Positions 1 to 64,000 of a stretch of 64,000 nucleotides of DNA are shown piece by piece. Every line of letters starts with the position of its first letter. Position 1 is the stretch's first letter. Under the pieces are notes generated by a model. The model saw only the letters and a list, made by a program, of their open reading frames with translations, was not told the DNA's origin and ran no database searches. This stretch comes from Streptomyces rubrogriseus (GTDB lineage: Bacteria > Actinomycetota > Actinomycetes > Streptomycetales > Streptomycetaceae). The position numbers were made by a program, and so were the translations under genes. The stretch is from positions 5,332,001-5,396,000 of the forward strand of contig NZ_CP116256.1 of assembly GCF_027947575.1 (NCBI RefSeq), read 5' to 3'.

Positions 1-403
1 GCACCGGCGGCCGGTCGTAGGCGATGTCGGCGCCCGCCGCGAGCCGTCCCTCGACGAGTTCGCCGCGCAGTCCCGCGTGCGGCGGGGACACCGAGCGGCG
101 TACGAACCCGCCCGGGCGGTCCTCCCACACGGGTTGCTCGGCGGCCCGCACCAGCAGCGCGGGTTCCGCCTCGACCTCGCTGAGCAGCCGGGACATGGTC
201 CGTCCGTAGACCGCGCACAGGCGGTTCAGTACGGCGGCGGTGGGGCTGGTCTCGCCCCGCTCGGCCCGGGACAGCGTGGACCGGCTCACCCCGCTGCGCT
301 CCGCCAGCTCCCCCAGCGACCAGCCGCGTCCGGCCCGCAGTTCGGCCAGCCGGGCGGCGAGCCGGGTGTCCACCGGGTCCGCGACGACGTCGTCTTCTCT
401 CAT
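1..403 (-). CDS. XRE-family regulator with cupin domain, partial (C-terminus outside window)
   Basis: This is the N-terminal 134 codons of a DNA-binding regulator that continues past the left edge. Residues about 13-60 form an XRE helix-turn-helix (GWSLGELAERSGVSRSTLSRAE). The part after it, with GELVEGRLAAGADIAY, looks like the start of a small cupin sensor domain, the usual layout of the HTH_XRE/cupin_2 family. The start is the ATG at 403; it has no ribosome site, but a TAGCGT box lies exactly 7 nt upstream, so the mRNA is probably leaderless. It follows lysR on the same strand after 46 bp. The ligand and targets are unknown. Confidence 0.8.
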   Translation of the reverse strand, partial: MREDDVVADPVDTRLAARLAELRAGRGWSLGELAERSGVSRSTLSRAERGETSPTAAVLNRLCAVYGRTMSRLLSEVEAEPALLVRAAEQPVWEDRPGGFVRRSVSPPHAGLRGELVEGRLAAGADIAYDRPPV

Positions 404-416
404 ATCCGGGACGCTA
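404..416 (-). promoter_or_regulatory. -10 box for a leaderless start of the XRE regulator
   Basis: On the minus strand TAGCGT (411-416) is followed by 7 nt and then the ATG at 403. This TANNNT-N7-ATG spacing is typical of leaderless streptomycete genes and recurs at 27538, 55755 and 58276. No good -35 hexamer is visible. The flanks also form a small CTCAT/ATGAG inverted repeat that could be an autoregulatory site. Confidence 0.5.
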
Positions 417-449
417 TCCCGCTCATGAGACGGCCGTGTTACGGAAGGC

Positions 450-1352
450 TCACGCCCGGGCCGCGTCGCCGAGTGCGTCGAGGACCGGCCGGATCAGCGG
501 GTGTTCCTCCGCTCCCCGCCGTACGGCCGCGAAGACGCGGCGGGTGGGCGCCACCCCGTCGACCGGGCGGACGACCACGCCGGTCAGGTCGGTGCCGAGC
601 AGCGCCGAGCGCGGGACGAGCGCCACCCCGGCGTCGGCCGCGGCGAGGGACACCACCGCGCGGAAGTCGTCCGAGGAGTGTTCGAGGCGGGGCTGGAACC
701 CGGCGCTCTCACAGGCCAGCACGACCACGTCGTGGCACGGGTTGCCCGGGTAGGGGCCGATCCAGGTGTCCTTGGCCAGCTCCGCGAGCGGCACCTCGTC
801 GGCGTCGGCGAGACGGTGGGCGACCGGGACGACCGCGTCGAAGGGTTCGGCGTACAGCGAGACGTGGGTCAGGCGCGGGTCGTCGGCGGGCGGCGCCCCG
901 CGGTACTCGACGGCGACCGCGACGTCGACCTGCCGGTCGAGGACCATCGGCAGGCTGGCGTCGCCCTCGGCGTCCTGGACGCGGACCCGGATGCCGGGAG
1001 CCGACTCGGCGAGGCGGGCCAGGGCGGGCGCGACGACGAGGGCGATGCCGGTCGCGAAGGAGGCGACCGTGACCGTACCGGCCTCGCCCGAGCCGTAGGC
1101 GGCCAGCTCGGCCTCGGCCCGCTCCAGCTGGGCGAGGACGGCGTTGGTGTGGCTGAGCAGGATCTCGCCGGCCGGGGTCAGCCGTACGCCCTTGGCGCCC
1201 CGCTCGACCAGGCGGTGGCCGGTCTCCTGCTCCAGTGCGGCGAGCTGCTGGGAGACCGCGGACGGGGTGAGGTACAGCGCGGCGGCGGCCGCCGTCACGG
1301 TGCGGTGGTCCGCCACCGCTCGCAGGATGTGCAGCCGCCGCGCCTCGATCAT
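450..1352 (-). CDS. LysR-family transcriptional regulator
   Basis: This 300-residue protein has the normal LysR length. Residues 1-60 are the winged helix-turn-helix (AAAAALYLTPSAVSQQLAALEQETG), and residues about 90-295 are the periplasmic-binding-protein-like effector domain (GTVTVASFATGIALVVAPAL). It starts 30 bp after the kbl stop codon on the same strand, so it may be the last gene of a tdh-kbl-lysR unit and could regulate threonine breakdown; that link rests on position only. There is no clear ribosome site at the ATG. A GAGAAT box 7 nt upstream raises the possibility of a second, leaderless transcript. Confidence 0.9.
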   Translation of the reverse strand: MIEARRLHILRAVADHRTVTAAAAALYLTPSAVSQQLAALEQETGHRLVERGAKGVRLTPAGEILLSHTNAVLAQLERAEAELAAYGSGEAGTVTVASFATGIALVVAPALARLAESAPGIRVRVQDAEGDASLPMVLDRQVDVAVAVEYRGAPPADDPRLTHVSLYAEPFDAVVPVAHRLADADEVPLAELAKDTWIGPYPGNPCHDVVVLACESAGFQPRLEHSSDDFRAVVSLAAADAGVALVPRSALLGTDLTGVVVRPVDGVAPTRRVFAAVRRGAEEHPLIRPVLDALGDAARA

Positions 1353-1382
1353 GGGATCGATTCTCTCAGGTCACCGGGGCTT

Positions 1383-2576
1383 TCAGGCCGCGAGCTGCTC
1401 CCGGGCCGCGACGAAGGCGTCCACCGCGCGGTTGACGTCGTCCGTGGAGTGGGCGGCGGACAGCTGGACGCGGATGCGGGCCTTGTCCTGCGGGACTACC
1501 GGGTAGGAGAAGCCGATCACGTACACGCCGCGCTCCAGGAGCAGCTCCGCCATGCGGCCCGCCTGCGTCGCGTCGCCGATCATGACGGGCGCGATGGGGT
1601 GGTCGCCGGGGAGGATGTCGAAGCCCTCCTCGGTCATCCGGCGGCGGAACAGCGCGGTGTTCTCGGCGAGCCGGACGCGCAGGTCGTCGGCCGACTCCAG
1701 CAGGTCGAGCACCTTGAGGGAGGCGGCGGCGATCACCGGGGCGAGGGTGTTGGAGAAGAGGTACGGGCGGGAGCGCTGGCGCAGCAGGGCGACGATCTCG
1801 GCGCGGGCCGCGACGTAGCCGCCGGAGGCGCCGCCGAGGGCCTTGCCGAGGGTGCCGGTGATGATGTCGACGCGGTCCATGACGCCGTGCAGCTCGGGGG
1901 TGCCGCGCCCGCCGGGGCCGACGAAGCCGACGGCGTGCGAGTCGTCGACCATGACCATGGCGTCGTAGCGGTCGGCGAGGTCGCAGATCTCGTCGAGCGG
2001 GGCGACGTAGCCGTCCATGGAGAAGACGCCGTCGGTGACGATCAGCTTGCGGCGGGCCTCGCCCGCGGCCTTGAGCTGCGCCTCCAGGTCGGCCATGTCG
2101 CGGTTCGCGTAGCGCAGCCGCTTGGCCTTGGACAGCCGGATGCCGTCGATGATCGAGGCGTGGTTGAGGGCGTCGGAGATCACCGCGTCCTCGGGGCCGA
2201 GGAGGGTCTCGAAGACGCCGCCGTTGGCGTCGAAGCAGGAGGAGTAGAGGATCGTGTCCTCCTGGCCGAGGAACGCGGAGAGCCGGGCCTCCAGTTCCTT
2301 GTGCACCTCCTGGGTGCCGCAGATGAAGCGCACGGACGCCATGCCGTAGCCCCAGCGGTCCAGTGCCTCGTGGGCGGCGGCGACGACCTCGGGGTGGTCG
2401 GCGAGACCGAGGTAGTTGTTGGCGCAGAAGTTGAGGACCTCGCCGGGGCGGCCGCCCGCGGTGACGTTGACGGTCGCGGACTGCGGGGTGCCGATGACGC
2501 GCTCGGGCTTGTGCAGGCCGGCGGCGCGGATCTCGTCGAGGGTGGCGCGCAGGTCGTCGCGCACGGAGTCGAACAT
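1383..2576 (-). CDS. kbl: 2-amino-3-ketobutyrate CoA ligase (glycine C-acetyltransferase)
   Basis: This PLP enzyme cleaves 2-amino-3-ketobutyrate with CoA to glycine and acetyl-CoA, the second step of threonine degradation in the cytoplasm. At 397 residues it matches the family length of about 398. The PLP-binding lysine is K245 in [13 protein letters not shown], and [10 protein letters not shown] (211-220) and NANNYLGL-like CANNYLGL (51-58) are alpha-oxoamine synthase signatures. AGGAG lies upstream of the ATG. It lies 31 bp after tdh, and the pair is the classical two-gene threonine pathway. Confidence 0.96.
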
Positions 2577-2607
2577 CTCAGAAGCTCCTAAGAGAATACG
2601 TACGTCT

Positions 2608-3636
2608 TCACGCGGTCCAGTCGAGGATGACCTTGCCGCCGCGGCCGCTCGCCGCGTCGGCGAACGCCGCCTCGAAGTCGCGGTGGGAGTAGCGGCCGGT
2701 GATCACGGGGGCGAGGTCGAGGCCGCCTTCGAGCAGCACGGACATGGCGTACCAGGTCTCGAACATCTCGCGGCCGTAGATGCCCTTGACGGTGATCATG
2801 GAGGTGACGACGCGGGCCCAGTCGACCGGGAACTCCTCGGCGGGCAGGCCGAGCATGGCGATCCGGCCGCCGTGCGTCATGTTGGCGATCATGTCGCGCA
2901 TGGCCTCGGGCCGGCCGGACATCTCCAGGCCGATGTCGAAGCCCTCGCGCAGGCCCAGTTCGCGCTGTCCGTCGGCGATGGTGGCGTCCGAGACGTTCAG
3001 GGCGAGGCTGACGCCGACCTTGCGGGCCAGTTCCAGCCGCTCCTCGCTCACGTCCGTGATGACGACGTTGCGGGCGCCGGCGTGCCGGGCCACGGCGGCG
3101 GCCATCAGGCCGATCGGTCCGGCGCCGGTGATGAGGACGTCCTCGCCGACCAGCGGGAAGGACAGCGCGGTGTGCACGGCGTTGCCGAACGGGTCGAAGA
3201 TCGCGGCGACGTCGAGGTCGACGGGGACGCGGTGCACCCAGACGTTGGACGCGGGCAGGGCCACGTACTCGGCGAACGCCCCGTCCCGGCCGACGCCGAG
3301 GCCGACGGTGGCGCGGCACAGGTGGCGCCGGCCGGCCAGGCAGTTGCGGCACTTGCCGCAGACCAGGTGGCCCTCGCCGCTGACCCGGTCGCCGGCCTTG
3401 ATGTCGGTGACGTCGCGCCCGGTGTCGACGACCTCGCCGACGAACTCGTGGCCGACGACGAGCGGGGTGCGGATGGCCTGCTGCGCCCAGCCGTCCCAGG
3501 CCCGGATGTGCAGGTCGGTGCCGCAGATGCCGGTGCGCAGCACCTTGATGAGCACGTCACCGGATCCGATGGTGGGCTCCGGGACGTCCGCGAGCCACAG
3601 CCCGGGCTCCGCCTTCTCCTTGACCAGCGCCTTCAA
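2608..3636 (-). CDS. tdh: L-threonine 3-dehydrogenase
   Basis: This NAD-dependent, zinc-binding medium-chain dehydrogenase oxidises L-threonine to 2-amino-3-ketobutyrate, which Kbl then uses. The catalytic zinc ligands are C38 (GICGTDLH) and H63-E64 (GHEF). Structural-zinc cysteines are at 93, 96, 99 and 107, and the Rossmann glycines are in [11 protein letters not shown] chose the TTG at 3634-3636, preceded by AGGAG with an 8-nt spacer. This gives 342 residues and places C38 as in E. coli Tdh; the frame stays open upstream but has no family similarity there. The 201-bp leader holds two copies of GCGCCCGGCGAG 21 bp apart, with no recognised role. Confidence 0.95.
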
Positions 3637-3837
3637 CGCTACGGCTCCTGACGGGGATGAGGTCCCGGCCGTGGGCATGCCGAAGCGGCCCGCGTCCGGG
3701 GAGGGGAGGGGAATCGCACAGCAATCTGCCGTACGACACCGTCCCCGGTCCATCGAGCCTTTCTTAAGCCCGGCCGCAGCTTTCCTTCACGCGCCCGGCG
3801 AGGGTCCGCGTGCGCCCGGCGAGGAGCCTGCCGCCGC

Positions 3838-4413
3838 TCACAGCGGGAGTCCGTCCTCCGCGCTGCGTTCGATGCGCCGTACGAGGTCGGCCGCCGTCGT
3901 CTTGATCGTGGCCAGGCCCGCGGTCCCCCAGGTCCGGGGCCGTACGTCCGCGGCGGACACGGTGCCCAGCACCGTCCCGGTGCTGTCGATGAGCGGGGCG
4001 CCCAGGTAGGAGCGGATGCCGAACGTGTCGACGACGGGGTTGCCCGCGAAGCGCGGGTAGTCGCGCACGTCCTCCAGGACCAGCGCCTTGCGCCGGACCA
4101 CCACGTGGGGGCAGAAGCCGTGGTCCCGGGGCTGGACCCGGCAGAACTCGGGGCGCGTTCCGTCGCCCCGCGTCAGCGGCGGGAGCTCCGGCACCCGCAG
4201 TCCGGCGAAGAACTGCCCTCCCTCCACCAGGAAGTTGACCATCGCGTACGGCGCCTCGGCGAGGCCGGCGAGGTGGGCGGCGAAGGCGTCGAGGGCCGGG
4301 TCGGCGCGTTCCGCCAGGCCGAGCCGGCGCAGCCGCCGTACCCGGGTGGGGGCCTCCCGGTCCTCGGGGGTGAGCAGCAGACGTCCGGCCGGGCGCGGCG
4401 GGTCGTAGCTCAT
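3838..4413 (-). CDS. GAF-domain protein, fifth gene of the conservon
   Basis: This 191-residue protein has a single GAF domain at about 45-180 (FCPHVVVRRKALVLEDVRD, then YLGAPLIDSTGTVLGTVSAAD). GAF domains bind small molecules or tetrapyrroles, but the ligand cannot be read here. Its ATG overlaps the cvnD stop codon as ATGA, so it is translationally coupled to the conservon. In many conservons a cytochrome P450 or another sensor follows cvnD; here that place is taken by GAF. It probably supplies or receives a signal for the CvnA-CvnD complex. Confidence 0.85.
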   Translation of the reverse strand: MSYDPPRPAGRLLLTPEDREAPTRVRRLRRLGLAERADPALDAFAAHLAGLAEAPYAMVNFLVEGGQFFAGLRVPELPPLTRGDGTRPEFCRVQPRDHGFCPHVVVRRKALVLEDVRDYPRFAGNPVVDTFGIRSYLGAPLIDSTGTVLGTVSAADVRPRTWGTAGLATIKTTAADLVRRIERSAEDGLPL

Positions 4414-5039
4414 GGGCGGACTCCGGCGCCGAACCCCGACGTCGGGGCCGGGGTGTGGGCGATGAGGTGGCGTACGAGGGTGAGCAGCGTCTGTACGCCG
4501 GAACTGGAGATCCGGGCGTCGCAGCGCACGATCGGGATCTCGGGGTGCAGGTCCATGGCCGCGCGCACCTCCTCGGGGTCGTAGCGGTAGGAGCCGTCGA
4601 ACTCGTTGATCGCGACGACGAAGCCGAGTCCGCGCTCCTCGAAGAAGTCGACGGCGGCGAAGGACTCCTCCAGGCGGCGAGTGTCCGCGATGATCACCGC
4701 CCCGAGGGCGCCCTCGCACAGTTCGTCCCACATGAACCAGAAGCGTTCCTGGCCGGGTGTCCCGAACAGGTACAGGACGTGTTCGGGGTCGAGGGTGAGG
4801 CGGCCGAAGTCCATGGCCACGGTCGTTTCGAGTTTGTTCTCGATTCCGTCGAGGTTGTCGGTCGCGGCGCTGACCGTGGTGAGCAGTTCCTCCGTGCTCA
4901 GCGGCGCGATCTCGCTGACCGCGCCGACGAAGGTCGTCTTGCCGACGCCGAATCCGCCCGCCACGAGGATCTTCAGGGCGGTGGGGAACGGGTCGGCGCC
5001 TTCGCCGTGCGTGTGGTCAGAGCTGTCGTCGTAGTCCAT
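4410..5039 (-). CDS. cvnD: Conservon GTPase CvnD
   Basis: This 209-residue small GTPase-like protein has the Walker A loop GGFGVGKTTFVGAV (residues about 27-40), a switch-II-like LFGTPGQERFWFMWDEL and a base-specificity motif NEFDG in place of NKxD. The CvnD family works with CvnA-C in a membrane-associated complex that resembles eukaryotic G-protein signalling. It overlaps the end of cvnC by 23 nt and the GAF start by 4 nt. GGAGG stands 9 nt before the ATG. Confidence 0.93.
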   Translation of the reverse strand: MDYDDSSDHTHGEGADPFPTALKILVAGGFGVGKTTFVGAVSEIAPLSTEELLTTVSAATDNLDGIENKLETTVAMDFGRLTLDPEHVLYLFGTPGQERFWFMWDELCEGALGAVIIADTRRLEESFAAVDFFEERGLGFVVAINEFDGSYRYDPEEVRAAMDLHPEIPIVRCDARISSSGVQTLLTLVRHLIAHTPAPTSGFGAGVRP

Positions 5040-5397
5040 CGAGCACTGCCTCCAGAAGGGCCCGGTCCGTGGGGTGGTGGTGGAACGCGGCGGGGGGTTT
5101 GGTGGTCAGCGCGCCGCAGTCGACGAGGTCCGAGAGCAGCACCTTGGTGACCGCCACCGGAAGCCGCAGGCGGGCGGCGAGTTCGGCGACCGCGAGGGGC
5201 GCCCGGCACAGGTCGAGTGCCTGCGTGTGCTCGGGTCCGAGGTAGCCGAGGGGGGTCGCCCCGGTGGCCATGACCTGGGACATCAGGTCGAGCGCCACGG
5301 TGGGCCGGGTACGGCCGTTGCTGACGGTGAAAGGGCGCACCAGCCGTCCGGCGGCGTCGTCGAGCCAGGGCCCGTCGCCGGCCGCGGCCACCGTCAA
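5017..5397 (-). CDS. cvnC: Conservon protein CvnC (DUF742)
   Basis: This 126-residue DUF742 protein carries the family block VRPFTVSNGRTRP followed by a winged-helix-like region (LAVAELAARLRLPVAVTKVLLSDL). I placed the start at the TTG at 5395-5397, which overlaps the cvnB stop as TTGA and gives the usual length of about 130. A GTG at 5391 is an alternative. A longer open frame runs upstream through cvnB, but it is only a GC-rich shadow. It acts with CvnA, CvnB and CvnD at the membrane. Confidence 0.9.
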   Translation of the reverse strand: MTVAAAGDGPWLDDAAGRLVRPFTVSNGRTRPTVALDLMSQVMATGATPLGYLGPEHTQALDLCRAPLAVAELAARLRLPVAVTKVLLSDLVDCGALTTKPPAAFHHHPTDRALLEAVLDGLRRQL

Positions 5398-5828
5398 GGC
5401 CTCATCGCCGGGGGTTCGACGGTGTGCTGCCGGGGCGCGGTGACCAGGTAGGGGCGGACGCTCTTGACGAGCATCGCCATCTCGTAGCCGAGGACGGCCG
5501 CGTCTGCCTCGCGGCCGGCCAGCACGGCCAGGCAGGTGCCGGAGCCCGCGGTGGTGACGAAGAGCAGGGTCGAGGCGAGTTCGACGACGACCTGCCGCAC
5601 GTCGCCGCCGTCGCCGAAGCGGACGCCGGCGCTGCGGCCGAGGGAGTAGAGGCCGGAGGCCAGGGCCGCCATGTGGTCGGCGCTGTCGGCGTCGAGTCCG
5701 TGGACGGACTTCACCAGTCCGTCGGCGGACAGGAGCACCGCGCTGCTGGTGTGCGGCACGCGCTGGACGAGGCCGCTCATCAGCCAGTCGAGGTCGGACA
5801 CTTGGCCGGTCGGCGCATCGCTCGCCAT
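5394..5828 (-). CDS. cvnB: Conservon protein CvnB (roadblock/LC7)
   Basis: This 144-residue roadblock/LC7 protein has LDWLMSGLVQRVPHTSSAVLLSADG at the N-terminus and LYSLGRSAGVRFGDGGD in the middle, matching the dynein-light-chain-like fold. Such proteins often act as partners or activators of small GTPases, here CvnD. The ATG at 5828 is preceded by AAGGAG about 10 nt upstream. The frame continues upstream as a proline-rich run through the G-rich repeat, but this lacks family similarity and a ribosome site. Confidence 0.92.
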   Translation of the reverse strand: MASDAPTGQVSDLDWLMSGLVQRVPHTSSAVLLSADGLVKSVHGLDADSADHMAALASGLYSLGRSAGVRFGDGGDVRQVVVELASTLLFVTTAGSGTCLAVLAGREADAAVLGYEMAMLVKSVRPYLVTAPRQHTVEPPAMRP

Positions 5829-5875
5829 GGTGGATCGACTCCTTGGGGTACGAAGGTCTGCGGGAGCGCGGGTCA

Positions 5876-5968
5876 GGGGTGGGGGCGGGGGTGGTCGCGG
5901 GGGTGGGGGTGGTCGTGAGGGTGGGGGCATGCGGGGAGGCAGGGGCCGTCGCGGGGGTGGGGGTGGTC
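5876..5968. repeat. G-rich low-complexity repeat between cvnA and cvnB
   Basis: About 93 bp are built from runs of 4-5 G separated by T, TC or C on the plus strand. One 21-bp unit occurs exactly twice, at 5894-5914 and 5948-5968. The second copy overlaps the cvnA stop codon. The mRNA would be C-rich, while the template strand has many G-runs and could form a G-quadruplex. Neighbouring conservon genes overlap each other, so a 138-bp spacer here is unusual for the operon. Confidence 0.75.
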
Positions 5969-7874
5969 ACTCGGCCGTCCCGCCAGGATCGCGCTGGGCC
6001 GGTGTCAGGGGCGCGGGTTCGCTGTGCTGCTGGGCCTCCGCGAGGCCGACGCCGCGCTGGAAGGCCGCCATCAGGCCCGGGTCGTGCCCGGTGTACTGCT
6101 CGGGTTCCTGGCGGGGCGCGGGGCCACCGCGCAACTGGGGCACGATGTGCTCCTGGGCACGGCGGCGCGGCAGTTGGGGCTTCCCCATGGTGCCGCGCAC
6201 CGCGCTGAGCCGCGGGACGGGCGGGGTGTTCGCGTGTTCGGCGAGGACACCCCGGTCCTCGGGCCGTACTCCGGGCACGGCGGCGGCCGGGGTGGCGCGG
6301 TTCCGGTGCGTGCCGCGCACGGGCAGCGGCGCGGGTTCACCGGCGACCTTGCGGGTCTCGACCGGGCCGAGTGCCTCGGAAGCGGGGACGGGAGCGGGCC
6401 CGGGCGGGACGGGAGCCGGTACAACCGGAGCCGGCACGGCCGGAACGGGTGCGGTCGGAACGGGTGCGGTCGGAACCGGTGTGTCGAAGGACGGGGCGCC
6501 GAAGTCCCGCGCGTCCAGGGGCGGTACGTGCGCCGTGGCGGGCGCGTCCGGAGCCTGCGGCACCGCGGGCGACACGGCCCGCGGCTGCCGCCCGGGCGAC
6601 GCCACGGTCGCCGACCGGGCAGCGGTGACCGCGGCCGGGTGGGCGGCGCCCCCGGCCAGCGCACCCGGCTCCGTGCCCAGCAGTGCCTGCGGCACGACGA
6701 GGACGGCCTGGACACCGCCGTAGATGTTGGTCTGCAGCCGCACGGTGATCCCGTGCCGCTTGGCGAGCTGGGAGACGACGAACAGTCCGATGCGCCCGTC
6801 CGCGAGCAGGCGGGCGACGTTGACCTGGTCGGGGTCGGCGAGCAGGGCGTTCATCCGGTCCTGCTCGCCGACGGGCATACCCAGTCCGCGGTCCTCGACC
6901 TCGACGGCGAGGCCCGAGGTGACGAGGTTGGCGCGCATCAGCACCTGGGTCTGCGGCGCGGAGAACAGGGTGGCGTTCTCGACGAGTTCGGCCAGCAGGT
7001 GGATGACGTCGGCGACCGCGTGGCCGCGCAGGGTGCCGTCGATCGGCGGGACCAGCCGGACCCGGGAGTACTGCTCGACCTCGGCGATGGCCGAGCGCAG
7101 CACCTCGGTCATGTCGACCGGATTGCTCCACTGGCGGCGGGAGACGGCACCGCCGAGCACCGCGAGGTTCTCGGCGTGGCGCCGGATGCGGGTGGCGAGG
7201 TGGTCGACGTGGAAGAGGCCCTTGAGGAGGTCAGGGTCCTCGATCTCGTTCTCCAGCTCGTCCAGGATGGAGATCTCCCGGTGCACCAGGGACTGCAGGC
7301 GCCGCGCGAGGTTGACGAAGACCTCCAGCTTCTGTTCGCTGCCCGCCTGGCTGGAGAGCTGGGCGGCGCGGACGACGGCGGTGACGGCGCCGTCGTGGGC
7401 GCGGGAGAGGTCGGCGGCGAGCAGTTCGAAGTCGTCGGCGTCGTCCGGCGGTCCGCCGCGCGGGGTGCGCGGGGTCGGCGACTCGCCCCGGCGCAACGCC
7501 TCCACGACGGCGCGCAGGTCGCCCTCCTGGCGCGCGGTGCTGCGGCGCAGTGCGCCGACGCGGTCGTGCACGGACCGCGCGGCGCGGTCGGCGGCGACGG
7601 CCGCGATGACGACGGCCGCGACGGTCACCGAGACCGCCCCGGCGAGTACGGCCCACAGGACGGGGCCGGGCCGGGTGCCGGTGGACCGGACGGTGAAGAG
7701 GACGACCGCGCAGGCGCTGAGGGCGACCGCGACCGGTGGCAGGACGGCGAGCCTCAGGAGTTGGGGCCGTATGTGGGTCTCGGGCAGCGCGGCGGTGGTA
7801 CGCGGGGCCGGCCGGCCGTGCCGTCCGCCCTCGCGGCGGTCTGCTCGCGCGGCCGGGGCGCGGAGGTGAGACAT
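5967..7874 (-). CDS. cvnA: Conservon sensor kinase-like protein CvnA
   Basis: This 635-residue membrane protein has two transmembrane helices near residues 40-60 and 70-95. A dimerisation region follows (HVDHLATRIRRHAENLAVLGG), then a HATPase_c domain with N-box ENATLF, G1 box DRGLGMP and G2 box IGLFVVSQLAKRHGI. The last 170 residues are rich in Pro and Ala, with tandem VPTAP units. CvnA proteins resemble histidine kinases, but whether they phosphorylate is unsettled. GAGGA lies 5 nt before the ATG. It is the first gene of cvnABCD-GAF. Confidence 0.93.
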   Translation of the reverse strand: MSHLRAPAARADRREGGRHGRPAPRTTAALPETHIRPQLLRLAVLPPVAVALSACAVVLFTVRSTGTRPGPVLWAVLAGAVSVTVAAVVIAAVAADRAARSVHDRVGALRRSTARQEGDLRAVVEALRRGESPTPRTPRGGPPDDADDFELLAADLSRAHDGAVTAVVRAAQLSSQAGSEQKLEVFVNLARRLQSLVHREISILDELENEIEDPDLLKGLFHVDHLATRIRRHAENLAVLGGAVSRRQWSNPVDMTEVLRSAIAEVEQYSRVRLVPPIDGTLRGHAVADVIHLLAELVENATLFSAPQTQVLMRANLVTSGLAVEVEDRGLGMPVGEQDRMNALLADPDQVNVARLLADGRIGLFVVSQLAKRHGITVRLQTNIYGGVQAVLVVPQALLGTEPGALAGGAAHPAAVTAARSATVASPGRQPRAVSPAVPQAPDAPATAHVPPLDARDFGAPSFDTPVPTAPVPTAPVPAVPAPVVPAPVPPGPAPVPASEALGPVETRKVAGEPAPLPVRGTHRNRATPAAAVPGVRPEDRGVLAEHANTPPVPRLSAVRGTMGKPQLPRRRAQEHIVPQLRGGPAPRQEPEQYTGHDPGLMAAFQRGVGLAEAQQHSEPAPLTPAQRDPGGTAE

Positions 7875-8236
7875 CGGTGTCCTCGTACTGGTCCGTGTAC
7901 TGATCCGTCGGCCCTACGTCGCCCGACGGACACTGACAGTAGTCGGCTGCCCCTCATGTGCGGTGGGCAGTTGCCAAAGTCCCTCGGACAACGTCCCGCT
8001 CTGGTATGAGGCCTCGTACGACAGACCGATAAGCCGGATACGCAACCGTTCCGGCATGACCGAGAAGCAGTCGAACTCGATCAGAAACGGTCACTGTCGG
8101 TGACGGTCGGCGGGGAGCCGGAGGTACCCCATCGCGCGATCAGCGACCGCGCGGCCCACTGGACGGCTTCCGGGTCGAAGCGGTCCGTGCGCCAGGTCGC
8201 GGAGCGCTCATCGGCGCCGAGGGGTCAAGCCCGGGA
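7875..8236. other. Intergenic region between cvnA and the tetR remnant
   Basis: These 362 bp hold the upstream region of cvnA (minus strand), with near-copies ACTGGTCCGTGT and ACTGATCCGTCG close to its start. On the plus strand, the reading frame of the tetR remnant stays open upstream of 8237 as far back as about 8080. It has coding-like third positions but no recognisable helix-turn-helix. No RNA gene or clear promoter was found. Confidence 0.4.
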
Positions 8237-8677
8237 GTGGTCCAGCCGGCCCGCGACCTGCCGCCCGGCATCGGCCGCCTGTGGCGCCTGTGCACCGGCT
8301 GGCTCGCCTACTCGCGCGACCGCGTCTTCCCCGGCGGCTGCTTCTTCTACTCGGCCACCGCCGAGTACGACGCCCGCGAGGGCAAGGTCCACGACATGCT
8401 GGCGGGCGCCCGTACCAACTGGCTCGCGTACGTGGAGCAGACGGCCCTCGAGGCCCGGCAGGCCGGTGAGATCGCGGAGGGAACCGACGTCTCCCAGCTC
8501 GCGTTCGAACTCGTGGCCCTGCTGGAGATGGCGAACGCCGAGTCGGTGCTGCACACCAAGGCTTTGGCGACGGCGTGGACCCGCAACTCCTCGAAACCGG
8601 CCGCCGGGAGTGGACGGCGGCCGGTTCGTCCTGCGCGCCGACCGGACGACCCCGGCGGGTATCGACGAACCCATTGA
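8237..8677 (+). pseudogene. TetR-family regulator remnant (ligand domain only)
   Basis: The frame from 8237 to about 8590 encodes a typical TetR C-terminal domain: DRVFPGGCFFYSATAEYDAREGKVHD and later DVSQLAFELVALLEMANAESVL. The N-terminal 60-70 residues with the helix-turn-helix are missing, and the upstream open frame has no HTH similarity. The frame also runs on through a terminator-like hairpin at 8595-8626 with no family similarity, so the original stop is lost as well. It probably once regulated the aldehyde dehydrogenase just downstream. A functional short protein is possible but unlikely. Confidence 0.7.
8595..8626 (+). terminator. Hairpin terminator
   Basis: A perfect 12-bp stem (AACCGGCCGCCG / CGGCGGCCGGTT) encloses an 8-nt loop. 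There is no T-run, as usual in streptomycetes. It lies at the end of the tetR remnant, upstream of the aldehyde dehydrogenase. Confidence 0.7.
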
Positions 8678-8739
8678 CGTCCTCACGCCCCCGTGAAACA
8701 AGTATATGGATTTTGTATCTTCGATTCACTGGGGGACCG

Positions 8740-10245
8740 ATGACCGACACCGCCCCGGACGCCGCACCCCGCGCCACCACGTTCACCACCCGCGCCCCGG
8801 CGACCGGCGCGCCGCTGGCCGAACATCCGGTCTGCGGTCCCGAGGAGGTCGCCGGCGCCGTGGCGCGGGCCCGGCAGGCGCAGGAGGAGTGGGCCGTGCT
8901 GCCCGCGGCCCGGCGCCGGGAGCGACTGCTTCGCTGGAAACGGGTGCTGGCCCGCGAGTTGGGCACCGTCGCCCGGACCGTCGCCGAGGAGACCGGCAAG
9001 CCGGCCGGTGACGCCGAGCTGGAGGTCGTCCTCACGCTGGAGCACCTCGGGTGGGCCGCGCGCAACGCCGACCCCGTGCTGCGCCGGCGGCGGGTGCGCA
9101 CCGGGCTGTTCACGGTGCACCAACGGGCCTCGCTGGTGCACCGGCCGCTGGGAGTGGTCGGCGTGATCGGCCCGTGGAACTACCCCTGCTACACCCCGAT
9201 GGGCTCCATCGGATACGCCCTCGCGGCGGGGAACGCGGTGGTCCTCAAGCCCTCCGAACTGACCCCGGGCACCGGTCTCCTGCTCGCCGCGCTGTTCGAC
9301 GAGGCCGTGCCCGCGCACGCCGGGCTGTTCACCGCCGTCACCGGCGCCGCTGCCACCGGGGAGGCGCTGGCCCGCTCCGGGGTCGACAAGCTGGCGTTCA
9401 CCGGGTCGCCCGGGACCGCGCGCAAGGTGATGGCGGTCTGCGCCGAGACGCTGACCCCGTTCCTCGCCGAGTGCGGCGGCAAGGACGCCGTGATCGTCAC
9501 CGCGGACGCGGACCTGGACGCCGCCGCCGACGCGATCGTGTGGGGCGCCTTCGGCAACGCCGGGCAGACCTGTGCGGGAGTGGAGCGCGTCTACGCGGTG
9601 CGCGAGATCCACGAGGCGCTGTGCGAACGGGTGGTGCGGCGCGCCGGCGCGCTGCGGCCCGGCTCCGGCGGGGACGCGCACTACGGTCCGATGACCCTGC
9701 CGGGCCAGCTCGAGACCGTGGCGCGGCATGTGACCGAGGCGGTGTCGTCGGGCGCGCGGACCCTGCTGGGCGGTCCCGAGTCGGTCCGGGCGCCCTATGT
9801 CGCGCCCGTCGTGCTGACCGGCGCGCCGGCGGACTCGGCGGCGATGACGGAGGAGACCTTCGGCCCGGTCGTCGCCGTCGACGCGGTGGCCGACGTGGAC
9901 GAGGCGGTGGCCCGCGCCAACGACTCCCGGTACGCCCTGGGGGCCGCGGTGTTCTGCGGCAGCCGGCGCACCGGGGCCGCGATCGCGGCCCGGCTGCGTG
10001 CGGGGGCGGTGTCGGTGAACTCGGTGCTGGGTTTCGCGGCCGTGCCGGCGCTGCCGTTCGGCGGCTCGCGGGACTCCGGGTTCGGGCGGATCCACGGCGC
10101 GGAGGGGCTGCGGGCGTTCACGGCGGTGCAGTCGACGACCGTGCAGCGCTTCGCCCCGCCGATCGCGCTGACCTCCTTCGAGGTGCCGGCCGCCGCCCGG
10201 GAGCGCGCGGTGCGGCTGGCCCGGTCACTGCACCTGCGGCACTGA
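8740..10245 (+). CDS. NAD(P)-dependent aldehyde dehydrogenase (succinate-semialdehyde type)
   Basis: This 501-residue aldehyde dehydrogenase oxidises an aldehyde to its acid. The catalytic cysteine is in GNAGQTCAGVERVYAV, the general-base glutamate in LAECGGKDA, and FTGSPGTARKV is the cofactor-binding signature. The closest group I recall is the actinobacterial succinate-semialdehyde dehydrogenase-like set, so the substrate stays open. The ATG at 8740 follows GGGGGA; the open frame upstream is not ALDH-like. An AT-rich stretch at 8697-8730 is the likely promoter. Given lcp and the beta-oxidation genes nearby, it could oxidise isoprenoid aldehydes (inference). Confidence 0.92.
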   Translation: MTDTAPDAAPRATTFTTRAPATGAPLAEHPVCGPEEVAGAVARARQAQEEWAVLPAARRRERLLRWKRVLARELGTVARTVAEETGKPAGDAELEVVLTLEHLGWAARNADPVLRRRRVRTGLFTVHQRASLVHRPLGVVGVIGPWNYPCYTPMGSIGYALAAGNAVVLKPSELTPGTGLLLAALFDEAVPAHAGLFTAVTGAAATGEALARSGVDKLAFTGSPGTARKVMAVCAETLTPFLAECGGKDAVIVTADADLDAAADAIVWGAFGNAGQTCAGVERVYAVREIHEALCERVVRRAGALRPGSGGDAHYGPMTLPGQLETVARHVTEAVSSGARTLLGGPESVRAPYVAPVVLTGAPADSAAMTEETFGPVVAVDAVADVDEAVARANDSRYALGAAVFCGSRRTGAAIAARLRAGAVSVNSVLGFAAVPALPFGGSRDSGFGRIHGAEGLRAFTAVQSTTVQRFAPPIALTSFEVPAAARERAVRLARSLHLRH

Positions 10246-10268
10246 ACCGCCGGTGGATGAACGGCCGT

Positions 10269-10865
10269 TCAGACGTTGAGGAGCGGGGCCAGGTAGCGGC
10301 GGGCGAAGGCGCGGGCCTGGTCCTCGTCGTCCATCTCGATGCAGCTGGCCGGGTTGAGCAGGAAGGAGACGGCCACCCGCACCATGAGTTCGGCGACGGG
10401 CCGCGGGTCGTCGCCGGGCCTGCCCTCGGCCTGCTGCGCCCGGCGCAGGTGGCCCGTCAGGTAGTCGACGGTGGCGGCGAGCGAGGAACCGCCGTGCACG
10501 GTCAGGTACGGCAGCACCACCTCGGGCTCCAGCCGCAGCAGGCCTCCGAAGAGGGGGTGGGCGCGGGTGTGGCGCAGGGCGACCACGAACCCCTCGACGA
10601 CCCGTTCCTCCATGGTCGGCAGCGCGGCCACCGCTTGGTCCAGTCGTTGGAAGAACCGGCTGTTCTCGCGCAGCAGGGTCTGCTCGACCAGCGTGTCCTT
10701 GGTCCCGAAGCGCCGGTAGACGGTGACGCGGGAGACACCGGCCCGTTTGGCGACGTCGTCCATGGAGGAACGGCGCAGGCCGAAGACGGTGAACTGCTCC
10801 AGCGCCGCGTCGAGGATGCGTCGCGCCGTCGGGTCCTCCGTCTCGGTCTTCGCGGCCGTGGTCAC
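10269..10865 (-). CDS. TetR-family regulator
   Basis: This 198-residue TetR regulator has its helix-turn-helix at about residues 15-60 (ALEQFTVFGLRRSSMDDVAKRAGVSRVTVYRRFGTKDTL) and a variable ligand domain after it. The start is the GTG at 10863-10865, with GGAGGTG 7 nt upstream. It is divergent from the acyl-CoA dehydrogenase at 10939 with 73 bp between them, so control of that gene and of itself is likely. ACAA and TTGT ends of a weak inverted repeat lie at 10898-10916 in this gap. Confidence 0.92.
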   Translation of the reverse strand: MTTAAKTETEDPTARRILDAALEQFTVFGLRRSSMDDVAKRAGVSRVTVYRRFGTKDTLVEQTLLRENSRFFQRLDQAVAALPTMEERVVEGFVVALRHTRAHPLFGGLLRLEPEVVLPYLTVHGGSSLAATVDYLTGHLRRAQQAEGRPGDDPRPVAELMVRVAVSFLLNPASCIEMDDEDQARAFARRYLAPLLNV

Positions 10866-10938
10866 GACGCGGCACCTCCGTCCCGGGCGGTCGAGAAACA
10901 ACTGCCACCACTTTGTCACACGAGTTCTGGAGGACCTG

Positions 10939-12078
10939 ATGGGAAGTCGTCTCACCGAAGAGCAGTCCGCGTTCGTCGCGGCCGTCGCAGACTTCGCCAA
11001 GCGCGAGTGCGGCACCCGGCAGCAGCGCGACGCGCTGACCGGCGACGGCCGCGGGGCGCACCACCCCGGGCTGTACGGCAGGCTCGCCGAACTGGGCTGG
11101 CTCGGGGTGTGCCTGCCCGAGGAGTACGGAGGCGCCGGCGGCGGGCTCGCCGACGCCTGCCTCTTCCTGGAGGAGACCTCCTACGGCATGGTCCCGGCCG
11201 GCGGTTTCGTCACCACCGTCATCGCCGCCAAGGCCTACGAGCGGTTCGGCTCCGAGAAGCAGCGGCACGAGGTGCTGTCCGGCGTCGTGCGCGGCGACGT
11301 CCTGTCCATCGCCATGTCCGAGCCGGAGGCGGGTTCGGACGTCGGCGCGCTGCGCTGCCGGGCCCGGCGGACGGCCGACGGGACGTGGCTGATCGACGGG
11401 CAGAAGACCTGGATCTCCAACGCCCACTGCGCGCGGAGCATCCTGCTGGTGGCCCGCACCGGCGAGGACAAGCACGGCGGACTGACCATGTTCCACCTGC
11501 CCGCCGACACCCCGGGCGTGGAGGTACGGGGCATCGACACCATGGGCGGCCGGGAGGTCAACGACGTCTTCCTGACCGGCGTCCGGCTGCCCGCCGACGC
11601 CGTGGTGGGACAGGTCGACGGCGGCTGGCGGCAACTGATGGCCGGACTCAACCACGAGCGGCTCTTCCTCGCCTCGAACATGCTGGGCCTGGCCCGCCGC
11701 GCCTTCGACGACGCGCTCGGCTACGTCCGCGAGCGCGAGCAGTTCGGCCGTCCCGTCGGGTCCTTCCAGGCACTGCGGCACCGGGTGGCCGACCTCGCCA
11801 CCGAGATCGAGTGCACCCGGCTGCTGGTGCGCGAGGTGGCCCTGGACTGCGACGCGGAGCCCGACCGCCTGTTCCCGAGGGCTGCGTCGATGGCCAAGCT
11901 GAAGGCCACGGAGGTCGCCAAGCGGGCGGCCCTGGAGGGCATGCAGATGATGGGCGGCTACGGCTACACGACCGAGTTCGACATGGAGCGCCACCTGCGG
12001 GCCGCGGTCGTCTCCACGGTCTACGGCGGGACCAGCGAGATCCAGCGGGACGTGATCGGCAAGACGTACGGCCTCTGA
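10939..12078 (+). CDS. Acyl-CoA dehydrogenase
   Basis: This 379-residue flavoprotein forms the alpha,beta double bond of an acyl-CoA. It has the FAD-binding AMSEPEAGSDVGALR and WISNAHCARSILLVART blocks, and GMQMMGGYGYTTEFDMERHLR and VYGGTSEIQRDVIGK at the C-terminus. The C-terminal motif is YGGT rather than the YEGT of medium-chain enzymes, so a different acid serves as catalytic base, as in the long-chain or branched-chain groups. The ATG at 10939 follows TGGAGGA. It faces the tetR at 10269-10865 and converges on the fadD-type gene across a terminator. Confidence 0.93.
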   Translation: MGSRLTEEQSAFVAAVADFAKRECGTRQQRDALTGDGRGAHHPGLYGRLAELGWLGVCLPEEYGGAGGGLADACLFLEETSYGMVPAGGFVTTVIAAKAYERFGSEKQRHEVLSGVVRGDVLSIAMSEPEAGSDVGALRCRARRTADGTWLIDGQKTWISNAHCARSILLVARTGEDKHGGLTMFHLPADTPGVEVRGIDTMGGREVNDVFLTGVRLPADAVVGQVDGGWRQLMAGLNHERLFLASNMLGLARRAFDDALGYVREREQFGRPVGSFQALRHRVADLATEIECTRLLVREVALDCDAEPDRLFPRAASMAKLKATEVAKRAALEGMQMMGGYGYTTEFDMERHLRAAVVSTVYGGTSEIQRDVIGKTYGL

Positions 12079-12096
12079 GCGGGCCGGTGGACGAGC

Positions 12097-12130
12097 GGCG
12101 CCGCCCGCCCCGGCGGGGGCGGGCGGCGCC
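12097..12130. terminator. Bidirectional terminator
   Basis: A perfect 15-bp stem (GGCGCCGCCCGCCCC and its complement) with loop GGCG lies between the convergent acyl-CoA dehydrogenase and acyl-CoA synthetase genes. Confidence 0.88.
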
Positions 12131-12155
12131 GTCGGTCCGGCAGCCGAGTCCGGGC

Positions 12156-13994
12156 TCAGTCCCCGTACAGCCCGGCCAGCGCCTCGGCGTACTTGTCCCG
12201 GATGACCCGGCGCCGCATCTTCAGCGAGGGTGTCAGCTCGCCGGTCGCCGGGCCCCATTCCCCGGCCAGCAGCTCGTACCGCTTCACCTGCTCGGTACGG
12301 CTGAGCCGGGAGTTGGCGGCGGCCACCGCCCGGTCCACCTCGGCCCGCACGGCCGGGTGCGCCACCAGCCCGGCCACCGTGCCGTCCGCCTCGACGCCGT
12401 GGGCCGCGGCCCAGGCCGGGGCGGCCTCCGCGTCCAGCACCAGCAGGGCGACCAGGTAGGAACGCCGGTCTCCGTGGACCAGGGCCTGGCCGATCAGCGG
12501 GTGCTCCTTGAGCGCGTTCTCCACCAGGGCCGGAGAGACGTTCTTGCCGGTCGAGGTGATGATCATCTCCTTCTTCCGGTCGGTGAGCCAGAGGTAGCCG
12601 TCGTCGTCCGTGCGCCCGATGTCTCCGGTGGCCAGCCAGCCGTCGGCGTCCAGGGCGGAGCGCACCGATCCGTCCGGCCGGAGGTAGCCGGAGAAGACGG
12701 ACTCGCCCCGCACCTCGATCTCGCCGTCCGCGGCGAGCCGGACCTCGACGGACTCCACGGGGCGTCCCACCGAACCGATGCGGAATCCGGTGCGGGGGCT
12801 GTTGGTGGTGGCCACGCCGGTGGTCTCGGTCAGCCCCCAGGCATCCATGATCACGACACCGAACCCGGCCCAGAAGTCGACCACGTCGACCGGCATCGGC
12901 GCCGAGGCGCTGGCCGCCCAGGTCACCCGGTCGAGCCCGCCCGCCGCCAGCAGCGGCAGCAGGACCTCCTCGCGGGCACGGGCGTAGCGCGCCTCCAGCT
13001 CGGCGGGCGGCGACTCGCCCCGCTCGCGGTACCCGACGTGCTCGCGGGCCACCGCGGACGCCGCGTCGATGACCTCCCGCTGCTCGGCCGGCATCAGGGA
13101 GAGGACGGCCCGCACGGCGGCGCACAGCTTCTCCCAGATTCGCGGCACGCCGAAGAACTGCGCGGGACGCACCTTGCGCACGACCGTGCCGACGGCGGCG
13201 GGGTCGGCGCAGAGGTAGACGTGCGAAGCCCGGTGACAGGGGAGGTAGATGCCGAGCATCCGCTCCGCGATGTGGGCGAACGGCAGGTAGCAGATGTGCT
13301 CCACGTGCGGGGGCAGCTCCACCACCGCGTCCAGCGCGAGGGCGTTGGCCAGCACCTGTCGGTGGGTCAGGACTACGCCCTTGGGCTCGCCCGTGGTGCC
13401 GGAGGTGTAGACGACGGTCAGCGGGTCCTCGGGGTTCGCGGCGTCCAACTCCTTGGCGAACCGTTCCGGTGCCTGCTCCCGCAGGAGGTCGGCGTACGGG
13501 ACGTGGCCGCCCTCGGCGGCGGGCTCGGCGACCACCAGCCGCTCCAGCGGCGTATCGGCGTCGGTCAGGAGCGGCTCCCACAGCCGGGCCTGGTCCGCCC
13601 CCTCCACCACCGCGACCCGGGCCCGGCAGTTGCGGGCGATGTGGGTGATCTGCTCGGGGGCCGCGGTGGCGTAGACGCTGACCGGAACCGCACCCAGGCG
13701 GACCAGCGCCAGGTCGGACAGCCAGTGCTCGGGCCGGTTGGCCATCATCATCAGCACATGGTCGCCGCGGCCGACGCCGAGTCCCGCGTATCCGGCGGCC
13801 AGGCGTTCGGTGTGCTCGTGGATCTCCGCCCAGGTGAGCGTCGTCCAGTCGCCGTTCCCGTCTCCCTCCGGCGGCTGCCAGGACAGACCGGGGAGTCGCG
13901 GGTAGTCACGGGCGTTGCGGGCCAGCAGCCGGGGCAGCGTGCGCCGGGCCGACGCGTCGGGCGGTTCGCCGACGGTGCGGGGCTCTGGAGTCAT
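12156..13994 (-). CDS. Long-chain acyl-CoA synthetase (FadD15 type)
   Basis: This 612-residue AMP-forming ligase activates a free carboxylic acid to its CoA thioester. The P-loop-like motif is YTSGTTGEPKGVVLTH (about residues 190-205). The hinge region is GDIGRTDDDGYLWLTDRKKEMIITSTGKNVSP, the typical long-chain form. It is the last gene of a six-gene minus-strand operon and starts at the ATG at 13994, 36 bp after the fadB-type gene. In context it would feed acids into the same beta-oxidation set. Confidence 0.94.
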   Translation of the reverse strand: MTPEPRTVGEPPDASARRTLPRLLARNARDYPRLPGLSWQPPEGDGNGDWTTLTWAEIHEHTERLAAGYAGLGVGRGDHVLMMMANRPEHWLSDLALVRLGAVPVSVYATAAPEQITHIARNCRARVAVVEGADQARLWEPLLTDADTPLERLVVAEPAAEGGHVPYADLLREQAPERFAKELDAANPEDPLTVVYTSGTTGEPKGVVLTHRQVLANALALDAVVELPPHVEHICYLPFAHIAERMLGIYLPCHRASHVYLCADPAAVGTVVRKVRPAQFFGVPRIWEKLCAAVRAVLSLMPAEQREVIDAASAVAREHVGYRERGESPPAELEARYARAREEVLLPLLAAGGLDRVTWAASASAPMPVDVVDFWAGFGVVIMDAWGLTETTGVATTNSPRTGFRIGSVGRPVESVEVRLAADGEIEVRGESVFSGYLRPDGSVRSALDADGWLATGDIGRTDDDGYLWLTDRKKEMIITSTGKNVSPALVENALKEHPLIGQALVHGDRRSYLVALLVLDAEAAPAWAAAHGVEADGTVAGLVAHPAVRAEVDRAVAAANSRLSRTEQVKRYELLAGEWGPATGELTPSLKMRRRVIRDKYAEALAGLYGD

Positions 13995-14030
13995 CGGGGC
14001 CTCCTTGCGGGTGGGTGGGGAACGCCGGAG

Positions 14031-16232
14031 TCAGAAGTCCGTGAAGGTCTCACCGCGGTCCGCCTTGCGCAGCAGCAGCGGAGGCGGGGTGAAGCGCTCG
14101 CCGTAGCGGTCGGCCAGCTCGCGGGCGCGGGCGACGAAGCCGGGCAGGCCTGCACCTGCCCCGGCGCAGCCCTCGTAGCCGTTGATGTACTGGAGGACGC
14201 CGCCGGTCCAGCCGGGGAAGCCGATGCCGAGGATCGAGCCGATGTTGGCGTCGGCGACGGAGGTCAGCACGCCCTCCTCCAGGCAGCGCACCGCGTCCAG
14301 CGCCTCCACGAAGAGCATCCGCTCCCGCATGTCGGCGAACGGGATCTCGTACCCGGGCTTGGTGAAGTGTTCACGCAGCCCCGGCCACAGCCCCGCCCGC
14401 CTGCCGTCGGCCCCGTACCCGTAGAACCCGGCGCCGCCACTGCGTCCGGGGCGCTCGAACTGGTCGATCATGCGGTCGACGACGTGGTCCGCGGGGTGCG
14501 GCTCCCAGGTCCGCCCGGCCTCCTGGACGGCACGGCGGGTCTCCTCGCGGATCTTGCGGGGCAGGGTGAGGGTCAGCTCGTCCATCAGGGACAGCACCTT
14601 GGCCGGGTAGCCGGCCTGGGCCGCCGCCTGCTCCACCGAGGCGGGCTCGACGCCCTCCCCCACCATCGCCACGCCCTCGTTGATGAAGTGACCGACGACC
14701 CGGGAGGTGAAGAAACCCCGCGAGTCGTTCACCACGATCGGCGTCTTGCTGATCTGCCGGACCAGGTCGAACGCCCGCGCCAGCGCCTCGTCCCCGGTCC
14801 GCTCCCCCTTGATGATCTCCACCAGCGGCATCCTGTCGACCGGTGAGAAGAAGTGCAGCCCGATGAAGTCGGCCTGGCGCTCCACGCCCTCGGCCAGCGC
14901 CGTGATAGGCAGCGTGGAGGTGTTGGAACACAGCAGGGCGTCAGGGGCGACGACGTGCTCGATCTCCTGGAACACCTTGTGCTTGAGCGAGGTGTCCTCG
15001 AACACCGCCTCGATCACCGCGTCACAGCCCGCGAGGTCTCCCACCTCCGCGGTCGGCGTGATCCGCGCGAGCAGCGCGTCCGCCTTCTCCTGACTCGTAC
15101 GGCCCTTCGCCACGGCCTTCGCGCACAGCTTCTCCGAGTACGCCCTGCCCTTGAGCGCCGACTCCAGCGAGACGTCCTTCAGCACGACCTCGATGCCCGC
15201 ACGGGCACACGAGTAGGCGATCCCCGCACCCATCATCCCCGCGCCCAGCACGGCCACCTTGGTCACCCTCCGGGCCTCGACGCCCTTCGGGCGGTTCGCA
15301 CCCGAGTTGACCGCCTGGAGATCGAAGAAGAACGCCTGGATCATGTTCTTGGTGATCTGACCGGTGACGAGTTCCGTCAGGTACCGGGCCTCCACGACGA
15401 AGGCCGTGTCCAGGTCGACCTGGGCCGTCTCCACGGCCGCGGCGAGGATGTTGCGCGGAGCCGGGCCGGGGGCGCCGCCGGTCCGCTTCCTGAGCAGCGC
15501 GGGAAGGGCGGAGAGCCGGGCCGCGAGCTTCGGGTGCGACGGCGTGCCGCCGGGGATGCGGTGGCCGGGCCGGTCCCAGGGCTGGGCGGACTCCGGATGG
15601 GCGTCCACGAACGCCCGTGCCTTGGCGATGAGTTCTTCCGGGTCGGCGGCGATCTCGTCGACCAGTCCGGCTTCCAGGGCGTCGGCCGGCCCGTACTGGG
15701 TGCCTTCCATGAGGACGGTCCGCAGCGCGTTCACGACGCCGAACATCCGGACGGTGCGGGTCACTCCCCCGCCGCCCGGCAACAGGCCCAGGGTGACTTC
15801 GGGGAGCCCCACCCGGGCGGCCGGGGTGTCGAGGACCACGCGGTGGTGGCAGGCCAGGGCGATCTCGTAACCGCCGCCGAGGGCCGCGCCGTTGATCGCG
15901 GCGACGACGGGCCTGCCCAGGGTCTCCAGGGCGCGCAGCGAGCGCTTGACGCGCATGCCCGCCTCGAAGGACTGCTGTGCGGTCGCCGGGGTGACGGAGA
16001 TCAGGTCGCGCAGGTCGCCGCCGGCGAAGAAGCTCTTCTTGGCCGAGGTGACGACGACGCCGCGGATGTCGTCACGGCGGTCCACGAGCCGCTGCGCGAC
16101 GGCGTCGAGCGAGTCGATGAACGCGGCGTTCATGGTGTTGGCGGACTGGCCCGGATCGTCCAGGACGAGGGTGACGACGCGGTCCTCGGACTCCTCCCAG
16201 CGGATGGTGGAGGGCCGTGCGGTGGTGTCCAT
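14031..16232 (-). CDS. Fatty acid oxidation complex alpha subunit (enoyl-CoA hydratase / 3-hydroxyacyl-CoA dehydrogenase)
   Basis: This 733-residue bifunctional enzyme carries an N-terminal crotonase domain (residues 1 to about 190, with GAALGGGYEIALACHHRV) and an NAD-binding 3-hydroxyacyl-CoA dehydrogenase part starting near 330 (VAVLGAGMMGAGIAYSCARAG). It hydrates 2-enoyl-CoA and oxidises the 3-hydroxy product. The start is the ATG at 16232 with GGAG 9 nt upstream; the open frame beyond it has no family similarity. It follows the thiolase by 44 bp, the usual fadA-fadB pairing. Confidence 0.95.
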   Translation of the reverse strand: MDTTARPSTIRWEESEDRVVTLVLDDPGQSANTMNAAFIDSLDAVAQRLVDRRDDIRGVVVTSAKKSFFAGGDLRDLISVTPATAQQSFEAGMRVKRSLRALETLGRPVVAAINGAALGGGYEIALACHHRVVLDTPAARVGLPEVTLGLLPGGGGVTRTVRMFGVVNALRTVLMEGTQYGPADALEAGLVDEIAADPEELIAKARAFVDAHPESAQPWDRPGHRIPGGTPSHPKLAARLSALPALLRKRTGGAPGPAPRNILAAAVETAQVDLDTAFVVEARYLTELVTGQITKNMIQAFFFDLQAVNSGANRPKGVEARRVTKVAVLGAGMMGAGIAYSCARAGIEVVLKDVSLESALKGRAYSEKLCAKAVAKGRTSQEKADALLARITPTAEVGDLAGCDAVIEAVFEDTSLKHKVFQEIEHVVAPDALLCSNTSTLPITALAEGVERQADFIGLHFFSPVDRMPLVEIIKGERTGDEALARAFDLVRQISKTPIVVNDSRGFFTSRVVGHFINEGVAMVGEGVEPASVEQAAAQAGYPAKVLSLMDELTLTLPRKIREETRRAVQEAGRTWEPHPADHVVDRMIDQFERPGRSGGAGFYGYGADGRRAGLWPGLREHFTKPGYEIPFADMRERMLFVEALDAVRCLEEGVLTSVADANIGSILGIGFPGWTGGVLQYINGYEGCAGAGAGLPGFVARARELADRYGERFTPPPLLLRKADRGETFTDF

Positions 16233-16276
16233 GACTGAGGTCTCCAGTGAGGTCTCGGGCGGGGGCAGCACGGAGG

Positions 16277-17491
16277 TCAGACGCGCTCGACGATGGTGGC
16301 GATGCCCATGCCGCCGCCCACGCACAGGGTGGCGAGGCCGTAGCGCTTGTCCTGGCGCTCGAGTTCGTCGACGAGGGTGCCGAGGATCATCGCGCCGGTG
16401 GCGCCGAGGGGGTGACCGAGCGCGATGGCACCGCCGTTGACGTTGACCTTGTCCAGCGACAGGCCCATGTCCTTCACGAACCGCAGGACGACCGCCGCGA
16501 ACGCCTCGTTGATCTCGACCAGGTCGATGTCCTCGATGCTCAGCCCGGCCTTGGCCAACGCCTTGCGGGCGGCGGGGGCGGGGCCGGTGAGCATGATGGT
16601 CGGGTCGGCGCCCGATACGGCGGCGGAGACGATCCGGGCCCGCGGGACGAGGCCGTGACGGTCGCCGACCTCCTTGGAGCCGATGGCGACCAGGGAGGCG
16701 CCGTCGACGATGCCGGAGGAGTTGCCCGCGTGGTGGACGTGGTCGATCCTCTCCACCCAGTGGTACTTCTGCAGCGCCACCGCGTCGAACCCGCCCAGCT
16801 CACCGATGTCCGCGAAGGACGGTTTGAGCCCGGCCAGGCTCTCGGCCGTGGTGCCGGGCCGCATGTGCTGGTCCCGGTCCAGGACCACCAGCCCGCTCCG
16901 GTCCACGACGGGGACGACCGACCGGTCGAAGCGCCCGTCCTTCCAGGCGACGGCGGCCCGCTCCTGGGACAGGGCCGCGTACTCGTCGACGTCGCGGCGC
17001 GAGAAGCCCTCGACGGTGGCCATCAGGTCGGCGCCGATGCCCTGCGGGACGAAGCCGGTGTCGTGGTTGGTGCGCGGGTCCAGTGCCCAGGCCCCGCCGT
17101 CGCTGCCCATCGGGACGCGGGACATGGACTCGACGCCGCCCGCGAGGACCAGGTCCTCCCACCCGGAGCGCACCTTCATGGCCGCCATGTTGACGGCCTC
17201 CAGACCCGACGCACAGAACCGGTTCTCCTGCACACCGGCCACCGTGTCCGGCAACCCGGCCGCGATCGCAGCGATACGCGCGATGTCCGAACCCTGGTCG
17301 CCGACCGGACCGACGACTCCCAGCACGATGTCGTCCACCGCCGCCGGGTCCAGACCCGGGAAACGGGCGCGGATCTCCCGGATCAGGCCGACGACCAGGT
17401 CGACGGGCTTCGTGCCGTGCAGGGCGCCGTTCGCCTTGCCGCGTCCGCGCGGAGTGCGGATCGCGTCGTACACGTACGCTTCGGTGCTCAC
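16277..17491 (-). CDS. Acetyl-CoA C-acyltransferase (thiolase)
   Basis: This 404-residue thiolase performs the last beta-oxidation step, releasing acetyl-CoA, or propionyl-CoA from methyl-branched chains. The acyl-carrying cysteine is C93 in [13 protein letters not shown], the activating histidine is in [16 protein letters not shown], and the second cysteine is in [10 protein letters not shown]. The GTG start at 17489-17491 has GGAGG 9 nt upstream. It lies between the acyl-CoA dehydrogenase and the fadB-type gene in one operon. Confidence 0.95.
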
Positions 17492-17562
17492 CTCGGGGGT
17501 CCTCCCAGTGGGTGTGTGGCAGCCCGCGGTCGCGGCGGGCAACGGTGGGGACGGTCGGCGGC

Positions 17563-18711
17563 TCAACCCAGGAGGGAGCGGCCGATGATCTCCTTCATGA
17601 TCTCGGTGGTGCCGCCGTAGATGGTCTGGACGCGTCCGTCGAGGAACGCCCGCGCCACCCGGTACTCGCTCATGTAGCCGTAGCCGCCGTGCAGTTGCAG
17701 ACAGCGGTCGACGACCCGCTTCTGGAGTTCGGTGGCCCACCACTTGGCCATCGAGGCGTGCACGGGGTCGAGCCGGCCCGCGACGTGCTCGGTGACACAG
17801 CGGTCCAGGAAGGTGCGGGTGACCGCCGCCTCGGTGGCCATCTCGGCGATCTCGAAGCGGACGTGCTGGAGTTTGGCCAGCGGCCGGCCGAAGGCCTCGC
17901 GCTCCTTCACGTAGCGCGTGGTGATGTCGAGGATCTCCTCGGCCGCCGCGGCGGCGCCGACCGCGATGGCCAGCCGCTCCTGGGCGAGGTTGCCCATCAG
18001 GTAGGTGAAGGCGCGGTTCTCCTCGCCGAGCAGGTTCTCCTTGGGGACGCGTACGTCGTTGAAGAACAGTTCGGCGGTGTCCTGGGCCTTCTGGCCGATC
18101 TTGGCGAGGTTGCGGCCCCGTTCGAAGCCGTCCGCGCCGCGTTCGACGACGAGCAGGCTCTGCCCGGCGCTGCCGCCCTCGGGAGTGGTACGGGCGACCA
18201 CCACGACGAGGTCGGCGAGGATGCCGTTGGAGATGAAGGTCTTCGAGCCGTTGAGCAGGTAGTGGTCGCCGTGGTCGGTGGCCGTGGTGCGGATGCCCTG
18301 GAGGTCGGAACCGGCTCCGGGTTCGGTCATGGCGACGGCGGTGACGATGTCGCCGGAGACGAAGCCGGGCAGCCAGCGCCGCTTCTGCTCCTCGGTGGCG
18401 AGCCGGGTGAGGTAGGGGCCGACGATGTCGTTGTGCAGGCTCAGGGCCAGTCCGGAGGCTCCGGCGCGGGCGAACTCCTCGATGAGGACGGCGCTGTAGC
18501 GGAAGTCGTCGTTGCCACCACCGCCGTACTCCTCGTCGACGGCCGGTCCCAGCAGGCCCTGGCGGCCCGCCGAGTACCAGACCTCGCGGTCGACGACGCC
18601 GTTGCGTTCCCAGCGTTCGTGGTGCGGCGCCACCTCCTTGGCGAGGAAGGCGCGCACGGTGTCGCGGAAGGCCTCGTGGTCGGGGCCGTACAGGTCTCGT
18701 CGGAAGGTCAC
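17563..18711 (-). CDS. Acyl-CoA dehydrogenase
   Basis: This 382-residue enzyme has the family signatures [28 protein letters not shown] and [12 protein letters not shown], and ends with [18 protein letters not shown]. As in the other dehydrogenase of the window the motif is YGGT, not YEGT, suggesting a long- or branched-chain enzyme. Its GTG start overlaps the stop of the upstream LLM oxidoreductase gene as GTGA, so translation is coupled. It is the third gene of the operon that starts with the racemase. Confidence 0.94.
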
Positions 18712-19733
18712 AGCCAACCCCTCACTCGCTCGATCAGCCGGGCGGGATCCGCTCCGACGGGCGTGACGTCCAGCATCGTCACGCCCGACTCGCGGAAGGC
18801 CTCGACGCGTTCGCGGACGTGGCCCTCGGGACCGGCCAGGCAGATTCGCTCCAGCAGTTCGGCGGGGACGGCGGCCTCCGCCTCCTTCCTGCGGCCCGCG
18901 AGGTAGTGCTCCTGGATGGCGGCCGCGGCGGCCTCGTAGCCGTAGGAGCAGATCAGGTCGTGGTAGAAGTTGCGGCCCGGGGCGCCCATGCCGCCGACGT
19001 ACAGGGCGACGGTGGGGCGCATCAGGTCGTGGACCGCTTCGGCGTCGTCGTCGATGGCGAGCAGGCCGCCCGCCACGACCGCCAGCGGTCCGAGCGCGGG
19101 ATCGCGCCTGGCGGTGCCCTCGGCCAGGGACGGACCCCACACCTTCGCGGCGTGTTCCGGCGCGTAGAGGAACGGCAGCCAGCCGTCGGCCAGTTCGGCG
19201 GTCATCCGGACGTTGGCCGGGCCGAGTGCGGCGACGTACACGGGGATGGTGCCGCGCACCGGGTGGGTGAGCAGCTTGAGGGGTTTGCCGAGCGTGCCGC
19301 CCTTCTCGGGCGGCAGGGGCAGGTCGGTGATGCCGCGGTGCTCGATCACCTCGCGCCGCCAGATCCGCCGCGACAGTTCGATGACCTCGCGGGTGCGGCC
19401 CAGCGGGCGGTCGTAGCGGCGGCCGTGCCAGCCCTCGACGACCTGCGGCCCGGAGGCGCCGATGCCGAGGAGGGCCCGGCCGCCGGTGAGGGCGTCGAGT
19501 CCGGCGGCGGTCTGGGCGATCAGGGCGGGGCTGCGCGAGTAGACGTTCAGGATGGCAGAGCCGATGCGCATGCGCTCGGTCCTGGCGGCCAGGTATCCCA
19601 TGATCGTCGGTGAGTCGAAGCCGTACGCCTCGGCCACCCAGACGGCGTCGAGTCCGGCGGACTCCAGGGCGGCCGCCCGGTCCGCGGCCGCCCGCGGGTC
19701 GCCCGTGTACGTCAGCGGTGAGGACAGTTCCAT
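18708..19733 (-). CDS. LLM-class flavin (F420-dependent) oxidoreductase
   Basis: This 341-residue protein has the luciferase-like monooxygenase fold: [25 protein letters not shown] near the N-terminus and [32 protein letters not shown] in the middle. Many actinobacterial members use coenzyme F420 for hydride transfer, but the cofactor and substrate cannot be decided here. Its ATG overlaps the racemase stop by one base (TGATG) and its stop overlaps the next start by four. The tight coupling to acyl-CoA genes suggests it acts on an acyl-CoA or an alcohol/aldehyde precursor. Confidence 0.9.
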
Positions 19734-20896
19734 CAGCTGCGGTCCTTCGGGGGGTCGGACAGGTGGGGCAGGTCCCAGTCCCGGGCCACGTCGGCGGTGT
19801 GCGCGCCGGGAACGGCGGGCGGCAGGCGCAGGGTGCCGGGGGTGGCGGAGAAGCGGGGCGCGGGTGCGGGCTGGGTGACGCCGTGCGCCTCGGTGTAGGT
19901 GCCGCGGCCGGTCAGGTGCGGGTGGTCCGCCGCCTCTCGCAGGGAGAGGACGGGGGCCACGCACGCGTCGGTGCCCTCGAAGACGGCCGTCCACTCCTCC
20001 CGGGAGGCGGTCTTGAAGCGGGCGGTGAACAGGGCTTGCAGCGCGGGCCAGTTGCGCGGCTCCGAGCGGTCCGGCAGGGCGTCCCCGGACAGGCCCAGCA
20101 GGGTGACGAAGGTGGTGTAGAAGCGCGGTTCCAGGGCGCCGACCGCCATCCAGCCGCCGTCGCCGGTCTCGTACGCGCGGTAGTACGGGCAGCCTCCGTC
20201 CAGGAGGTTGGTCCCGCGGTCCTCGCGCCAGGTCCCCGCGGCGAGCATGCCCCAGAAGAGCGCGGTGAGGTGGGCCGTGCCGTCGACGATCGCGGCGTCC
20301 ACCACCTGGCCGCGGCCGGTGGTGCGGGCGGTGAGCAGCGCGGCCAGGACGCCGGTGGTGAGGTAGAGGGAGCCGCCCGCGTAGTCGCCGAGCAGGTTGG
20401 CGGGGACGGCGGGCGGTCCGTCCGGTGCCCCGAGCATGGAGAGGGCGCCGGCCGTGGCGATGTAGCCGATGTCGTGTCCGGCCCGGGGCGCGAGCGGCCC
20501 CCGCTGGCCCCAGCCGGTCATCCGGCCGTACACCAGGGCGGGGTGGGCGGCCATGCACTCCTCGGGGCCGACCCCGAGCCGCTCGGCGACCCCGGGGCGG
20601 TACCCCTCCACCAGGATGTCGGCGCGGGCGGCCAGGGCCCGTACGGTCTCCGGGCCGCCGGGTGACTTGAGGTCGACCAGGACCGAGCGCTTGTTGCGGT
20701 TGGTCACGTCGTGGGCGGGGTCGCCGGCGAGCGGGCCGGGGACGGGGCGGTCGACGCGCACCACGTCGGCGCCGAGGTCGCCGAGCAGCATCGCGGCGAA
20801 CGGGCCGGGTCCGATACCGGCCAGCTCGAGAACGCGCACGCCGTCCAGCGGACCGGCGCAGGACCGGGCGGGGGGATCAGGGGGACGGTGGCTCAT
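19733..20896 (-). CDS. Alpha-methylacyl-CoA racemase (class III CoA-transferase family)
   Basis: This 387-residue CaiB/BaiF-family protein matches the racemase branch. The acid-base pair is visible as H141 (AGHDIGY) and D171 (LLGDYAGG), with the same 30-residue spacing as H126/D156 of the mycobacterial racemase MCR. NLLDGGCPYYRAYETGDG followed by MAVGALEPRFY also matches animal AMACR. It interconverts (2R)- and (2S)-methylacyl-CoA so that branched chains can enter beta-oxidation. It is the first gene of the six-gene operon and is divergent from the tetR at 21140, with two matching palindromes between them. Confidence 0.88.
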   Translation of the reverse strand: MSHRPPDPPARSCAGPLDGVRVLELAGIGPGPFAAMLLGDLGADVVRVDRPVPGPLAGDPAHDVTNRNKRSVLVDLKSPGGPETVRALAARADILVEGYRPGVAERLGVGPEECMAAHPALVYGRMTGWGQRGPLAPRAGHDIGYIATAGALSMLGAPDGPPAVPANLLGDYAGGSLYLTTGVLAALLTARTTGRGQVVDAAIVDGTAHLTALFWGMLAAGTWREDRGTNLLDGGCPYYRAYETGDGGWMAVGALEPRFYTTFVTLLGLSGDALPDRSEPRNWPALQALFTARFKTASREEWTAVFEGTDACVAPVLSLREAADHPHLTGRGTYTEAHGVTQPAPAPRFSATPGTLRLPPAVPGAHTADVARDWDLPHLSDPPKDRS

Positions 20897-20949
20897 GGGT
20901 TCCTCTCTCGGGACGCGGGGGACTCGCCGCCGCGCGACCGGGACCTTAC

Positions 20950-20963
20950 TGAGCGTTCGCTAA
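20950..20963. promoter_or_regulatory. Candidate TetR operator, racemase side
   Basis: TGAGCGTTCGCTAA is a 14-bp palindrome of form T-N-AGCG-NN-CGCT-N-A. It lies 54 bp before the racemase start. A close copy lies at 21091-21104 near the divergent tetR, the expected layout for a regulator that controls both directions. Confidence 0.65.
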
Positions 20964-21090
20964 GAACGTAGAAGCGTCCCGTCGATCGGTCAACGCCCTG
21001 AACGACGGGATTTGGCGCGGTACTTGACGGCCGGAGGGGACGGAGACGCACACTTGCCCCGTGGATCCGCCGCTCCTCTCCCGCGATCGC

Positions 21091-21104
21091 TTATCGATCG
21101 CTAA
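21091..21104. promoter_or_regulatory. Candidate TetR operator, tetR side
   Basis: TTATCGATCGCTAA matches the 20950-20963 palindrome with one half-site base changed (ATCG for AGCG). It lies about 35 bp before the tetR start, where binding would block transcription. Confidence 0.6.
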
Positions 21105-21139
21105 GCTCCCGGGGGAGGGGCACTGATTCCGAGGAGACG

Positions 21140-21814
21140 TTGTTGAGCACCGAGCAGAGCCAGGACAGCACGGCCACGGCGCGGCACTGGCGTTCCTACG
21201 GGCCGCTGGACCTGCACCCGATCCTGGTTCACGCCATGGAGGCCTTCAACGAGCACGGTTACCACGGCACTTCGGTCCGCAACATCGCCGGCCGGGTCGG
21301 CGTCACCGTGCCCGCCCTCTACTACCACTACGAGAACAAGCAGGCCCTGCTGGCAACTTTGCTGGAGACGTCCATCAAGGACGTCCTGGACCGTTGCCGG
21401 GCGGCGGCCGCGGAGGCGGGGCCCGCTCCGCTGGCGCGGTTCTGCGGCATGGTCGAGTCGATCGTGCTCTACATGGCCCACCGCAGGTCGCTGGCGTTCC
21501 TGGACACCGAGATACGCAGCCTGGAGCCGGCCAACCGGGCGCGTTACGTGGCCCTGCGCGACTATCTCCAGCACATGCTGCTCGACACGGTCGAAGCCGG
21601 CCGCGCCGAGGGCGTGTTCACCACCGAGATCCCCGCCGACGCCGTCCGTGCGGTCCTGATCATGTGCCAGGGCGTCGCCAACTGGTTCCGCCCCGACGGG
21701 CCCCTCACCGCGGAACAGGTCGCCGAACGCCACGTCCTGCTGAGCCTGGGCACCGTGGGGCACCCCCTGCCCTCCCCCGCGCCGCGGGTCCCGGCACCGT
21801 ACGGCTCCCGATGA
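21140..21814 (+). CDS. TetR-family regulator, divergent from the racemase operon
   Basis: This TetR protein of 224 residues (223 from the second start) has its helix-turn-helix at about 30-75 (AMEAFNEHGYHGTSVRNIAGRVGVTVPALYYHYENKQALL) and a helical ligand domain after it. Two TTG codons stand next to each other at 21140 and 21143. GAGGAGA ends at 21137, so the second, 5 nt away, is the better start. Related regulators next to acyl-CoA genes usually respond to acyl-CoA. The two palindromes at 20950 and 21091 make it the likely repressor of the operon and of itself. Confidence 0.93.
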   Translation: MLSTEQSQDSTATARHWRSYGPLDLHPILVHAMEAFNEHGYHGTSVRNIAGRVGVTVPALYYHYENKQALLATLLETSIKDVLDRCRAAAAEAGPAPLARFCGMVESIVLYMAHRRSLAFLDTEIRSLEPANRARYVALRDYLQHMLLDTVEAGRAEGVFTTEIPADAVRAVLIMCQGVANWFRPDGPLTAEQVAERHVLLSLGTVGHPLPSPAPRVPAPYGSR

Positions 21815-21836
21815 CATCGACGAGAGGACGCCCCTC

Positions 21837-22304
21837 ATGGACCGGCTCCAGGCCCGTACCCGCTTCCAGGCACTGCGCGAGACGAAGGGCAGGGTGGCGG
21901 CGGCCGCGCTGGACGAGGTGTGGGCCGTACTGGACACCGTCCGGCCCGAGGAGATCCTCGGCGAGTGGAAGGGCGGCGAGTTCGACACCGGCCACCCGCT
22001 GGGCGGCGAGCTGGCGAAGGCGGGCTGGTACGGCAAGACCTTCGCCTCGGTGCACGACGCCAAGCCGCTGATGTGCCGGGACGCGGCGGGCGAGCTGTAT
22101 TCCGACCTGGAGCTGGGCAAGGGCGAGGCCAGCCTGTGGACGGTGGAGTTCCGCGGCGAGTCGACGGCCACGATGGTCTACGACGGCCGGCCGGTCCTCG
22201 ACCACTTCAAGCGGGTGGACGACACCACCCTCATGGGCATCATGAACGCCAAGGGCGTGCCCGCCGAGGGTCCTTACTACTACTTCTTCCTGGAGCGCGC
22301 GTGA
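21837..22304 (+). CDS. DUF4334 (GXWXG motif) protein
   Basis: This 155-residue protein starts with a GXWXG block (EEILGEWKGGEFDTGH, about 38-53) and ends with the DUF4334 part (TMVYDGRPVLDHFKRVDDTTLMGIMNAKG). The biochemical role of the family is not established. GAGAGGA precedes the ATG. It lies 22 bp after tetR and overlaps the alcohol dehydrogenase start by GTGA, so all three are probably one transcript. The pairing suggests a role with alcohol or aldehyde intermediates; this is only context. Confidence 0.88.
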   Translation: MDRLQARTRFQALRETKGRVAAAALDEVWAVLDTVRPEEILGEWKGGEFDTGHPLGGELAKAGWYGKTFASVHDAKPLMCRDAAGELYSDLELGKGEASLWTVEFRGESTATMVYDGRPVLDHFKRVDDTTLMGIMNAKGVPAEGPYYYFFLERA

Positions 22305-23391
22305 GGCGTGCCCGGGCCGCGGTCGTCCGGGAGCCGGGCGCCCCGTTCACCGTCCTGGAGGTGGAGCTGGAGGACCCGCGTCCGCGCGAGGTGCTGGTCA
22401 GGATGACCGCGGCCGGGGTGTGCCACACGGATCTGGGAATCCAGGCCGGCTGGCCCCGGCGGCTGACCCCCATGGTCTTCGGCCACGAGGGCGCCGGCCG
22501 GGTCGAGGCGGTGGGCGCGGAGGTGACCGGTCTCGTGCCGGGGGACACCGTCTGCCTCACCTTCGCCAGCTGCGGCGGGTGCGGGCAGTGCACCGCGGGC
22601 ATCCGGCGTACTGCGACGCGGCCCGGGACCTCAACCTCTCCGGCGGGCGCGAGGACGGCAGCACCCCGCTCCGCCTGGACGGCGCCCCGCTGCACGGCGG
22701 CTTCTTCGGGCAGTCCAGCTTCGCCACGTACGCCGTGGTCCACCAGCGCGGCGTGGTCAGGGTGCCCGCCGACCTGGCCCCGACGCTCGCCGCGCCCCTG
22801 GGCTGCGGAGGCCAGACGGGGGCGGGGACGGTGCTCAACCGGCTGCGCCCCGAGCCGGGCACCTCGCTCGTGGTGCTCGGGGCCGGCGGGGTGGGGCTGA
22901 GCGCGCTGATGGCCGCGGTGGCCGTGGGCTGCGACCCGGTGCTGGCCGTCGACCCGGTCGCCTCCCGGCGGGACCTGGCCCGCGCACTCGGCGCCAGGGC
23001 CGCCCTGCCGCCGGACGACGCTCTCGTCGCGTCGGTGCGGGAACTCACCGACGGCGGGGCGCACCACGTCGTGGACACCACCGGCCGGCCCGGGATGCTC
23101 GACCGGGCCGTCGCGGCGCTGCGTCCGCGCGGGGCGCTCGCCCTCCTCGGCCTCGGCGGTGAGGTGACGTTCGACATGATGCGCCTGATGACCAAGGGGG
23201 TCCGCCTGCACGGGGTGATGGAGGGCGACTCCGACCCCGCCCGCTTCGTCCCGGAGCTGATCGCCCTGCACGGGCGCGGGCTCTTTCCGGTGGACCGGTT
23301 GGTCACCACGTTCGCCTTCGAGGAGATCGGCGCCGCCGTCGCCGCCATGCGCGACGGAAGCGCGGTGAAGCCGGTCCTCACCTTCTCCTGA
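22301..23391 (+). pseudogene. Zinc-dependent alcohol dehydrogenase, frameshifted
   Basis: Two frames together encode one medium-chain alcohol dehydrogenase of about 363 residues. The first part starts at GTG 22301 and holds the catalytic-zinc motif GVCHTDLG, GHEGAGRVEAVG and the first structural-zinc cysteines CGGCGQC. The second frame resumes as HPAYCDAARDLNLSGG and continues through the Rossmann motif GAGGVGLSALMAA to 23391. One base, most simply a C in GGGC|ATCC near 22600, is missing. The shift falls inside the structural-zinc lobe. Either the gene is recently inactivated or the sequence has an error; all other regions look intact. Confidence 0.88.
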
Positions 23392-23489
23392 CGGGCGGCG
23401 CGGCCGACCGGGGGACGGGCGCCGGGGGGGGCGCGGCGGACCCGCGGACCAGGTGCCGGGAAGGCCGGGGCGGCCCCGGAGAGGTGTGG

Positions 23490-24698
23490 TTGACTGAACC
23501 GCATGGTCCCGCCCCCGTATCCGCCCGTCCGGCCGTGACCGCCGATCCGACCACGGCAGCCCGGCCCCGCAACCGCAGGCAGCTCATCGTCGAGGCGGCG
23601 GGCCGGGTCTTCAGCGAACGCGGCTACCACCGGGCCTCCATGGAGGAGATCGCCGCGGGCGTCGGCATCACCGCGGCGGCCCTGTACCGGCACTTCCCGA
23701 ACAAGTACGCGCTCTTCGCCGAGTGCGCCGACGTCATGGCCCAGGGGCTGGTGGCCGCGCTCGACGGGGTGCCGCCCGGGGCGCCCCTGACGGATGTACT
23801 CGACGCCGTCGCCGGGGTCACGGTCGCGTACCGGGCGTCGGGGGGCGTGTACCGGTGGGAGGCCCGCTACCTCAACCGTGAGGACCGCAGGCGCCTGCGG
23901 GCGAAGTTCGGGCGGATCGTCGGGCGGGTCGACGAGGCGGTGCGGCGGGAGTACCCGCCGGCCGACGAGGGGCTGCGGGCCGTGGCCGCCCTGGGCGCGA
24001 TCGGTTCCGTCACGATGCACCGCACCTCGATCGCCGCGCGCCGGGCGGAGAGCCTGCTGTCGGCGTCGGCGCTGCGGGTGGCCGCCGCCGGCCCGGCCGC
24101 GGCGGGCGGCGGCGTCGGCCCGGTCGAACTGCCCGCCCAGCCGGTGCCGCGCACCCGGCGGGCGGAGATCCTCGCCGCCGCCGTCCCGCTGTTCGCGCGG
24201 GACGGGTTCGCCAACGTCACCAACAACCAGATCGCGCGGGAGGTGGGGCTGGCCCCGTCGGCGCTCTACCGCCACTACCCCGGCAAGGTCGACATCCTGG
24301 CGGCGGCGTGCCTCCAGGCGGCGGGTCTGCTGGCCCAGGGAGTGGAGCGGAGCCTGCGCGAGGTGACCGGCCCGCATCAGGCCGTGGCCGCGCTGGCGGC
24401 CACCTACGTGGCCTACAGCTTCGAGTACACCGCGCTCAACAGCGTCGCGGAGGCCGAGTTGACCGGACTGCCCGCGGACCTGCGGCGCCCCCTGGTCCAC
24501 GCGCAGCGGGAGCACATCGCCGTCTGGGAGCAGCAGTTGCGGCTGGCCCGACCGGAACTCGACCCGCGTCAGGCCCGGGTGCTGGTGCACGCGGGGTTCG
24601 GGGTGGTGGTCGAGGCCGGCCGCAGCCTGCGCTGGCGGGACGGCCCCGGCCACCGTGACGCCGTGACCGCGCTGGTGGTGGCGGCCCTCGGGCTGTGA
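23490..24698 (+). CDS. Regulator with two TetR DNA-binding domains
   Basis: This 402-residue protein has two complete TetR helix-turn-helix units: about residues 28-75 (VFSERGYHRASMEEIAAGVGITAAALYRHF) and about 215-262 (LFARDGFANVTNNQIAREVGLAPSALYRHY), each followed by a helical domain. Fused TetR pairs may bind DNA as a pseudo-dimer. GGAGAGG at 23478-23484 favours the TTG at 23490; a GTG at 23484 would overlap it. Its stop lies 25 bp from that of lcp, which converges on it. TetR proteins near lcp are known lcp regulators in Gordonia and S. coelicolor, so this is a candidate, by position only. Confidence 0.9.
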   Translation: MTEPHGPAPVSARPAVTADPTTAARPRNRRQLIVEAAGRVFSERGYHRASMEEIAAGVGITAAALYRHFPNKYALFAECADVMAQGLVAALDGVPPGAPLTDVLDAVAGVTVAYRASGGVYRWEARYLNREDRRRLRAKFGRIVGRVDEAVRREYPPADEGLRAVAALGAIGSVTMHRTSIAARRAESLLSASALRVAAAGPAAAGGGVGPVELPAQPVPRTRRAEILAAAVPLFARDGFANVTNNQIAREVGLAPSALYRHYPGKVDILAAACLQAAGLLAQGVERSLREVTGPHQAVAALAATYVAYSFEYTALNSVAEAELTGLPADLRRPLVHAQREHIAVWEQQLRLARPELDPRQARVLVHAGFGVVVEAGRSLRWRDGPGHRDAVTALVVAALGL

Positions 24699-24723
24699 GC
24701 GGGCGGCCGGGCGGGCCGGTGGG

Positions 24724-25929
24724 TCAGCCCGGCCTGTTGCCGGTGGGGATGGTGATCGGGGTGGTGGTCCCGGAGGAGCCCTTGTTGAGGAACAGCATGG
24801 CCAGGGCGCGCACGAACTGGTCGACCAGGTAGAAGGTGCCGGGCATGATCGGCGACAGTCCCTCCCGGAACTTGATGTACGCGGGCCACGCGGTGCGGAC
24901 CAGGGCCGCCGCCACCGGGTCGCGCCGCAGCCCCAGCCAGTCGCCGACCTCGTCGCTGAGGACGTAGCGCACGAACTCGTTCAGGAACCCGCGGGTGACA
25001 CCGAGGTCGATCTGCGCGGTCAGGCCGAGCAGTTCCTCGGCGAGCTTGATGCCCTCGGTCGTCGGGGCGAGGATCGGGGTCAGCACCTGCGCGGACTGCG
25101 CCTCCGCGGCCGCCCAGGTCTTGGGGATGTACTCGTCCGGCACCCCCAGCAGGTGGAGGGCGACCTGCCAGGAGTGCAGGAACGCCTCCTGGTCCTCGGC
25201 CGGGAACGGGACCTTCCACTCGACCAGCTTGCTGCGTACGTAGGTTCCCAGGCTGTGGAAGGTGACCAGGATGTCGGCGGCACTGATCGGGATGTCCTGG
25301 TCCGCGCCGGACGTCCAGTGCGGCGAGCGCGGCAGCAGGTGCCGGACGGCGGCGTGCACCAGCCGGGTCTTGTTGGCGGTGACGACGAACTGCCCGGTCG
25401 GCTCGAACGCCTTCAGCTGGGACAGGTCGTAGCCGAAGGTGAACGTCTTGGCGGCGCGGTCCTGCATGTCGGCGCCGCCCGCCGACCAGTAGACGCTCCT
25501 GGCCTCGCGCGGGATGACGGTGCTCATGATGCCGCTGCCGAGGCCGTACAGCATGAACAGGTACGTGTCCCGGCGCCGGTTGAAGTCGGCCGCGCGGGTC
25601 AGCTTGGTCCGGTCGGCCCAGGACGGCAGCCGGTTGACCTGCCGCAGATGCGCGGTGAGCTCGGCCGGGAATCCGCCGGGCAGCGGGTCGGCGTTGTTCA
25701 CCCACCCGGCCATCGCGGTGTTGATCGACGGAACGCTGCCGTTCTCGAGCAGCGCGGCCATCAGGGGGTCCGTCGCGCTGTCCCACACGTACTCCGGATC
25801 GGCGCCCGCGCCGGTGCCGGCCACCGAGTCCGCCGACGGCCACGCCCATCCCTTCGCGCCGTCCGCCACGCCCACGAGCCCGAGCGCGACACCGAGCGAC
25901 AGGACTCCTCGCCTGCTGAGATTCTCCAT
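24724..25929 (-). CDS. lcp: Latex clearing protein (secreted rubber oxygenase)
   Basis: Lcp is a b-type haem dioxygenase that cleaves cis-1,4-polyisoprene outside the cell into oligomers with aldehyde and ketone ends. This 401-residue protein starts with a Tat signal (SRRGVLSLGVALGLVG). R158, K161, T162 and H192 line up, with a constant offset of six, with R164, K167, T168 and the haem ligand H198 of Streptomyces sp. K30 Lcp. Family blocks AAKTFTFGYDLS, NKTRLVHAAVRHLLPRSPHW and ILVTFHSLGTYV are clear. The ribosome site is weak (GGGAAG). It stands as a single gene, convergent with the double TetR gene. Confidence 0.93.
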   Translation of the reverse strand: MENLSRRGVLSLGVALGLVGVADGAKGWAWPSADSVAGTGAGADPEYVWDSATDPLMAALLENGSVPSINTAMAGWVNNADPLPGGFPAELTAHLRQVNRLPSWADRTKLTRAADFNRRRDTYLFMLYGLGSGIMSTVIPREARSVYWSAGGADMQDRAAKTFTFGYDLSQLKAFEPTGQFVVTANKTRLVHAAVRHLLPRSPHWTSGADQDIPISAADILVTFHSLGTYVRSKLVEWKVPFPAEDQEAFLHSWQVALHLLGVPDEYIPKTWAAAEAQSAQVLTPILAPTTEGIKLAEELLGLTAQIDLGVTRGFLNEFVRYVLSDEVGDWLGLRRDPVAAALVRTAWPAYIKFREGLSPIMPGTFYLVDQFVRALAMLFLNKGSSGTTTPITIPTGNRPG

Positions 25930-25982
25930 TGACTTAACCCGCTTCCCTGAAGGTCAGACGGTTCACTGAGCTGTTCTCGCAC

Positions 25983-25996
25983 GTCAGTTGAGTGAC
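25983..25996. promoter_or_regulatory. Possible operator upstream of lcp
   Basis: GTCAGTTGAGTGAC is an imperfect palindrome (GTCA-N6-TGAC, 10 of 14 positions symmetric) about 54 bp upstream of the lcp start. It is the best symmetric site in the 272-bp gap but unproven. Confidence 0.3.
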
Positions 25997-26110
25997 CACC
26001 ACACTTCGAGCCCTGCCGAGTGATGTGATTTCTCATTAACATAGCGAGGCACGTCTGCGTGAGCAATGGGCGTGACGGAGGGTTCGTGGGCGGTCCGGGC
26101 CCGTCATACG

Positions 26111-26144
26111 GGAGCGGCCCGGCGCCAGTGCGCCGGGCCGCTCC
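26111..26144 (-). terminator. Terminator after the MBL-fold gene
   Basis: A perfect 15-bp stem (GGAGCGGCCCGGCGC and complement) with loop CAGT lies 58 bp after the MBL gene stop and before the lcp promoter. Confidence 0.87.
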
Positions 26145-26201
26145 TGTCCGGCCGGCCGCTGGGCCGGCGGGACCGCGTCACACGTTCCGCTTCGCCGCTG
26201 C

Positions 26202-27386
26202 TCAGCCCTCGCTCACGAGACCGAGGTCGGTACGGGGCTCGGCGGCGGCGACCACGGGGACGGGCCACTCCTGCTTCAGCGGCGCGGACAGGGCCCGCCA
26301 CCAGGGGTGTACGGGCAGCTCGCCCCCGGGTTCGAAGGGCAGTCCGGGGACGGGCAGGGCGACCGCCTGCCCGACCGCACCGGCCGCGGCCACCGTCCAC
26401 TCCCCCGGCTCCGCCCACGCGTGCGGCGCCAGGTTGAAGGTGCCCCAGTGGATCGGCAGCAGGGCACCGTGCGGACGGCCGCCCTGGAGGTCGAGGTGGG
26501 CACGGACACCCTCCTCGGGGGTCATGTGGATGTCCGGCCAGAACTCGGCGTACGCCCCGAGCTGGATCATCGTGGCGTCGAACGGCCCGTGCGCGGCGCC
26601 GATGTCGCGGAATCCGTCGAAGTAGCCGGTGTCCCCGCTGTGGTACACGCGGTGCTCGGCACCGGCGACGACCCAGGACGCCCAGAGGGTGTGCTGGGTG
26701 TTGCGCAGCCCGCGCCCGCAGAAGTGCCGGGCCGGGGTGGCGGTGAGGGTGAGGCCGCCGACGCGCGTCGACTCGTGCCAGTCCAGCTCCCGCAGCCGGT
26801 CGGGGGAGACACCCCAGTGTTCGAGGTGGCCGCCGACGCCGAGCGGCACGGCGAACACGGTGTCCGTGCCGGCCAGTGCCTTGATGGTGGGCATGTCCAG
26901 GTGGTCGTAGTGGTCGTGGGAGATGACGACCACGTCGACCGGGCCCAGGGCGGCCAGTGGCAGCGGGACCGGATGCAGGCGCTTGGGGCCGGCGAAGGGG
27001 AACGGGGAGCAGCGCTCGCCCCACACCGGGTCGAAGAGCACGCGCTGTCCGTCGATCTCGGCGAGCACGCTGGAGTGGCCCATCCAGGTCAGCCGGAGCC
27101 CGGTGGCGGGCGGCCGGGCGAGGTCGGCCAGGGTGGTGGCGTGCACCGGGACCGGCCCCTGCGGGGACCGGCGCAGCCGCGCCTCCTTGTTGAAGTAGAT
27201 CTTGGCGAATTCGGCGGCCGATCCGGAGGGCCGGGTCCGTGCCGTGCCCCCGGGGTTCTGGAAGACGCCGTCGCGGAAGTGCGGCGATCTGCGGATGCGC
27301 GCCATGCGCTCACCGCTCGGGTCGGCGCCGAAGGCCGCGGGCCGGGGCACGCTGAATCCGGGACTCGGGGAACGGAAGGCGGCCAC
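26202..27386 (-). CDS. MBL-fold metallo-hydrolase (NAPE-PLD/UlaG-like)
   Basis: This 394-residue protein has the metallo-beta-lactamase fold. The metal-binding HxHxDH motif is HDHYDH at 157-162, followed by ARHFCGR, YHSGDTGYFD and a late HWGTFNL. It resembles the N-acyl-phosphatidylethanolamine phospholipase D-like group of zinc hydrolases, though the substrate cannot be assigned. The GTG start at 27386 has GGAGG 4 nt upstream. It is divergent from the tetR at 27538 with 151 bp between them and is a likely target of that regulator. Confidence 0.9.
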   Translation of the reverse strand: MAAFRSPSPGFSVPRPAAFGADPSGERMARIRRSPHFRDGVFQNPGGTARTRPSGSAAEFAKIYFNKEARLRRSPQGPVPVHATTLADLARPPATGLRLTWMGHSSVLAEIDGQRVLFDPVWGERCSPFPFAGPKRLHPVPLPLAALGPVDVVVISHDHYDHLDMPTIKALAGTDTVFAVPLGVGGHLEHWGVSPDRLRELDWHESTRVGGLTLTATPARHFCGRGLRNTQHTLWASWVVAGAEHRVYHSGDTGYFDGFRDIGAAHGPFDATMIQLGAYAEFWPDIHMTPEEGVRAHLDLQGGRPHGALLPIHWGTFNLAPHAWAEPGEWTVAAAGAVGQAVALPVPGLPFEPGGELPVHPWWRALSAPLKQEWPVPVVAAAEPRTDLGLVSEG

Positions 27387-27524
27387 GGTACCTCCAGGTG
27401 GAGTGGTTCAGGCTCTCATTGTGTTCGTCTCGTCCTACGCCACCTCGAACGACGGATGCGACGTCCGTGTTCCCCCGGTCCGTCGCGACCGGGAAGGGCG
27501 TCGGCGCACGTCCCGGCGCCTGTA

Positions 27525-27537
27525 TAGGGTGACGTGC
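27525..27537 (+). promoter_or_regulatory. -10 box for a leaderless tetR
   Basis: TAGGGT (27525-27530) is followed by 7 nt and then the GTG at 27538, so transcription probably starts at or next to the start codon. Confidence 0.5.
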
Positions 27538-28158
27538 GTGGGGAGAGTGCGGTTGAGCGTGGCGGAGCGGCGCGAGGAGCTGCTGGGCGCCGCCATCGAG
27601 CAGATATCGGCGCGGGGCGTGGCGGCGTTGCGGATCGCCGACGTGGCCGCGGCGCTCGGCGTCAGCAACGCCCTGGTGCTCTACCACTTCTCCACGAAGG
27701 AGCGCCTGGTCGCCGCCGCGTTCACGCATGCCGCCGAGGACGACCTCGCCCATCTGCGGGGGCTGCTGGCCCGTCGCACGTCGGCGCTGCGCCGGCTGCG
27801 GGCGGCCGTGCGGTGGTACGCGCCGACCGGGCCGGCCAAGGGCTGGCGGCTGTGGATCGAGGGCTGGGCGGCGGCGCCGCGCGAGCCCGCGCTGCGGGAG
27901 GTCGCGCGCGAGCTGGACCGCCAGTGGAAGGCGGCGATCGCCGAGGTCATCGCCGAGGGCGTGGCCGCCGGTGAGTTCTCCTGCCCCGAGCCGGACGCCG
28001 CGGCCCTGCGGCTGACGGCGTTGCTGGACGGGCTGGCGGTGCAGCTCACCTCGTACACGGGCACGGTGTCGCGGGCCCGGGCGCAGGCGTGGGTGGACGA
28101 CGCCCTGGCCCGGGAACTGGGCCTGGAGCGGGCGGCGTTGACACCGACGCGGCGTTAG
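27538..28158 (+). CDS. TetR-family regulator
   Basis: This 206-residue TetR protein has the helix-turn-helix AIEQISARGVAALRIADVAAALGVSNALVLYHFSTKERLV (about 21-60) and a longer C-terminal domain of the TetR_C type (WRLWIEGWAAAPREPALREVARELDRQW). The GTG at 27538 lies 7 nt after a TAGGGT -10 box, suggesting leaderless translation. A TTG at 27553 with GGGGAGA 6 nt upstream is an alternative. It is divergent from the MBL-fold hydrolase gene, which it may control. Confidence 0.9.
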   Translation: MGRVRLSVAERREELLGAAIEQISARGVAALRIADVAAALGVSNALVLYHFSTKERLVAAAFTHAAEDDLAHLRGLLARRTSALRRLRAAVRWYAPTGPAKGWRLWIEGWAAAPREPALREVARELDRQWKAAIAEVIAEGVAAGEFSCPEPDAAALRLTALLDGLAVQLTSYTGTVSRARAQAWVDDALARELGLERAALTPTRR

Positions 28159-28219
28159 CGCCCGTCGGGACACCGGCCAGCCGGTGCACCGGCCCGCCGG
28201 GACAGCACCGGCCTCGGTG

Positions 28220-29038
28220 TCAGGCCACCGCGGCGATCCGCGTCTTGATGTCGTCCGGAGACAGCGTCCCCTTGGCCGTCACGTGGTCGCCCGACGACTC
28301 GCCCCGCAGCCGGCGCCCGATCCACGGCACCAGGTACTCGCGCGCCCAGTGCACGTCGTCGCGCCGGACGTCGAGCGTGCCGCGCGGCGGCAGGGGCGGC
28401 CAGGGCTGGTCCGGATCGGCCGGGACGCGCAGGCCCAGGGCCTGCCCCGCGCGCAGCGCCACCCGGGTGTGCCCCTCCGGCGACAGGTGCAGCCGGTCGG
28501 CGTCCCACGCCCTGCGGTCCTGGACGCTCCGCAGCGACCACAGGTCGAGCACCGGGCAGCCGTAGCGGTCGGCGATGGCGCGGACGTGCCCGTTGTACGT
28601 GGCGATCTTGCCGCGCAGGTGCTTGAGGACGGGCACCCCCCGGGTGTCGAACCCGGTGGTCACCAGGACGGTTCCGGCCGCGGCGGTCAGCGCGGCCACC
28701 GCCAGCTCGAACCGCTCGGCGACCTCGTCGGGATCGGTGCCGGGCCGGATGATGTCGTTGCCGCCCGCCGCGAACGAGACGAGGTCGGGCGCGAGTCCGA
28801 CGACCCGCGGGACCTGTTCCGCCACGATCTGGTCGAGGAGCCTGCCGCGCACGGCGAGGTTCGTGTACGTGAAGTCGCCCTCGGGGCGCCGGTCCGCGAG
28901 CAGTACGGCGAGCCGGTCGGCCCAGCCGACGAACGCCCCGTCGGGGCCGGGGTCGCCGACGCCCTCGGTGAAGCTGTCCCCCACCGCCACGTACGACCCG
29001 ATCACTGCTCTGCTGTCACTCTTCGAATCGTCTGCCAC
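28220..29038 (-). CDS. SGNH/GDSL hydrolase
   Basis: This 272-residue SGNH hydrolase has the nucleophile block GDSFTEG (20-26), the glycine and asparagine blocks (LAVRGR and AGGNDI) and the catalytic Asp-His pair in DRLHLSPEGH. Such enzymes are esterases, lipases or acyltransferases. No signal peptide is visible, so it is probably cytoplasmic. The start is the GTG at 29038, without a clear ribosome site. It converges with tetR across a 61-bp gap that has CCGGTGCACCGG symmetry. The substrate is unknown. Confidence 0.92.
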   Translation of the reverse strand: MADDSKSDSRAVIGSYVAVGDSFTEGVGDPGPDGAFVGWADRLAVLLADRRPEGDFTYTNLAVRGRLLDQIVAEQVPRVVGLAPDLVSFAAGGNDIIRPGTDPDEVAERFELAVAALTAAAGTVLVTTGFDTRGVPVLKHLRGKIATYNGHVRAIADRYGCPVLDLWSLRSVQDRRAWDADRLHLSPEGHTRVALRAGQALGLRVPADPDQPWPPLPPRGTLDVRRDDVHWAREYLVPWIGRRLRGESSGDHVTAKGTLSPDDIKTRIAAVA

Positions 29039-29189
29039 ATCGGCCCATGATTCACCTTGGAATGTGACCTACGCGACCGTAGGAAGGGATTGACGGGCGG
29101 TGAGAAAGGCCACGCCTAAAGTATTCGTCAATTCCGGAATACGGCGAGGGCCCTGCACGGCGCCTGCACCGGGGTCCGGACACGCCGAA

Positions 29190-29217
29190 GGCCGGACCCG
29201 GGGATCGGGGTCCGGCC
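29190..29217 (-). terminator. Terminator after the LysM/M23 peptidase
   Basis: A 10-bp perfect stem (GGCCGGACCC / GGGTCCGGCC) with an 8-nt loop lies 33 bp after the peptidase stop codon. Confidence 0.8.
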
Positions 29218-29249
29218 TCCGGTGCGCGGGGGCCGCGCGGAACCGGTCG

Positions 29250-30188
29250 TCAGACGGAGACGCCGTGCGAGCGCAGGAACGCCAGCGGGTCGATGTCCGA
29301 GCCGTAGTCCGGCGTGGTGCGGATCTCGAAGTGCAGGTGCGGGCCGGTCACGTTGCCGGTGGCGCCCGAGAGGCCGACCTGCTGACCCGCCGTCACCGAC
29401 TGACCGGCGGAGACGGAGAGCGAGGAGAGGTGGGCGTACTGGGCGTAGTGGCCGTCGGCGAGCTGGATGACGACCTGGTTGCCGTACGCGCCGCCCCAGC
29501 CGGCCGAGACGACGGTGCCCGCGCCGACGGCCTTGAGGGAGGTGCCGGTCGGGACGACGAAGTCGGTGCCGGTGTGGTAGCCGCTGGACCACATGCTGCC
29601 GGACTGGTGGTACGGGGTGCCGACGGTGCCGCCCGCGACGGGGGAGGTGTAGCCGCTGGTGGTGCCCGTGGACTGGCTGCCGGAGTCCGAGGAGGAGGCC
29701 TTCTCGACGTCCGTCGACTTCTGGGCCGGCTTCGCGGCGGGCTTCGCGGCAGGCTTCTCGGCGGACTTCTGCGCGGGCTTCTCGGACTGCGCGGAGGACG
29801 GCGCCGACGACTTGGCGGCCTGGCCGCCGATCGACAGCTTGAGGCCGGGGTGGATCAGCGACGGGTCGGAACCGACGGCCTCGCGGTTGTCCGCGTAGAG
29901 CTTCTTCCAGCCGCCGTCGACGTCCTGCTCGTCGGCGATCTTCGAGAGGTAGTCGCCGCTCTTCACCGTGTAGGTGTGCGAGTCGGAGTTCTTCTCGGCG
30001 GCGGCCTTCTTGGCCGACGCCGGAACGGAGTGCACGGCCTGCTCGGAAACGGAGTGCGCGGGAGCGGCGTTGGCGGCGGCGGCACCCATCAGCGGGAGCG
30101 CGAGCGCGGCGCCACCGGTCCCGGCGACGGCGATGGTGCGGGTCAGGCGCATGGCCCTGGTACGGCGGTGCTTACCCTTCGCGGGCAT
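29250..30188 (-). CDS. Secreted LysM / M23 peptidoglycan peptidase
   Basis: This 312-residue exported cell-wall hydrolase has a basic N-terminus and hydrophobic signal (about 18-42, ending ANAAPA), a LysM domain (YTVKSGDYLSKIADEQ, about 72-120), an Ala/Lys/Pro/Ser linker with AKPA and EKPA units, and an M23 domain. The zinc ligands are in HTGTD (HxxxD) and HLHFE (HxH), so it should be active on peptide cross-links. GGAGAGG precedes the ATG. Its leader holds a c-di-AMP riboswitch, the standard control of wall-remodelling genes in Actinobacteria. Confidence 0.95.
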   Translation of the reverse strand: MPAKGKHRRTRAMRLTRTIAVAGTGGAALALPLMGAAAANAAPAHSVSEQAVHSVPASAKKAAAEKNSDSHTYTVKSGDYLSKIADEQDVDGGWKKLYADNREAVGSDPSLIHPGLKLSIGGQAAKSSAPSSAQSEKPAQKSAEKPAAKPAAKPAQKSTDVEKASSSDSGSQSTGTTSGYTSPVAGGTVGTPYHQSGSMWSSGYHTGTDFVVPTGTSLKAVGAGTVVSAGWGGAYGNQVVIQLADGHYAQYAHLSSLSVSAGQSVTAGQQVGLSGATGNVTGPHLHFEIRTTPDYGSDIDPLAFLRSHGVSV

Positions 30189-30203
30189 GGCGAATTCCTC
30201 TCC

Positions 30204-30385
30204 GGCGCCTGCGAGGTGAGCTGTCGGGTGCGGGCTGGAGATGCCCGGCCGCGCCGAAACGCGGCTTTACCCCAAGCCGTTCCGGGAACCGGAACAGGCA
30301 GTTCTACCTGTGGGTCCCCCGCTCCTGCCGTGTACGGGTGGTCGATGAGTGCGGGCTCCGGTCGGCGGCAGGATTAGGCGTCCGT
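30204..30385 (-). ncRNA. c-di-AMP riboswitch (ydaO-yuaA leader)
   Basis: The minus strand shows the conserved blocks of this class in order: GACGCCTAATCC, GGCAGGAGCGGGGGACCCA, CTTGGGGTAAAGCC, GGCCGGGCATCTCC and CCCGACAGCTCACCTCGCAGGC. The outer GCCT/AGGC pairing closes P1 just before the ribosome site of the M23 peptidase. In Actinobacteria this RNA binds cyclic di-AMP and turns off wall hydrolases and resuscitation-promoting factors. The exact ends were set by eye. Confidence 0.93.
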
Positions 30386-30774
30386 CCGGATCGGTGGTGA
30401 ACGTAAGGGACCAAGACGCACAGGGACAAGCGAAGGGTTCCCCCGGCAGGTGTTCCGATTGATCCTTTACGGGAATGTCCGGTAACCCTGCGTCGATTTC
30501 CGCGGCACGCTTTTGCTTAAAGCCCCTTGAGAAACAGTTGAATTACGTGAACATGACGGGCAACGCACGGTCACGGATATGACGCTGCTCACGCGCCCCT
30601 CATTCACCCTCCGCCATTTCAGGGCCAGTTGTAATTAAGATACCAATTCGGACAGAAGGGCCTTATCGGCCCGGAATATCCCTCGGGGCGCCATTTCGCG
30701 TCCGGGTGATGCCGTATCGTCGGGTGGAGCCCGCCGGCGAGCAGCGGCGGCGGGGCGGAGTGGGAGGAGCCCCC
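30386..30774. other. Intergenic region, divergent promoters
   Basis: This AT-richer stretch (for this genome) must hold the promoter of the riboswitch-peptidase transcript (minus) and that of the phosphatase (plus). A small hairpin GGGCC-TTATC-GGCCC is at about 30659-30673. No open frame with coding character was found. Confidence 0.4.
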
Positions 30775-31572
30775 GTGACGCAGCAGGTCCCGTCGACCGA
30801 ACCCGAGCTGACCGGTGTGCGCAACTTCCGGGACGTGGGCGGCCTGCCCACCGTGGACGGGCGGCGGGTGCGGCAGGGGGTGCTGTTCCGCAGCGGTCAC
30901 CTGGCTCACGCCACCGGGGAGGACGCCGCGTTCCTGGCCTCGCTGGGCCTGCACACGATCTTCGACTTCCGCAACGCGGCCGACCAGAAGCTCGAGGGCC
31001 CGGACGTCGAGCTGCCGGGCGTGCGCAATGTGAACCTGCCGCTGAGCGACCCGGCCGACGGCGCCGAGTTCTGGAAGATGGTCCGTGACGGCGACCTCGA
31101 CCAGCTGCGCGAGATCCTGGCCGACGGCAAGGCCGCGGACCGGATGATCGGCTCCTACCGCGCGATCGTCACGGAGCGCACCGCGGAGCACTCCCGCATC
31201 CTGCACGCGCTCGCCGAGGACAGCGTCCCGGCCCTGATGCACTGCGCCGCCGGAAAGGACCGCGCGGGCCTGTCGATCGCCGTCACGCTGCTCGCCCTCG
31301 GTGTCGAGCGCGAGGCCGTCGTCGAGGACTACCTGAAGTCGAATGCCGCGCACCGCCGCTACAAGGTGCGCCGCAGCGGTTCCGCGGCCTCGGCCTACTC
31401 CCCCGAGGTCATGGAGCTGCTCAGCCCCCTGTTCGACGCGCGCGCCGAGTACCTGGCGGCGGCCTTCGAGACCGTCGAGGAGACGTGGGGCGGCGTCGAC
31501 GCCTACCTGGAGCAGGGCCTGCGGCTCACTCCCGCGACCCGGGAGCGGCTGCGCGAGCGGATGCTGGACTGA
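30775..31572 (+). CDS. Tyrosine/serine protein phosphatase (DSP-like, Y_phosphatase3)
   Basis: This 265-residue phosphatase carries the P-loop HCAAGKDRAG (CX5R) and the N-terminal family block GVRNFRDVGGLPTVDGRRVRQGVLFRSG. Members dephosphorylate protein tyrosine or phosphoinositides. The GTG at 30775 follows GGAGGAG with a 5-nt spacer; an ATG-initiated extension from 30706 has no ribosome site. It stands alone on the plus strand and meets the small membrane gene at its 3' end. Confidence 0.93.
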   Translation: MTQQVPSTEPELTGVRNFRDVGGLPTVDGRRVRQGVLFRSGHLAHATGEDAAFLASLGLHTIFDFRNAADQKLEGPDVELPGVRNVNLPLSDPADGAEFWKMVRDGDLDQLREILADGKAADRMIGSYRAIVTERTAEHSRILHALAEDSVPALMHCAAGKDRAGLSIAVTLLALGVEREAVVEDYLKSNAAHRRYKVRRSGSAASAYSPEVMELLSPLFDARAEYLAAAFETVEETWGGVDAYLEQGLRLTPATRERLRERMLD

Positions 31573-31593
31573 GCCACCCGCCCGCGGCCGGCG

Positions 31594-31713
31594 CTACTTG
31601 GCGCCCACCTCGAACAGCAGGTAGAGGAAGCCGCCGAAGACGTGCCCCAGGGCGATGTAGACGATCAGCCGCACCCACAGGGCGCGCGGGAACTTCTCCT
31701 GCATGGTGCTCAT
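31594..31713 (-). CDS. Small membrane protein (DUF6126-like)
   Basis: A 39-residue protein with one transmembrane helix (about residues 15-35, VRLIVYIALGHVFGGFLYLL). It starts at the ATG overlapping the stop of the XRE regulator (ATGA), so the two are translationally coupled. It resembles the short actinobacterial DUF6126 proteins that I recall next to XRE/cupin regulators. The function is unknown; a membrane partner of the regulator is one idea. Confidence 0.75.
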   Translation of the reverse strand: MSTMQEKFPRALWVRLIVYIALGHVFGGFLYLLFEVGAK

Positions 31714-32324
31714 GGCGTCTCTCCAGGGGTCGGGCCGAGGCACGGGGCGGCCGTCGGGCTCTGCAGCAGGGTGTGGACGAACAGCAGCTCGACCCCGTCG
31801 GGGTCCTGCGCGGCGATCCGGTGCGGGGTCATCGAGTCGAAGTGGGCGCTGTCCCCCGCGGTGAGCCGGTGCTCGGTGTCCCCGAGGCGCAGTCGCAGCC
31901 GGCCCCGCAGGACGTGCAGCCACTCCTCGCCGGGGTGCACCCGCACGACGTCGCCCTGGGAGCCGTACGGAACCTGGACGCGCAGGGCCTGCATGCCGCG
32001 GCCCGGCGCTCCGGCCCGCCAGTACGTCCAGCCGCCCGCGGCGGTGGGTTCCATGTCGGCGGCCCGCACTACGGCATCCCGGTCCGCGGCCGCCTCGCCC
32101 AGCAGCTCGGCGACGGTCGTACCGTAGACCCGGGCGAGGGAGAGCAGCATCGGCAGCGAGGGCTGGCGCTGCCCGGTCTCCAGGCGGGAGAGGTGGGCGG
32201 GCGAGAGCCCCGCGGCGCGGGCCGCGGCCTCCAATGTGAGGACGGCCCGCCGCCGCAGCTCACGCAGCTGGGGCGCGACGGCGGCGACCGACCCCTCGGC
32301 GGGGCCGGTCTCGGAGGAACTCAT
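31710..32324 (-). CDS. XRE-family regulator with cupin domain
   Basis: This 204-residue regulator has an XRE helix-turn-helix at about 20-75 (LTLEAAARAAGLSPAHLSRLETGQRQPSLPMLLSLARVYG) and a cupin_2 domain at about 110-190 (VHPGEEWLHVLRGRLRLRLGDTEHRLTAGDSAHFDSMTPHRI). The GGAGG before the ATG is only one base away, which would make initiation weak. Two TTGCC-N5-GGCAA palindromes 20 bp apart lie just upstream and are likely autoregulatory operators. It forms a two-gene unit with the small membrane protein. Confidence 0.93.
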   Translation of the reverse strand: MSSSETGPAEGSVAAVAPQLRELRRRAVLTLEAAARAAGLSPAHLSRLETGQRQPSLPMLLSLARVYGTTVAELLGEAAADRDAVVRAADMEPTAAGGWTYWRAGAPGRGMQALRVQVPYGSQGDVVRVHPGEEWLHVLRGRLRLRLGDTEHRLTAGDSAHFDSMTPHRIAAQDPDGVELLFVHTLLQSPTAAPCLGPTPGETP

Positions 32325-32344
32325 GCCTCCATTCAGCCCGAAAC

Positions 32345-32379
32345 TTGCCCGTCAGGCAAATTCCTTGCCTCAGAGGCAA
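32345..32379. promoter_or_regulatory. Tandem TTGCC-N5-GGCAA operators
   Basis: TTGCCCGTCAGGCAA (32345-32359) and TTGCCTCAGAGGCAA (32365-32379) share perfect 5-bp half-sites and are centred 20 bp apart, two helical turns. They lie 21 bp from the XRE regulator start, between it and the end of the hopanoid operon. Confidence 0.8.
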
Positions 32380-32397
32380 AAACACCGGAGGCTGCGC

Positions 32398-33783
32398 TCA
32401 ACGGTTGGCCACCGCCTGCTTGACCAGGGTCTTCCCGAAGTCCCACATCAGGCCACCGCCATTGTGCGCGTCCTCCATCACCTCCGTGAAGGCGTCGACG
32501 AACCGGTCGGCGTCGGCGGTGTCGACGATCAGCGGCGGGATCAGTTTGATCACCTCCAGGTGGTCGCCGGACACCTGGGTCAGGATCCGGTGCCGTTGCA
32601 GCAGCGGCACGACCACCATCTGCGCGAACAGTCCCTTCCGCGCGGCCTGCAGCATCGTCCAGCGGCTGCGCAGCTTCAGGGACCTCGGACGGCCGAACTC
32701 GATGCCGATCATCAGTCCGCGGCCCCGGACGTCGGCGAGCAGCTCGTAGCGGTCCACCAGCTCCGCGAGCCGGGACTTCAGCCGCTCCCCCACCGCGGCG
32801 GCGTTCGCGACGATCTCCTCGTTCTCCATCACCGACAGCACCGCGAGCCCGGCGGCCATGGCCTGTGCGTTGGACCCGAAGCTCGCCGAGTGGACCTGCA
32901 CGCGGTCCATCGAGGAGTACACCTTCTGGAAGATCCAGTCCTTGCCCAGGGTGGCCCCCACCGGGACGTAACCGCCGGACAGCGCCTTGGCCACGCAGAC
33001 CAGGTCGGGCTCCACCCCGTCCGAGTGCTGGTAGGCGTAGAACTTGCCGGTCCGGCCGAGGCCGGTCTGCACCTCGTCGGCGATCAGCAGCGCCTTGTGC
33101 CGGTGCAGCAGCTCCTGCGCGGCGAGCAGGTAGCCGGGCGGGGCCTCGTGCACGCCCTTGCCCTGGACCGGCTCCACGATCAGGGCCGCCACGTCGCCCT
33201 TCTTCAGCTCCCGAGCCAGGGCGTCCAGGTCGCCGAGCGGGACGGCGGTGTCGGGCAGCAGGGGTGCGAAGCCCTTGCGGAAGCCGTCCTCGCCGTTGAC
33301 GGAGAGCGAGCCGGCGGTCAGTCCGTGGAAGGCGTGCGTGCAGTACAGGATCCGCTGTCTGCCGGTCGCGTACCGGGCGAACTTGAGCGCGGTCTCGACG
33401 GCCTCGGTGCCGCTGTTGCCGAAGAAGACGCGGTCCAGGTGCGGGCTGTAGGAGAGCAGCTTCTCGGCCAGCAACCCGGGCAGCGGCGGGCAGTCGAAGC
33501 GGGTCAGGTCGGCGAGCGAGGCGTCGAGCACGTCGTGCAGCGCCTTGCGGACGACCGGGTGGTGGCGGCCCAGGCCCATCACCGCGAACCCGGCGAGCAT
33601 GTCCAGGTAGTCGTTGCCGTCCGCGTCCCAGAAGTGCGCGCCCTCGGCACGCTCGTAGACCTTGTCGAAGCCGATGGTGTGCAGCATGCGCGGCAGCTGG
33701 TGGTTGAGGTGCTTGGCGTGCAGCTCGTACCGCTCGGCTCCGCGCTCGGCCAAGAGCGCGGCGAGGTCGAACTCCTTGGTCAT
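32398..33783 (-). CDS. hpnO: PLP class III aminotransferase of the hopanoid operon
   Basis: This 461-residue class III aminotransferase has the PLP lysine in CVAKALSGGYVPVGATLG and the substrate/cofactor block DEVQTGLGRTGKFYAY. It is the last gene of the hopanoid operon, abutting dxs with no gap (TGA then ATG) and preceded by AAGGAGAG. In Streptomyces an aminotransferase at this place is linked to the amino group of aminobacteriohopanetriol, made from ribosylhopane. The hpnO name is by analogy with other bacteria. Confidence 0.88.
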   Translation of the reverse strand: MTKEFDLAALLAERGAERYELHAKHLNHQLPRMLHTIGFDKVYERAEGAHFWDADGNDYLDMLAGFAVMGLGRHHPVVRKALHDVLDASLADLTRFDCPPLPGLLAEKLLSYSPHLDRVFFGNSGTEAVETALKFARYATGRQRILYCTHAFHGLTAGSLSVNGEDGFRKGFAPLLPDTAVPLGDLDALARELKKGDVAALIVEPVQGKGVHEAPPGYLLAAQELLHRHKALLIADEVQTGLGRTGKFYAYQHSDGVEPDLVCVAKALSGGYVPVGATLGKDWIFQKVYSSMDRVQVHSASFGSNAQAMAAGLAVLSVMENEEIVANAAAVGERLKSRLAELVDRYELLADVRGRGLMIGIEFGRPRSLKLRSRWTMLQAARKGLFAQMVVVPLLQRHRILTQVSGDHLEVIKLIPPLIVDTADADRFVDAFTEVMEDAHNGGGLMWDFGKTLVKQAVANR

Positions 33784-35736
33784 TCAGTTCTCTCCTTGGG
33801 CTGGCATGACGATCCGTCCGTCGCCGGACTGTTCCACTGCCGGTTTCCCGGGCCCCTCCCCGACCGGTTCGGCGAGGGCCAGGCTCGCGGCGATCCGACC
33901 GGCGACGTCGACCGGGGTGAGGCCGATGTCCGCGAGCACCTCGGCGCGCTTGGCGTGCGCGAGGAACTGCTCGGGGATGCCGAAGCGGCGCACGGGGACG
34001 TCGACCTCGGCGTCGCCGAGCGCCAGTGCCACCGCAGAGCCGACCCCGGCGGCGCGGCTGTTGTCCTCGACGACGGCCACCAGGCGGTGCTCGGCCGCGA
34101 GGGGCGCGAGCGCCGGGTCGACGGGCTTGACCCAGCGGGGGTCGACGACGGTGCAGCCGATGCCTCGGGCCTCGAGGAGTTCGGCGGCGCCGAGGCACAC
34201 GGGTGCCATCACGCCCACCGACACGAGCAGCACCTCGGGCCGGTCCGCGGCGTGCAGGACGTCCAGGCCGCCGATCCGGTCGACGGCGGGTACGGCGGGA
34301 CCGACGGACTCCTTCGGGAAGCGCAGCAGCGTCGGCGCGTCGTCCACGGCGACCGCCTCGCGCAGCTGGGCGCGCAGCTGGTCGGCGTCGCGCGGGGCGG
34401 CGATCCGCAGCCCGGGGACGACCTGGAGGACGGACATGTCCCACATGCCGTTGTGCGAGGCCCCGTCGACACCGGTGACGCCGGCCCGGTCCAGGACGAA
34501 GGTGACGCCGCAGCGGTGCAGTGCCACGTCCATCAGGAGCTGGTCGAAGGCGCGGTTGAGGAAGGTGGCGTACACGGCGACGACCGGGTGCAGTCCGCCG
34601 GTGGCGAGGCCGGCGGCGGACACCGCGGCGTGCTGCTCGGCGATGCCGACGTCCCAGACCCGGTCGGGGAACCGTTCGGCGAAGGGGGCGAGGCCGACCG
34701 GGTGCAGCATGGCCGCGGTGATCGCCACCACGTCCGTGCGCTCCTCGCCGATCCGGACGATCTCCTCACCGAACACGGAGGTCCAGGACGGCCCGCCCGC
34801 CGGGCCGAGCGGCTCGCAGGTGAGCGGGTCCATCACGCCGACCGTGTGGAAGTGGTCCTCCTCGTCGCGCAGGGCGGGCTCGTAGCCGCGGCCCTTCTCG
34901 GTGAGGCAGTGCACGAGCACCGGGCCGTGGAAGCGCTTCGCGCGGCGCAGCGCCGACTCGACGGCGCCGATGTCGTGCCCGTCGATCGGGCCGAGGTACT
35001 TCAGTCCCAGGTCCTCGAAGAGCCCCTGCGGGGCGAAGGCGTCCTTGAAGCCCTTCTTGGCGCCGTGCAGGGCCTCGTAGACGGTGTGCCCCACCACGGG
35101 CGTGCGCTGGAGCATGTCCTTGCCCCAGGCCAGGGCGCGCTCGTAGCCGTCGGTGGTGCGCAGGGTCGCGAGGTGGTTGGCGAGGCCGCCGATGGTCGGG
35201 GCGTACGAGCGTTCGTTGTCGTTGACGACGATGATCAGCGGCCGGTCCCTGGCCGCCGCGATGTTGTTCAGCGCCTCCCAGGCCATGCCGCCGGTGAGCG
35301 CACCGTCACCGATGACGGCGACGACGTGGCTGCGCTCCCCCTGCACCTGGCGGGCCTTGGCGAGGCCGTCGGCCCAGCCGAGGACGGTGGAGGCGTGACT
35401 GTTCTCGATGACGTCGTGCGCGGACTCCTCGCGCGAGGGGTAGCCGGACAGGCCGCCCTTGCTCCGCAGCTTGGAGAAGTCCTGACGTCCGGTCAGGAGT
35501 TTGTGCACATAGCTCTGGTGGCCGGTGTCCCACAGGATGCGGTCGTCCGGCGACTCGAAGACCCGGTGCAGGGCGACGGTGAGTTCCACCACGCCGAGGT
35601 TGGGTCCGAGGTGACCACCGGTGCGGGCGACCGCGTGCACCAGGAAGTCACGTATCTCGTCGGACAGTTCACCGAGTTCCGCCTCGGACAGCGCCTTCAG
35701 GTCGCGTGGTCCCCGGATGTTCTCCAGAATCGTCAC
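33784..35736 (-). CDS. dxs: 1-deoxy-D-xylulose-5-phosphate synthase
   Basis: This 650-residue thiamine-diphosphate enzyme joins pyruvate and glyceraldehyde 3-phosphate, the entry to the MEP isoprenoid pathway. The ThDP motif starts [16 protein letters not shown], and [13 protein letters not shown] and [18 protein letters not shown] are family signatures. Start is a GTG at 35736 with an AGGGGG site. It lies 25 bp after ispG and directly before the aminotransferase, so precursor supply is co-expressed with hopanoid synthesis. A second dxs elsewhere in the genome would be normal for Streptomyces. Confidence 0.96.
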
Positions 35737-35761
35737 GCTCGGGCCCCCTTCGGTCCGCGTT

Positions 35762-36916
<1,155 letters not shown>

Positions 36917-36920
36917 GACG

Positions 36921-37943
36921 TCACTCCCGGTTCCCGGAGACCGTCTCCCGCATGGCGCGCAGGGACTCCTTGAGCGAGCCCATGGTGGCCAGGACGGCGG
37001 TGGGCTCGTAGCCGCAGTGCGCCATGCAGTTGTCGCAGCGCGGGTCCTTGCCGCGGCCGTACTTGTCCCAGTCGGTCTTCTCGATCAGCTCCCGGTACGT
37101 CGGGACGTAGCCGTCGCTCATCAGGTAGCAGGGGCGCTGCCAGCCGAAGAGGGAGTAGTTCGGGATCGCCCACGCGGTGCACGGGAAGTCGACCTTGCCC
37201 TCGAGGAAGTCGAGGAACAGCGGGGAGTGGTTGAGCCGCCAGCGGGCCCGGTTGCCGCCCGAGAAGGCCTTCTTGAACAGCTCGCGGGTCTGCTCCACGC
37301 CCAGGAAGTGCTCCTGGTCGGGTGCCTTCTCGTAGGCGTAGGCGGGCGAGATCATCATCTCGTCGACCTTGAGGTCGTCGTTGAGGAAGTTGAGCACCTC
37401 GACGATGGTCTGCGGGGTGTCGGTGTTGAAGAAGGTCGAGTTGGTGGTCACCCGGAAGCCGCGCCGCTTGGCCTCCTTGATGGCCTCCACGGCCTCGTCG
37501 AACACGCCCTCCTTCGCCACGGACTCGTCGTGCCGCTCGCGCAGCCCGTCGATGTGCACCGCGAAGGCGAAGTACGGCGAGGGCTTGAACTTGTCCATCT
37601 TCTTGCGCATGAGCATGGCGTTGGTGCAGAGGAAGACGTACTTCCGCTTGGCCACCAACTGCCGCACGATCTCGTCGATCTGCGGGTGCATCAGGGGCTC
37701 GCCACCGGCGATGGAGACCATCGGCGCGCCCGATTCCAGCACCGCCCCGACGGCCTGCGCGACCGGCATGCGCTGCTTGAGCACACCGGCGGGGTGCTGG
37801 ATCTTGCCGCATCCCTCGCACGCCAGGTTGCAGGCGAAGAGCGGTTCCAGCTCCACGATGAGCGGGAACTTGTCCCGTCGGCGAATCTTCTGTTCGGCCA
37901 GGTATGTAGCGACCTTGATGGACTGGCGCAGCGGCATGGCCAT
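36921..37943 (-). CDS. hpnH: Adenosyl-hopene transferase HpnH (radical SAM)
   Basis: This 340-residue radical SAM enzyme adds the 5'-deoxyadenosyl group to diploptene, forming adenosylhopane, the first step of side-chain extension. The cluster motif is CNLACEGC (CxxxCxxC, about residues 38-45), followed by [10 protein letters not shown]. The HpnH start block [17 protein letters not shown] is intact. GGAGG overlaps the end of hpnG. Gap to hpnG is 6 bp. Confidence 0.95.
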
Positions 37944-37949
37944 CTGGGC

Positions 37950-38591
37950 TCACCTCCGGGGAAGCAACAAAGAACGGTGCCATTCGAAAAAAGCGGGAAG
38001 AACGGATCGAAGAACGCGGAAAGCCGATATTCCACCGCGCACGGTGCCGATCCGGACGAGTTCGTGTTCTGGAGCGTCCACGACCACCCGGACGGCCGCA
38101 ACCGGGCGCGGGCCCGTGCGGACGGCGCTCAGGAGCGTGGCCGCGGACTCCATGTCCACGGCGATCGCGCCGGTCGCGAGCAGGTCGGCGCGCTCGGGGC
38201 CGCGGACGACGTGGTCCGAGCCGGTCAGCGGCCCGGTGTGGACGGTGCGCCCGGGGACGGCTCGCGCGAGTTCCTTGACGAGCCGGTCGGTCGCGACGCA
38301 GGGGACGGTGGAGCGCGGGTCCCGGGTCTCCTCGGCGACGACCAGGTCACCGGGGTGCATGCCGGGCGAGAGTCCGGCGCAGAAGCCCGTGGCGAGCACG
38401 GCGGCGCCCTCGAGCGCCGGGTCGGCGAGGACCCGGGTGACCGAGCGTTCGGCCGCCTTGGGACCCATGCCGGTGCGCAGGACGGTGACCGGCCCGCCGG
38501 CGCCGGCGCGGTCGCCGGTGCGCAGGGCGAGGTGCTCGATGCCGAGCGCGCAGGCGATCAGCAGCGGGGTCGGGCCGGTCTGCGGGGTCAT
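37950..38591 (-). CDS. hpnG: Hopanoid-associated phosphorylase HpnG
   Basis: This 213-residue nucleoside-phosphorylase-like enzyme releases adenine from adenosylhopane, giving phosphoribosyl- and then ribosylhopane. TGMGPKAAERSV and the nucleoside-binding AVDMESAA motif are visible. Its ATG overlaps the shc stop by one base (TGATG). It lies between shc and hpnH, as in other hopanoid operons. Confidence 0.92.
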   Translation of the reverse strand: MTPQTGPTPLLIACALGIEHLALRTGDRAGAGGPVTVLRTGMGPKAAERSVTRVLADPALEGAAVLATGFCAGLSPGMHPGDLVVAEETRDPRSTVPCVATDRLVKELARAVPGRTVHTGPLTGSDHVVRGPERADLLATGAIAVDMESAATLLSAVRTGPRPVAAVRVVVDAPEHELVRIGTVRGGISAFRVLRSVLPAFFEWHRSLLLPRR

Positions 38592-40633
38592 CAGCTGCCC
38601 TTCACCTCGGCCGGGGTGGCTTCGGCGGGGGCCTCGGCCGCACGGGGCTTCTTGGCGAAGGGCTCCCCGTGGACGTACCGGCCGAGCGCGGTGAGCGGGA
38701 AGACCTGGCGGTAGAGGTTGTAGTTGATGGAGAAGTCCCACGGGAAGCCGGTGCCCGTGAAGTAGGGCTCGTCCCAGGAGCCGTCCTCCCGCTGGGTGGC
38801 CGCGAGCCATTGGACGCCGCGCTCCACGGCCTTGGAGTCCCGCTCCCCCGCCGCCAGCAGGGCCATCAGCGCCCAGCCGGTCTGCGAGGCGGTCGAGGCG
38901 CCCTGGCCGCTCCACTCCCGGACGTAGCGGTAGGAGCGCAGGTCCTCGCCCCAGCCGCCGTCCTCGTTCTGGACGGACTCCAGCCAGCGCACCGCCCGGC
39001 GGATGGCCGGGTGCGAGGTGGGCAGTCCGGCCGCGGTCAGCGCGGGGATCACGGAACCGGTGCCGTAGACGTAGTTGACGCCCCAGCGGCCGAACCACGA
39101 ACCGTCCGCCTCCTGGGCGTCGAGCAGCCACTGGATGCCGCGGCGGGTGCGCGGGTCGTGGGCGAGGCCCTCGACGGCGAGCATCTCGACCACGTGCGCG
39201 GTGACGTCCGCGGACGGCGGGTCGATGACCTCGCCGAAGTCGCAGAACGGCAACCGGTTGGGGAAGGCGCTGGTGTTGTCGACGTCGAACGCACCCCAGG
39301 CGCCGTTCTTCGACTGCATGCCGAGGTTCCAGCGCACCCCGCGTCCGATCGCCTTCTCCACCCGTTCCGGGTCGTGGTGCCTGACCCGGCGCAGGGCGAG
39401 GACCACCTCGGCGGTGTCGTCGATGTCGGGGTAGTTGTCGTTGTGGAACTCGAACGCCCAGCCGCCGGGCGGGAGTCCGGGCCGCTTCACCGACCAGTCG
39501 CCGGGGCGCACGATCTGTTCGCCGAGCATCCAGTCCGAGGCCTTCACCAGCTGCGGGTGGTCCTCGGGCACGCCCGCGTCGGCCAGCGCGATGGTGGCCA
39601 GGCAGGTGTCCCACACCGGGGACTGGCAGGCCTCGATCATCCGGGCGCCGTCCTCGCGCCACACGGCGAAACGGTCCAGCGACTCCAGGCCCGCGCGCAT
39701 CACGGGGTGTTCGAGGTCGTAGCCGAGCAGGTAGAGGGCGATGACCGAGTAGACGGCCGGAGGCTGGATGCCGCCCCAGCAGCCGTCGTTCTCCTGCCGC
39801 TCGATGATCCAGCGGGCGGCGCTGTTCATCGCGGCCCGGCGCAGCCGGCGCGGGGCGACCTTGCGGTAGGCGTGCAGGGCCTTGTCGATGCGCTGGAAGG
39901 CGCCGTCCCAGCTGGCCGCGGGTGCCAGGGGGCGCGGCGGGTTGGGCCGGGCCGGGTCGGTGTGCAGTTCGTCCAGCGGGAACGGCGCGGGACGCACCGG
40001 CCGCTTGGCGGAGACGATGGTGAGCGGCACGATGGTCTGCCGGGCCCAGCAGCCGAAGTCGTAGATGTTGAGCGGGACCCAGGTGGGGAAGTAGATGAGC
40101 TCCGGCGGCAGTTCGGGCAGGTCGTCCCACTTCCACCAGCCGAACAGGGCCAGCCAGATCCGGGTGAAGACCCGGGCGGAGGCGATGCCGCCGCGGGACC
40201 TGATCCACTCGGCGGCGCGTGCCATGTGGGGCGCGTCGGGCGAGTCCCCGGCCAGGCGGAGGGCGACGTAGGCCTCGATGGTGGTGGACAGTTCGCCGGG
40301 GCCGCCGTAGAAGGTGGCCCAGGTGCCGTCCTCGCGCTGCTCGCCGCGGATGAACAGCGCGGCGGCGCGGGTGGTCTCCTCGTCCTGGATGCCCAGGAAC
40401 TGACGCAGGAGCAGGTCCTCGGCGTCCATCGTGACGTTCGTCTCGAGGTCGCCCTTCCACCAGCCTTCGGCGTCCTGCTTGGCGAGCAGGAAGTCGGTGG
40501 CACGCCGGGTGGCGCGGGCGGCGGCTTCGGGTACCCCGGCCGCCGCGGCGGGGATCGTGATGTCGGTGTCGCTGGCCGAGGCTGCCAGGGGCCGCAGGGA
40601 GGCTCCGGTGCTTCCGTCGGTCGTCGCTGTCAT
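38591..40633 (-). CDS. shc: Squalene-hopene cyclase
   Basis: This 680-residue class II terpene cyclase turns squalene into hopene (diploptene) and hopanol at the membrane. The catalytic acid motif DIDDTA is at 403-408. Several QW repeats occur, for example ENDGCWGG, NEDGGWGE and REDGSWDE. Start is the ATG at 40633 with GAAGGGGAA upstream. It is separated from the prenyl synthase gene by 116 bp that hold a hairpin, the longest gap in the operon, so a second promoter here is possible. Confidence 0.97.
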   Translation of the reverse strand: MTATTDGSTGASLRPLAASASDTDITIPAAAAGVPEAAARATRRATDFLLAKQDAEGWWKGDLETNVTMDAEDLLLRQFLGIQDEETTRAAALFIRGEQREDGTWATFYGGPGELSTTIEAYVALRLAGDSPDAPHMARAAEWIRSRGGIASARVFTRIWLALFGWWKWDDLPELPPELIYFPTWVPLNIYDFGCWARQTIVPLTIVSAKRPVRPAPFPLDELHTDPARPNPPRPLAPAASWDGAFQRIDKALHAYRKVAPRRLRRAAMNSAARWIIERQENDGCWGGIQPPAVYSVIALYLLGYDLEHPVMRAGLESLDRFAVWREDGARMIEACQSPVWDTCLATIALADAGVPEDHPQLVKASDWMLGEQIVRPGDWSVKRPGLPPGGWAFEFHNDNYPDIDDTAEVVLALRRVRHHDPERVEKAIGRGVRWNLGMQSKNGAWGAFDVDNTSAFPNRLPFCDFGEVIDPPSADVTAHVVEMLAVEGLAHDPRTRRGIQWLLDAQEADGSWFGRWGVNYVYGTGSVIPALTAAGLPTSHPAIRRAVRWLESVQNEDGGWGEDLRSYRYVREWSGQGASTASQTGWALMALLAAGERDSKAVERGVQWLAATQREDGSWDEPYFTGTGFPWDFSINYNLYRQVFPLTALGRYVHGEPFAKKPRAAEAPAEATPAEVKGS

Positions 40634-40684
40634 GGCTTCCCCTTCGTGCAGTGTGCATGTGGTGCGTCTGCTGGGTCCGCCGTC

Positions 40685-40715
40685 GGCCGGTGCTCGTGTC
40701 TCCACGACACCGGCC
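40685..40715 (-). promoter_or_regulatory. Intra-operon hairpin before shc
   Basis: GGCCGGTG-N2-CGTG / CACG-N1-CACCGGCC forms a long, slightly bulged stem with a 4-nt loop. It stands between the prenyl synthase stop and the shc start, where it could act as a partial terminator or mRNA processing/stabilising site. Confidence 0.5.
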
Positions 40716-40749
40716 GGCGACTACGCGAGGGCTATTCGACCGATAATGA

Positions 40750-41886
40750 TCATCTCTTTCGTACGACGACGAAGTCCGCGAGTGCCGTGAACCGGTCCCG
40801 CACCCGGTCGGGCATGTCGACGGCGTCGAGGGCTTCGATGGCGATGGTGTGCTGGCGACGCGCCTCGTCGGCGGTCCACTCCCGCCCGCCCGCTTCCTCG
40901 ATGAGGGCGGCGCGGGCCGCGAACTCCTCCTCGGAGAAGTTCGCGAAGTCGCTGGCCTTGGCGTCGGCCGTGAGGATCTCGCCGAGCCGCTCGGAGGCGG
41001 GCCCGCCGGCCGCGAGGGCGGCCACGACCGGCAGCGACTTCTTGCGCTGGCGCAGGTCGCTCCAGGTCTGCTTGCCGGTGGTGTCCGGGTCGCCCCAGAT
41101 GCCGAGCAGGTCGTCGACGGCCTGGAAGGCGAGACCGAGGTGGTAGCCGTACTTCTCGAGGGTGTCGGCGGTGCGTTCGTCGGCGCCGCCGAGCACCGCT
41201 CCGATGGAGCTGGCGCAGGCGATCAGGGCGCCGGTCTTGTTGCCCTCCATCTCCAGGCACTCCTCGACGCTGACGCGGTCGCGGTGCTCGTAGGAGATGT
41301 CCTGGGCCTGGCCGTCGATCAGCGAGCGGCTGGCTTTGGTCAGGCGGCGGGTGGCCCGCCCGGCCTCGACGGTGCCCAGTTCGAGCAGCACCTCGTTGGC
41401 CAGGGCGAACAGGGCGTCGCCGACCAGGATGGCCTGGGCGGGGCCGTGCACCTTCCAGACGGTGTCGCGGTGGCGGCGCTGCTCGTCGCCGTCCATCAGG
41501 TCGTCGTGCAGGAGGGAGAAGTTGTGCACCAGTTCCACGGCCACCGCGCCGGGCACGCCGGCCTCGGGGGCGGCGCCGGTGACCTCGGCGGAGAGCACGG
41601 CGAGCGCGGGGCGGACGGCCTTGCCGCCGTCGCCGTCCGCGGGGTTGCCCTGGGCGTCGATCCAGCCGAAGTGGTAGGCGGCGACGGTGTCCATGGGAGG
41701 GGCCAGGCGGTCGACCGCCGCCCGCAGGACCGGCGTGGCCAGGGTCCGGCCGCGCTCCAGAAGCGCGGTCACGTCCACCGTGGTCCGTCGATCGGCCTTC
41801 GGGGCCGGGGGCACAGTGGGCACAGTCTTTCCTCCAGTTGCGGTGCCGGGAGTGCGGGAGCCGGTCCCGCGCGGATCGGCCTTCAC
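40750..41886 (-). CDS. Polyprenyl (farnesyl-type) diphosphate synthase
   Basis: This prenyltransferase condenses IPP with allylic diphosphates, here probably supplying farnesyl diphosphate for squalene. The first Asp-rich motif is LLHDDLMDGD (DDxxD) and the second FQAVDDLLGIWGD. The GTG at 41886 overlaps the hpnE stop (GTGA) with GAGGAGG 4 nt upstream and gives 378 residues. A GTG at 41823 with GGAGG 7 nt upstream would give 357 residues and is about as likely. Chain length cannot be proven from sequence. Confidence 0.93.
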   Translation of the reverse strand: MKADPRGTGSRTPGTATGGKTVPTVPPAPKADRRTTVDVTALLERGRTLATPVLRAAVDRLAPPMDTVAAYHFGWIDAQGNPADGDGGKAVRPALAVLSAEVTGAAPEAGVPGAVAVELVHNFSLLHDDLMDGDEQRRHRDTVWKVHGPAQAILVGDALFALANEVLLELGTVEAGRATRRLTKASRSLIDGQAQDISYEHRDRVSVEECLEMEGNKTGALIACASSIGAVLGGADERTADTLEKYGYHLGLAFQAVDDLLGIWGDPDTTGKQTWSDLRQRKKSLPVVAALAAGGPASERLGEILTADAKASDFANFSEEEFAARAALIEEAGGREWTADEARRQHTIAIEALDAVDMPDRVRDRFTALADFVVVRKR

Positions 41887-43319
41887 GCCGCCTCCTCGAA
41901 GAAATCGGGAAGGAGGCCGCGGGACCGGCCCAGGGCGCCGAGCGCGGCGGCCGCCGCCCCGACACCGCTGCGAATCGCACTCTCCATGGTCGCGGGCCAC
42001 CCGGTGGCGGTCCACGCTCCGGCCAGATAGAGGCCGGGTGCCTTGGTGCGGGCGCCGGGCCTCAGGCGCCCGACGCCGGGGGCGGGGGCGAACGTGGCGG
42101 TGCGCTCCCTGGTCACGAAGAAGTCCTTCACCTCGGCACCCCGGGTGCGCGGCAGCAGCCGCTCCAGTTCGGGCAGGTACCGCTCGCGCAGCACGGCCAC
42201 GGGCTCGTCGATGTCGTTCTGCGCGGTCGACTGGGACAGCGCCAGGTACTGACCCTCCTTCAGCCCGGAGGCCTCGGTGCGGTCGAACACCCACTGGATC
42301 GGGGTGCCGAGGGCCGTGAGGAACGGCGCGGCGAGCACCTTGCGGTCGTAGATCACGTGGATGTTGAGGATCGGCGCGGTGCCGATCCGCAGAAGATTTT
42401 CCGGGGCGTCCAGCGCACCGTCCGGCAGCAGGTCGTGGGCCTCGCGCTGGGGTACGGCGAGGACGACGGCGTCCGCTTCGAGCGTCTCGCCGGGAACCTG
42501 AACGCTCCAGCCGCCGTTCTCGTTTACAGAGACGGAGGTGACGCGTGTACGGACCTCGGTACGGACGCCCGCGGAGTCGAGCGCCCTGCGGGCCAGCCGG
42601 TCGTGCAGTTCGCCCAGCGGGACACGGGCCCACCCGATGTCGGCCGCTCCCGGGTCGGACAGCAGACCGGTCTTGAACACCATCGCGGCGAGCCCCAGCG
42701 AGGCGTCGCCCGCGACCGCGTTGAGGGTGGCGACCCCGACCAGGTCCCACAGGGCCTCGACGGCACGCGCCGACTGACCGTGCGCGGTCAGCCAGCTGCC
42801 GAAGTCCTGGGTGTCCAGGCTCGGATCGGCGAGGTCGAGCCCCTTGAGCGCGAGCGCGGCGCGTCCCACCGAGGCGCGTTCGGCGAGGGAGAGGTGCGGG
42901 TAGCTGGCGAGGCTGCGTCCCAGATGCAGGGGGACGGGCAGCGCGTCGCGCCGCAGTCTGCCGAGCCGGTTGCCCTCGGTCCTCGCCAGGTCGACCACGG
43001 GCACGTCGAGACGTTCCTGCACCGGTGCGAGCGCGGCTCCGCCGATCCGGTCGAGGAACCACCGGTAGGCGGTGCAGCAGCGCAGGTACACGTGCTGGCC
43101 GTTGTCGACGGTGAGGTCGCCGCGCTGGAAGGAGAAGGCGAGCCCGCCGAGCCGGGGGCGTCCTTCGAGCAGGGTGACGCGCACGCCGGCGTCCGCCAGT
43201 GCCAGCGCGGTGGTGACCCCCGCGAGTCCGCCGCCGACCACGACGGCATGCCCGCCGGGGCCGAGGGCCGAGACGTCCGCGAGCACTCCGCCCTCGCGCG
43301 TGCCCTTGCCCTGCGTCAT
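41883..43319 (-). CDS. hpnE: Hydroxysqualene dehydroxylase HpnE
   Basis: This 478-residue FAD amine-oxidase-like protein reduces hydroxysqualene to squalene, the last step of the HpnCDE route. The dinucleotide motif is VVVGGGLAGVTTALALADAG near residue 26, and the C-terminal FAD block is GLYLAGAWTATGWPATMESAIRSG. Its ATG overlaps the stop of the 52-residue gene upstream (ATGA), and its stop overlaps the prenyl synthase start (GTGA). Confidence 0.95.
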   Translation of the reverse strand: MTQGKGTREGGVLADVSALGPGGHAVVVGGGLAGVTTALALADAGVRVTLLEGRPRLGGLAFSFQRGDLTVDNGQHVYLRCCTAYRWFLDRIGGAALAPVQERLDVPVVDLARTEGNRLGRLRRDALPVPLHLGRSLASYPHLSLAERASVGRAALALKGLDLADPSLDTQDFGSWLTAHGQSARAVEALWDLVGVATLNAVAGDASLGLAAMVFKTGLLSDPGAADIGWARVPLGELHDRLARRALDSAGVRTEVRTRVTSVSVNENGGWSVQVPGETLEADAVVLAVPQREAHDLLPDGALDAPENLLRIGTAPILNIHVIYDRKVLAAPFLTALGTPIQWVFDRTEASGLKEGQYLALSQSTAQNDIDEPVAVLRERYLPELERLLPRTRGAEVKDFFVTRERTATFAPAPGVGRLRPGARTKAPGLYLAGAWTATGWPATMESAIRSGVGAAAAALGALGRSRGLLPDFFEEAA

Positions 43320-43474
43320 GGTGCGCCCTTCCCTGTCCGGCCGCCGCGGTGTTTGAACGGCGTACGGCTGACCGTCTCAGTCAGGGACGCCGACCGCCAC
43401 CGCAGGGTTGCCCGCCGCTGCCCGCCGCCGGTCTCGTGCGGGTCCCGGGTGTCGAGTGTGCCCGGTGTGTCCAT
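43316..43474 (-). CDS. 52-residue protein of the hopanoid operon (DUF6380-like)
   Basis: The 52-codon frame starts with MDTPGTLDTRDPHETGGG and continues with RRATLRWRSASLTETVSRT and PFKHRGGRTGKGAP. It begins at an ATG that overlaps the hpnD stop (TGATG), with GGAGG 9 nt upstream, and its stop overlaps the hpnE ATG. The perfect coupling at both ends argues that it is translated. It is basic, without transmembrane helix or cysteine. It resembles the short streptomycete DUF6380 family, which I recall from such loci; the function is unknown. It could simply carry ribosomes from hpnD to hpnE. Confidence 0.8.
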   Translation of the reverse strand: MDTPGTLDTRDPHETGGGQRRATLRWRSASLTETVSRTPFKHRGGRTGKGAP

Positions 43475-44424
43475 CAGGCGCGCCTCCTGACGGTCCGCCG
43501 GGTGACGTGCCGGGCGTCGAGGCCGGACAGGCCGCGCACGGCGACGTACGCCTTCTCGCGTCCCGGCAGGGAGACCCGGCCGCGCAGTACGGCCTCGGGG
43601 TCGCGCTCGATGCGGTCCAGGAGACGGCGGTAGATGCCGGCCATGGCGGCCACGCAGGCGCCGCTGCGCCGGTCGAGCATGGGCAGCAGCCGGTAGCCCT
43701 CGGCGAAAAGGGCGCGGGCCCGACGCACTTCGAAGTGCACGAGGCCCGCGAAGTCGGAGCCCTCGGGTGGTGTCGGCCCGTTGAATCCGGCCGCGCAGCC
43801 GAACTTGGCGAGGTCGTCGGCGGGCAGGTAGGTGCGCCCGCCCTCGGCGTCCTCCCGGACGTCGCGCAGGATGTTGGTGAGCTGCAGCGCGAGCCCGAGC
43901 GTGTCGGCGTACTCGGGCGCGCGCTCGGCGCCGCGCGCCCCCGGTTCGGTGCCGAAGACGCCGAGCGAGAGGCGTCCGATGGCGCCCGCCACGCAGCGGC
44001 AGTAGACCTTCAGGTCGTCCCAGGTCTCGTAGGTCTCGCCGCGCAGGTCCATCTGGACGCCGTCGATCAGCTCGTCGAGGCCGCCGAGCGGGATGGGAAA
44101 CCGCCGGGCCGCGTCGGCGAGGGCGACGGCGACCGGGTCGGTGTCGTCCTCCTCGACCGCGCCGTCCTGGATCCGGGCGAGCACGGCCCGGGTCTCGTCC
44201 AGCCGGGTGACCTTGACGTCGTCCGCCAGCACTCCGTCGCCGATGTCGTCGACCCGGCGCGAGAACGCGTACAGCGCCGACATCGCCCGCCGCTTGGGCG
44301 TGGGCAGCAGCCGGATGCCGTAGGCGAAGTTGCGTGCCTGCTGACCGGTGACGGCCTCGCAGTAGCTGTAGGCGGCGAGCACCGGTGCCGGCATGTTCGC
44401 TGACGACTCCACGGACCCGATCAC
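43474..44424 (-). CDS. hpnD: Presqualene diphosphate synthase HpnD
   Basis: This 316-residue squalene/phytoene-synthase-family protein condenses two farnesyl diphosphates to presqualene diphosphate. The metal-binding motifs are AFSRRVDDIGDGV and NILRDVREDAEGGRTYLP. The GTG start at 44424 overlaps the hpnC stop (GTGA). Confidence 0.94.
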   Translation of the reverse strand: MIGSVESSANMPAPVLAAYSYCEAVTGQQARNFAYGIRLLPTPKRRAMSALYAFSRRVDDIGDGVLADDVKVTRLDETRAVLARIQDGAVEEDDTDPVAVALADAARRFPIPLGGLDELIDGVQMDLRGETYETWDDLKVYCRCVAGAIGRLSLGVFGTEPGARGAERAPEYADTLGLALQLTNILRDVREDAEGGRTYLPADDLAKFGCAAGFNGPTPPEGSDFAGLVHFEVRRARALFAEGYRLLPMLDRRSGACVAAMAGIYRRLLDRIERDPEAVLRGRVSLPGREKAYVAVRGLSGLDARHVTRRTVRRRA

Positions 44425-45332
44425 CCCTCTCCTCGCAGGACCACGCCCGCCTCGCGCAGCAAGTGGACCTTGCCTGACTTGGGCGGGCCGGGAAGTACGT
44501 CGTGATCCGCCGCGGCGATCGCGTTCAGCGCCGCCCTGCCACCCGCCACGAAGCCCGCGAGGAGCAGTCGCAGCCTGCCGTGGACGCTACCCACCAGGGG
44601 GGCGCCTTCATTCAGCAGGTCGCGGGCTCGGGCGGCCTCGTAGGCGATCAGTGCGCGCACGGAGGCGTTCGCGCTGGGCGCGGCGAGGTCCGTCTCCCGG
44701 ACGTGGAAGCGCTTCATGTCCTCGGCGGGCAGGTAGATCCGGTCCCGTCCGAGGTCCTCGGCGACGTCCTGGAGGTGCTCGACGATCTGCAGGGCGGTGC
44801 AGATCTCGTCGGAGCGGCGGATCCGTTCGGGGGTCGAGGTGCCGGTGACGGCGAGGACGAGACGGCCGACGGGGTTGGCGGACAGCTCGCAGTAGGCGAG
44901 GAGGTCGTCGTAGGTCTCGTACCGTGCGACCAGCTGGTCCTGGCGGTTGGCGGCGATCAGGCCGAGGAAGGGCTCGGGGGTCAGCGCGCGGCGACGCACG
45001 GTGGGCACCAGCCGGCGCAGCAGCGGGTGACGGGGCGAACCGTCGGAGCCGGCGAAGACACGGCGCAGGTCGGCCTCGAAGGCGTCCAGCATCAGCAGTC
45101 GGTCGTCGGCGCGGTCGTCGGGGACGCCGAGCAGGCGGGCGTCCGCACCGCCCGGGGCGAGGTCGCCGTCGCCGATGTCGTCGACGAGACGGGCGAAGCC
45201 GTAGACCGCCATGAGGTCGGTGCGCCAGGCGCGGGGCAGGAAGAAGGGGGCGACGGGGAAGTTCTCGTCGGCGGCCTTGGCGAGCGTGCCGCGCTCCGGG
45301 TCGACGGCGTGCGCCGTGTCGGTGACCGTCAT
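44421..45332 (-). CDS. hpnC: Hydroxysqualene synthase HpnC
   Basis: This 303-residue squalene/phytoene-synthase-family protein converts presqualene diphosphate to hydroxysqualene. Asp-rich motifs are GFARLVDDIGDGD and HLQDVAEDLGRDRIYLP. The ATG at 45332 overlaps the TGA of a 21-codon frame upstream (ATGA). It is the first long gene of the hopanoid operon, and the promoter should lie between 45395 and 45647. Confidence 0.94.
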   Translation of the reverse strand: MTVTDTAHAVDPERGTLAKAADENFPVAPFFLPRAWRTDLMAVYGFARLVDDIGDGDLAPGGADARLLGVPDDRADDRLLMLDAFEADLRRVFAGSDGSPRHPLLRRLVPTVRRRALTPEPFLGLIAANRQDQLVARYETYDDLLAYCELSANPVGRLVLAVTGTSTPERIRRSDEICTALQIVEHLQDVAEDLGRDRIYLPAEDMKRFHVRETDLAAPSANASVRALIAYEAARARDLLNEGAPLVGSVHGRLRLLLAGFVAGGRAALNAIAAADHDVLPGPPKSGKVHLLREAGVVLRGEG

Positions 45333-45394
45333 CGCGGGCTGCCCTGGGCGGGGACGGCGCACGCTTCGCGGAGCTGGGGAGTTTCCGTCGCCAT
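45329..45394 (-). CDS. Possible 21-residue leader peptide before hpnC
   Basis: A 21-codon frame starts at ATG 45394 (MATETPQLREACAVP...) and ends in a TGA that overlaps the hpnC ATG as ATGA. GGGAG stands about 10 nt before it. The overlap repeats the coupling seen through the rest of the operon, which suggests that it is translated, but chance cannot be excluded at this length. Confidence 0.45.
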   Translation of the reverse strand: MATETPQLREACAVPAQGSPR

Positions 45395-45647
45395 TGCCGT
45401 CACATCTCCCGTTCTACACTGCCGACCCAATACACACTATTTCGGACACGCCGCCCCGCCACCCGCGCGGCAGGCCCGCTCCAGGGTGGCGGGCATTATC
45501 GCCCCATGTGCCGCGTTTCGGGACCGGTACAGCTTACGTTGTACAACTCACGGGCGTGCGCCGGGGTGCACAGCGCATCACAACAACACACCGATTGACT
45601 TCAAGATTCCTGAGAACGCCAGGAGTTGACGTTTCCTTTGCAGACGC
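45395..45647. promoter_or_regulatory. Upstream region of the hopanoid operon
   Basis: No gene is seen here. On the minus strand, AT-rich ATAGTGTGTATTGGG and GTGTAGAACGG (about 45415-45445) hold TAGTGT and TAGAAC boxes that could be -10 elements for hpnC. TTGTAC/GTACAG-like symmetry occurs near 45528-45545. These are candidates only. Confidence 0.35.
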
Positions 45648-45680
45648 GGGGCCTCGCCGGAACAGTTCCGGCGAGGCCCC
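45648..45680. terminator. Terminator of the exporter operon
   Basis: A perfect 15-bp stem (GGGGCCTCGCCGGAA / TTCCGGCGAGGCCCC) with loop CAG lies 11 bp after the stop codon of the ABC ATPase gene. Confidence 0.88.
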
Positions 45681-45691
45681 GGTGTGTCGGG

Positions 45692-46480
45692 CTACTTGCC
45701 CGTGAACTTCTCGTACTCCTTGAGCACCTCGTCGGTCGGACCGTCCATGCGCAGCTCGCCGCGCTCCAGCCACAGGACCCGGTTGCAGGTGTCACGGATG
45801 GACTTGTTGTTGTGGCTGACCAGGAAGATGGTGCCGGCCTGCTTCTTCAGCTCCCGGATGCGCTCCTCGGAGCGGGTCTGGAACTTGCGGTCGCCGGTGG
45901 CCAGCGCCTCGTCGATCATCAGGACGTCGTGGTCCTTGGCGGCGGCGATGGAGAACCGCAGCCGGGCCGCCATGCCGGAGGAGTAGGTGCGCATCGGCAG
46001 GGTGATGAAGTCGCCCTTCTCGTTGATCCCGGAGAAGTCGACGATCTCCTGGTAGCGCTCCTTGATCTGCTCGCGGGACATGCCCATGGCCAGGCCGCCG
46101 AGGATGACGTTCCGCTCGCCGGTCAGGTCGTTCATCAGGGCCGCGTTCACGCCGAGCAGGGAGGGCTGCCCGTCCGTGTAGACCTTCCCGCGCTCGGCGG
46201 GCAGCAGCCCGGCGATGGCGCGCAGCAGCGTCGACTTCCCGGAGCCGTTGGATCCGATCAGGCCGATGGCCTCGCCCCGGTAGGCGGTGAAGGAGACGCC
46301 GCGCACGGCGTGCACCTTGCGCACGCCCCGCTTCGTGTCGTCGGAGCCCTTCTTGAGCATGCGGCTCAGGGCGGCCGTCGCGCTGCCCTTGCCGGTCTTG
46401 GCGCCGTTGACGCGGTAGACGATGTGCACCTCGTCCGCGATGACCGTCGGCACCCGCTGGTCCTGCTGCTGTTCAGCCAC
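45692..46480 (-). CDS. ABC-2 exporter ATP-binding protein (TagH/Wzt-like)
   Basis: This 262-residue ATPase has Walker A GSNGSGKST, the signature YSSGMAARLRF and Walker B VLMIDEALATGD, followed by the H-loop VSHN. The form is that of teichoic acid / O-antigen exporters (TagH, Wzt), without a C-terminal carbohydrate domain. It pairs with the permease, overlapping it by 8 bp; start GTG at 46480. It is the last gene of the 45.7-52.8 kb glycoconjugate operon. Confidence 0.94.
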   Translation of the reverse strand: MAEQQQDQRVPTVIADEVHIVYRVNGAKTGKGSATAALSRMLKKGSDDTKRGVRKVHAVRGVSFTAYRGEAIGLIGSNGSGKSTLLRAIAGLLPAERGKVYTDGQPSLLGVNAALMNDLTGERNVILGGLAMGMSREQIKERYQEIVDFSGINEKGDFITLPMRTYSSGMAARLRFSIAAAKDHDVLMIDEALATGDRKFQTRSEERIRELKKQAGTIFLVSHNNKSIRDTCNRVLWLERGELRMDGPTDEVLKEYEKFTGK

Positions 46481-47402
46481 GGCCGTACCTCTCCTCCGCC
46501 TTCCAGAAGTACACGAAGCCGCCCACGGCGAGGACCACGGCCCAGCCGAGCGCGACCGCCCACACGTGCGGCGGCAGGTTCTCCGAGCCGTACCCGTCGA
46601 TCAGCGCGAAGCGCATCAGGTCCATGTAGACGGCGGTCGGGTTCCACTGGAGCACGTCGGCGATCCAGTCCGGCTTGTCCTTCAGCATGATCGGGATGGA
46701 GAACATCACGCCCGAGGCGTACATCCAGGTGCGCATGATGAACGGCATCAGCTGGGCCAGGTCCGGCGTCTTGGCCCCCATCCGGGCCACGACCAGCGCG
46801 AGACCCACGTTGAAGAGGAACTGCAGGACCAGCACCGGGAGGACCAGCAGCCAGGACAACGAGGGGTAGCTGCCGAAACCGACGACCACCAGGAACAGCA
46901 CGATCATCGAGGCCAGCAGCTGCTGGAGCTGCTGGAGGGCGAAGGAGACGGGCAGCGAGGCCCGCGGGAAGTGCAGCGCCCGCACCAGCCCGAGGTTGCC
47001 GGCGATGGCGCGCACGCCCGCCATCGCCGAGGACTGGGTGAAGGTGAAGACGAACACGCCGGTCACCAGGAACGGGATGTAGACGTCCTTCTCCATGCCC
47101 CGGCCCGCGTCGAGGATCAGGCCGAAGATCAGGAAGTAGACGAGCGCGTTCAGCAGCGGCGTGGCCACCTGCCACAGCTGGCCGAGCTTGGCCTGGCTGT
47201 ACTGGGCGGTCAGCTTCGCCTGGGAGAAGGCGAGAATGAAGTGCCGCCGCCCCCAGAGCTGACGGACGTACTCCTTGAGGCTCGGTCGGGCGCCGCTCAC
47301 GGACAGCCCGTACTTGGCGGCGAGCCGGGCCGGTGTGAGGCCCTCGTCGGGCGACACGGGCTTGGTCATGGCGACCGTGCCGTCGTGCGTTGTCTCACTC
47401 AC
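46473..47402 (-). CDS. ABC-2 exporter permease (TagG/Wzm-like)
   Basis: This 309-residue permease has about six transmembrane helices, for example ALVYFLIFGLILDAG and MIVLFLVVVGFGSYP, and the ABC-2 N-terminal block AKLTAQYSQAKLGQLWQVATPLLNALVY. It exports a polysaccharide, teichoic-acid-like or lipid-linked glycan with the ATPase downstream. Start is the GTG at 47402; an ATG at 47369 would remove 11 residues. A 98-bp gap separates it from the glycosyltransferase gene. Confidence 0.93.
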   Translation of the reverse strand: MSETTHDGTVAMTKPVSPDEGLTPARLAAKYGLSVSGARPSLKEYVRQLWGRRHFILAFSQAKLTAQYSQAKLGQLWQVATPLLNALVYFLIFGLILDAGRGMEKDVYIPFLVTGVFVFTFTQSSAMAGVRAIAGNLGLVRALHFPRASLPVSFALQQLQQLLASMIVLFLVVVGFGSYPSLSWLLVLPVLVLQFLFNVGLALVVARMGAKTPDLAQLMPFIMRTWMYASGVMFSIPIMLKDKPDWIADVLQWNPTAVYMDLMRFALIDGYGSENLPPHVWAVALGWAVVLAVGGFVYFWKAEERYGRG

Positions 47403-47500
47403 TGGTGGAAACTTTCGTCTTCGAAAATGCTCGGCCGCGCGGGCCTGGCATGGACCTGGTGGCCCCGTTCGGGGCCGGAACACTCTCGGGTACGAGCTTG

Positions 47501-48385
47501 TCAGATCACCGGGGGGCGGCCCAGCCGGGTCAGGCGCCACACCGTACGCCACCGCATGGGCCGGCGGGGACCGCACGGGGTGGCCCAGCCCTCGCGGAAG
47601 CCGCCGAACCAGGCCTTCAGCGCGGGGCGCGACGGCCGGCGCAGCAGCGTGAGGGCCATCCAGACGCCGAGGTAGACCGGGACCAGCAGCGCGGGGAGGT
47701 TGCGTCGGGCGAGCCAGACGCGGTTGCGGGCGACCATGCGGTGGTAGACCGCGTGCCGGGACGGCGCGGTCGTGGGGTGGTTGAGCACCATGTCGGACCG
47801 GTAGTCGATCATCCAGCCCGCGTCGAGGGCCCGCCAGGCCAGGTCGGTCTCCTCGTGGGCGTAGAAGAAGGCGTCCGGCAACCCGCCGACCTGGGTGAGG
47901 ACGCGGGTGCGCACCGCGTTGGCGCCGCCGAGGAAGGTGGTGACCCGGGAGGAGCGCATCGGGTCGGAGGCGCGCAGCCGCGGGACGTGCCGGCGCTGGG
48001 TCTCGCCGGTGTCCGGGTCGGCGATGCGGAAGCTGATGATGCCCAGTTCGTCGTCGGCCGCGAACGCCTCGCGGCACAGCTCGGCGGTGTCGGTGCGGGC
48101 GAGCAGGCCGTCGTCGTCGAGGAAGAGCAGGATGTCGACGTCGCTGCCGCCGGGGCCGAAGGCCTCGATGCCGACGTTGCGGCCGCCGGGGATGCCCAGG
48201 TTCTCGGGCAGCTCGACGGTGCGCACGCCGTCGGGCACCTCCGGGACGGGCGAGCCGTTGCCGACCACGACCACCTCGACCGGGTCGCCGTCCTGCCCCG
48301 CGACCGAGTCGAGCAGGGCGCGCAGCTCCTCGGGGCGGTTGCCCATCGTGATGACGACGGCGCCGACCTTCACGGGCGCGCTCAC
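47501..48385 (-). CDS. Family 2 glycosyltransferase
   Basis: This 294-residue GT2 enzyme has the N-terminal nucleotide-sugar fold VGAVVITMGNRPEELRALLDSV, the metal motif DDD (LLFLDDDGLLAR), GGRNVG, and the acid block AHEETDLAWR. It resembles rhamnosyl- or galactosyltransferases of wall glycans. The GTG start at 48385 overlaps the upstream CDP-alcohol transferase stop (GTGA). It probably glycosylates the product of the operon. Confidence 0.93.
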   Translation of the reverse strand: MSAPVKVGAVVITMGNRPEELRALLDSVAGQDGDPVEVVVVGNGSPVPEVPDGVRTVELPENLGIPGGRNVGIEAFGPGGSDVDILLFLDDDGLLARTDTAELCREAFAADDELGIISFRIADPDTGETQRRHVPRLRASDPMRSSRVTTFLGGANAVRTRVLTQVGGLPDAFFYAHEETDLAWRALDAGWMIDYRSDMVLNHPTTAPSRHAVYHRMVARNRVWLARRNLPALLVPVYLGVWMALTLLRRPSRPALKAWFGGFREGWATPCGPRRPMRWRTVWRLTRLGRPPVI

Positions 48386-49161
48386 TTCAGCCTGCTGGAG
48401 GCGAGGATGGACACCAGGTGCAGCAGGGTCTGCAGCAGCGCGATGCCGGCCAGTACGGCGGTGCCGAGGCGGGTGAAGAACAGGTCGCCGCGCGCCTGGT
48501 CGACGATGGCGAGGACCAGGATCAGCAGGGACGCCTCGATGCCGAGGATCAGCCGGTGGAACTTGAGCGCGCCGGCGGCCCGGCGGGCCAGCGCCATGCC
48601 GGAGGAGCGGATCTCGGAGGCGGCCTCCTTGACCGGCGGCATCCCGTTCTGGTGCCGGGCGACGCCCACCAGGTCCGTCTCGGCCTTGATCAGGATCGCG
48701 CCGAGCGCGGCCAGGGTGCCAAGGAAGGCCCACAGCCAGTCGATCCGGCCGGTGCCCCAGATGTCGGCGGCGCGCAGGCCGAGGCCGACCAGGACCGCGG
48801 CGTCGGTCAGGTAGGCGCCGACGCGGTCCAGGTAGACCCCGCCGAGCGAGTACTGCTTGCGCCAGCGCGCGATCTCGCCGTCCACGCAGTCGAGGAGCAG
48901 GTACAGCTGGACCGCGACCACGCCGAGCACGGCGCCCCAGATGCCCGGCACGAGCAGCGCCGGGGCCGCCAGCACGCCGCAGACGGTCATCAGGTACGTG
49001 AGCTGGTTGGGCGTGATCCTGGTGTTCACCAGATAGCGGTCGATCCGCAGCGAGACCTCGCGCATGTAGAGGCGTCCCGCCCAGTGCTCACCGCTGCGCC
49101 GGTCCTTGACCCCCGCGGGATGGACGACCGGGCGTAGTTCAGCTACCGATGGCCTTGACAT
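48382..49161 (-). CDS. CDP-alcohol phosphatidyltransferase with a variant active site
   Basis: This 259-residue membrane enzyme of the CDP-alcohol phosphotransferase family has several transmembrane helices. The consensus is DxxDGxxAR-x8-G-x3-D-x3-D; here D91, D94, G95, A98-R99, G108 and D112 are present, but the last position is A116 in LDRVGAYLTD. That residue is the proposed general base, so activity may be altered; D120 might stand in. The ATG at 49161 overlaps the end of the dehydrogenase gene by 23 bp. It probably transfers a phospho-alcohol from a CDP-activated donor made in this operon. Confidence 0.88.
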   Translation of the reverse strand: MSRPSVAELRPVVHPAGVKDRRSGEHWAGRLYMREVSLRIDRYLVNTRITPNQLTYLMTVCGVLAAPALLVPGIWGAVLGVVAVQLYLLLDCVDGEIARWRKQYSLGGVYLDRVGAYLTDAAVLVGLGLRAADIWGTGRIDWLWAFLGTLAALGAILIKAETDLVGVARHQNGMPPVKEAASEIRSSGMALARRAAGALKFHRLILGIEASLLILVLAIVDQARGDLFFTRLGTAVLAGIALLQTLLHLVSILASSRLK

Positions 49162-50200
49162 AGTCGGCGTACAGGTCCTTGATCTGGTCGGTGGTGAGGT
49201 CGAGGTGCTCGAGGATCGTGTAGCGGCCGGGCCGCGTCTGGGGTGCGAACTCCACGGCCCGGAAGAACTCCTCGGGCGTGAACCCGATCTCCTCGGGCAG
49301 CACCGGCAGCCCGTGCCGCCGCAGGACCCGGGCCATGTTGGCGGACTCCTCGTGGGCCCCGCGCAGGTACATCGCGAAGGCCGCGCCCAGGCCGCACTGC
49401 TCGCCGTGGGCGGCCGCGCGCTCGGGGAAGAGCAGGTCGAAGGCGTGGTTGATCTCGTGGCAGGCGCCCGAGGAGGGCCGCGAGTCGCCGGAGACCGACA
49501 TGGCGATGCCGCTGAGCACCAGTGCCTCGGCCAGCACCTGGAGGAAGTCGTTGTCGCCGATGCCGCCGGGGTGGCGCAGGACGGCCTCGCCGGCCTGGCG
49601 GGCCATCGCGGCGGCCAGGCCGTCGATCCGCTCGCCCTTGATCCGGTTGGCCAGCTCCCAGTCCGCGATCGCGGAGACGTTGGAGACGGCGTCGCCGATG
49701 CCGGCCCGTACGAAGCGGGCCGGTGCCGCGCGGATGACGTCCAGGTCGATGACGACGGCGATCGGGTTCGGCACACCGTAGGAGCCGCGGCCCGCGTCGT
49801 TGTCGAGGGTGGCGACCGGGGAGCACAGCCCGTCGTGCGCGAGGTTGGTGGGCACGGCGACCAGCGGGAGGCCGATGCGCGCGGCCGCGAACTTGGCGCA
49901 GTCGATGATCTTGCCGCCGCCGAGGCCGACGACCGCGTCGTAGTGGCCGCCCTTCATGGCGCCGGCCAGCTTGATCGCGTCGTCCAGGGTGCCGCCGCCG
50001 ACCTCGAACCAGTCGGCGCCGGGCAGGGACGGGGCGACGCGGTCGCGCAGCCGGGCGCCGGAGCCGCCGCTGACGGCGACGGCGAGCTTGCCCGAGTGGG
50101 AGATGCGCTCGTCGGCGAGTACGCATCCCAGGTCGTCGAGGGCACCCGCGCGGATGTCCACGACGACCGGCGACGGGATGAGCCTCGTCAGTACTGGCAC
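49139..50200 (-). CDS. Glycerol-1-phosphate dehydrogenase-like protein (iron-containing ADH family)
   Basis: This 353-residue protein is of the EgsA/AraM-like group that reduces dihydroxyacetone phosphate or another keto-phosphate. NAD-binding GLGGGKIIDCAKF, the PTNLAHDGLCSP block with a metal-binding Asp, CHEINHAFD and HGEQCGLGAAF with the two metal-binding His are intact. The GTG start at 50200 follows GGGAG and overlaps the nucleotidyltransferase gene by 13 bp. In bacteria such enzymes make sn-glycerol-1-phosphate or polyol phosphates; the product here is not known. Confidence 0.88.
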   Translation of the reverse strand: MPVLTRLIPSPVVVDIRAGALDDLGCVLADERISHSGKLAVAVSGGSGARLRDRVAPSLPGADWFEVGGGTLDDAIKLAGAMKGGHYDAVVGLGGGKIIDCAKFAAARIGLPLVAVPTNLAHDGLCSPVATLDNDAGRGSYGVPNPIAVVIDLDVIRAAPARFVRAGIGDAVSNVSAIADWELANRIKGERIDGLAAAMARQAGEAVLRHPGGIGDNDFLQVLAEALVLSGIAMSVSGDSRPSSGACHEINHAFDLLFPERAAAHGEQCGLGAAFAMYLRGAHEESANMARVLRRHGLPVLPEEIGFTPEEFFRAVEFAPQTRPGRYTILEHLDLTTDQIKDLYADYVKAIGS

Positions 50201-50940
50201 GCGATCTCCCTGCCCTTGGCGAGGTCGTCGTGGTTGTCGATCTCGACCCACTTGACGTCGCCGATCGGCGCCACGTCGACCTTGAAGCCGCGGTTGACCA
50301 GCTCCTGGTAGCCGTCCTCGTAGTAGAGCTGCGGGTCGCGCTCGAAGGTGGTCTTCAGCGCGTCGGCCAGCTCCGCGGCGGCCTCGCCCTCGATCAGGGT
50401 GACGCCGATGTACTCGCCGGTCGCGTCGGCCGGGTCCATCAGCTTGGTGATGCGCTGCACGCCCTTGTCGGGGTCGACGACGACCTTCATCTCCTCGTCG
50501 GCGAGGTTCTTCACCGTGTCGAGGGCGAGGATGATCTTCTTGCCGTCGCCGCGGGCGGCGAGCAGGGTCTTCTCGACGGAGACCGGGTGCACGGTGTCGC
50601 CGTTGGCGAGGATCACACCGTCCTTGAGGGCGTCACGGCCGCACCACAGGGAGTAGGCGTTGTTCCACTCCTCGGCCTTGTCGTTGTCGATGAGGGTGAG
50701 CTTGACGCCGTACTTCTGCTCCAGCTCCGCCTGGCGGTCGTACACGGCCTCCTTGCGGTAGCCGACGATGATCCCGACCTCCGTCAGACCGACCTCGGCG
50801 AAGTTCGCCAGCGTCAGGTCGAGGACCGTGATGCCGTCCTCCGCGCCCTCGGGGCCGACCGGGACCAGTGCCTTGGGCAGGGTGTCGGTGTAGGGGCGCA
50901 GACGGCGTCCGGCGCCGGCCGCCAGCACGAGGCCGATCAT
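50188..50940 (-). CDS. Sugar/polyol-phosphate nucleotidyltransferase
   Basis: This 250-residue nucleotidyltransferase has the N-terminal GLVLAAGAGRRLRPYTDTLPKALVPVG signature and the metal-binding DTVHP after ILANGD. It makes an NDP- or CDP-activated sugar or polyol. Placed between two CDP-alcohol phosphatidyltransferases and a polyol-phosphate dehydrogenase, a CDP-alcohol product is likely. Its ATG overlaps the stop of the upstream gene (ATGA). Confidence 0.92.
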   Translation of the reverse strand: MIGLVLAAGAGRRLRPYTDTLPKALVPVGPEGAEDGITVLDLTLANFAEVGLTEVGIIVGYRKEAVYDRQAELEQKYGVKLTLIDNDKAEEWNNAYSLWCGRDALKDGVILANGDTVHPVSVEKTLLAARGDGKKIILALDTVKNLADEEMKVVVDPDKGVQRITKLMDPADATGEYIGVTLIEGEAAAELADALKTTFERDPQLYYEDGYQELVNRGFKVDVAPIGDVKWVEIDNHDDLAKGREIACQY

Positions 50941-52754
50941 GCGGGTTCTCCTTCGTCGTGTACGGCGGGTGCGCCGACCTGGTGGGCGGCGACCCAGAAG
51001 CGGATGCTCTCGACGAGCACCACGAGTGCCACAACCACGGCGAGGACCGTGAGCGCGACCTTGAACTGTGTGGCGGTGAGGAGCACGGCCAGCAGGGTGA
51101 TCACCAGCGTGCGGCCCTCGTGCCCCCCGACCGTCCGCACCAGCCACTGCGGCGGTGCGCCCGCGTCGCCACGGATGCGGTAGACCGTGTCGTAGTGATG
51201 GTAGGCGACCGCGGCCACCAGCCCGAAAGCCGCCGGAAGGGCCCCGTTCACGTCGGCTTTCGCGGCCAGGAACAGGACGGTGAGGTACTCGGCGGCCCGG
51301 AAGAACGGGGGGACCAGCCAGTCGAGGGCGCCCTTGAGGGGGCGGGCGACGGCGAGCGCGGAGGTCAGCACGTACCCGAGCGCGGCGACGAGCGGCCAGG
51401 GGCCGCCGAAGTCGGTGAGCGCGGCGGTGGCGACGACGGCGGCACCACCGAGGAGGGCGACGGCGGGGGTGGCGAAGCCGGGCAGCCGGCGGGCGGCGGC
51501 GCGCAGGCCCTTGGCGCCGGCCTCGGCGAGCGGACCGGAGTCGGCGAGGTCGGCCAGCGCCTTCGCCGCCCGGTCGGTGCGGGTGGCCCTGCGGGTCAGC
51601 GAGCGCAGGACGCGGCCCGCGGTGGTGTACGTCGCGGCGAACGCGCAGCCGATCAGCAGTGCGTAGAAGGTGATCCGGGGCGTGGTGAGCGCGGTCAGGA
51701 CGGCGATCATGGCCCAGCGTTCGCCGATGGGCAGCACGATCATGCGGCGCAGCCACACCGTCCAGCCGACGCTGTCGAGCTTGTCGGAGAGGGCGGCGGT
51801 GGGGCTGGTGTTGGCCGAGGCGTCGTGATTGGCCTCGTTGAAGGAGAAGTCGACGACGTGCCGGCAGGTCTGGAGCACCATCGCGCCGAGGGCCAGGGCC
51901 CACACGTCGTCGCCGCCGCGGGCCGCTCCGAGGGCGAGGCCCGCGTAGTAGGCGTACTCCTTGGCCCGGTCGAAGGTGGCGTCGAGCCAGGCACCGAGCG
52001 TGGAGTACTGAAGGGAGTACCGGGCGAGCTGTCCGTCGGTGCAGTCGAGGACGAAGGAGGCGATGAGCAGGACGCCGGCGGCGACGAAGCCGCCGCGGGT
52101 GCCGGTGGCCGCGCAGCCGGCCGCTATGAGCGCGGTGATCAGCGAGGCGGTGGTGACCTGGTTGGGGGTCAGGCCGCGGCGCGCGCACCAGCGGGCGATG
52201 TAGCGGGAGTAGGGGCTGATGAAGTGGGTGGTGACGAAGCCGTCGCGGGCCTTGACCGCCGACTTCAGGCGTACGGCCTCGTCGTCGACGGCTGCGACGG
52301 CCTGCCGCGCCTCGTTGCGGGCCTGCGGGTCGGCGGGGACGGCGGCTACGAGGCTGCCGAGTTCGGGCCGGTGCACCTCGGCGCCGTCGGCGTCGAGGGC
52401 GGCGGTGATCCGGTCGGCGAGGCTGTCGACGGCCACGGCGGTGCCGCCGCCCGCGGAGTTCTCGCGGGCCATCGCGCGGGTCAGCGTCTGGCGGGCGGCC
52501 GGCTGGGCGGTCACCGCGCCCGGGATCGCGGCGAGCGGGAAGCGGGGGTCGGTGAGGCCGAGGCGCAGCGCGTGCGGGTGGCCCACGAAACGGGCGTCGA
52601 CGACGGCGACCCGCTCCTCGCCGGGAGCCCGGGCGAGGAGGGTCTCGGTCTCCGCGGCCCCGGCCGCGAGGTGCACGTCGAAGCCCAGGGACCGCAGCTC
52701 GCTCTCGATCGACGAACCCGGGACCGGCTGACCGGTGAGGATGGCGGTCGGCAA
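50937..52754 (-). CDS. CDP-alcohol phosphatidyltransferase with extra domains (DUF5941-like)
   Basis: This 605-residue protein has a soluble N-terminal part (1 to about 165, nucleotidyltransferase-like in feel but without clear motif), a CDP-alcohol phosphatidyltransferase domain with the full motif (D237, D240, G241, AR at 244-245, G254, D258, D262), and a C-terminal membrane region with several helices resembling DUF5941. The start is TTG at 52754 with GGGAG about 10 nt upstream. It is the first gene of the operon and the one with a complete active site, in contrast to the paralogue at 48382. Confidence 0.9.
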   Translation of the reverse strand: MPTAILTGQPVPGSSIESELRSLGFDVHLAAGAAETETLLARAPGEERVAVVDARFVGHPHALRLGLTDPRFPLAAIPGAVTAQPAARQTLTRAMARENSAGGGTAVAVDSLADRITAALDADGAEVHRPELGSLVAAVPADPQARNEARQAVAAVDDEAVRLKSAVKARDGFVTTHFISPYSRYIARWCARRGLTPNQVTTASLITALIAAGCAATGTRGGFVAAGVLLIASFVLDCTDGQLARYSLQYSTLGAWLDATFDRAKEYAYYAGLALGAARGGDDVWALALGAMVLQTCRHVVDFSFNEANHDASANTSPTAALSDKLDSVGWTVWLRRMIVLPIGERWAMIAVLTALTTPRITFYALLIGCAFAATYTTAGRVLRSLTRRATRTDRAAKALADLADSGPLAEAGAKGLRAAARRLPGFATPAVALLGGAAVVATAALTDFGGPWPLVAALGYVLTSALAVARPLKGALDWLVPPFFRAAEYLTVLFLAAKADVNGALPAAFGLVAAVAYHHYDTVYRIRGDAGAPPQWLVRTVGGHEGRTLVITLLAVLLTATQFKVALTVLAVVVALVVLVESIRFWVAAHQVGAPAVHDEGEPA

Positions 52755-53232
52755 CCGAACTCACTCCCTGGTGCCGGCGCCTGGACGCCGGGCCTGTGCA
52801 TGGTGGGACGCCCGTGCCTGGGGCACCCGGGCGGCATGTCGGCAGAGGGTATCGGATGCCGGGAACGCCGTGTTCACCGCCCGTTTGACGGTCGGTCGAC
52901 GCCACTTGCTCCCGCCTTTGCCGCGATCATCATCGTGGATTCGGGGCCCGCCCGACAAACCGCGCCCCCAGACCGGGCATCGCGGACATCGCACAGTGTC
53001 CGCCGTTGTTCGCACAGGGTCAGGACGAGCCTCGGCGGGCCGGTCCCCCGGATGGCTGAGGCCGCACCTTCCGAAATCCTCGCACCACTCTGACCTGCGG
53101 AACGTTTCCGCAGGTCAGGGCACATGACAACGGTGTTCAGTGCCGCGTTGCCCGATACCCCCTACCCGTAGTTGACTGGCATCCGGGCGCCGGGTCGCCG
53201 GATGCCGGAACACACAGGGAGGCGGCTTTCTC
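52755..53232. other. Intergenic region between the glycoconjugate operon and the cation exporter
   Basis: These 478 bp contain the divergent promoters and one strong isolated hairpin (53090-53118). ATACCCCCTACCCGTAG at about 53154-53170 resembles half of a CsoR-type operator but lacks the second half. No open frame with coding character was found. Confidence 0.4.
53090..53118 (+). terminator. Isolated terminator-like hairpin
   Basis: A perfect 13-bp stem (CTGACCTGCGGAA / TTCCGCAGGTCAG) with loop CGT lies 115 bp before the cation exporter. No known gene ends here on either strand, so it may end a small RNA or act as an attenuator in the exporter leader. Confidence 0.6.
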
Positions 53233-54171
53233 ATGGGGGCTGGGCACGATCACGGGCACGCGCACGGGGGGCACGCCGGCGGGACGGCGACCGCCGCGTA
53301 CCGGGGCAGGCTGCGGGTGGCGCTGGCGATCACCCTCACCGTCATGGTGGTCGAGATCGTCGGCGGTCTGGTCGCCGACTCCCTCGCGCTGATCGCCGAC
53401 GCCGCGCACATGGCGACCGACGCCCTGGGTCTCGGCATGGCCCTGCTGGCCGTGCACTTCGCGAGCCGCCCACCGAGCGACCGCCGCACCTTCGGCTACG
53501 CCCGCGCCGAGATCCTCGCCGCCCTGGCCAACTGCCTGCTGCTGCTCGGGGTCGGTGGTTACGTCCTGTACGAGGCGATCGACCGGTTCGTCACGCCGGC
53601 CGACACCGCGGGCGGCCCGACCGTCGTCTTCGGCGCGATCGGCCTGGTGGCGAACATGGTGTCGCTGTCGCTGCTGATGCGCGGCCAGAAGGAGAGCCTG
53701 AACGTACGGGGCGCCTTCCTGGAGGTGGCGGCCGACGCGCTGGGCTCCCTGGCGGTGATCGTCTCGGCGCTGGTGATCCTGGCCACCGGCTGGCAGCCCG
53801 CCGACCCGATCGCGTCGCTGCTGATCGGTCTGATGATCGTGCCGCGAACCTTGCGGTTGCTGCGCGAGACCCTGGACGTGCTGCTCGAGGCGGCACCCAA
53901 GGGCGTGGACATCGCGGAGGTGCGCGCCCACATACTGGCCCTCGACGGGGTCGAGGACGTGCACGACCTGCACGCCTGGACCATCACCTCCGGCATGCCC
54001 GTGCTGTCGGCGCACGTGGTGGTGGACGGCGAGGCGCTGAGCGCGATCGGCCACGAGAAGATGCTCCACGAGTTGCAGGGCTGCCTGGGCGACCACTTCG
54101 ACGTGGAGCACTGCACGTTCCAGCTGGAGCCCAGCGGTCACGCGCAGCACGAGGCACGACTGTGCCGCTGA
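53233..54171 (+). CDS. CDF-family cation efflux protein (CzcD-like)
   Basis: This 312-residue cation diffusion facilitator exchanges Zn2+ or Co2+ for protons at the cytoplasmic membrane. It starts with a His-rich tail (HDHGHAHGGHAGG), has six helices, and shows the metal sites HxxxD-type DAAHMATDA in helix II and EVAADALGS in helix V. The C-terminal ferredoxin-like domain is VEDVHDLHAWTITSG. The ATG at 53233 follows GGAGGCGGC. Metal specificity is not readable. Confidence 0.95.
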   Translation: MGAGHDHGHAHGGHAGGTATAAYRGRLRVALAITLTVMVVEIVGGLVADSLALIADAAHMATDALGLGMALLAVHFASRPPSDRRTFGYARAEILAALANCLLLLGVGGYVLYEAIDRFVTPADTAGGPTVVFGAIGLVANMVSLSLLMRGQKESLNVRGAFLEVAADALGSLAVIVSALVILATGWQPADPIASLLIGLMIVPRTLRLLRETLDVLLEAAPKGVDIAEVRAHILALDGVEDVHDLHAWTITSGMPVLSAHVVVDGEALSAIGHEKMLHELQGCLGDHFDVEHCTFQLEPSGHAQHEARLCR

Positions 54172-54271
54172 GCCGTGACGCGGCGGACGACCGGGGGCGC
54201 GCACGTCCCGGAACGCGCCGTTGAACGCTCCGTTCCGCCGCCGCGCCACTGGAGGAGGCGCGGACCGGACG

Positions 54272-54296
54272 GTTCCCGGGGTGTGCCCTCGGGAAC
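54272..54296 (+). terminator. Hairpin after the cation exporter
   Basis: GTTCCC-g-GGG / CCC-tc-GGGAAC forms a bulged stem with a TGTG loop about 100 bp after the exporter stop and before idi. Confidence 0.55.
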
Positions 54297-54372
54297 GGTT
54301 CACCGTCGGGCCCCTGCTCGGTGTCCGACCGGCCGCCCCCGGTGCCCGCACGGGCACGCGGGACATGCGGGT

Positions 54373-54411
54373 GTGCCGGGAAGTGCCGAGAGTGCCGGAT
54401 TCGTACGGCAC
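54373..54411 (+). promoter_or_regulatory. GTGCCG repeat array upstream of idi
   Basis: GTGCCG occurs at 54373, 54383 and 54392, spaced about one helical turn, and its inverse CGGCAC at 54406-54411. The last two form GTGCCG-N8-CGGCAC. It ends 35 bp before the idi start and could be a binding array for a regulator of isoprenoid supply. Confidence 0.45.
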
Positions 54412-54445
54412 ACTTGGGGCGCGAGGACCGATGTGAAGGATGGGT

Positions 54446-55039
54446 ATGCCGATCACTCCTGCCACCGCGACGCCCAGCTCGTCGAACGGCACCGCAGAAG
54501 CCATTTTGCTGGAACTGGTCGACGAGAACGGTGTGACGATCGGCACCGCGGAGAAGCTCTCCGCGCACCAGCCGCCGGGGCGGCTGCACCGCGCCTTCTC
54601 CGTGTTCCTCTTCGACGAGCGGGGGCGGCTGCTGATCCAGCAGCGGGCGCTGGGCAAGTACCACTCCCCCGGTGTGTGGTCCAACACCTGCTGCGGTCAC
54701 CCCTATCCCGGCGAGGCGCCGTTCGCCGCGGCGGCCCGGCGGACGTTCGAGGAGCTGGGGGTGTCGCCCTCCCTGCTCGCCGAGGCCGGCACGGTGCGCT
54801 ACAACCATCCCGACCCGGCCTCCGGGCTGGTCGAGCAGGAGTACAACCACCTCTTCGTCGGCCTGGTGCAGTCCGAGCCGCGCCCGGACCCGGAGGAAGT
54901 GGCGGGGACGGCCTTCGTGTCCCCGGCCGAGCTGACCGAGCGGCACGCGAAGGACACGTTCTCGGCGTGGTTCATGACGGTGCTGGACGCGGCCCGGCCG
55001 GCCGTGCGCGAGCTGACGGGCACGTCCGCGGGCTGGTGA
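54446..55039 (+). CDS. idi: Isopentenyl-diphosphate delta-isomerase (type I)
   Basis: This 197-residue Nudix-fold enzyme interconverts IPP and DMAPP. The catalytic cysteine is C83 in NTCCGHP and the active-site Glu is in VEQEYNHLF; the Nudix-like block is PFAAAARRTFEELGV. I chose the ATG at 54446, with GAAGGA 5 nt upstream, over the ATG at 54440. It is not in the hopanoid operon but lies 9 kb from it, and is normally dispensable when the MEP pathway makes both isomers; here it would balance the pools. Confidence 0.96.
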   Translation: MPITPATATPSSSNGTAEAILLELVDENGVTIGTAEKLSAHQPPGRLHRAFSVFLFDERGRLLIQQRALGKYHSPGVWSNTCCGHPYPGEAPFAAAARRTFEELGVSPSLLAEAGTVRYNHPDPASGLVEQEYNHLFVGLVQSEPRPDPEEVAGTAFVSPAELTERHAKDTFSAWFMTVLDAARPAVRELTGTSAGW

Positions 55040-55074
55040 AGGACGTCCCGGCGCCGGGCCCGACGCCTGCCGCC

Positions 55075-55099
55075 GGGCCCGGCGGGTACTGCCGGGCCC
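55075..55099. terminator. Terminator between idi and the ATPase gene
   Basis: A 9-bp stem (GGGCCCGGC / GCCGGGCCC) with loop GGGTACT lies between the two convergent stop codons. Confidence 0.75.
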
Positions 55100-55106
55100 G
55101 CCGCGT

Positions 55107-55592
55107 CTAGCGCGGGGCGTGCTTGAGCGGCAGGGCCGCCCAGATCACCTTGCCGCCGCTCGCGGTGTGGGCCACGTCGCAGGCCCCGCCCGCCTCGCGG
55201 GTCGTCTCGCGGACCAGGAGCAGGCCGCGCCCACCGGTGCGGCCGTGGTCGGTCTCCAGGGCGGTCGGACGATAGGGGTGGTCGTCCTCCACGGCCACCC
55301 GCACCCACTCGGGCCCGACCGCGACCTCCACGGCGAGCACCGGGGAGAGCACCGCCGCGTGCCGGACCGCGTTCGTGACCAGTTCCGAGACGATCAGCAG
55401 CAGGGTCTGCGTCACGTCGTCGGAGACCGGCACGCCCTGGCGCACCAGCAGGTCGCGCACGGCGTGCCGGGCCTGCGGGACCGAGGCGTCCACGGCGGGG
55501 GCGGTGAACCGCCAGACACCTTCGTACGGCAGCGGCCCGGCGGGCCCGGTCTCGTCCATCGTCCGGTCGCCACCCCTGGGCTCGATTGTCAC
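55107..55592 (-). CDS. ATP-binding protein (anti-sigma factor/RsbW-like kinase)
   Basis: This HATPase_c protein has the N-box ELVTNAVRHA, the VEDDHPYRP G1-like motif and GGRGLLLVRE. Streptomycetes have dozens of such anti-sigma-factor-kinase-like proteins. From the GTG at 55592 with AGGGG about 5 nt upstream it has 161 residues; an ATG at 55559 would give 150. No partner sigma factor or anti-anti-sigma gene lies next to it. It is divergent from the enoyl-CoA hydratase gene. Confidence 0.87.
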   Translation of the reverse strand: MTIEPRGGDRTMDETGPAGPLPYEGVWRFTAPAVDASVPQARHAVRDLLVRQGVPVSDDVTQTLLLIVSELVTNAVRHAAVLSPVLAVEVAVGPEWVRVAVEDDHPYRPTALETDHGRTGGRGLLLVRETTREAGGACDVAHTASGGKVIWAALPLKHAPR

Positions 55593-55741
55593 CACACCCC
55601 TGAGTGTTGGTAACGCGCCGCGCCGCCCCCACGGACTGAACACAAGTCAGCATGTATCGAGCGGTTTCTGACCGTTGGCGCATGAGACGCGACCGTTCCT
55701 GACCCGCCCGCCCGGCCGCCCGATACGGAGAGGCCGGTGGA

Positions 55742-55754
55742 TAGCATCCGGTCC
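55742..55754 (+). promoter_or_regulatory. -10 box for a leaderless enoyl-CoA hydratase gene
   Basis: TAGCAT (55742-55747) is followed by 7 nt and then the ATG at 55755. No matching -35 hexamer is apparent. Confidence 0.5.
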
Positions 55755-56510
55755 ATGGAGCCGCAGCTGCTGCACCGGGTCGCCGACTCGGTCGCCACCG
55801 TCGTCGTCCACCACCCGGCCAAGCGCAACGCCATGACGACCGCGATGTGGCGGGCGCTGCCCGGCCTCCTCGACGACCTGGCCGCCGATCCGGGGGTGCG
55901 GGCGCTGGTGCTCACCGGCGAGGGCGCGACGTTCTGCGCCGGGGCCGACATCTCGACCCTGCGCGAGTCGGCCGGGGAGGCGCAGGGTCTGGCGGTGCGG
56001 GCCGAGGAGGCCCTCGCCGCGTTTCCCAAGCCGACGCTCGCGGCGATCCGAGGGCACTGCGTGGGCGGCGGGGCGCAGTTGGCGGCGGCGTGCGACCTGC
56101 GGTTCGCCGAGGAGACGGCGCTGTTCGGCGTGACCCCGGCCAAGCTGGGAGTCGTGTATCCGGCCTCCGCGACCCGGCGGCTGGTGGCCCTGACGGGGCC
56201 CGCCACGGCGAAGTACCTGCTGCTCAGCGGCGAGTTGATCGATGCCGCGCGAGCGCTGCGCACGGGCCTGGTGGACGAGGTGCTGCCGGAGGGCGAGCTC
56301 GGCAAGCGGGTGGCGGAGTTCACCCGGGTGCTGGTGTCCCGTTCCCTGCTGACGCAGGCCGCGGCGAAGGAGTTCGCCGCCGGACGCACGGACCGGGACG
56401 CCCACTGGGCCGCGCAGGCGCGGGGCAGCGGCGACACCGCGGAGGGGGTCGCCGCCTTCCTGGAGCGCAGGCAGCCGTGTTTCGGCTGGAACGGGCCTAC
56501 TTCAGGATGA
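55755..56510 (+). CDS. Enoyl-CoA hydratase/isomerase
   Basis: This 251-residue crotonase-family protein has the oxyanion-hole motifs CAGADIS and HCVGGGAQLAAACDLRFAEE. The Glu pair of classical hydratases is not clear, so isomerase or another crotonase activity is possible. Start ATG 55755 lies 7 nt after TAGCAT; a GTG at 55737 with GGAGAGG only 3 nt upstream is the alternative. It overlaps the end of the convergent DJ-1 gene by 14 bp. Confidence 0.9.
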   Translation: MEPQLLHRVADSVATVVVHHPAKRNAMTTAMWRALPGLLDDLAADPGVRALVLTGEGATFCAGADISTLRESAGEAQGLAVRAEEALAAFPKPTLAAIRGHCVGGGAQLAAACDLRFAEETALFGVTPAKLGVVYPASATRRLVALTGPATAKYLLLSGELIDAARALRTGLVDEVLPEGELGKRVAEFTRVLVSRSLLTQAAAKEFAAGRTDRDAHWAAQARGSGDTAEGVAAFLERRQPCFGWNGPTSG

Positions 56511-57132
56511 ACCGGTTCCTCGTGCGGAACTCCTCGACGAGGTGGGCGGGCGCCTTGTCCGGGGACCCGGCGTCGTAGGGCGGCCGCGGGTCGTACTCGG
56601 TGAGCAGCTGGACCGCCTGGGCGTGCTCGTCGCCGGCGATCCGGCCGACCAGGGTGAGGCCCATGTCGATGCCGGCGGAGACGCCGGCAGCGGTGACGTA
56701 CTTGCCGTCGGTGACGACCCGCTCCCCGGTCGGCTCGGCGCCGTACCCCTTCAGGAGGTCCAGGGCCAGCCAGTGCGAGGTGGCGCGGCGGCCGCTCAGC
56801 AGTCCCGCGGCGGCGAGCAGCAGCGATCCGGAGCAGACGGAGGTGGTCCAGGTACTGGCGGCGTCGGCGGCGCGGAGCCAGTCCAGCAGGGTCTCGTTGT
56901 CCATCTGCGCGTCCTGCCCGGGGCCGCCCGGCACGACGACGACGTCCGGGTCCGGCACGTCCGCCAGGGTCCGGTCGGCGGTGAGCGCCAGGCTCCCCGT
57001 GTCGTTGCGGACCGGCCCGGTCCGCTCGGCGACGAACACGGTCTCGGCGCCCGGAATGCGGCTCATGGTCTCGTACGGGCCCACGGCGTCGAGGGCGGTG
57101 AAACGGTCGAAGAGAACGATGGCTGTGCGCAC
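56497..57132 (-). CDS. DJ-1/PfpI-family protein
   Basis: This 211-residue DJ-1-fold protein has the nucleophile cysteine in SVCSGSLLLAAAGLLSGRRATSHW and the acid near the N-terminus (DRFTALDAVGPYE). It resembles isonitrile hydratase / glutamine amidotransferase-like members. The GTG start at 57132 follows AGAGG. It lies 49 bp after the GlxA-type regulator, whose N-terminal domain is of the same family. Its tail overlaps the enoyl-CoA hydratase gene by 14 bp. Confidence 0.92.
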   Translation of the reverse strand: MRTAIVLFDRFTALDAVGPYETMSRIPGAETVFVAERTGPVRNDTGSLALTADRTLADVPDPDVVVVPGGPGQDAQMDNETLLDWLRAADAASTWTTSVCSGSLLLAAAGLLSGRRATSHWLALDLLKGYGAEPTGERVVTDGKYVTAAGVSAGIDMGLTLVGRIAGDEHAQAVQLLTEYDPRPPYDAGSPDKAPAHLVEEFRTRNRFILK

Positions 57133-57181
57133 GTGCTGCCTCTTTCGGTTCGGTGGTACGGCGGGTGGGTGTCCCGGTGGG

Positions 57182-58159
57182 TCAGGAGACGGTCGCGGGC
57201 CGGAACCGGCGGCGGTACTCCGCCGGTGAGGTGCCCAGAGCCTTGACGAAGGCGCGGCGCATGGCCTCCGGCGTGCCGTAGCCGCTGGCGCGGGAGACCT
57301 CCTCGACCCCGTCGCCGGTGTCCTCGAGGAGCCGGCGGGCGTGCTCCAGCCGGACCCGGTCGACGTAGCGGCCCGGCGTCGTGCCGGTCTCCGCCTGGAA
57401 GGCGCGCGCGAAGTGGCGCGGGGAGAGACTGGCGCGGGCGGCGAGGGACTCGACGCTCAGGTCGTCGCCGGGGTGCTCGGTGATCCAGTGCTGCAGCTCC
57501 CGCAGCGGCTCGCGACGGGCGGTCTGGGCGGCGAGCTGGGCGCTGAACTGGGCCTGGTTCCCGGGCCGGCGCAGGAACACCACCAGGTGCCGGGCGACGG
57601 TCAGCGCGGCGTCCCGGCCCAGGTCCTCCTCCACCAGCGCGAGCGCGAGGTCGATGCCGGAGGTGACACCGGCCGACGTGGCCACGTTCCCGTCCCTGAT
57701 GTAGATCGGGTCGGGGTCCACCTCCACGGCCGGGTGGTCGCGGGCGAGCCGGTCGCTGTAGGCCCAGTGGGTGGTGACGCGGCGGCCGTCCAGCAGTCCC
57801 GCCCGGGCCAGCAGGATCGCCCCGGTGCAGACGGAGACCAGGCGCCGGGCGGCCGTTCCGTTCTCGCGCAGCCACTCGGTCAGGCGCGGGTCGGGGTTGC
57901 GGGTGCCCTGGCCGCCGGGGACCACCAGGGTGTCCGGCTGCGGCCCGGCGCCGAGTGCCTGGTCCGGTACGAGGTTCAGACCGCTGGAGGTGCGCACGGG
58001 AGCACCGTCCAGCGACGCCGTGCGGATGCGGTACGTCCCCGGCGTGTGCTGCTCGGCGCCCGCGAAGACCTCCACGGGGCCGGTGACGTCGAGGCTCTGG
58101 ACCCCGTCGAAGAGGAGGACCAGAACGGTTCGGCCGGTTCGGCCGGTTCGTTGCGCCAT
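57182..58159 (-). CDS. GlxA-family regulator (DJ-1 domain plus AraC helix-turn-helix)
   Basis: This 325-residue regulator has a DJ-1/PfpI-like sensor domain (residues 1 to about 190, VCTGAILLARAGLLDGRRVTTHW) and an AraC-type DNA-binding domain (about 215-315; LSVESLAARASLSPRHFARAFQAE and SRASGYGTPEAMRRAFVKALGTSP). It probably controls the DJ-1 gene downstream. The start ATG 58159 has AAGAAT exactly 7 nt upstream and no ribosome site, another possible leaderless start. The codons for TGRTGR are a tandem 9-bp repeat. Confidence 0.93.
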   Translation of the reverse strand: MAQRTGRTGRTVLVLLFDGVQSLDVTGPVEVFAGAEQHTPGTYRIRTASLDGAPVRTSSGLNLVPDQALGAGPQPDTLVVPGGQGTRNPDPRLTEWLRENGTAARRLVSVCTGAILLARAGLLDGRRVTTHWAYSDRLARDHPAVEVDPDPIYIRDGNVATSAGVTSGIDLALALVEEDLGRDAALTVARHLVVFLRRPGNQAQFSAQLAAQTARREPLRELQHWITEHPGDDLSVESLAARASLSPRHFARAFQAETGTTPGRYVDRVRLEHARRLLEDTGDGVEEVSRASGYGTPEAMRRAFVKALGTSPAEYRRRFRPATVS

Positions 58160-58262
58160 GCCGTCGATTCTTCGCCCGGCGGTCGTACGGCCGCAATGAC
58201 GAGAACCCCTCCTTTCCTGCCATGCGTCCCGCAGGGCCCGAAGCAACGTACTGAGCGGTTGG

Positions 58263-58275
58263 TAACGTGCGTGGC
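58263..58275 (+). promoter_or_regulatory. -10 box for a leaderless SCO6745-family gene
   Basis: TAACGT (58263-58268) is followed by 7 nt and the ATG at 58276. Confidence 0.45.
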
Positions 58276-59145
58276 ATGACAACTGCCGCCATCGACGCAC
58301 GCGCGGGCCGCCGCTGCCACAACGCGCTCAACTCACTGCACTCGACGCACTACTTCTCCCCCGACCTGGGCCGGGAACTGGGCGCTCTCGGGGTCACCGA
58401 GGCCCCGGCCGTCAACTTCGCGGCCCGCGCCGCCGCGCTGGGTCCGGTCGGCGCCGGTGCCGTCACGGCGGCGTTCTACAACTACAAGCACGACCTCGTC
58501 GCCCGGCACGTGCCCGCCGTGTGGGAGAAGGTCACCCCCGGGCAGGCCCTGGCGGCCCGACTGCGCGCCGTCGACGCGACGCTGCGCCGCCTCCTGGGCG
58601 AGGAGGCCGTGGCATCGGCCGGGATGGCGGAGGCGGCCGGTCTGGCGCTGCGCGCCGCCGAGGGCTGCACGCGCGGTGCCCGCCCGCTCTACTCGGCCCA
58701 CGCGGACCTGCCGGTGCCCGACGCGCCGCACCTGGCGTTCTGGCACGCGGCGACCCTGCTGCGCGAGCACCGCGGCGACGGCCACCTCGCCGCGCTCGTG
58801 ACGGCCGGCCTGGACGGGCTCGAGGCGCTGGTCACGCACACCGCGACCGGCAAGGGCCTGGCGCCGAAGTGGGTCTTCGGCACCCGGGGCTGGGCGCAGG
58901 AGGAGTGGGACGCGGCCTGCGACCGGCTGCGCGGACGCGGACTGCTCGACGCGGCCGGCGGGCTGACCGAGGACGGCGCGGCCCTGCGCGAGGGCGTCGA
59001 ACGGGAGACGGACCGGCTGGACGCGGCACCCTACGCGCACCTGGGAGCCGAGGGCGTGGCGCGCCTCACGGAGCTCGGGACGGGCTTCGCGCGTACGGCG
59101 CTCGGCGCGGGCGCCTTCCCGGCGGACCTGCTCGCCGGGCGCTGA
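58276..59145 (+). CDS. SCO6745-family protein (SalK-like)
   Basis: This 289-residue alpha-helical protein belongs to the actinobacterial SCO6745 family of unknown activity. It starts ARAGRRCHNALNSLHSTHYFSPDLGRELG and has PKWVFGTRGWAQEEWDAACDRL near the C-terminus, a winged-helix-like segment. There is no ribosome site; TAACGT lies 7 nt before the ATG at 58276. It is divergent from the GlxA-type regulator by 116 bp, which may control it. Confidence 0.85.
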   Translation: MTTAAIDARAGRRCHNALNSLHSTHYFSPDLGRELGALGVTEAPAVNFAARAAALGPVGAGAVTAAFYNYKHDLVARHVPAVWEKVTPGQALAARLRAVDATLRRLLGEEAVASAGMAEAAGLALRAAEGCTRGARPLYSAHADLPVPDAPHLAFWHAATLLREHRGDGHLAALVTAGLDGLEALVTHTATGKGLAPKWVFGTRGWAQEEWDAACDRLRGRGLLDAAGGLTEDGAALREGVERETDRLDAAPYAHLGAEGVARLTELGTGFARTALGAGAFPADLLAGR

Positions 59146-59255
59146 CGCGACACGCCCGGGCGTCCACCGATGGTGCGCGAACGGGCATGCGGAGCCGGTA
59201 CGGAGGTACCCGTTCGTTCCCGGCCGGTCCGGCCGGGAGACGAAAGGGGCTGCTC

Positions 59256-59387
59256 GTGTTCCGTGCCATCGCAGACGTACTGCGCCAGATCGGTGGCGCA
59301 GTCGCCACCGTGGTGACGCTTCCCTTCCGGGCCCTGGCCCGGCTCTTCGGCGGGGCCTCGTCCGCCACCCGGGGCCGCCGGGTCTGA
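59256..59387 (+). CDS. LPFR-motif small protein
   Basis: This 43-residue protein contains VVTLPFRALARLFGGA and is of the LPFR-motif small protein group known from Streptomyces. It is amphipathic and basic, perhaps membrane-associated; function unknown. The GTG at 59256 follows AAAGGGG with a 6-nt spacer. It lies 110 bp after the SCO6745-family gene and ends before a hairpin at 59401. Confidence 0.75.
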   Translation: MFRAIADVLRQIGGAVATVVTLPFRALARLFGGASSATRGRRV

Positions 59388-59400
59388 CCCCGGCCCCCTC

Positions 59401-59425
59401 CCCGCCGGTTCCCGACCGGCCGGGG
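59401..59425 (+). terminator. Terminator after the LPFR gene
   Basis: CCCGCCGGT / ACCGGC-c-GGGG forms a stem with a TCCCG loop 14 bp after the small gene and before tex. Confidence 0.6.
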
Positions 59426-59502
59426 CGGTGCCCTGATCCCCGATTGTCGGTGCCACCTGCCACAATTGCCGCGCAACCTCAGTGAGAAGGCGGTACGGGA
59501 TC

Positions 59503-61845
59503 GTGACGACACCCGACGTAGGGTCCATCGAAAGCAGGATCGCCGACGAGCTCGGCGTACGGGAGCGGCAGGTGAAGGCCGCCGTCGAGCTGCTCGACGG
59601 CGGCTCGACGGTGCCCTTCATCGCCCGCTACCGCAAGGAAGCGACCGAGATGCTCGACGACGCGCAGTTGCGCACGCTCGAGGAGCGGCTGCGCTATCTG
59701 CGGGAGCTGGAGGAGCGGCGCGCGGCGATCCTCGACTCGGTCCGCGAGCAGGGCAAGCTCACCGAGGAGCTGTCGGCGCGCATCCACGCGGCGGAGACCA
59801 AGGCGCGCCTGGAGGACATCTACCTGCCGTTCAAGCCGAAGCGGCGGACGAAGGCGCAGATCGCGCGCGAAGCGGGTCTGGAGCCGCTGGCCGAGGGCCT
59901 GCTCGCCGACGCGTCGGTGGACCCGCAGGCCGCGGCGGCCGCGTTCGTCGACGCCGACAAGGGCGTGGCCGATCCGCAGGCCGCCCTGGACGGGGCGCGC
60001 TCGATCCTCACGGAGAAGTTCTCGGAGGACGCCGACCTGATCGGCGAGCTGCGCGAGCGGATGTGGACGCGCGGGCGGCTCGCCGCCAAGGTCAAGGACG
60101 GCAAGGAGGAGGCGGGCGCCAAGTTCGCCGACTACTTCGACTTCGCCGAGCCGTTCACCGACCTGCCCTCGCACCGCGTGCTCGCGATGCTGCGCGGCGA
60201 GAAGGAGGACGTGCTCGACCTCGTCCTGGAGCCCGAGGAGCCCACCGAGGGCCCGTCGTCGTACGAGGCGATCGTCGCGAGCCGCTTCGGGATCGCCGAC
60301 CGCGGCCGGCCCGCGGACAAGTGGCTGGGCGACACCGTCCGCTGGGCCTGGCGCACCCGCATCCTGGTACACCTGGGCATCGATCTCAGGCTCCGGCTGC
60401 GCACCGCGGCGGAGGACGAGGCGGTCGACGTGTTCGCCGCCAACCTGCGCGACCTGCTGCTGGCCGCCCCGGCGGGCACCCGGGCCACGCTCGGCCTCGA
60501 CCCCGGCTTCCGCACCGGTGTGAAGGTCGCCGTGGTCGACGCGACGGGCAAGGTCGTGGCCACCGACGTGATCCACCCGCACGTCCCCGCCAACCGGTGG
60601 GACGAGGCGATCGCCAAGCTCGCGCGGCTGGCGAAGGAGCACACGGTCGACCTGATCGCCATCGGCAACGGCACGGCCTCCCGCGAGACCGACAAGCTCG
60701 CCGGTGAACTCATCACCAAGCACCCCGAGTTGAAGCTGACCAAGGTGATGGTGTCCGAGGCGGGCGCCTCCGTGTACTCGGCCTCCGCCTTCGCCTCCCA
60801 GGAGCTGCCGGACATGGACGTCTCGCTGCGCGGCGCGGTGTCGATCGCCCGGCGGCTGCAGGACCCGCTGGCCGAGCTGGTGAAGATCGACCCGAAGTCG
60901 ATCGGCGTCGGCCAGTACCAGCACGACCTCTCCGAGGTGAAGCTGTCCCGCTCGCTGGACGCGGTGGTCGAGGACTGTGTGAACGGCGTGGGAGTGGACG
61001 TCAACACGGCCTCCGCGCCGCTGCTCGCCCGGGTCTCCGGCATCACCTCCGGACTCGCGGAGAACATCGTGGCGCACCGCGACGCGAACGGGCCGTTCTC
61101 CTCGCGGACCGCGCTGAAGAAGGTGTCCCGGCTCGGACCCAAGGCGTACGAGCAGTGCGCGGGCTTCCTGCGGATCCGGGGCGGCGACGACCCGCTGGAC
61201 GCGTCCAGCGTGCACCCGGAGGCGTACCCCGTGGTGCGGCGGATGGTGAAGACCGCCGGGCAGGAGGTGACCGGCCTGATCGGCAACACGTCGGTGCTGC
61301 GGTCGCTGAAGGCGGACCAGTTCGTGGACGAGACGTTCGGTCTGCCGACGGTCACGGACATTCTGCGGGAGCTGGAGAAGCCGGGGCGCGACCCTCGGCC
61401 CGCCTTCAAGACGGCCACCTTCAAGGAGGGCGTGGAGAAGATCTCCGACCTGTCGTCCGGGATGGTGCTGGAGGGCGTCGTCACGAACGTCGCCGCGTTC
61501 GGGGCGTTCGTGGACGTCGGTGTGCATCAGGACGGGCTCGTGCACGTGTCCGCGATGTCGAGGACGTTCGTGAAGGATCCGCGGGACGTGGTGAAGCCCG
61601 GGGACATCGTGAAGGTGAAGGTGATGGACGTCGACATTCCGCGGAAGCGGATCTCGTTGACGTTGCGGCTGGACGACGAAGCGGCTCCGCAGGGGGAGCC
61701 GAAGAAGGAGCGGGGCGGGAGGCCGCCTCGGCAGCGGCAGCAGCGGCAGGGTGGTTCCGGGGGCGGTAAGGGGCGGCCTTCGTCGGCGCCCGCCGCGTCC
61801 AACGGGGCGATGGCGGACGCGTTGCGGCGGGCCGGCTTGGCGTAG
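59503..61845 (+). CDS. tex: Tex-family RNA-binding transcription accessory protein
   Basis: This 780-residue Tex protein has the N-terminal Tex helices ([17 protein letters not shown]), a YqgF/RNase-H-like domain ([18 protein letters not shown], about 335), helix-hairpin-helix ([15 protein letters not shown]) and an S1 domain ([21 protein letters not shown], about 650-720). The C-terminal tail is basic and rich in Gly, Gln and Arg. It binds RNA and affects transcription in the cytoplasm. The GTG at 59503 starts the family N-terminus; a GTG at 59482 is an alternative. It converges on the ABC-F gene. Confidence 0.95.
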
Positions 61846-61927
61846 GCCGTCCGGCGGTTGCGGCGGGGGTTTGGGTGCGCGGCCCGGTGTTGCCGGGGCC
61901 GCTGCGCCCCACCCGTGCCGCCCGGGG

Positions 61928-61963
61928 GTACCTCCCAGGCCGTTCAGGCACTGGGGGAGGCAC
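61928..61963. terminator. Imperfect inverted repeat between tex and the ABC-F gene
   Basis: GTACCTCCCAG and CTGGGGGAGGCAC can pair with small bulges, giving a bidirectional terminator between convergent genes. The CTGGGGGAGG motif recurs in many streptomycete intergenic regions, as I recall; its family status was not checked. Confidence 0.5.
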
Positions 61964-62001
61964 GACTGCCCGCAGCTGCGGCGGCCGGCCGCTGCCCGCA
62001 C

Positions 62002-63648
62002 TCAGGCGGGAGCCTCCACCACCTTGCCGTTCGCTACCTCCAGGCGGCGGGTGACCTTGACCGCGTTCAGCATGCGGCGGTCGTGGGTGATCAGGAGAAG
62101 GGTGCCTTCGTAGGCGTCCAGGGCCGACTCGAGCTGTTCGATGGCCGGGAGGTCGAGGTGGTTGGTCGGCTCGTCCAGGACCAGGAGGTTGACGCCTCTG
62201 CCCTGGAGGAGGGCGAGCGCGGCCCTGGTGCGTTCGCCGGGCGAGAGGGTCGACGCCGGGCGGACGACGTGGTCGGCCTTCAGGGCGAACTTGGCCAGGA
62301 GGGTGCGGATCTCCGCCGGTTCCAGGTCCGGGACGGCCGCACGGAAGGCGTCGAGCAGCATCTCGGGGCCGTGGAACAGCTTGCGGGCCTGGTCGACCTC
62401 GCCGAGCAGGACGCCGGAGCCGAGCGCCGCGTGCCCCGCGTCGAGGGGGACGCGGCCCAGGAGTGCGCCGAGGAGCGTGGACTTGCCCGCGCCGTTGGCT
62501 CCCGTCACCGCCACCCGGTCCGCCCAGTCGATCTGGAGGGAGACCGGACCGAGCACGAAGTCGCCGCGCCGCACCTCGGCGTCGCGCAGGGTGGCCACGA
62601 CCGCGCCCGAGCGGGGCGCCGAGGCGATCTCCATGCGCAGGTCCCATTCCTTGCGCGGTTCCTCGACGACGTCCAGGCGCTCGATCATGCGCTGGGTCTG
62701 GCGGGCCTTCGCGGCCTGTTTCTCGCTGGCCTCGCTGCGGAACTTGCGGCCGATCTTGTCGTTGTCGTTGCCCGCCTTGCGCCGGGCGTTCTTGACGCCC
62801 TTGTCCATCCAGGCGCGCTGCGTCTGGGCCCGGTCCTGGAGGGAGGCCCGCTTGTCGGCGTACTCCTCGTACTCGTCGCGGGCGTGCCGGCGGGCCACCT
62901 CGCGTTCCTCCAGGTACGCCTCGTAGCCGCCGCCGTAGAGGTTGATCTGCCGCTGGGCGAGGTCGAGTTCGAGGACCTTGGTGACGGTGCGGGTGAGGAA
63001 CTCGCGGTCGTGGCTGACGACGACGGTGCCGGCGCGCAGGCCGGTCACGAAGCGTTCGAGGCGCTCCAGGCCGTCCAGGTCGAGGTCGTTGGTCGGCTCG
63101 TCGAGCAGGAAGACGTCGTAGCGGGACAGGAGGAGGGAGGCAAGGCCGGCGCGGGCCGCCTGGCCGCCGGACAGGGACGTCATCGGCTGGTCCAGGTCGA
63201 CGGTCAGGCCCAGCGCGTCGGCGGTCTCCTCGGCGCGGTCGTCGAGGTCGGCGCCGCCGAGGCCCAGCCAGCGCTCCAGTGCGGTGGCGTAGGCGTCGTC
63301 GGCTCCCGGGACGCCGTCGACCAGGGCCTGGGTGGCCTCGTCCATGGCGCGCTGGGCGTCGGTGACGCCGGTGCGGCGGGCCAGGAACTCCCGCACGCTC
63401 TCGCCGGGGCGGCGCTCCGGCTCCTGCGGGAGGTGGCCGACGGTGGCGGTGGGCGGGGACAGGCGCAGCTCCCCCTCCTCCGGGTTGGTCAGCCCGGCGA
63501 GCATCCGCAGGAGGGTGGACTTCCCCGCGCCGTTGGCTCCGACGAGACCGATGACGTCGCCGGGTGCGACGACGAGGTCGAGCCCGGTGAACAGGGAGCG
63601 GTCGCCGTGGCCGGCGGCGAGGTTCTTGGCGACGAGGGTGGCAGTCAT
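62002..63648 (-). CDS. ABC-F family ATP-binding protein
   Basis: This 548-residue protein has two ABC ATPase domains and no transmembrane helix. Walker A motifs are GANGAGKST in both halves; signatures are LSGGQAARAGLA and LSPGERTRAAL; Walker B motifs end LLDEPTNDLDL and VLDEPTNHLDL. The linker between them is charged (RRKAGNDNDKIGRK). ABC-F proteins act on the ribosome in translation control or antibiotic resistance; which applies here is unclear. Confidence 0.95.
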   Translation of the reverse strand: MTATLVAKNLAAGHGDRSLFTGLDLVVAPGDVIGLVGANGAGKSTLLRMLAGLTNPEEGELRLSPPTATVGHLPQEPERRPGESVREFLARRTGVTDAQRAMDEATQALVDGVPGADDAYATALERWLGLGGADLDDRAEETADALGLTVDLDQPMTSLSGGQAARAGLASLLLSRYDVFLLDEPTNDLDLDGLERLERFVTGLRAGTVVVSHDREFLTRTVTKVLELDLAQRQINLYGGGYEAYLEEREVARRHARDEYEEYADKRASLQDRAQTQRAWMDKGVKNARRKAGNDNDKIGRKFRSEASEKQAAKARQTQRMIERLDVVEEPRKEWDLRMEIASAPRSGAVVATLRDAEVRRGDFVLGPVSLQIDWADRVAVTGANGAGKSTLLGALLGRVPLDAGHAALGSGVLLGEVDQARKLFHGPEMLLDAFRAAVPDLEPAEIRTLLAKFALKADHVVRPASTLSPGERTRAALALLQGRGVNLLVLDEPTNHLDLPAIEQLESALDAYEGTLLLITHDRRMLNAVKVTRRLEVANGKVVEAPA

Positions 63649-63661
63649 CAGACCGTAGATG

Positions 63662-64000
63662 TTAGCCGCGGCCCGGCGCGCCCCGGGTCACCGCCGTCAC
63701 CAGCACGCTTCCCGGCGTCCGCGCCACCACGAAGGCCTCCCCCTTCACCGCGCCCGCGTCCAGGGCGACGCGGTGGGCGCCCGGTTCGAGTACGCCGTCG
63801 AAGACCTCGCGGACGCGCGTGCGGTGGAGGCGGTCGAGGCGGTACGCGGTGAGTCGCACCCGGCAGGGCGAGGTGACCTCGACGTCCGCGCCCGCGGCGC
63901 TCGCCGAGAGGCGGGTCAGGCGGCGGCCTTCGGCCGGGCCCCGGGCCAGGGCGTGCTCGATCTGGGCGACCAGCACCGGGACGATCGGGGCGAGGCCGTC
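63662..64000 (-). CDS. Unrecognised protein, partial (N-terminus outside window)
   Basis: The C-terminal 112 residues of a longer protein are encoded, with the frame open to the right edge. The end is all-beta in feel (VEVTSPCRVRLTAYRLDRLHRTRVREVFDG and PGAHRVALDAGAVKGEAFVVAR). No family was recognised. It lies 13 bp after the ABC-F start on the same strand, so it is upstream of the ABC-F gene in one transcript. Confidence 0.6.
   Translation of the reverse strand, partial: DGLAPIVPVLVAQIEHALARGPAEGRRLTRLSASAAGADVEVTSPCRVRLTAYRLDRLHRTRVREVFDGVLEPGAHRVALDAGAVKGEAFVVARTPGSVLVTAVTRGAPGRG

What the first reader, a model, noticed from the sequence alone, without database searches (positions are those of the whole stretch)
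8740..25929. A locus that may take polyisoprene from extracellular cleavage to beta-oxidation
In 17 kb the window has a rubber oxygenase with all known haem-site residues, an aldehyde dehydrogenase, an acyl-CoA synthetase, two acyl-CoA dehydrogenases, an alpha-methylacyl-CoA racemase with its catalytic pair, a FadB-type enzyme, a thiolase and four TetR regulators. Known: Lcp yields isoprenoid aldehydes and ketones, and in Gordonia polyisoprenivorans a racemase of this type is needed for rubber use. Inference: the genes form one catabolic pathway that ends in acetyl- and propionyl-CoA. The LLM enzyme and DUF4334 would be undescribed parts of it.
Basis: partly seen in the sequence, partly recalled or inferred. 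Interest (0 to 1): 0.8.

Follow-up and report, generated by a model that had tools for sequence, protein, structure and literature searches.

The report
Rubber-cleavage gene with isoprenoid-degradation operon
A Streptomyces chromosome carries a rubber-cutting enzyme beside a set of fatty-acid-type enzymes that tend to occur together with it across the genus, which makes the poorly known later steps of bacterial rubber digestion testable.

Summary
Window 8740-25929 (Streptomyces) encodes a real latex-clearing protein (53% identical to LcpK30, haem-site residues kept), its known double-TetR regulator LcpRB with an operator about 95 bp before lcp, and a beta-oxidation module: racemase (MCR), F420-type LLM enzyme, LCAD-like dehydrogenase, thiolase, FadB, FadD, second dehydrogenase, ALDH, GXWXG/DUF4334 and a Zn-ADH. 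In 392 Streptomyces genomes the ALDH is in 30 of 35 with this lcp type and 6 of 357 without; the locus-type MCR is in 14, each among the 35. On a 60-genome tree the ALDH link survives phylogeny (13 pairs: 8.6 same way, 0.5 opposite, median p 0.008; 0.02 if one weak match is discounted). With linked cases dropped the test is too small (p 0.25). In 12 of 80 lcp loci a different ALDH lies divergent from lcp across the LcpRB operator region. Corrections: not one regulon here (MCR operon has its own TetR2 palindromes); another MCR-thiolase-FadB operon lies near the window; the ADH frame is broken; four lcp-less genomes carry ALDH and LLM. Enzyme functions are inferred; co-expression is untested.

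The parts
8740..10245 (+). Aldehyde dehydrogenase (501 aa), proposed oligo-isoprenoid aldehyde to acid
   Evidence: Pfam Aldedh E 2.9e-122; ATG at 8740; in 30 of 35 lcp-clade and 6 of 357 other Streptomyces genomes
10269..10919 (-). TetR1 regulator
   Evidence: TetR_N E 1.2e-14; kept beside ALDH in L087 and L091-L093, L095-L097
10939..12078 (+). Acyl-CoA dehydrogenase 1
   Evidence: Gly at the MCAD-type Glu site, Glu in the NHER stretch (read by eye from the alignment; site roles recalled)
12156..13994 (-). Acyl-CoA synthetase (FadD, FadD11-like)
   Evidence: AMP-binding E 1.7e-67; best NCBIfam model FadD11, below its cut-off
14031..16271 (-). FadB-type enoyl-CoA hydratase/3-hydroxyacyl-CoA dehydrogenase (start uncertain)
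   Evidence: 3HCDH_N and ECH_1
16277..17491 (-). Thiolase
   Evidence: NCBIfam acetyl-CoA C-acetyltransferase PRK08242 above its cut-off
17563..18711 (-). Acyl-CoA dehydrogenase 2, LCAD-like
   Evidence: mitochondrial LCAD 8W0T E 2.8e-122, QER and IYGGT stretches shared; best hit is 2PG0
18708..19733 (-). LLM-class F420-dependent oxidoreductase, Rv3520c subfamily
   Evidence: TIGR03559 484.9 bits, cut-off 335
19733..20896 (-). Alpha-methylacyl-CoA racemase (MCR); one search used 19733-20839, ATG at 20896 in the ORF list
   Evidence: 1X74 E 2.5e-115, H126/D156/E241 kept; ORF
20949..20964 (.). Palindrome before MCR, putative TetR2 operator
   Evidence: two such sites in 24 of 24 intergenic regions examined
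21090..21105 (.). Palindrome before TetR2, putative TetR2 operator
21140..21814 (+). TetR2 regulator, divergent from MCR
   Evidence: TetR_C_24 E 1.9e-26
21837..22304 (+). GXWXG-DUF4334 protein
   Evidence: Pfam; solved homologue 4MVE, uncharacterised; 28 of 35 versus 9 of 357 genomes
22301..23391 (+). Zn-type alcohol dehydrogenase, reading frame broken here
   Evidence: ADH_zinc_N only in the open frame; N-terminal motif in the same frame in L005, L006 (same genome as L092), L011 and L091, not in the window
23484..24698 (+). LcpRB-type double TetR regulator
   Evidence: two TetR_N stretches; at 55% or more identity in 64 of 80 lcp loci
24724..25929 (-). Latex-clearing protein (Lcp)
26024..26043 (-). 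LcpRB operator, TATGTTAAT-N2-AAAATCACA with 1 mismatch
   Evidence: one site in the genome with up to 3 mismatches; present in 71 of 79 loci with up to 4 mismatches

Best explanation
The locus is a rubber/oligo-isoprenoid catabolic island. Secreted Lcp cleaves polyisoprene outside the cell to oligo-isoprenoids with aldehyde and methyl-ketone ends; its expression is controlled by LcpRB at the operator 26024-26043. Products enter the cell (importer not found), ALDH makes the acid, FadD the CoA ester, and ACAD1/ACAD2, FadB and thiolase run beta-oxidation. The first cycle should give a 2-methylacyl-CoA whose wrong epimer MCR converts; the next should give propionyl-CoA. The LLM F420 enzyme is proposed to reduce the 4-methyl-2,4-dienoyl-CoA that arises from the in-chain double bond, a step for which the scanned window genes hold no FadH-type enzyme. 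TetR2 probably senses a pathway CoA ester and represses the MCR operon through the two palindromes. Shown by computation: gene content, operator-like sites, co-occurrence, repeated synteny. Inferred: each substrate and reaction, the LLM and GXWXG roles, the TetR2 ligand and its binding.
For: Lcp and LcpRB identity and operator. In the same 392 genomes: locus-type MCR in 14, each among the 35 with window-type lcp (39, 40; Fisher 1.3e-16); ALDH 30 of 35 vs 6 of 357 (43; 8e-34); GXWXG 28 of 35 vs 9 of 357 (44; 1e-28). Phylogeny-aware pairs on 60 genomes: ALDH 8.6 same/0.5 opposite of 13, median p 0.008 (55; 0.02 with the 54%-identical G002 match counted as absent); GXWXG 10.2/0, p 0.002. ALDH unlinked from lcp in 11 lcp genomes. 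A different ALDH divergent from lcp across the LcpRB operator region in 12 of 80 loci, with GXWXG in 6 of them (88; domains checked in three loci, 85-87). S. cellulosae JCM 4462 (L048) has the window layout as far as the held DNA goes; strain AC04842, which the authors identify as S. cellulosae, uses rubber, and both its lcp genes rise 4-40-fold on polyisoprene; its lcp1 matches an S. cellulosae JCM 4462 protein at 100% (PMC9108482).
Against: No shared operator links lcp and the MCR operon. Four lcp-less genomes (G089, G090, G109, G388) have ALDH and LLM. Five of 35 lcp genomes lack the ALDH at the cut-off. With linked and unclear rows dropped, the phylogenetic pairs for ALDH are 3.5 same, 0.5 opposite of 8 (p 0.25). 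LLM: 4.9 same, 1.2 opposite (p 0.22), and with linked rows dropped 14 of 25 versus 4 of 16 genomes (Fisher 0.06), pairs 3.4 to 1.4, p 0.63. MCR 4.9 to 0 (p 0.06). No importer or FadH among the scanned genes. The near-universal MCR and the second MCR-thiolase-FadB operon could do those steps.
Confidence: 0.72

Rival explanations
1. The module is a general pathway for methyl-branched or acyclic isoprenoid acids (for example terpenoid or lipid-derived) that rubber users also draw on; its link with lcp reflects a shared niche, not a rubber-specific pathway.
For: Own regulator and palindromes, also present in lcp-less G109; lcp-less genomes G089, G090, G109, G388 with ALDH and LLM; module often built around the other MCR-thiolase-FadB operon.
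Against: 32 of 36 ALDH genomes have some lcp, and a different ALDH sits across the LcpRB operator region in 12 of 80 lcp loci. No geranyl-CoA-carboxylase-type genes among the 50 of 57 predicted window genes scanned with Pfam.
Confidence: 0.22
2. Chance neighbourhood: lcp and its regulator landed next to an ordinary beta-oxidation operon, and the block spread by common descent.
For: Thiolase and FadB here are 93% and 83% identical to the second operon in the same genome; with linked rows dropped the tree test is not significant.
Against: Co-occurrence persists when unlinked (11 of 16 versus 6 of 357, Fisher 1e-13 without phylogenetic correction), in several arrangements, and in phylogenetically independent pairs with linked rows included.
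Confidence: 0.06

Closest known systems
Streptomyces sp. AC04842 / S. cellulosae lcp region (PMC9108482; sections 18 and 23 and passages seen)
   Same: Gene order MCR-TetR-hypothetical-ADH-TetR-lcp; lcp induced on rubber; two Mcr genes noted in the genome
   Different: In the parts seen the LLM-ACAD-thiolase-FadB-FadD-ACAD-ALDH run is not presented as a rubber operon; its Fig. 3 legend and its text appear to swap lcp1 and lcp2
LcpRB of S. coelicolor A3(2) and ACTI_69510/lcp3 of Actinoplanes OR16 (PMC8235351, PMC7413915; passages seen)
   Same: Double-TetR protein, operator TATGTTAAT-N2-AAAATCACA upstream of lcp; the OR16 protein was shown to bind
   Different: OR16 lcp3 is reported to have no other known rubber genes near by; here a catabolic operon follows
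lcp-oxiB-oxiA operon of Streptomyces sp. K30 (PMC9108482, PMC8235351; passages seen)
   Same: lcp with an aldehyde-oxidising system
   Different: Molybdenum hydroxylase OxiAB there; an aldehyde-dehydrogenase-family enzyme here and no OxiAB among the scanned window genes
Oligo-isoprene ALDHs of Nocardia farcinica NBRC 15532 and Gordonia VH2 (PMC9782182; abstract and passages seen)
   Same: ALDH route for Lcp products
   Different: Those enzymes were assayed; orthology with the window ALDH was not tested here
KstR regulon gene Rv3520c of mycobacteria (PMC1995591; passages seen)
   Same: LLM-F420 subfamily TIGR03559 under a TetR-type repressor of lipid degradation
   Different: That it belongs to cholesterol breakdown is recalled; no function of Rv3520c was found in the passages seen

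Membership tests
Latex-clearing protein (Lcp) | PF09995 domain and full-length homology to LcpK30 | tested here: met
Latex-clearing protein (Lcp) | R164, T168, H198 (near-invariant) and K167 ligand | tested here: met
   feature list from PMC6311187 passages
Latex-clearing protein (Lcp) | 13-residue region KTRLVHAAVRHLL | tested here: met
   present in the translation; definition from PMC8235351 passage
Latex-clearing protein (Lcp) | Twin-arginine signal | tested here: inconclusive
   SRRGVL at the N terminus by eye; no predictor run
Latex-clearing protein (Lcp) | Cleavage of polyisoprene | not testable with these tools
   needs an assay
LcpRB regulator | Two TetR domains in one chain beside lcp | tested here: met
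LcpRB regulator | Operator upstream of lcp | tested here: met
   binding itself not testable
Alpha-methylacyl-CoA racemase | His126/Asp156 (and Glu241) of the solved racemase 1X74 | tested here: met
   alignment; residue roles recalled
Single LcpRB regulon | LcpRB operator also at the MCR operon or ALDH | tested here: not met
   one site with up to 3 mismatches in the whole genome; a relaxed pattern adds one further window site, over the lcp start
OxiAB route | Molybdenum hydroxylase genes near lcp | tested here: not met
   none among 50 of 57 predicted window genes; rest of the genome not searched
Acyclic terpene (Atu/Liu) route | Biotin-dependent carboxylase genes (recalled) | tested here: not met
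   none among the same 50 genes; rest of the genome not searched

The most novel reading that the evidence does not exclude
Rubber-using actinomycetes have more than once assembled, from different gene stocks, an lcp-linked isoprenoid-acid module in which an F420-dependent LLM enzyme does the dienoyl-CoA reduction normally done by FadH and the GXWXG/DUF4334 protein, of no known function, handles or carries the isoprenoid intermediate together with the Zn-ADH.
Probability: 0.25. Interest if true: 0.75.

Novelty: new variant of a known kind. Interest (0 to 1): 0.55.

Why it matters
In the papers seen, steps after Lcp cleavage are mostly assigned by genome-wide lists of candidate genes (PMC8538451 and PMC9108482 passages). 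This gives a short, specific candidate list with two regulators and operator-like sites, ties a protein family of unknown function (GXWXG/DUF4334) to lcp, and offers genomes in which the set is complete, partial or absent, so that the pathway can be tested directly.

Tried and rejected
One-regulon idea: the LcpRB operator was sought in the window and genome and found at lcp only; a relaxed form, tried on the window alone, added one weak site over the lcp start. The TetR2 palindrome with up to 2 mismatches is not specific in the genome (302 hits versus 233 for the reversed control); at 0 mismatches there are three places, two of them the MCR/TetR2 pair. LLM co-occurrence was weaker than hoped: 33 of 44 lcp genomes versus 4 of 16 without lcp, those 4 having been chosen for their ALDH; without them 33 of 44 versus 0 of 12; with linked and unclear rows dropped 14 of 25 versus 4 of 16. 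The metallo-hydrolase gene 26202-27386 right of lcp had no counterpart in the 80 loci at the cut-offs and was left out. Plasmid origin: no plasmid record covers most of 19733-25929, and an Lcp relative (E up to 1e-40) is on 2 records. A structure model of the GXWXG protein could not be made, so its fold is untested.

Rows and choices: the 60-genome tree is not a random sample (35 with window-type lcp; 6 with ALDH but not that lcp, two of these with another lcp type; 7 with other lcp types only; 12 others picked by me before looking at LLM). Linked (14) and unclear (5) rows were labelled by hand from the coordinates. After a check of contig lengths G385 moved to unclear (both genes lie near contig ends) and G041 to unlinked; one search repeats the test with the same outcome. 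Unlinked is certain on one contig in G052, G065 and G354; in the other eight it rests on distances to contig ends. The ALDH match in G002 is only 54% identical. In MCR pairs the truncated G129 copy was counted as present.
Full report
What is there. The window lies on a single-contig Streptomyces chromosome (G000, 8,411,861 bases; the genus follows from the named relatives). A frame-composition gene call gave 57 genes; 50 of them were scanned with Pfam. The finding's genes are present. Lcp (24724-25929, -) aligns with LcpK30 over its length (E 3.8e-128; 53% identity). The residues that the review PMC6311187 (passages) calls near-invariant or ligands, R164, T168, H198 and K167, are kept, as is E148 (recalled); H184 is not. 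The 13-residue KTRLVHAAVRHLL region is intact. An RR motif stands at the N terminus by eye.

Regulation of lcp. The gene next to lcp (23484-24698) holds two TetR_N domains. Papers describe such a two-HTH regulator, LcpRB, in S. coelicolor A3(2), and a duplicated TetR protein, 72.3% identical to it, that binds upstream of lcp3 in Actinoplanes OR16; the operator is given as TATGTTAAT-N2-AAAATCACA (PMC8235351 and PMC7413915, passages). The window has this site with one mismatch at 26024-26043, about 95 bp before the lcp start, and it is the one site with up to three mismatches in the genome. Among 79 lcp loci of other genomes (of 80; one had no usable start) 71 have it with at most four mismatches, 46-148 bp upstream; the best reverse-strand match in the same stretches has six or more mismatches. 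LcpRB relatives (55% or more) are in 64 of 80 loci (46 of 47 Streptomyces-type ones), tail to tail with lcp in 49 and upstream in 15.

The catabolic genes. MCR, LLM, ACAD2, thiolase, FadB and FadD run in one direction with gaps of at most about 71 bp. ACAD2 resembles mitochondrial long-chain acyl-CoA dehydrogenase (8W0T) and keeps its QER and IYGGT stretches; that this class accepts branched chains is recalled. LLM belongs to TIGR03559, the Rv3520c subfamily; the Rv3520c/Rv3521 intergenic region holds a KstR motif in mycobacteria (PMC1995591, passages). Two palindromes of the form CTKAGCGNNCGMTMAG lie in the MCR/TetR2 intergenic region. Both are present, with at most three mismatches over 14 scored positions, in the 24 of 24 intergenic regions examined, the window included; among them are G132, where the module is unlinked from lcp, and G109, which has no lcp. 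So TetR2, not LcpRB, most likely controls this operon.

Dedicated copy or housekeeping. The own genome has such a copy (69%) with thiolase (93%) and FadB (83%), 9.8-14.4 kb beyond the window's right end (L086). The locus-type MCR is different: over 392 genomes it occurs in 14 (E up to 1e-175), each of them among the 35 with window-type lcp (78% or more identity); 12 lie within about 6 kb of lcp, one (G337) is in a genome of 1510 contigs and on another contig, and one (G132) is unlinked. G129 has a further piece of such an MCR at a contig edge.

Co-occurrence. In the same 392 genomes the ALDH (E up to 1e-150; identity 54-100%) is in 36: 30 of the 35 with window-type lcp and 6 of 357 without it; two of these six have another lcp type. 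GXWXG (E up to 1e-35) is in 37: 28 of 35 and 9 of 357. Fisher values are 8e-34 and 1e-28 but treat genomes as independent. On an rpoB-region tree of 60 genomes 13 independent pairs differ in lcp; ALDH goes the same way in 8.6, opposite in 0.5 (median p 0.008; 8.6 to 1.0 and p 0.02 if the 54% match of G002 is not counted), GXWXG 10.2 to 0 (p 0.002), MCR 4.9 to 0 (p 0.06). In 11 lcp genomes the ALDH is unlinked from lcp: 0.4, 2.7 and 6.6 Mb apart on one contig in G052, G354 and G065, and far from contig ends on another contig, or too far from the facing ends, in eight. With the 14 linked and 5 unclear rows removed, Fisher is 1e-13, but only 8 pairs remain (3.5 to 0.5, p 0.25), so independence from linkage is suggested, not proved. 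LLM relatives of 69% or more are in 28 of 35 window-type lcp genomes, 5 of 9 with other lcp types, 0 of 12 lcp-less genomes picked without regard to it, and the 4 lcp-less genomes chosen for ALDH (three of the 28 are partial matches). The tree test is not significant with those four (p 0.22), borderline without them (p 0.06), and not significant with linked rows dropped (3.4 to 1.4, p 0.63).

Several arrangements. (a) Beside lcp, as here (18 of 80 loci with MCR of 74% or more in the held DNA). (b) Built around the other MCR-thiolase-FadB operon, far from lcp: G052 and G065, and without ALDH in the held DNA G122, G279, G328 and G307. (c) Elsewhere, without thiolase and FadB: G132. (d) A different ALDH (37-40% identity) divergent from lcp with the LcpRB operator, or its best match, in the shared intergenic region: 12 of 80 loci, in Streptomyces, Nocardioides, Actinophytocola and Umezawaea (in L072 and L074 the best match has 5-6 mismatches). 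Of these 12, GXWXG (55-60%) with an ADH relative is in 6 and an ACAD2 relative of 56-58% in 7. In Umezawaea endophytica the set is LcpRB, FadD, ACAD, Zn-ADH, GXWXG, ALDH, lcp; in Nocardioides sp. YR527 ADH-GXWXG-ALDH, lcp, LcpRB; in S. triticagri ACAD-ALDH, lcp, LcpRB, FadD. That these are repeated assemblies rather than one old, rearranged set is inference; no gene trees were built. I take it as the strongest sign that these enzyme types work on Lcp products. Not every lcp locus fits: the Microbacterium and most Amycolatopsis loci showed few or none of these genes in the held DNA.

Literature. PMC9108482 (sections 18 and 23 and passages) shows MCR-TetR-hypothetical-ADH-TetR-lcp in rubber-using Streptomyces sp. 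AC04842, with 4-40-fold higher transcription of its two lcp genes on polyisoprene. Its lcp1 matches a protein of S. cellulosae JCM 4462 at 100%; the JCM 4462 locus here (L048) has the window layout. That lcp1 is the L048 gene is my inference from the identity values. In the listings of the ten paper searches and the passages seen, no paper names the LLM or DUF4334 gene, or this full run, as part of rubber use; subscription papers are not held. [quoted passage not shown]

Verdict. A known kind of rubber oxygenase and its known regulator, joined to an lcp-associated isoprenoid beta-oxidation module.

Noticed in passing
22301-23391: Zn-alcohol dehydrogenase split over two reading frames in the window, whole in the near relative G245 (L091) and others; sequencing error or recent loss cannot be told apart.
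   Followed up: partly
32398-45332: Hopanoid-type isoprenoid biosynthesis cluster (DXS, IspG, squalene-hopene cyclase, polyprenyl synthase, two squalene/phytoene-synthase proteins, radical SAM, amine oxidase, class III aminotransferase) close to the isoprenoid degradation genes (cluster name recalled).
   Followed up: no
30191-30350: c-di-AMP riboswitch (66.9 bits) just upstream of a LysM/M23 peptidase gene 29250-30188.
   Followed up: no
L086:9812-14410: Second MCR-thiolase-FadB operon in the same genome; thiolase 93% and FadB 83% but MCR only 69% identical to the window copies, so thiolase/FadB may have joined the lcp-side operon later or been homogenised.
   Followed up: partly
25918-25936: A weaker LcpRB-like site (2 mismatches to a relaxed pattern) spans the lcp start codon.
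   Followed up: no
3838-7874: GAF, ATP-binding, Roadblock and HATPase genes in a row, like a Streptomyces conservon (name recalled).
   Followed up: no
L066-L070, L073, L075-L077, L079, L083, L084: Microbacterium and Agromyces loci keep an LcpRB-like operator before lcp (2-4 mismatches; 5 in L079) but show no LcpRB gene of 55% or more within the held DNA.
   Followed up: no
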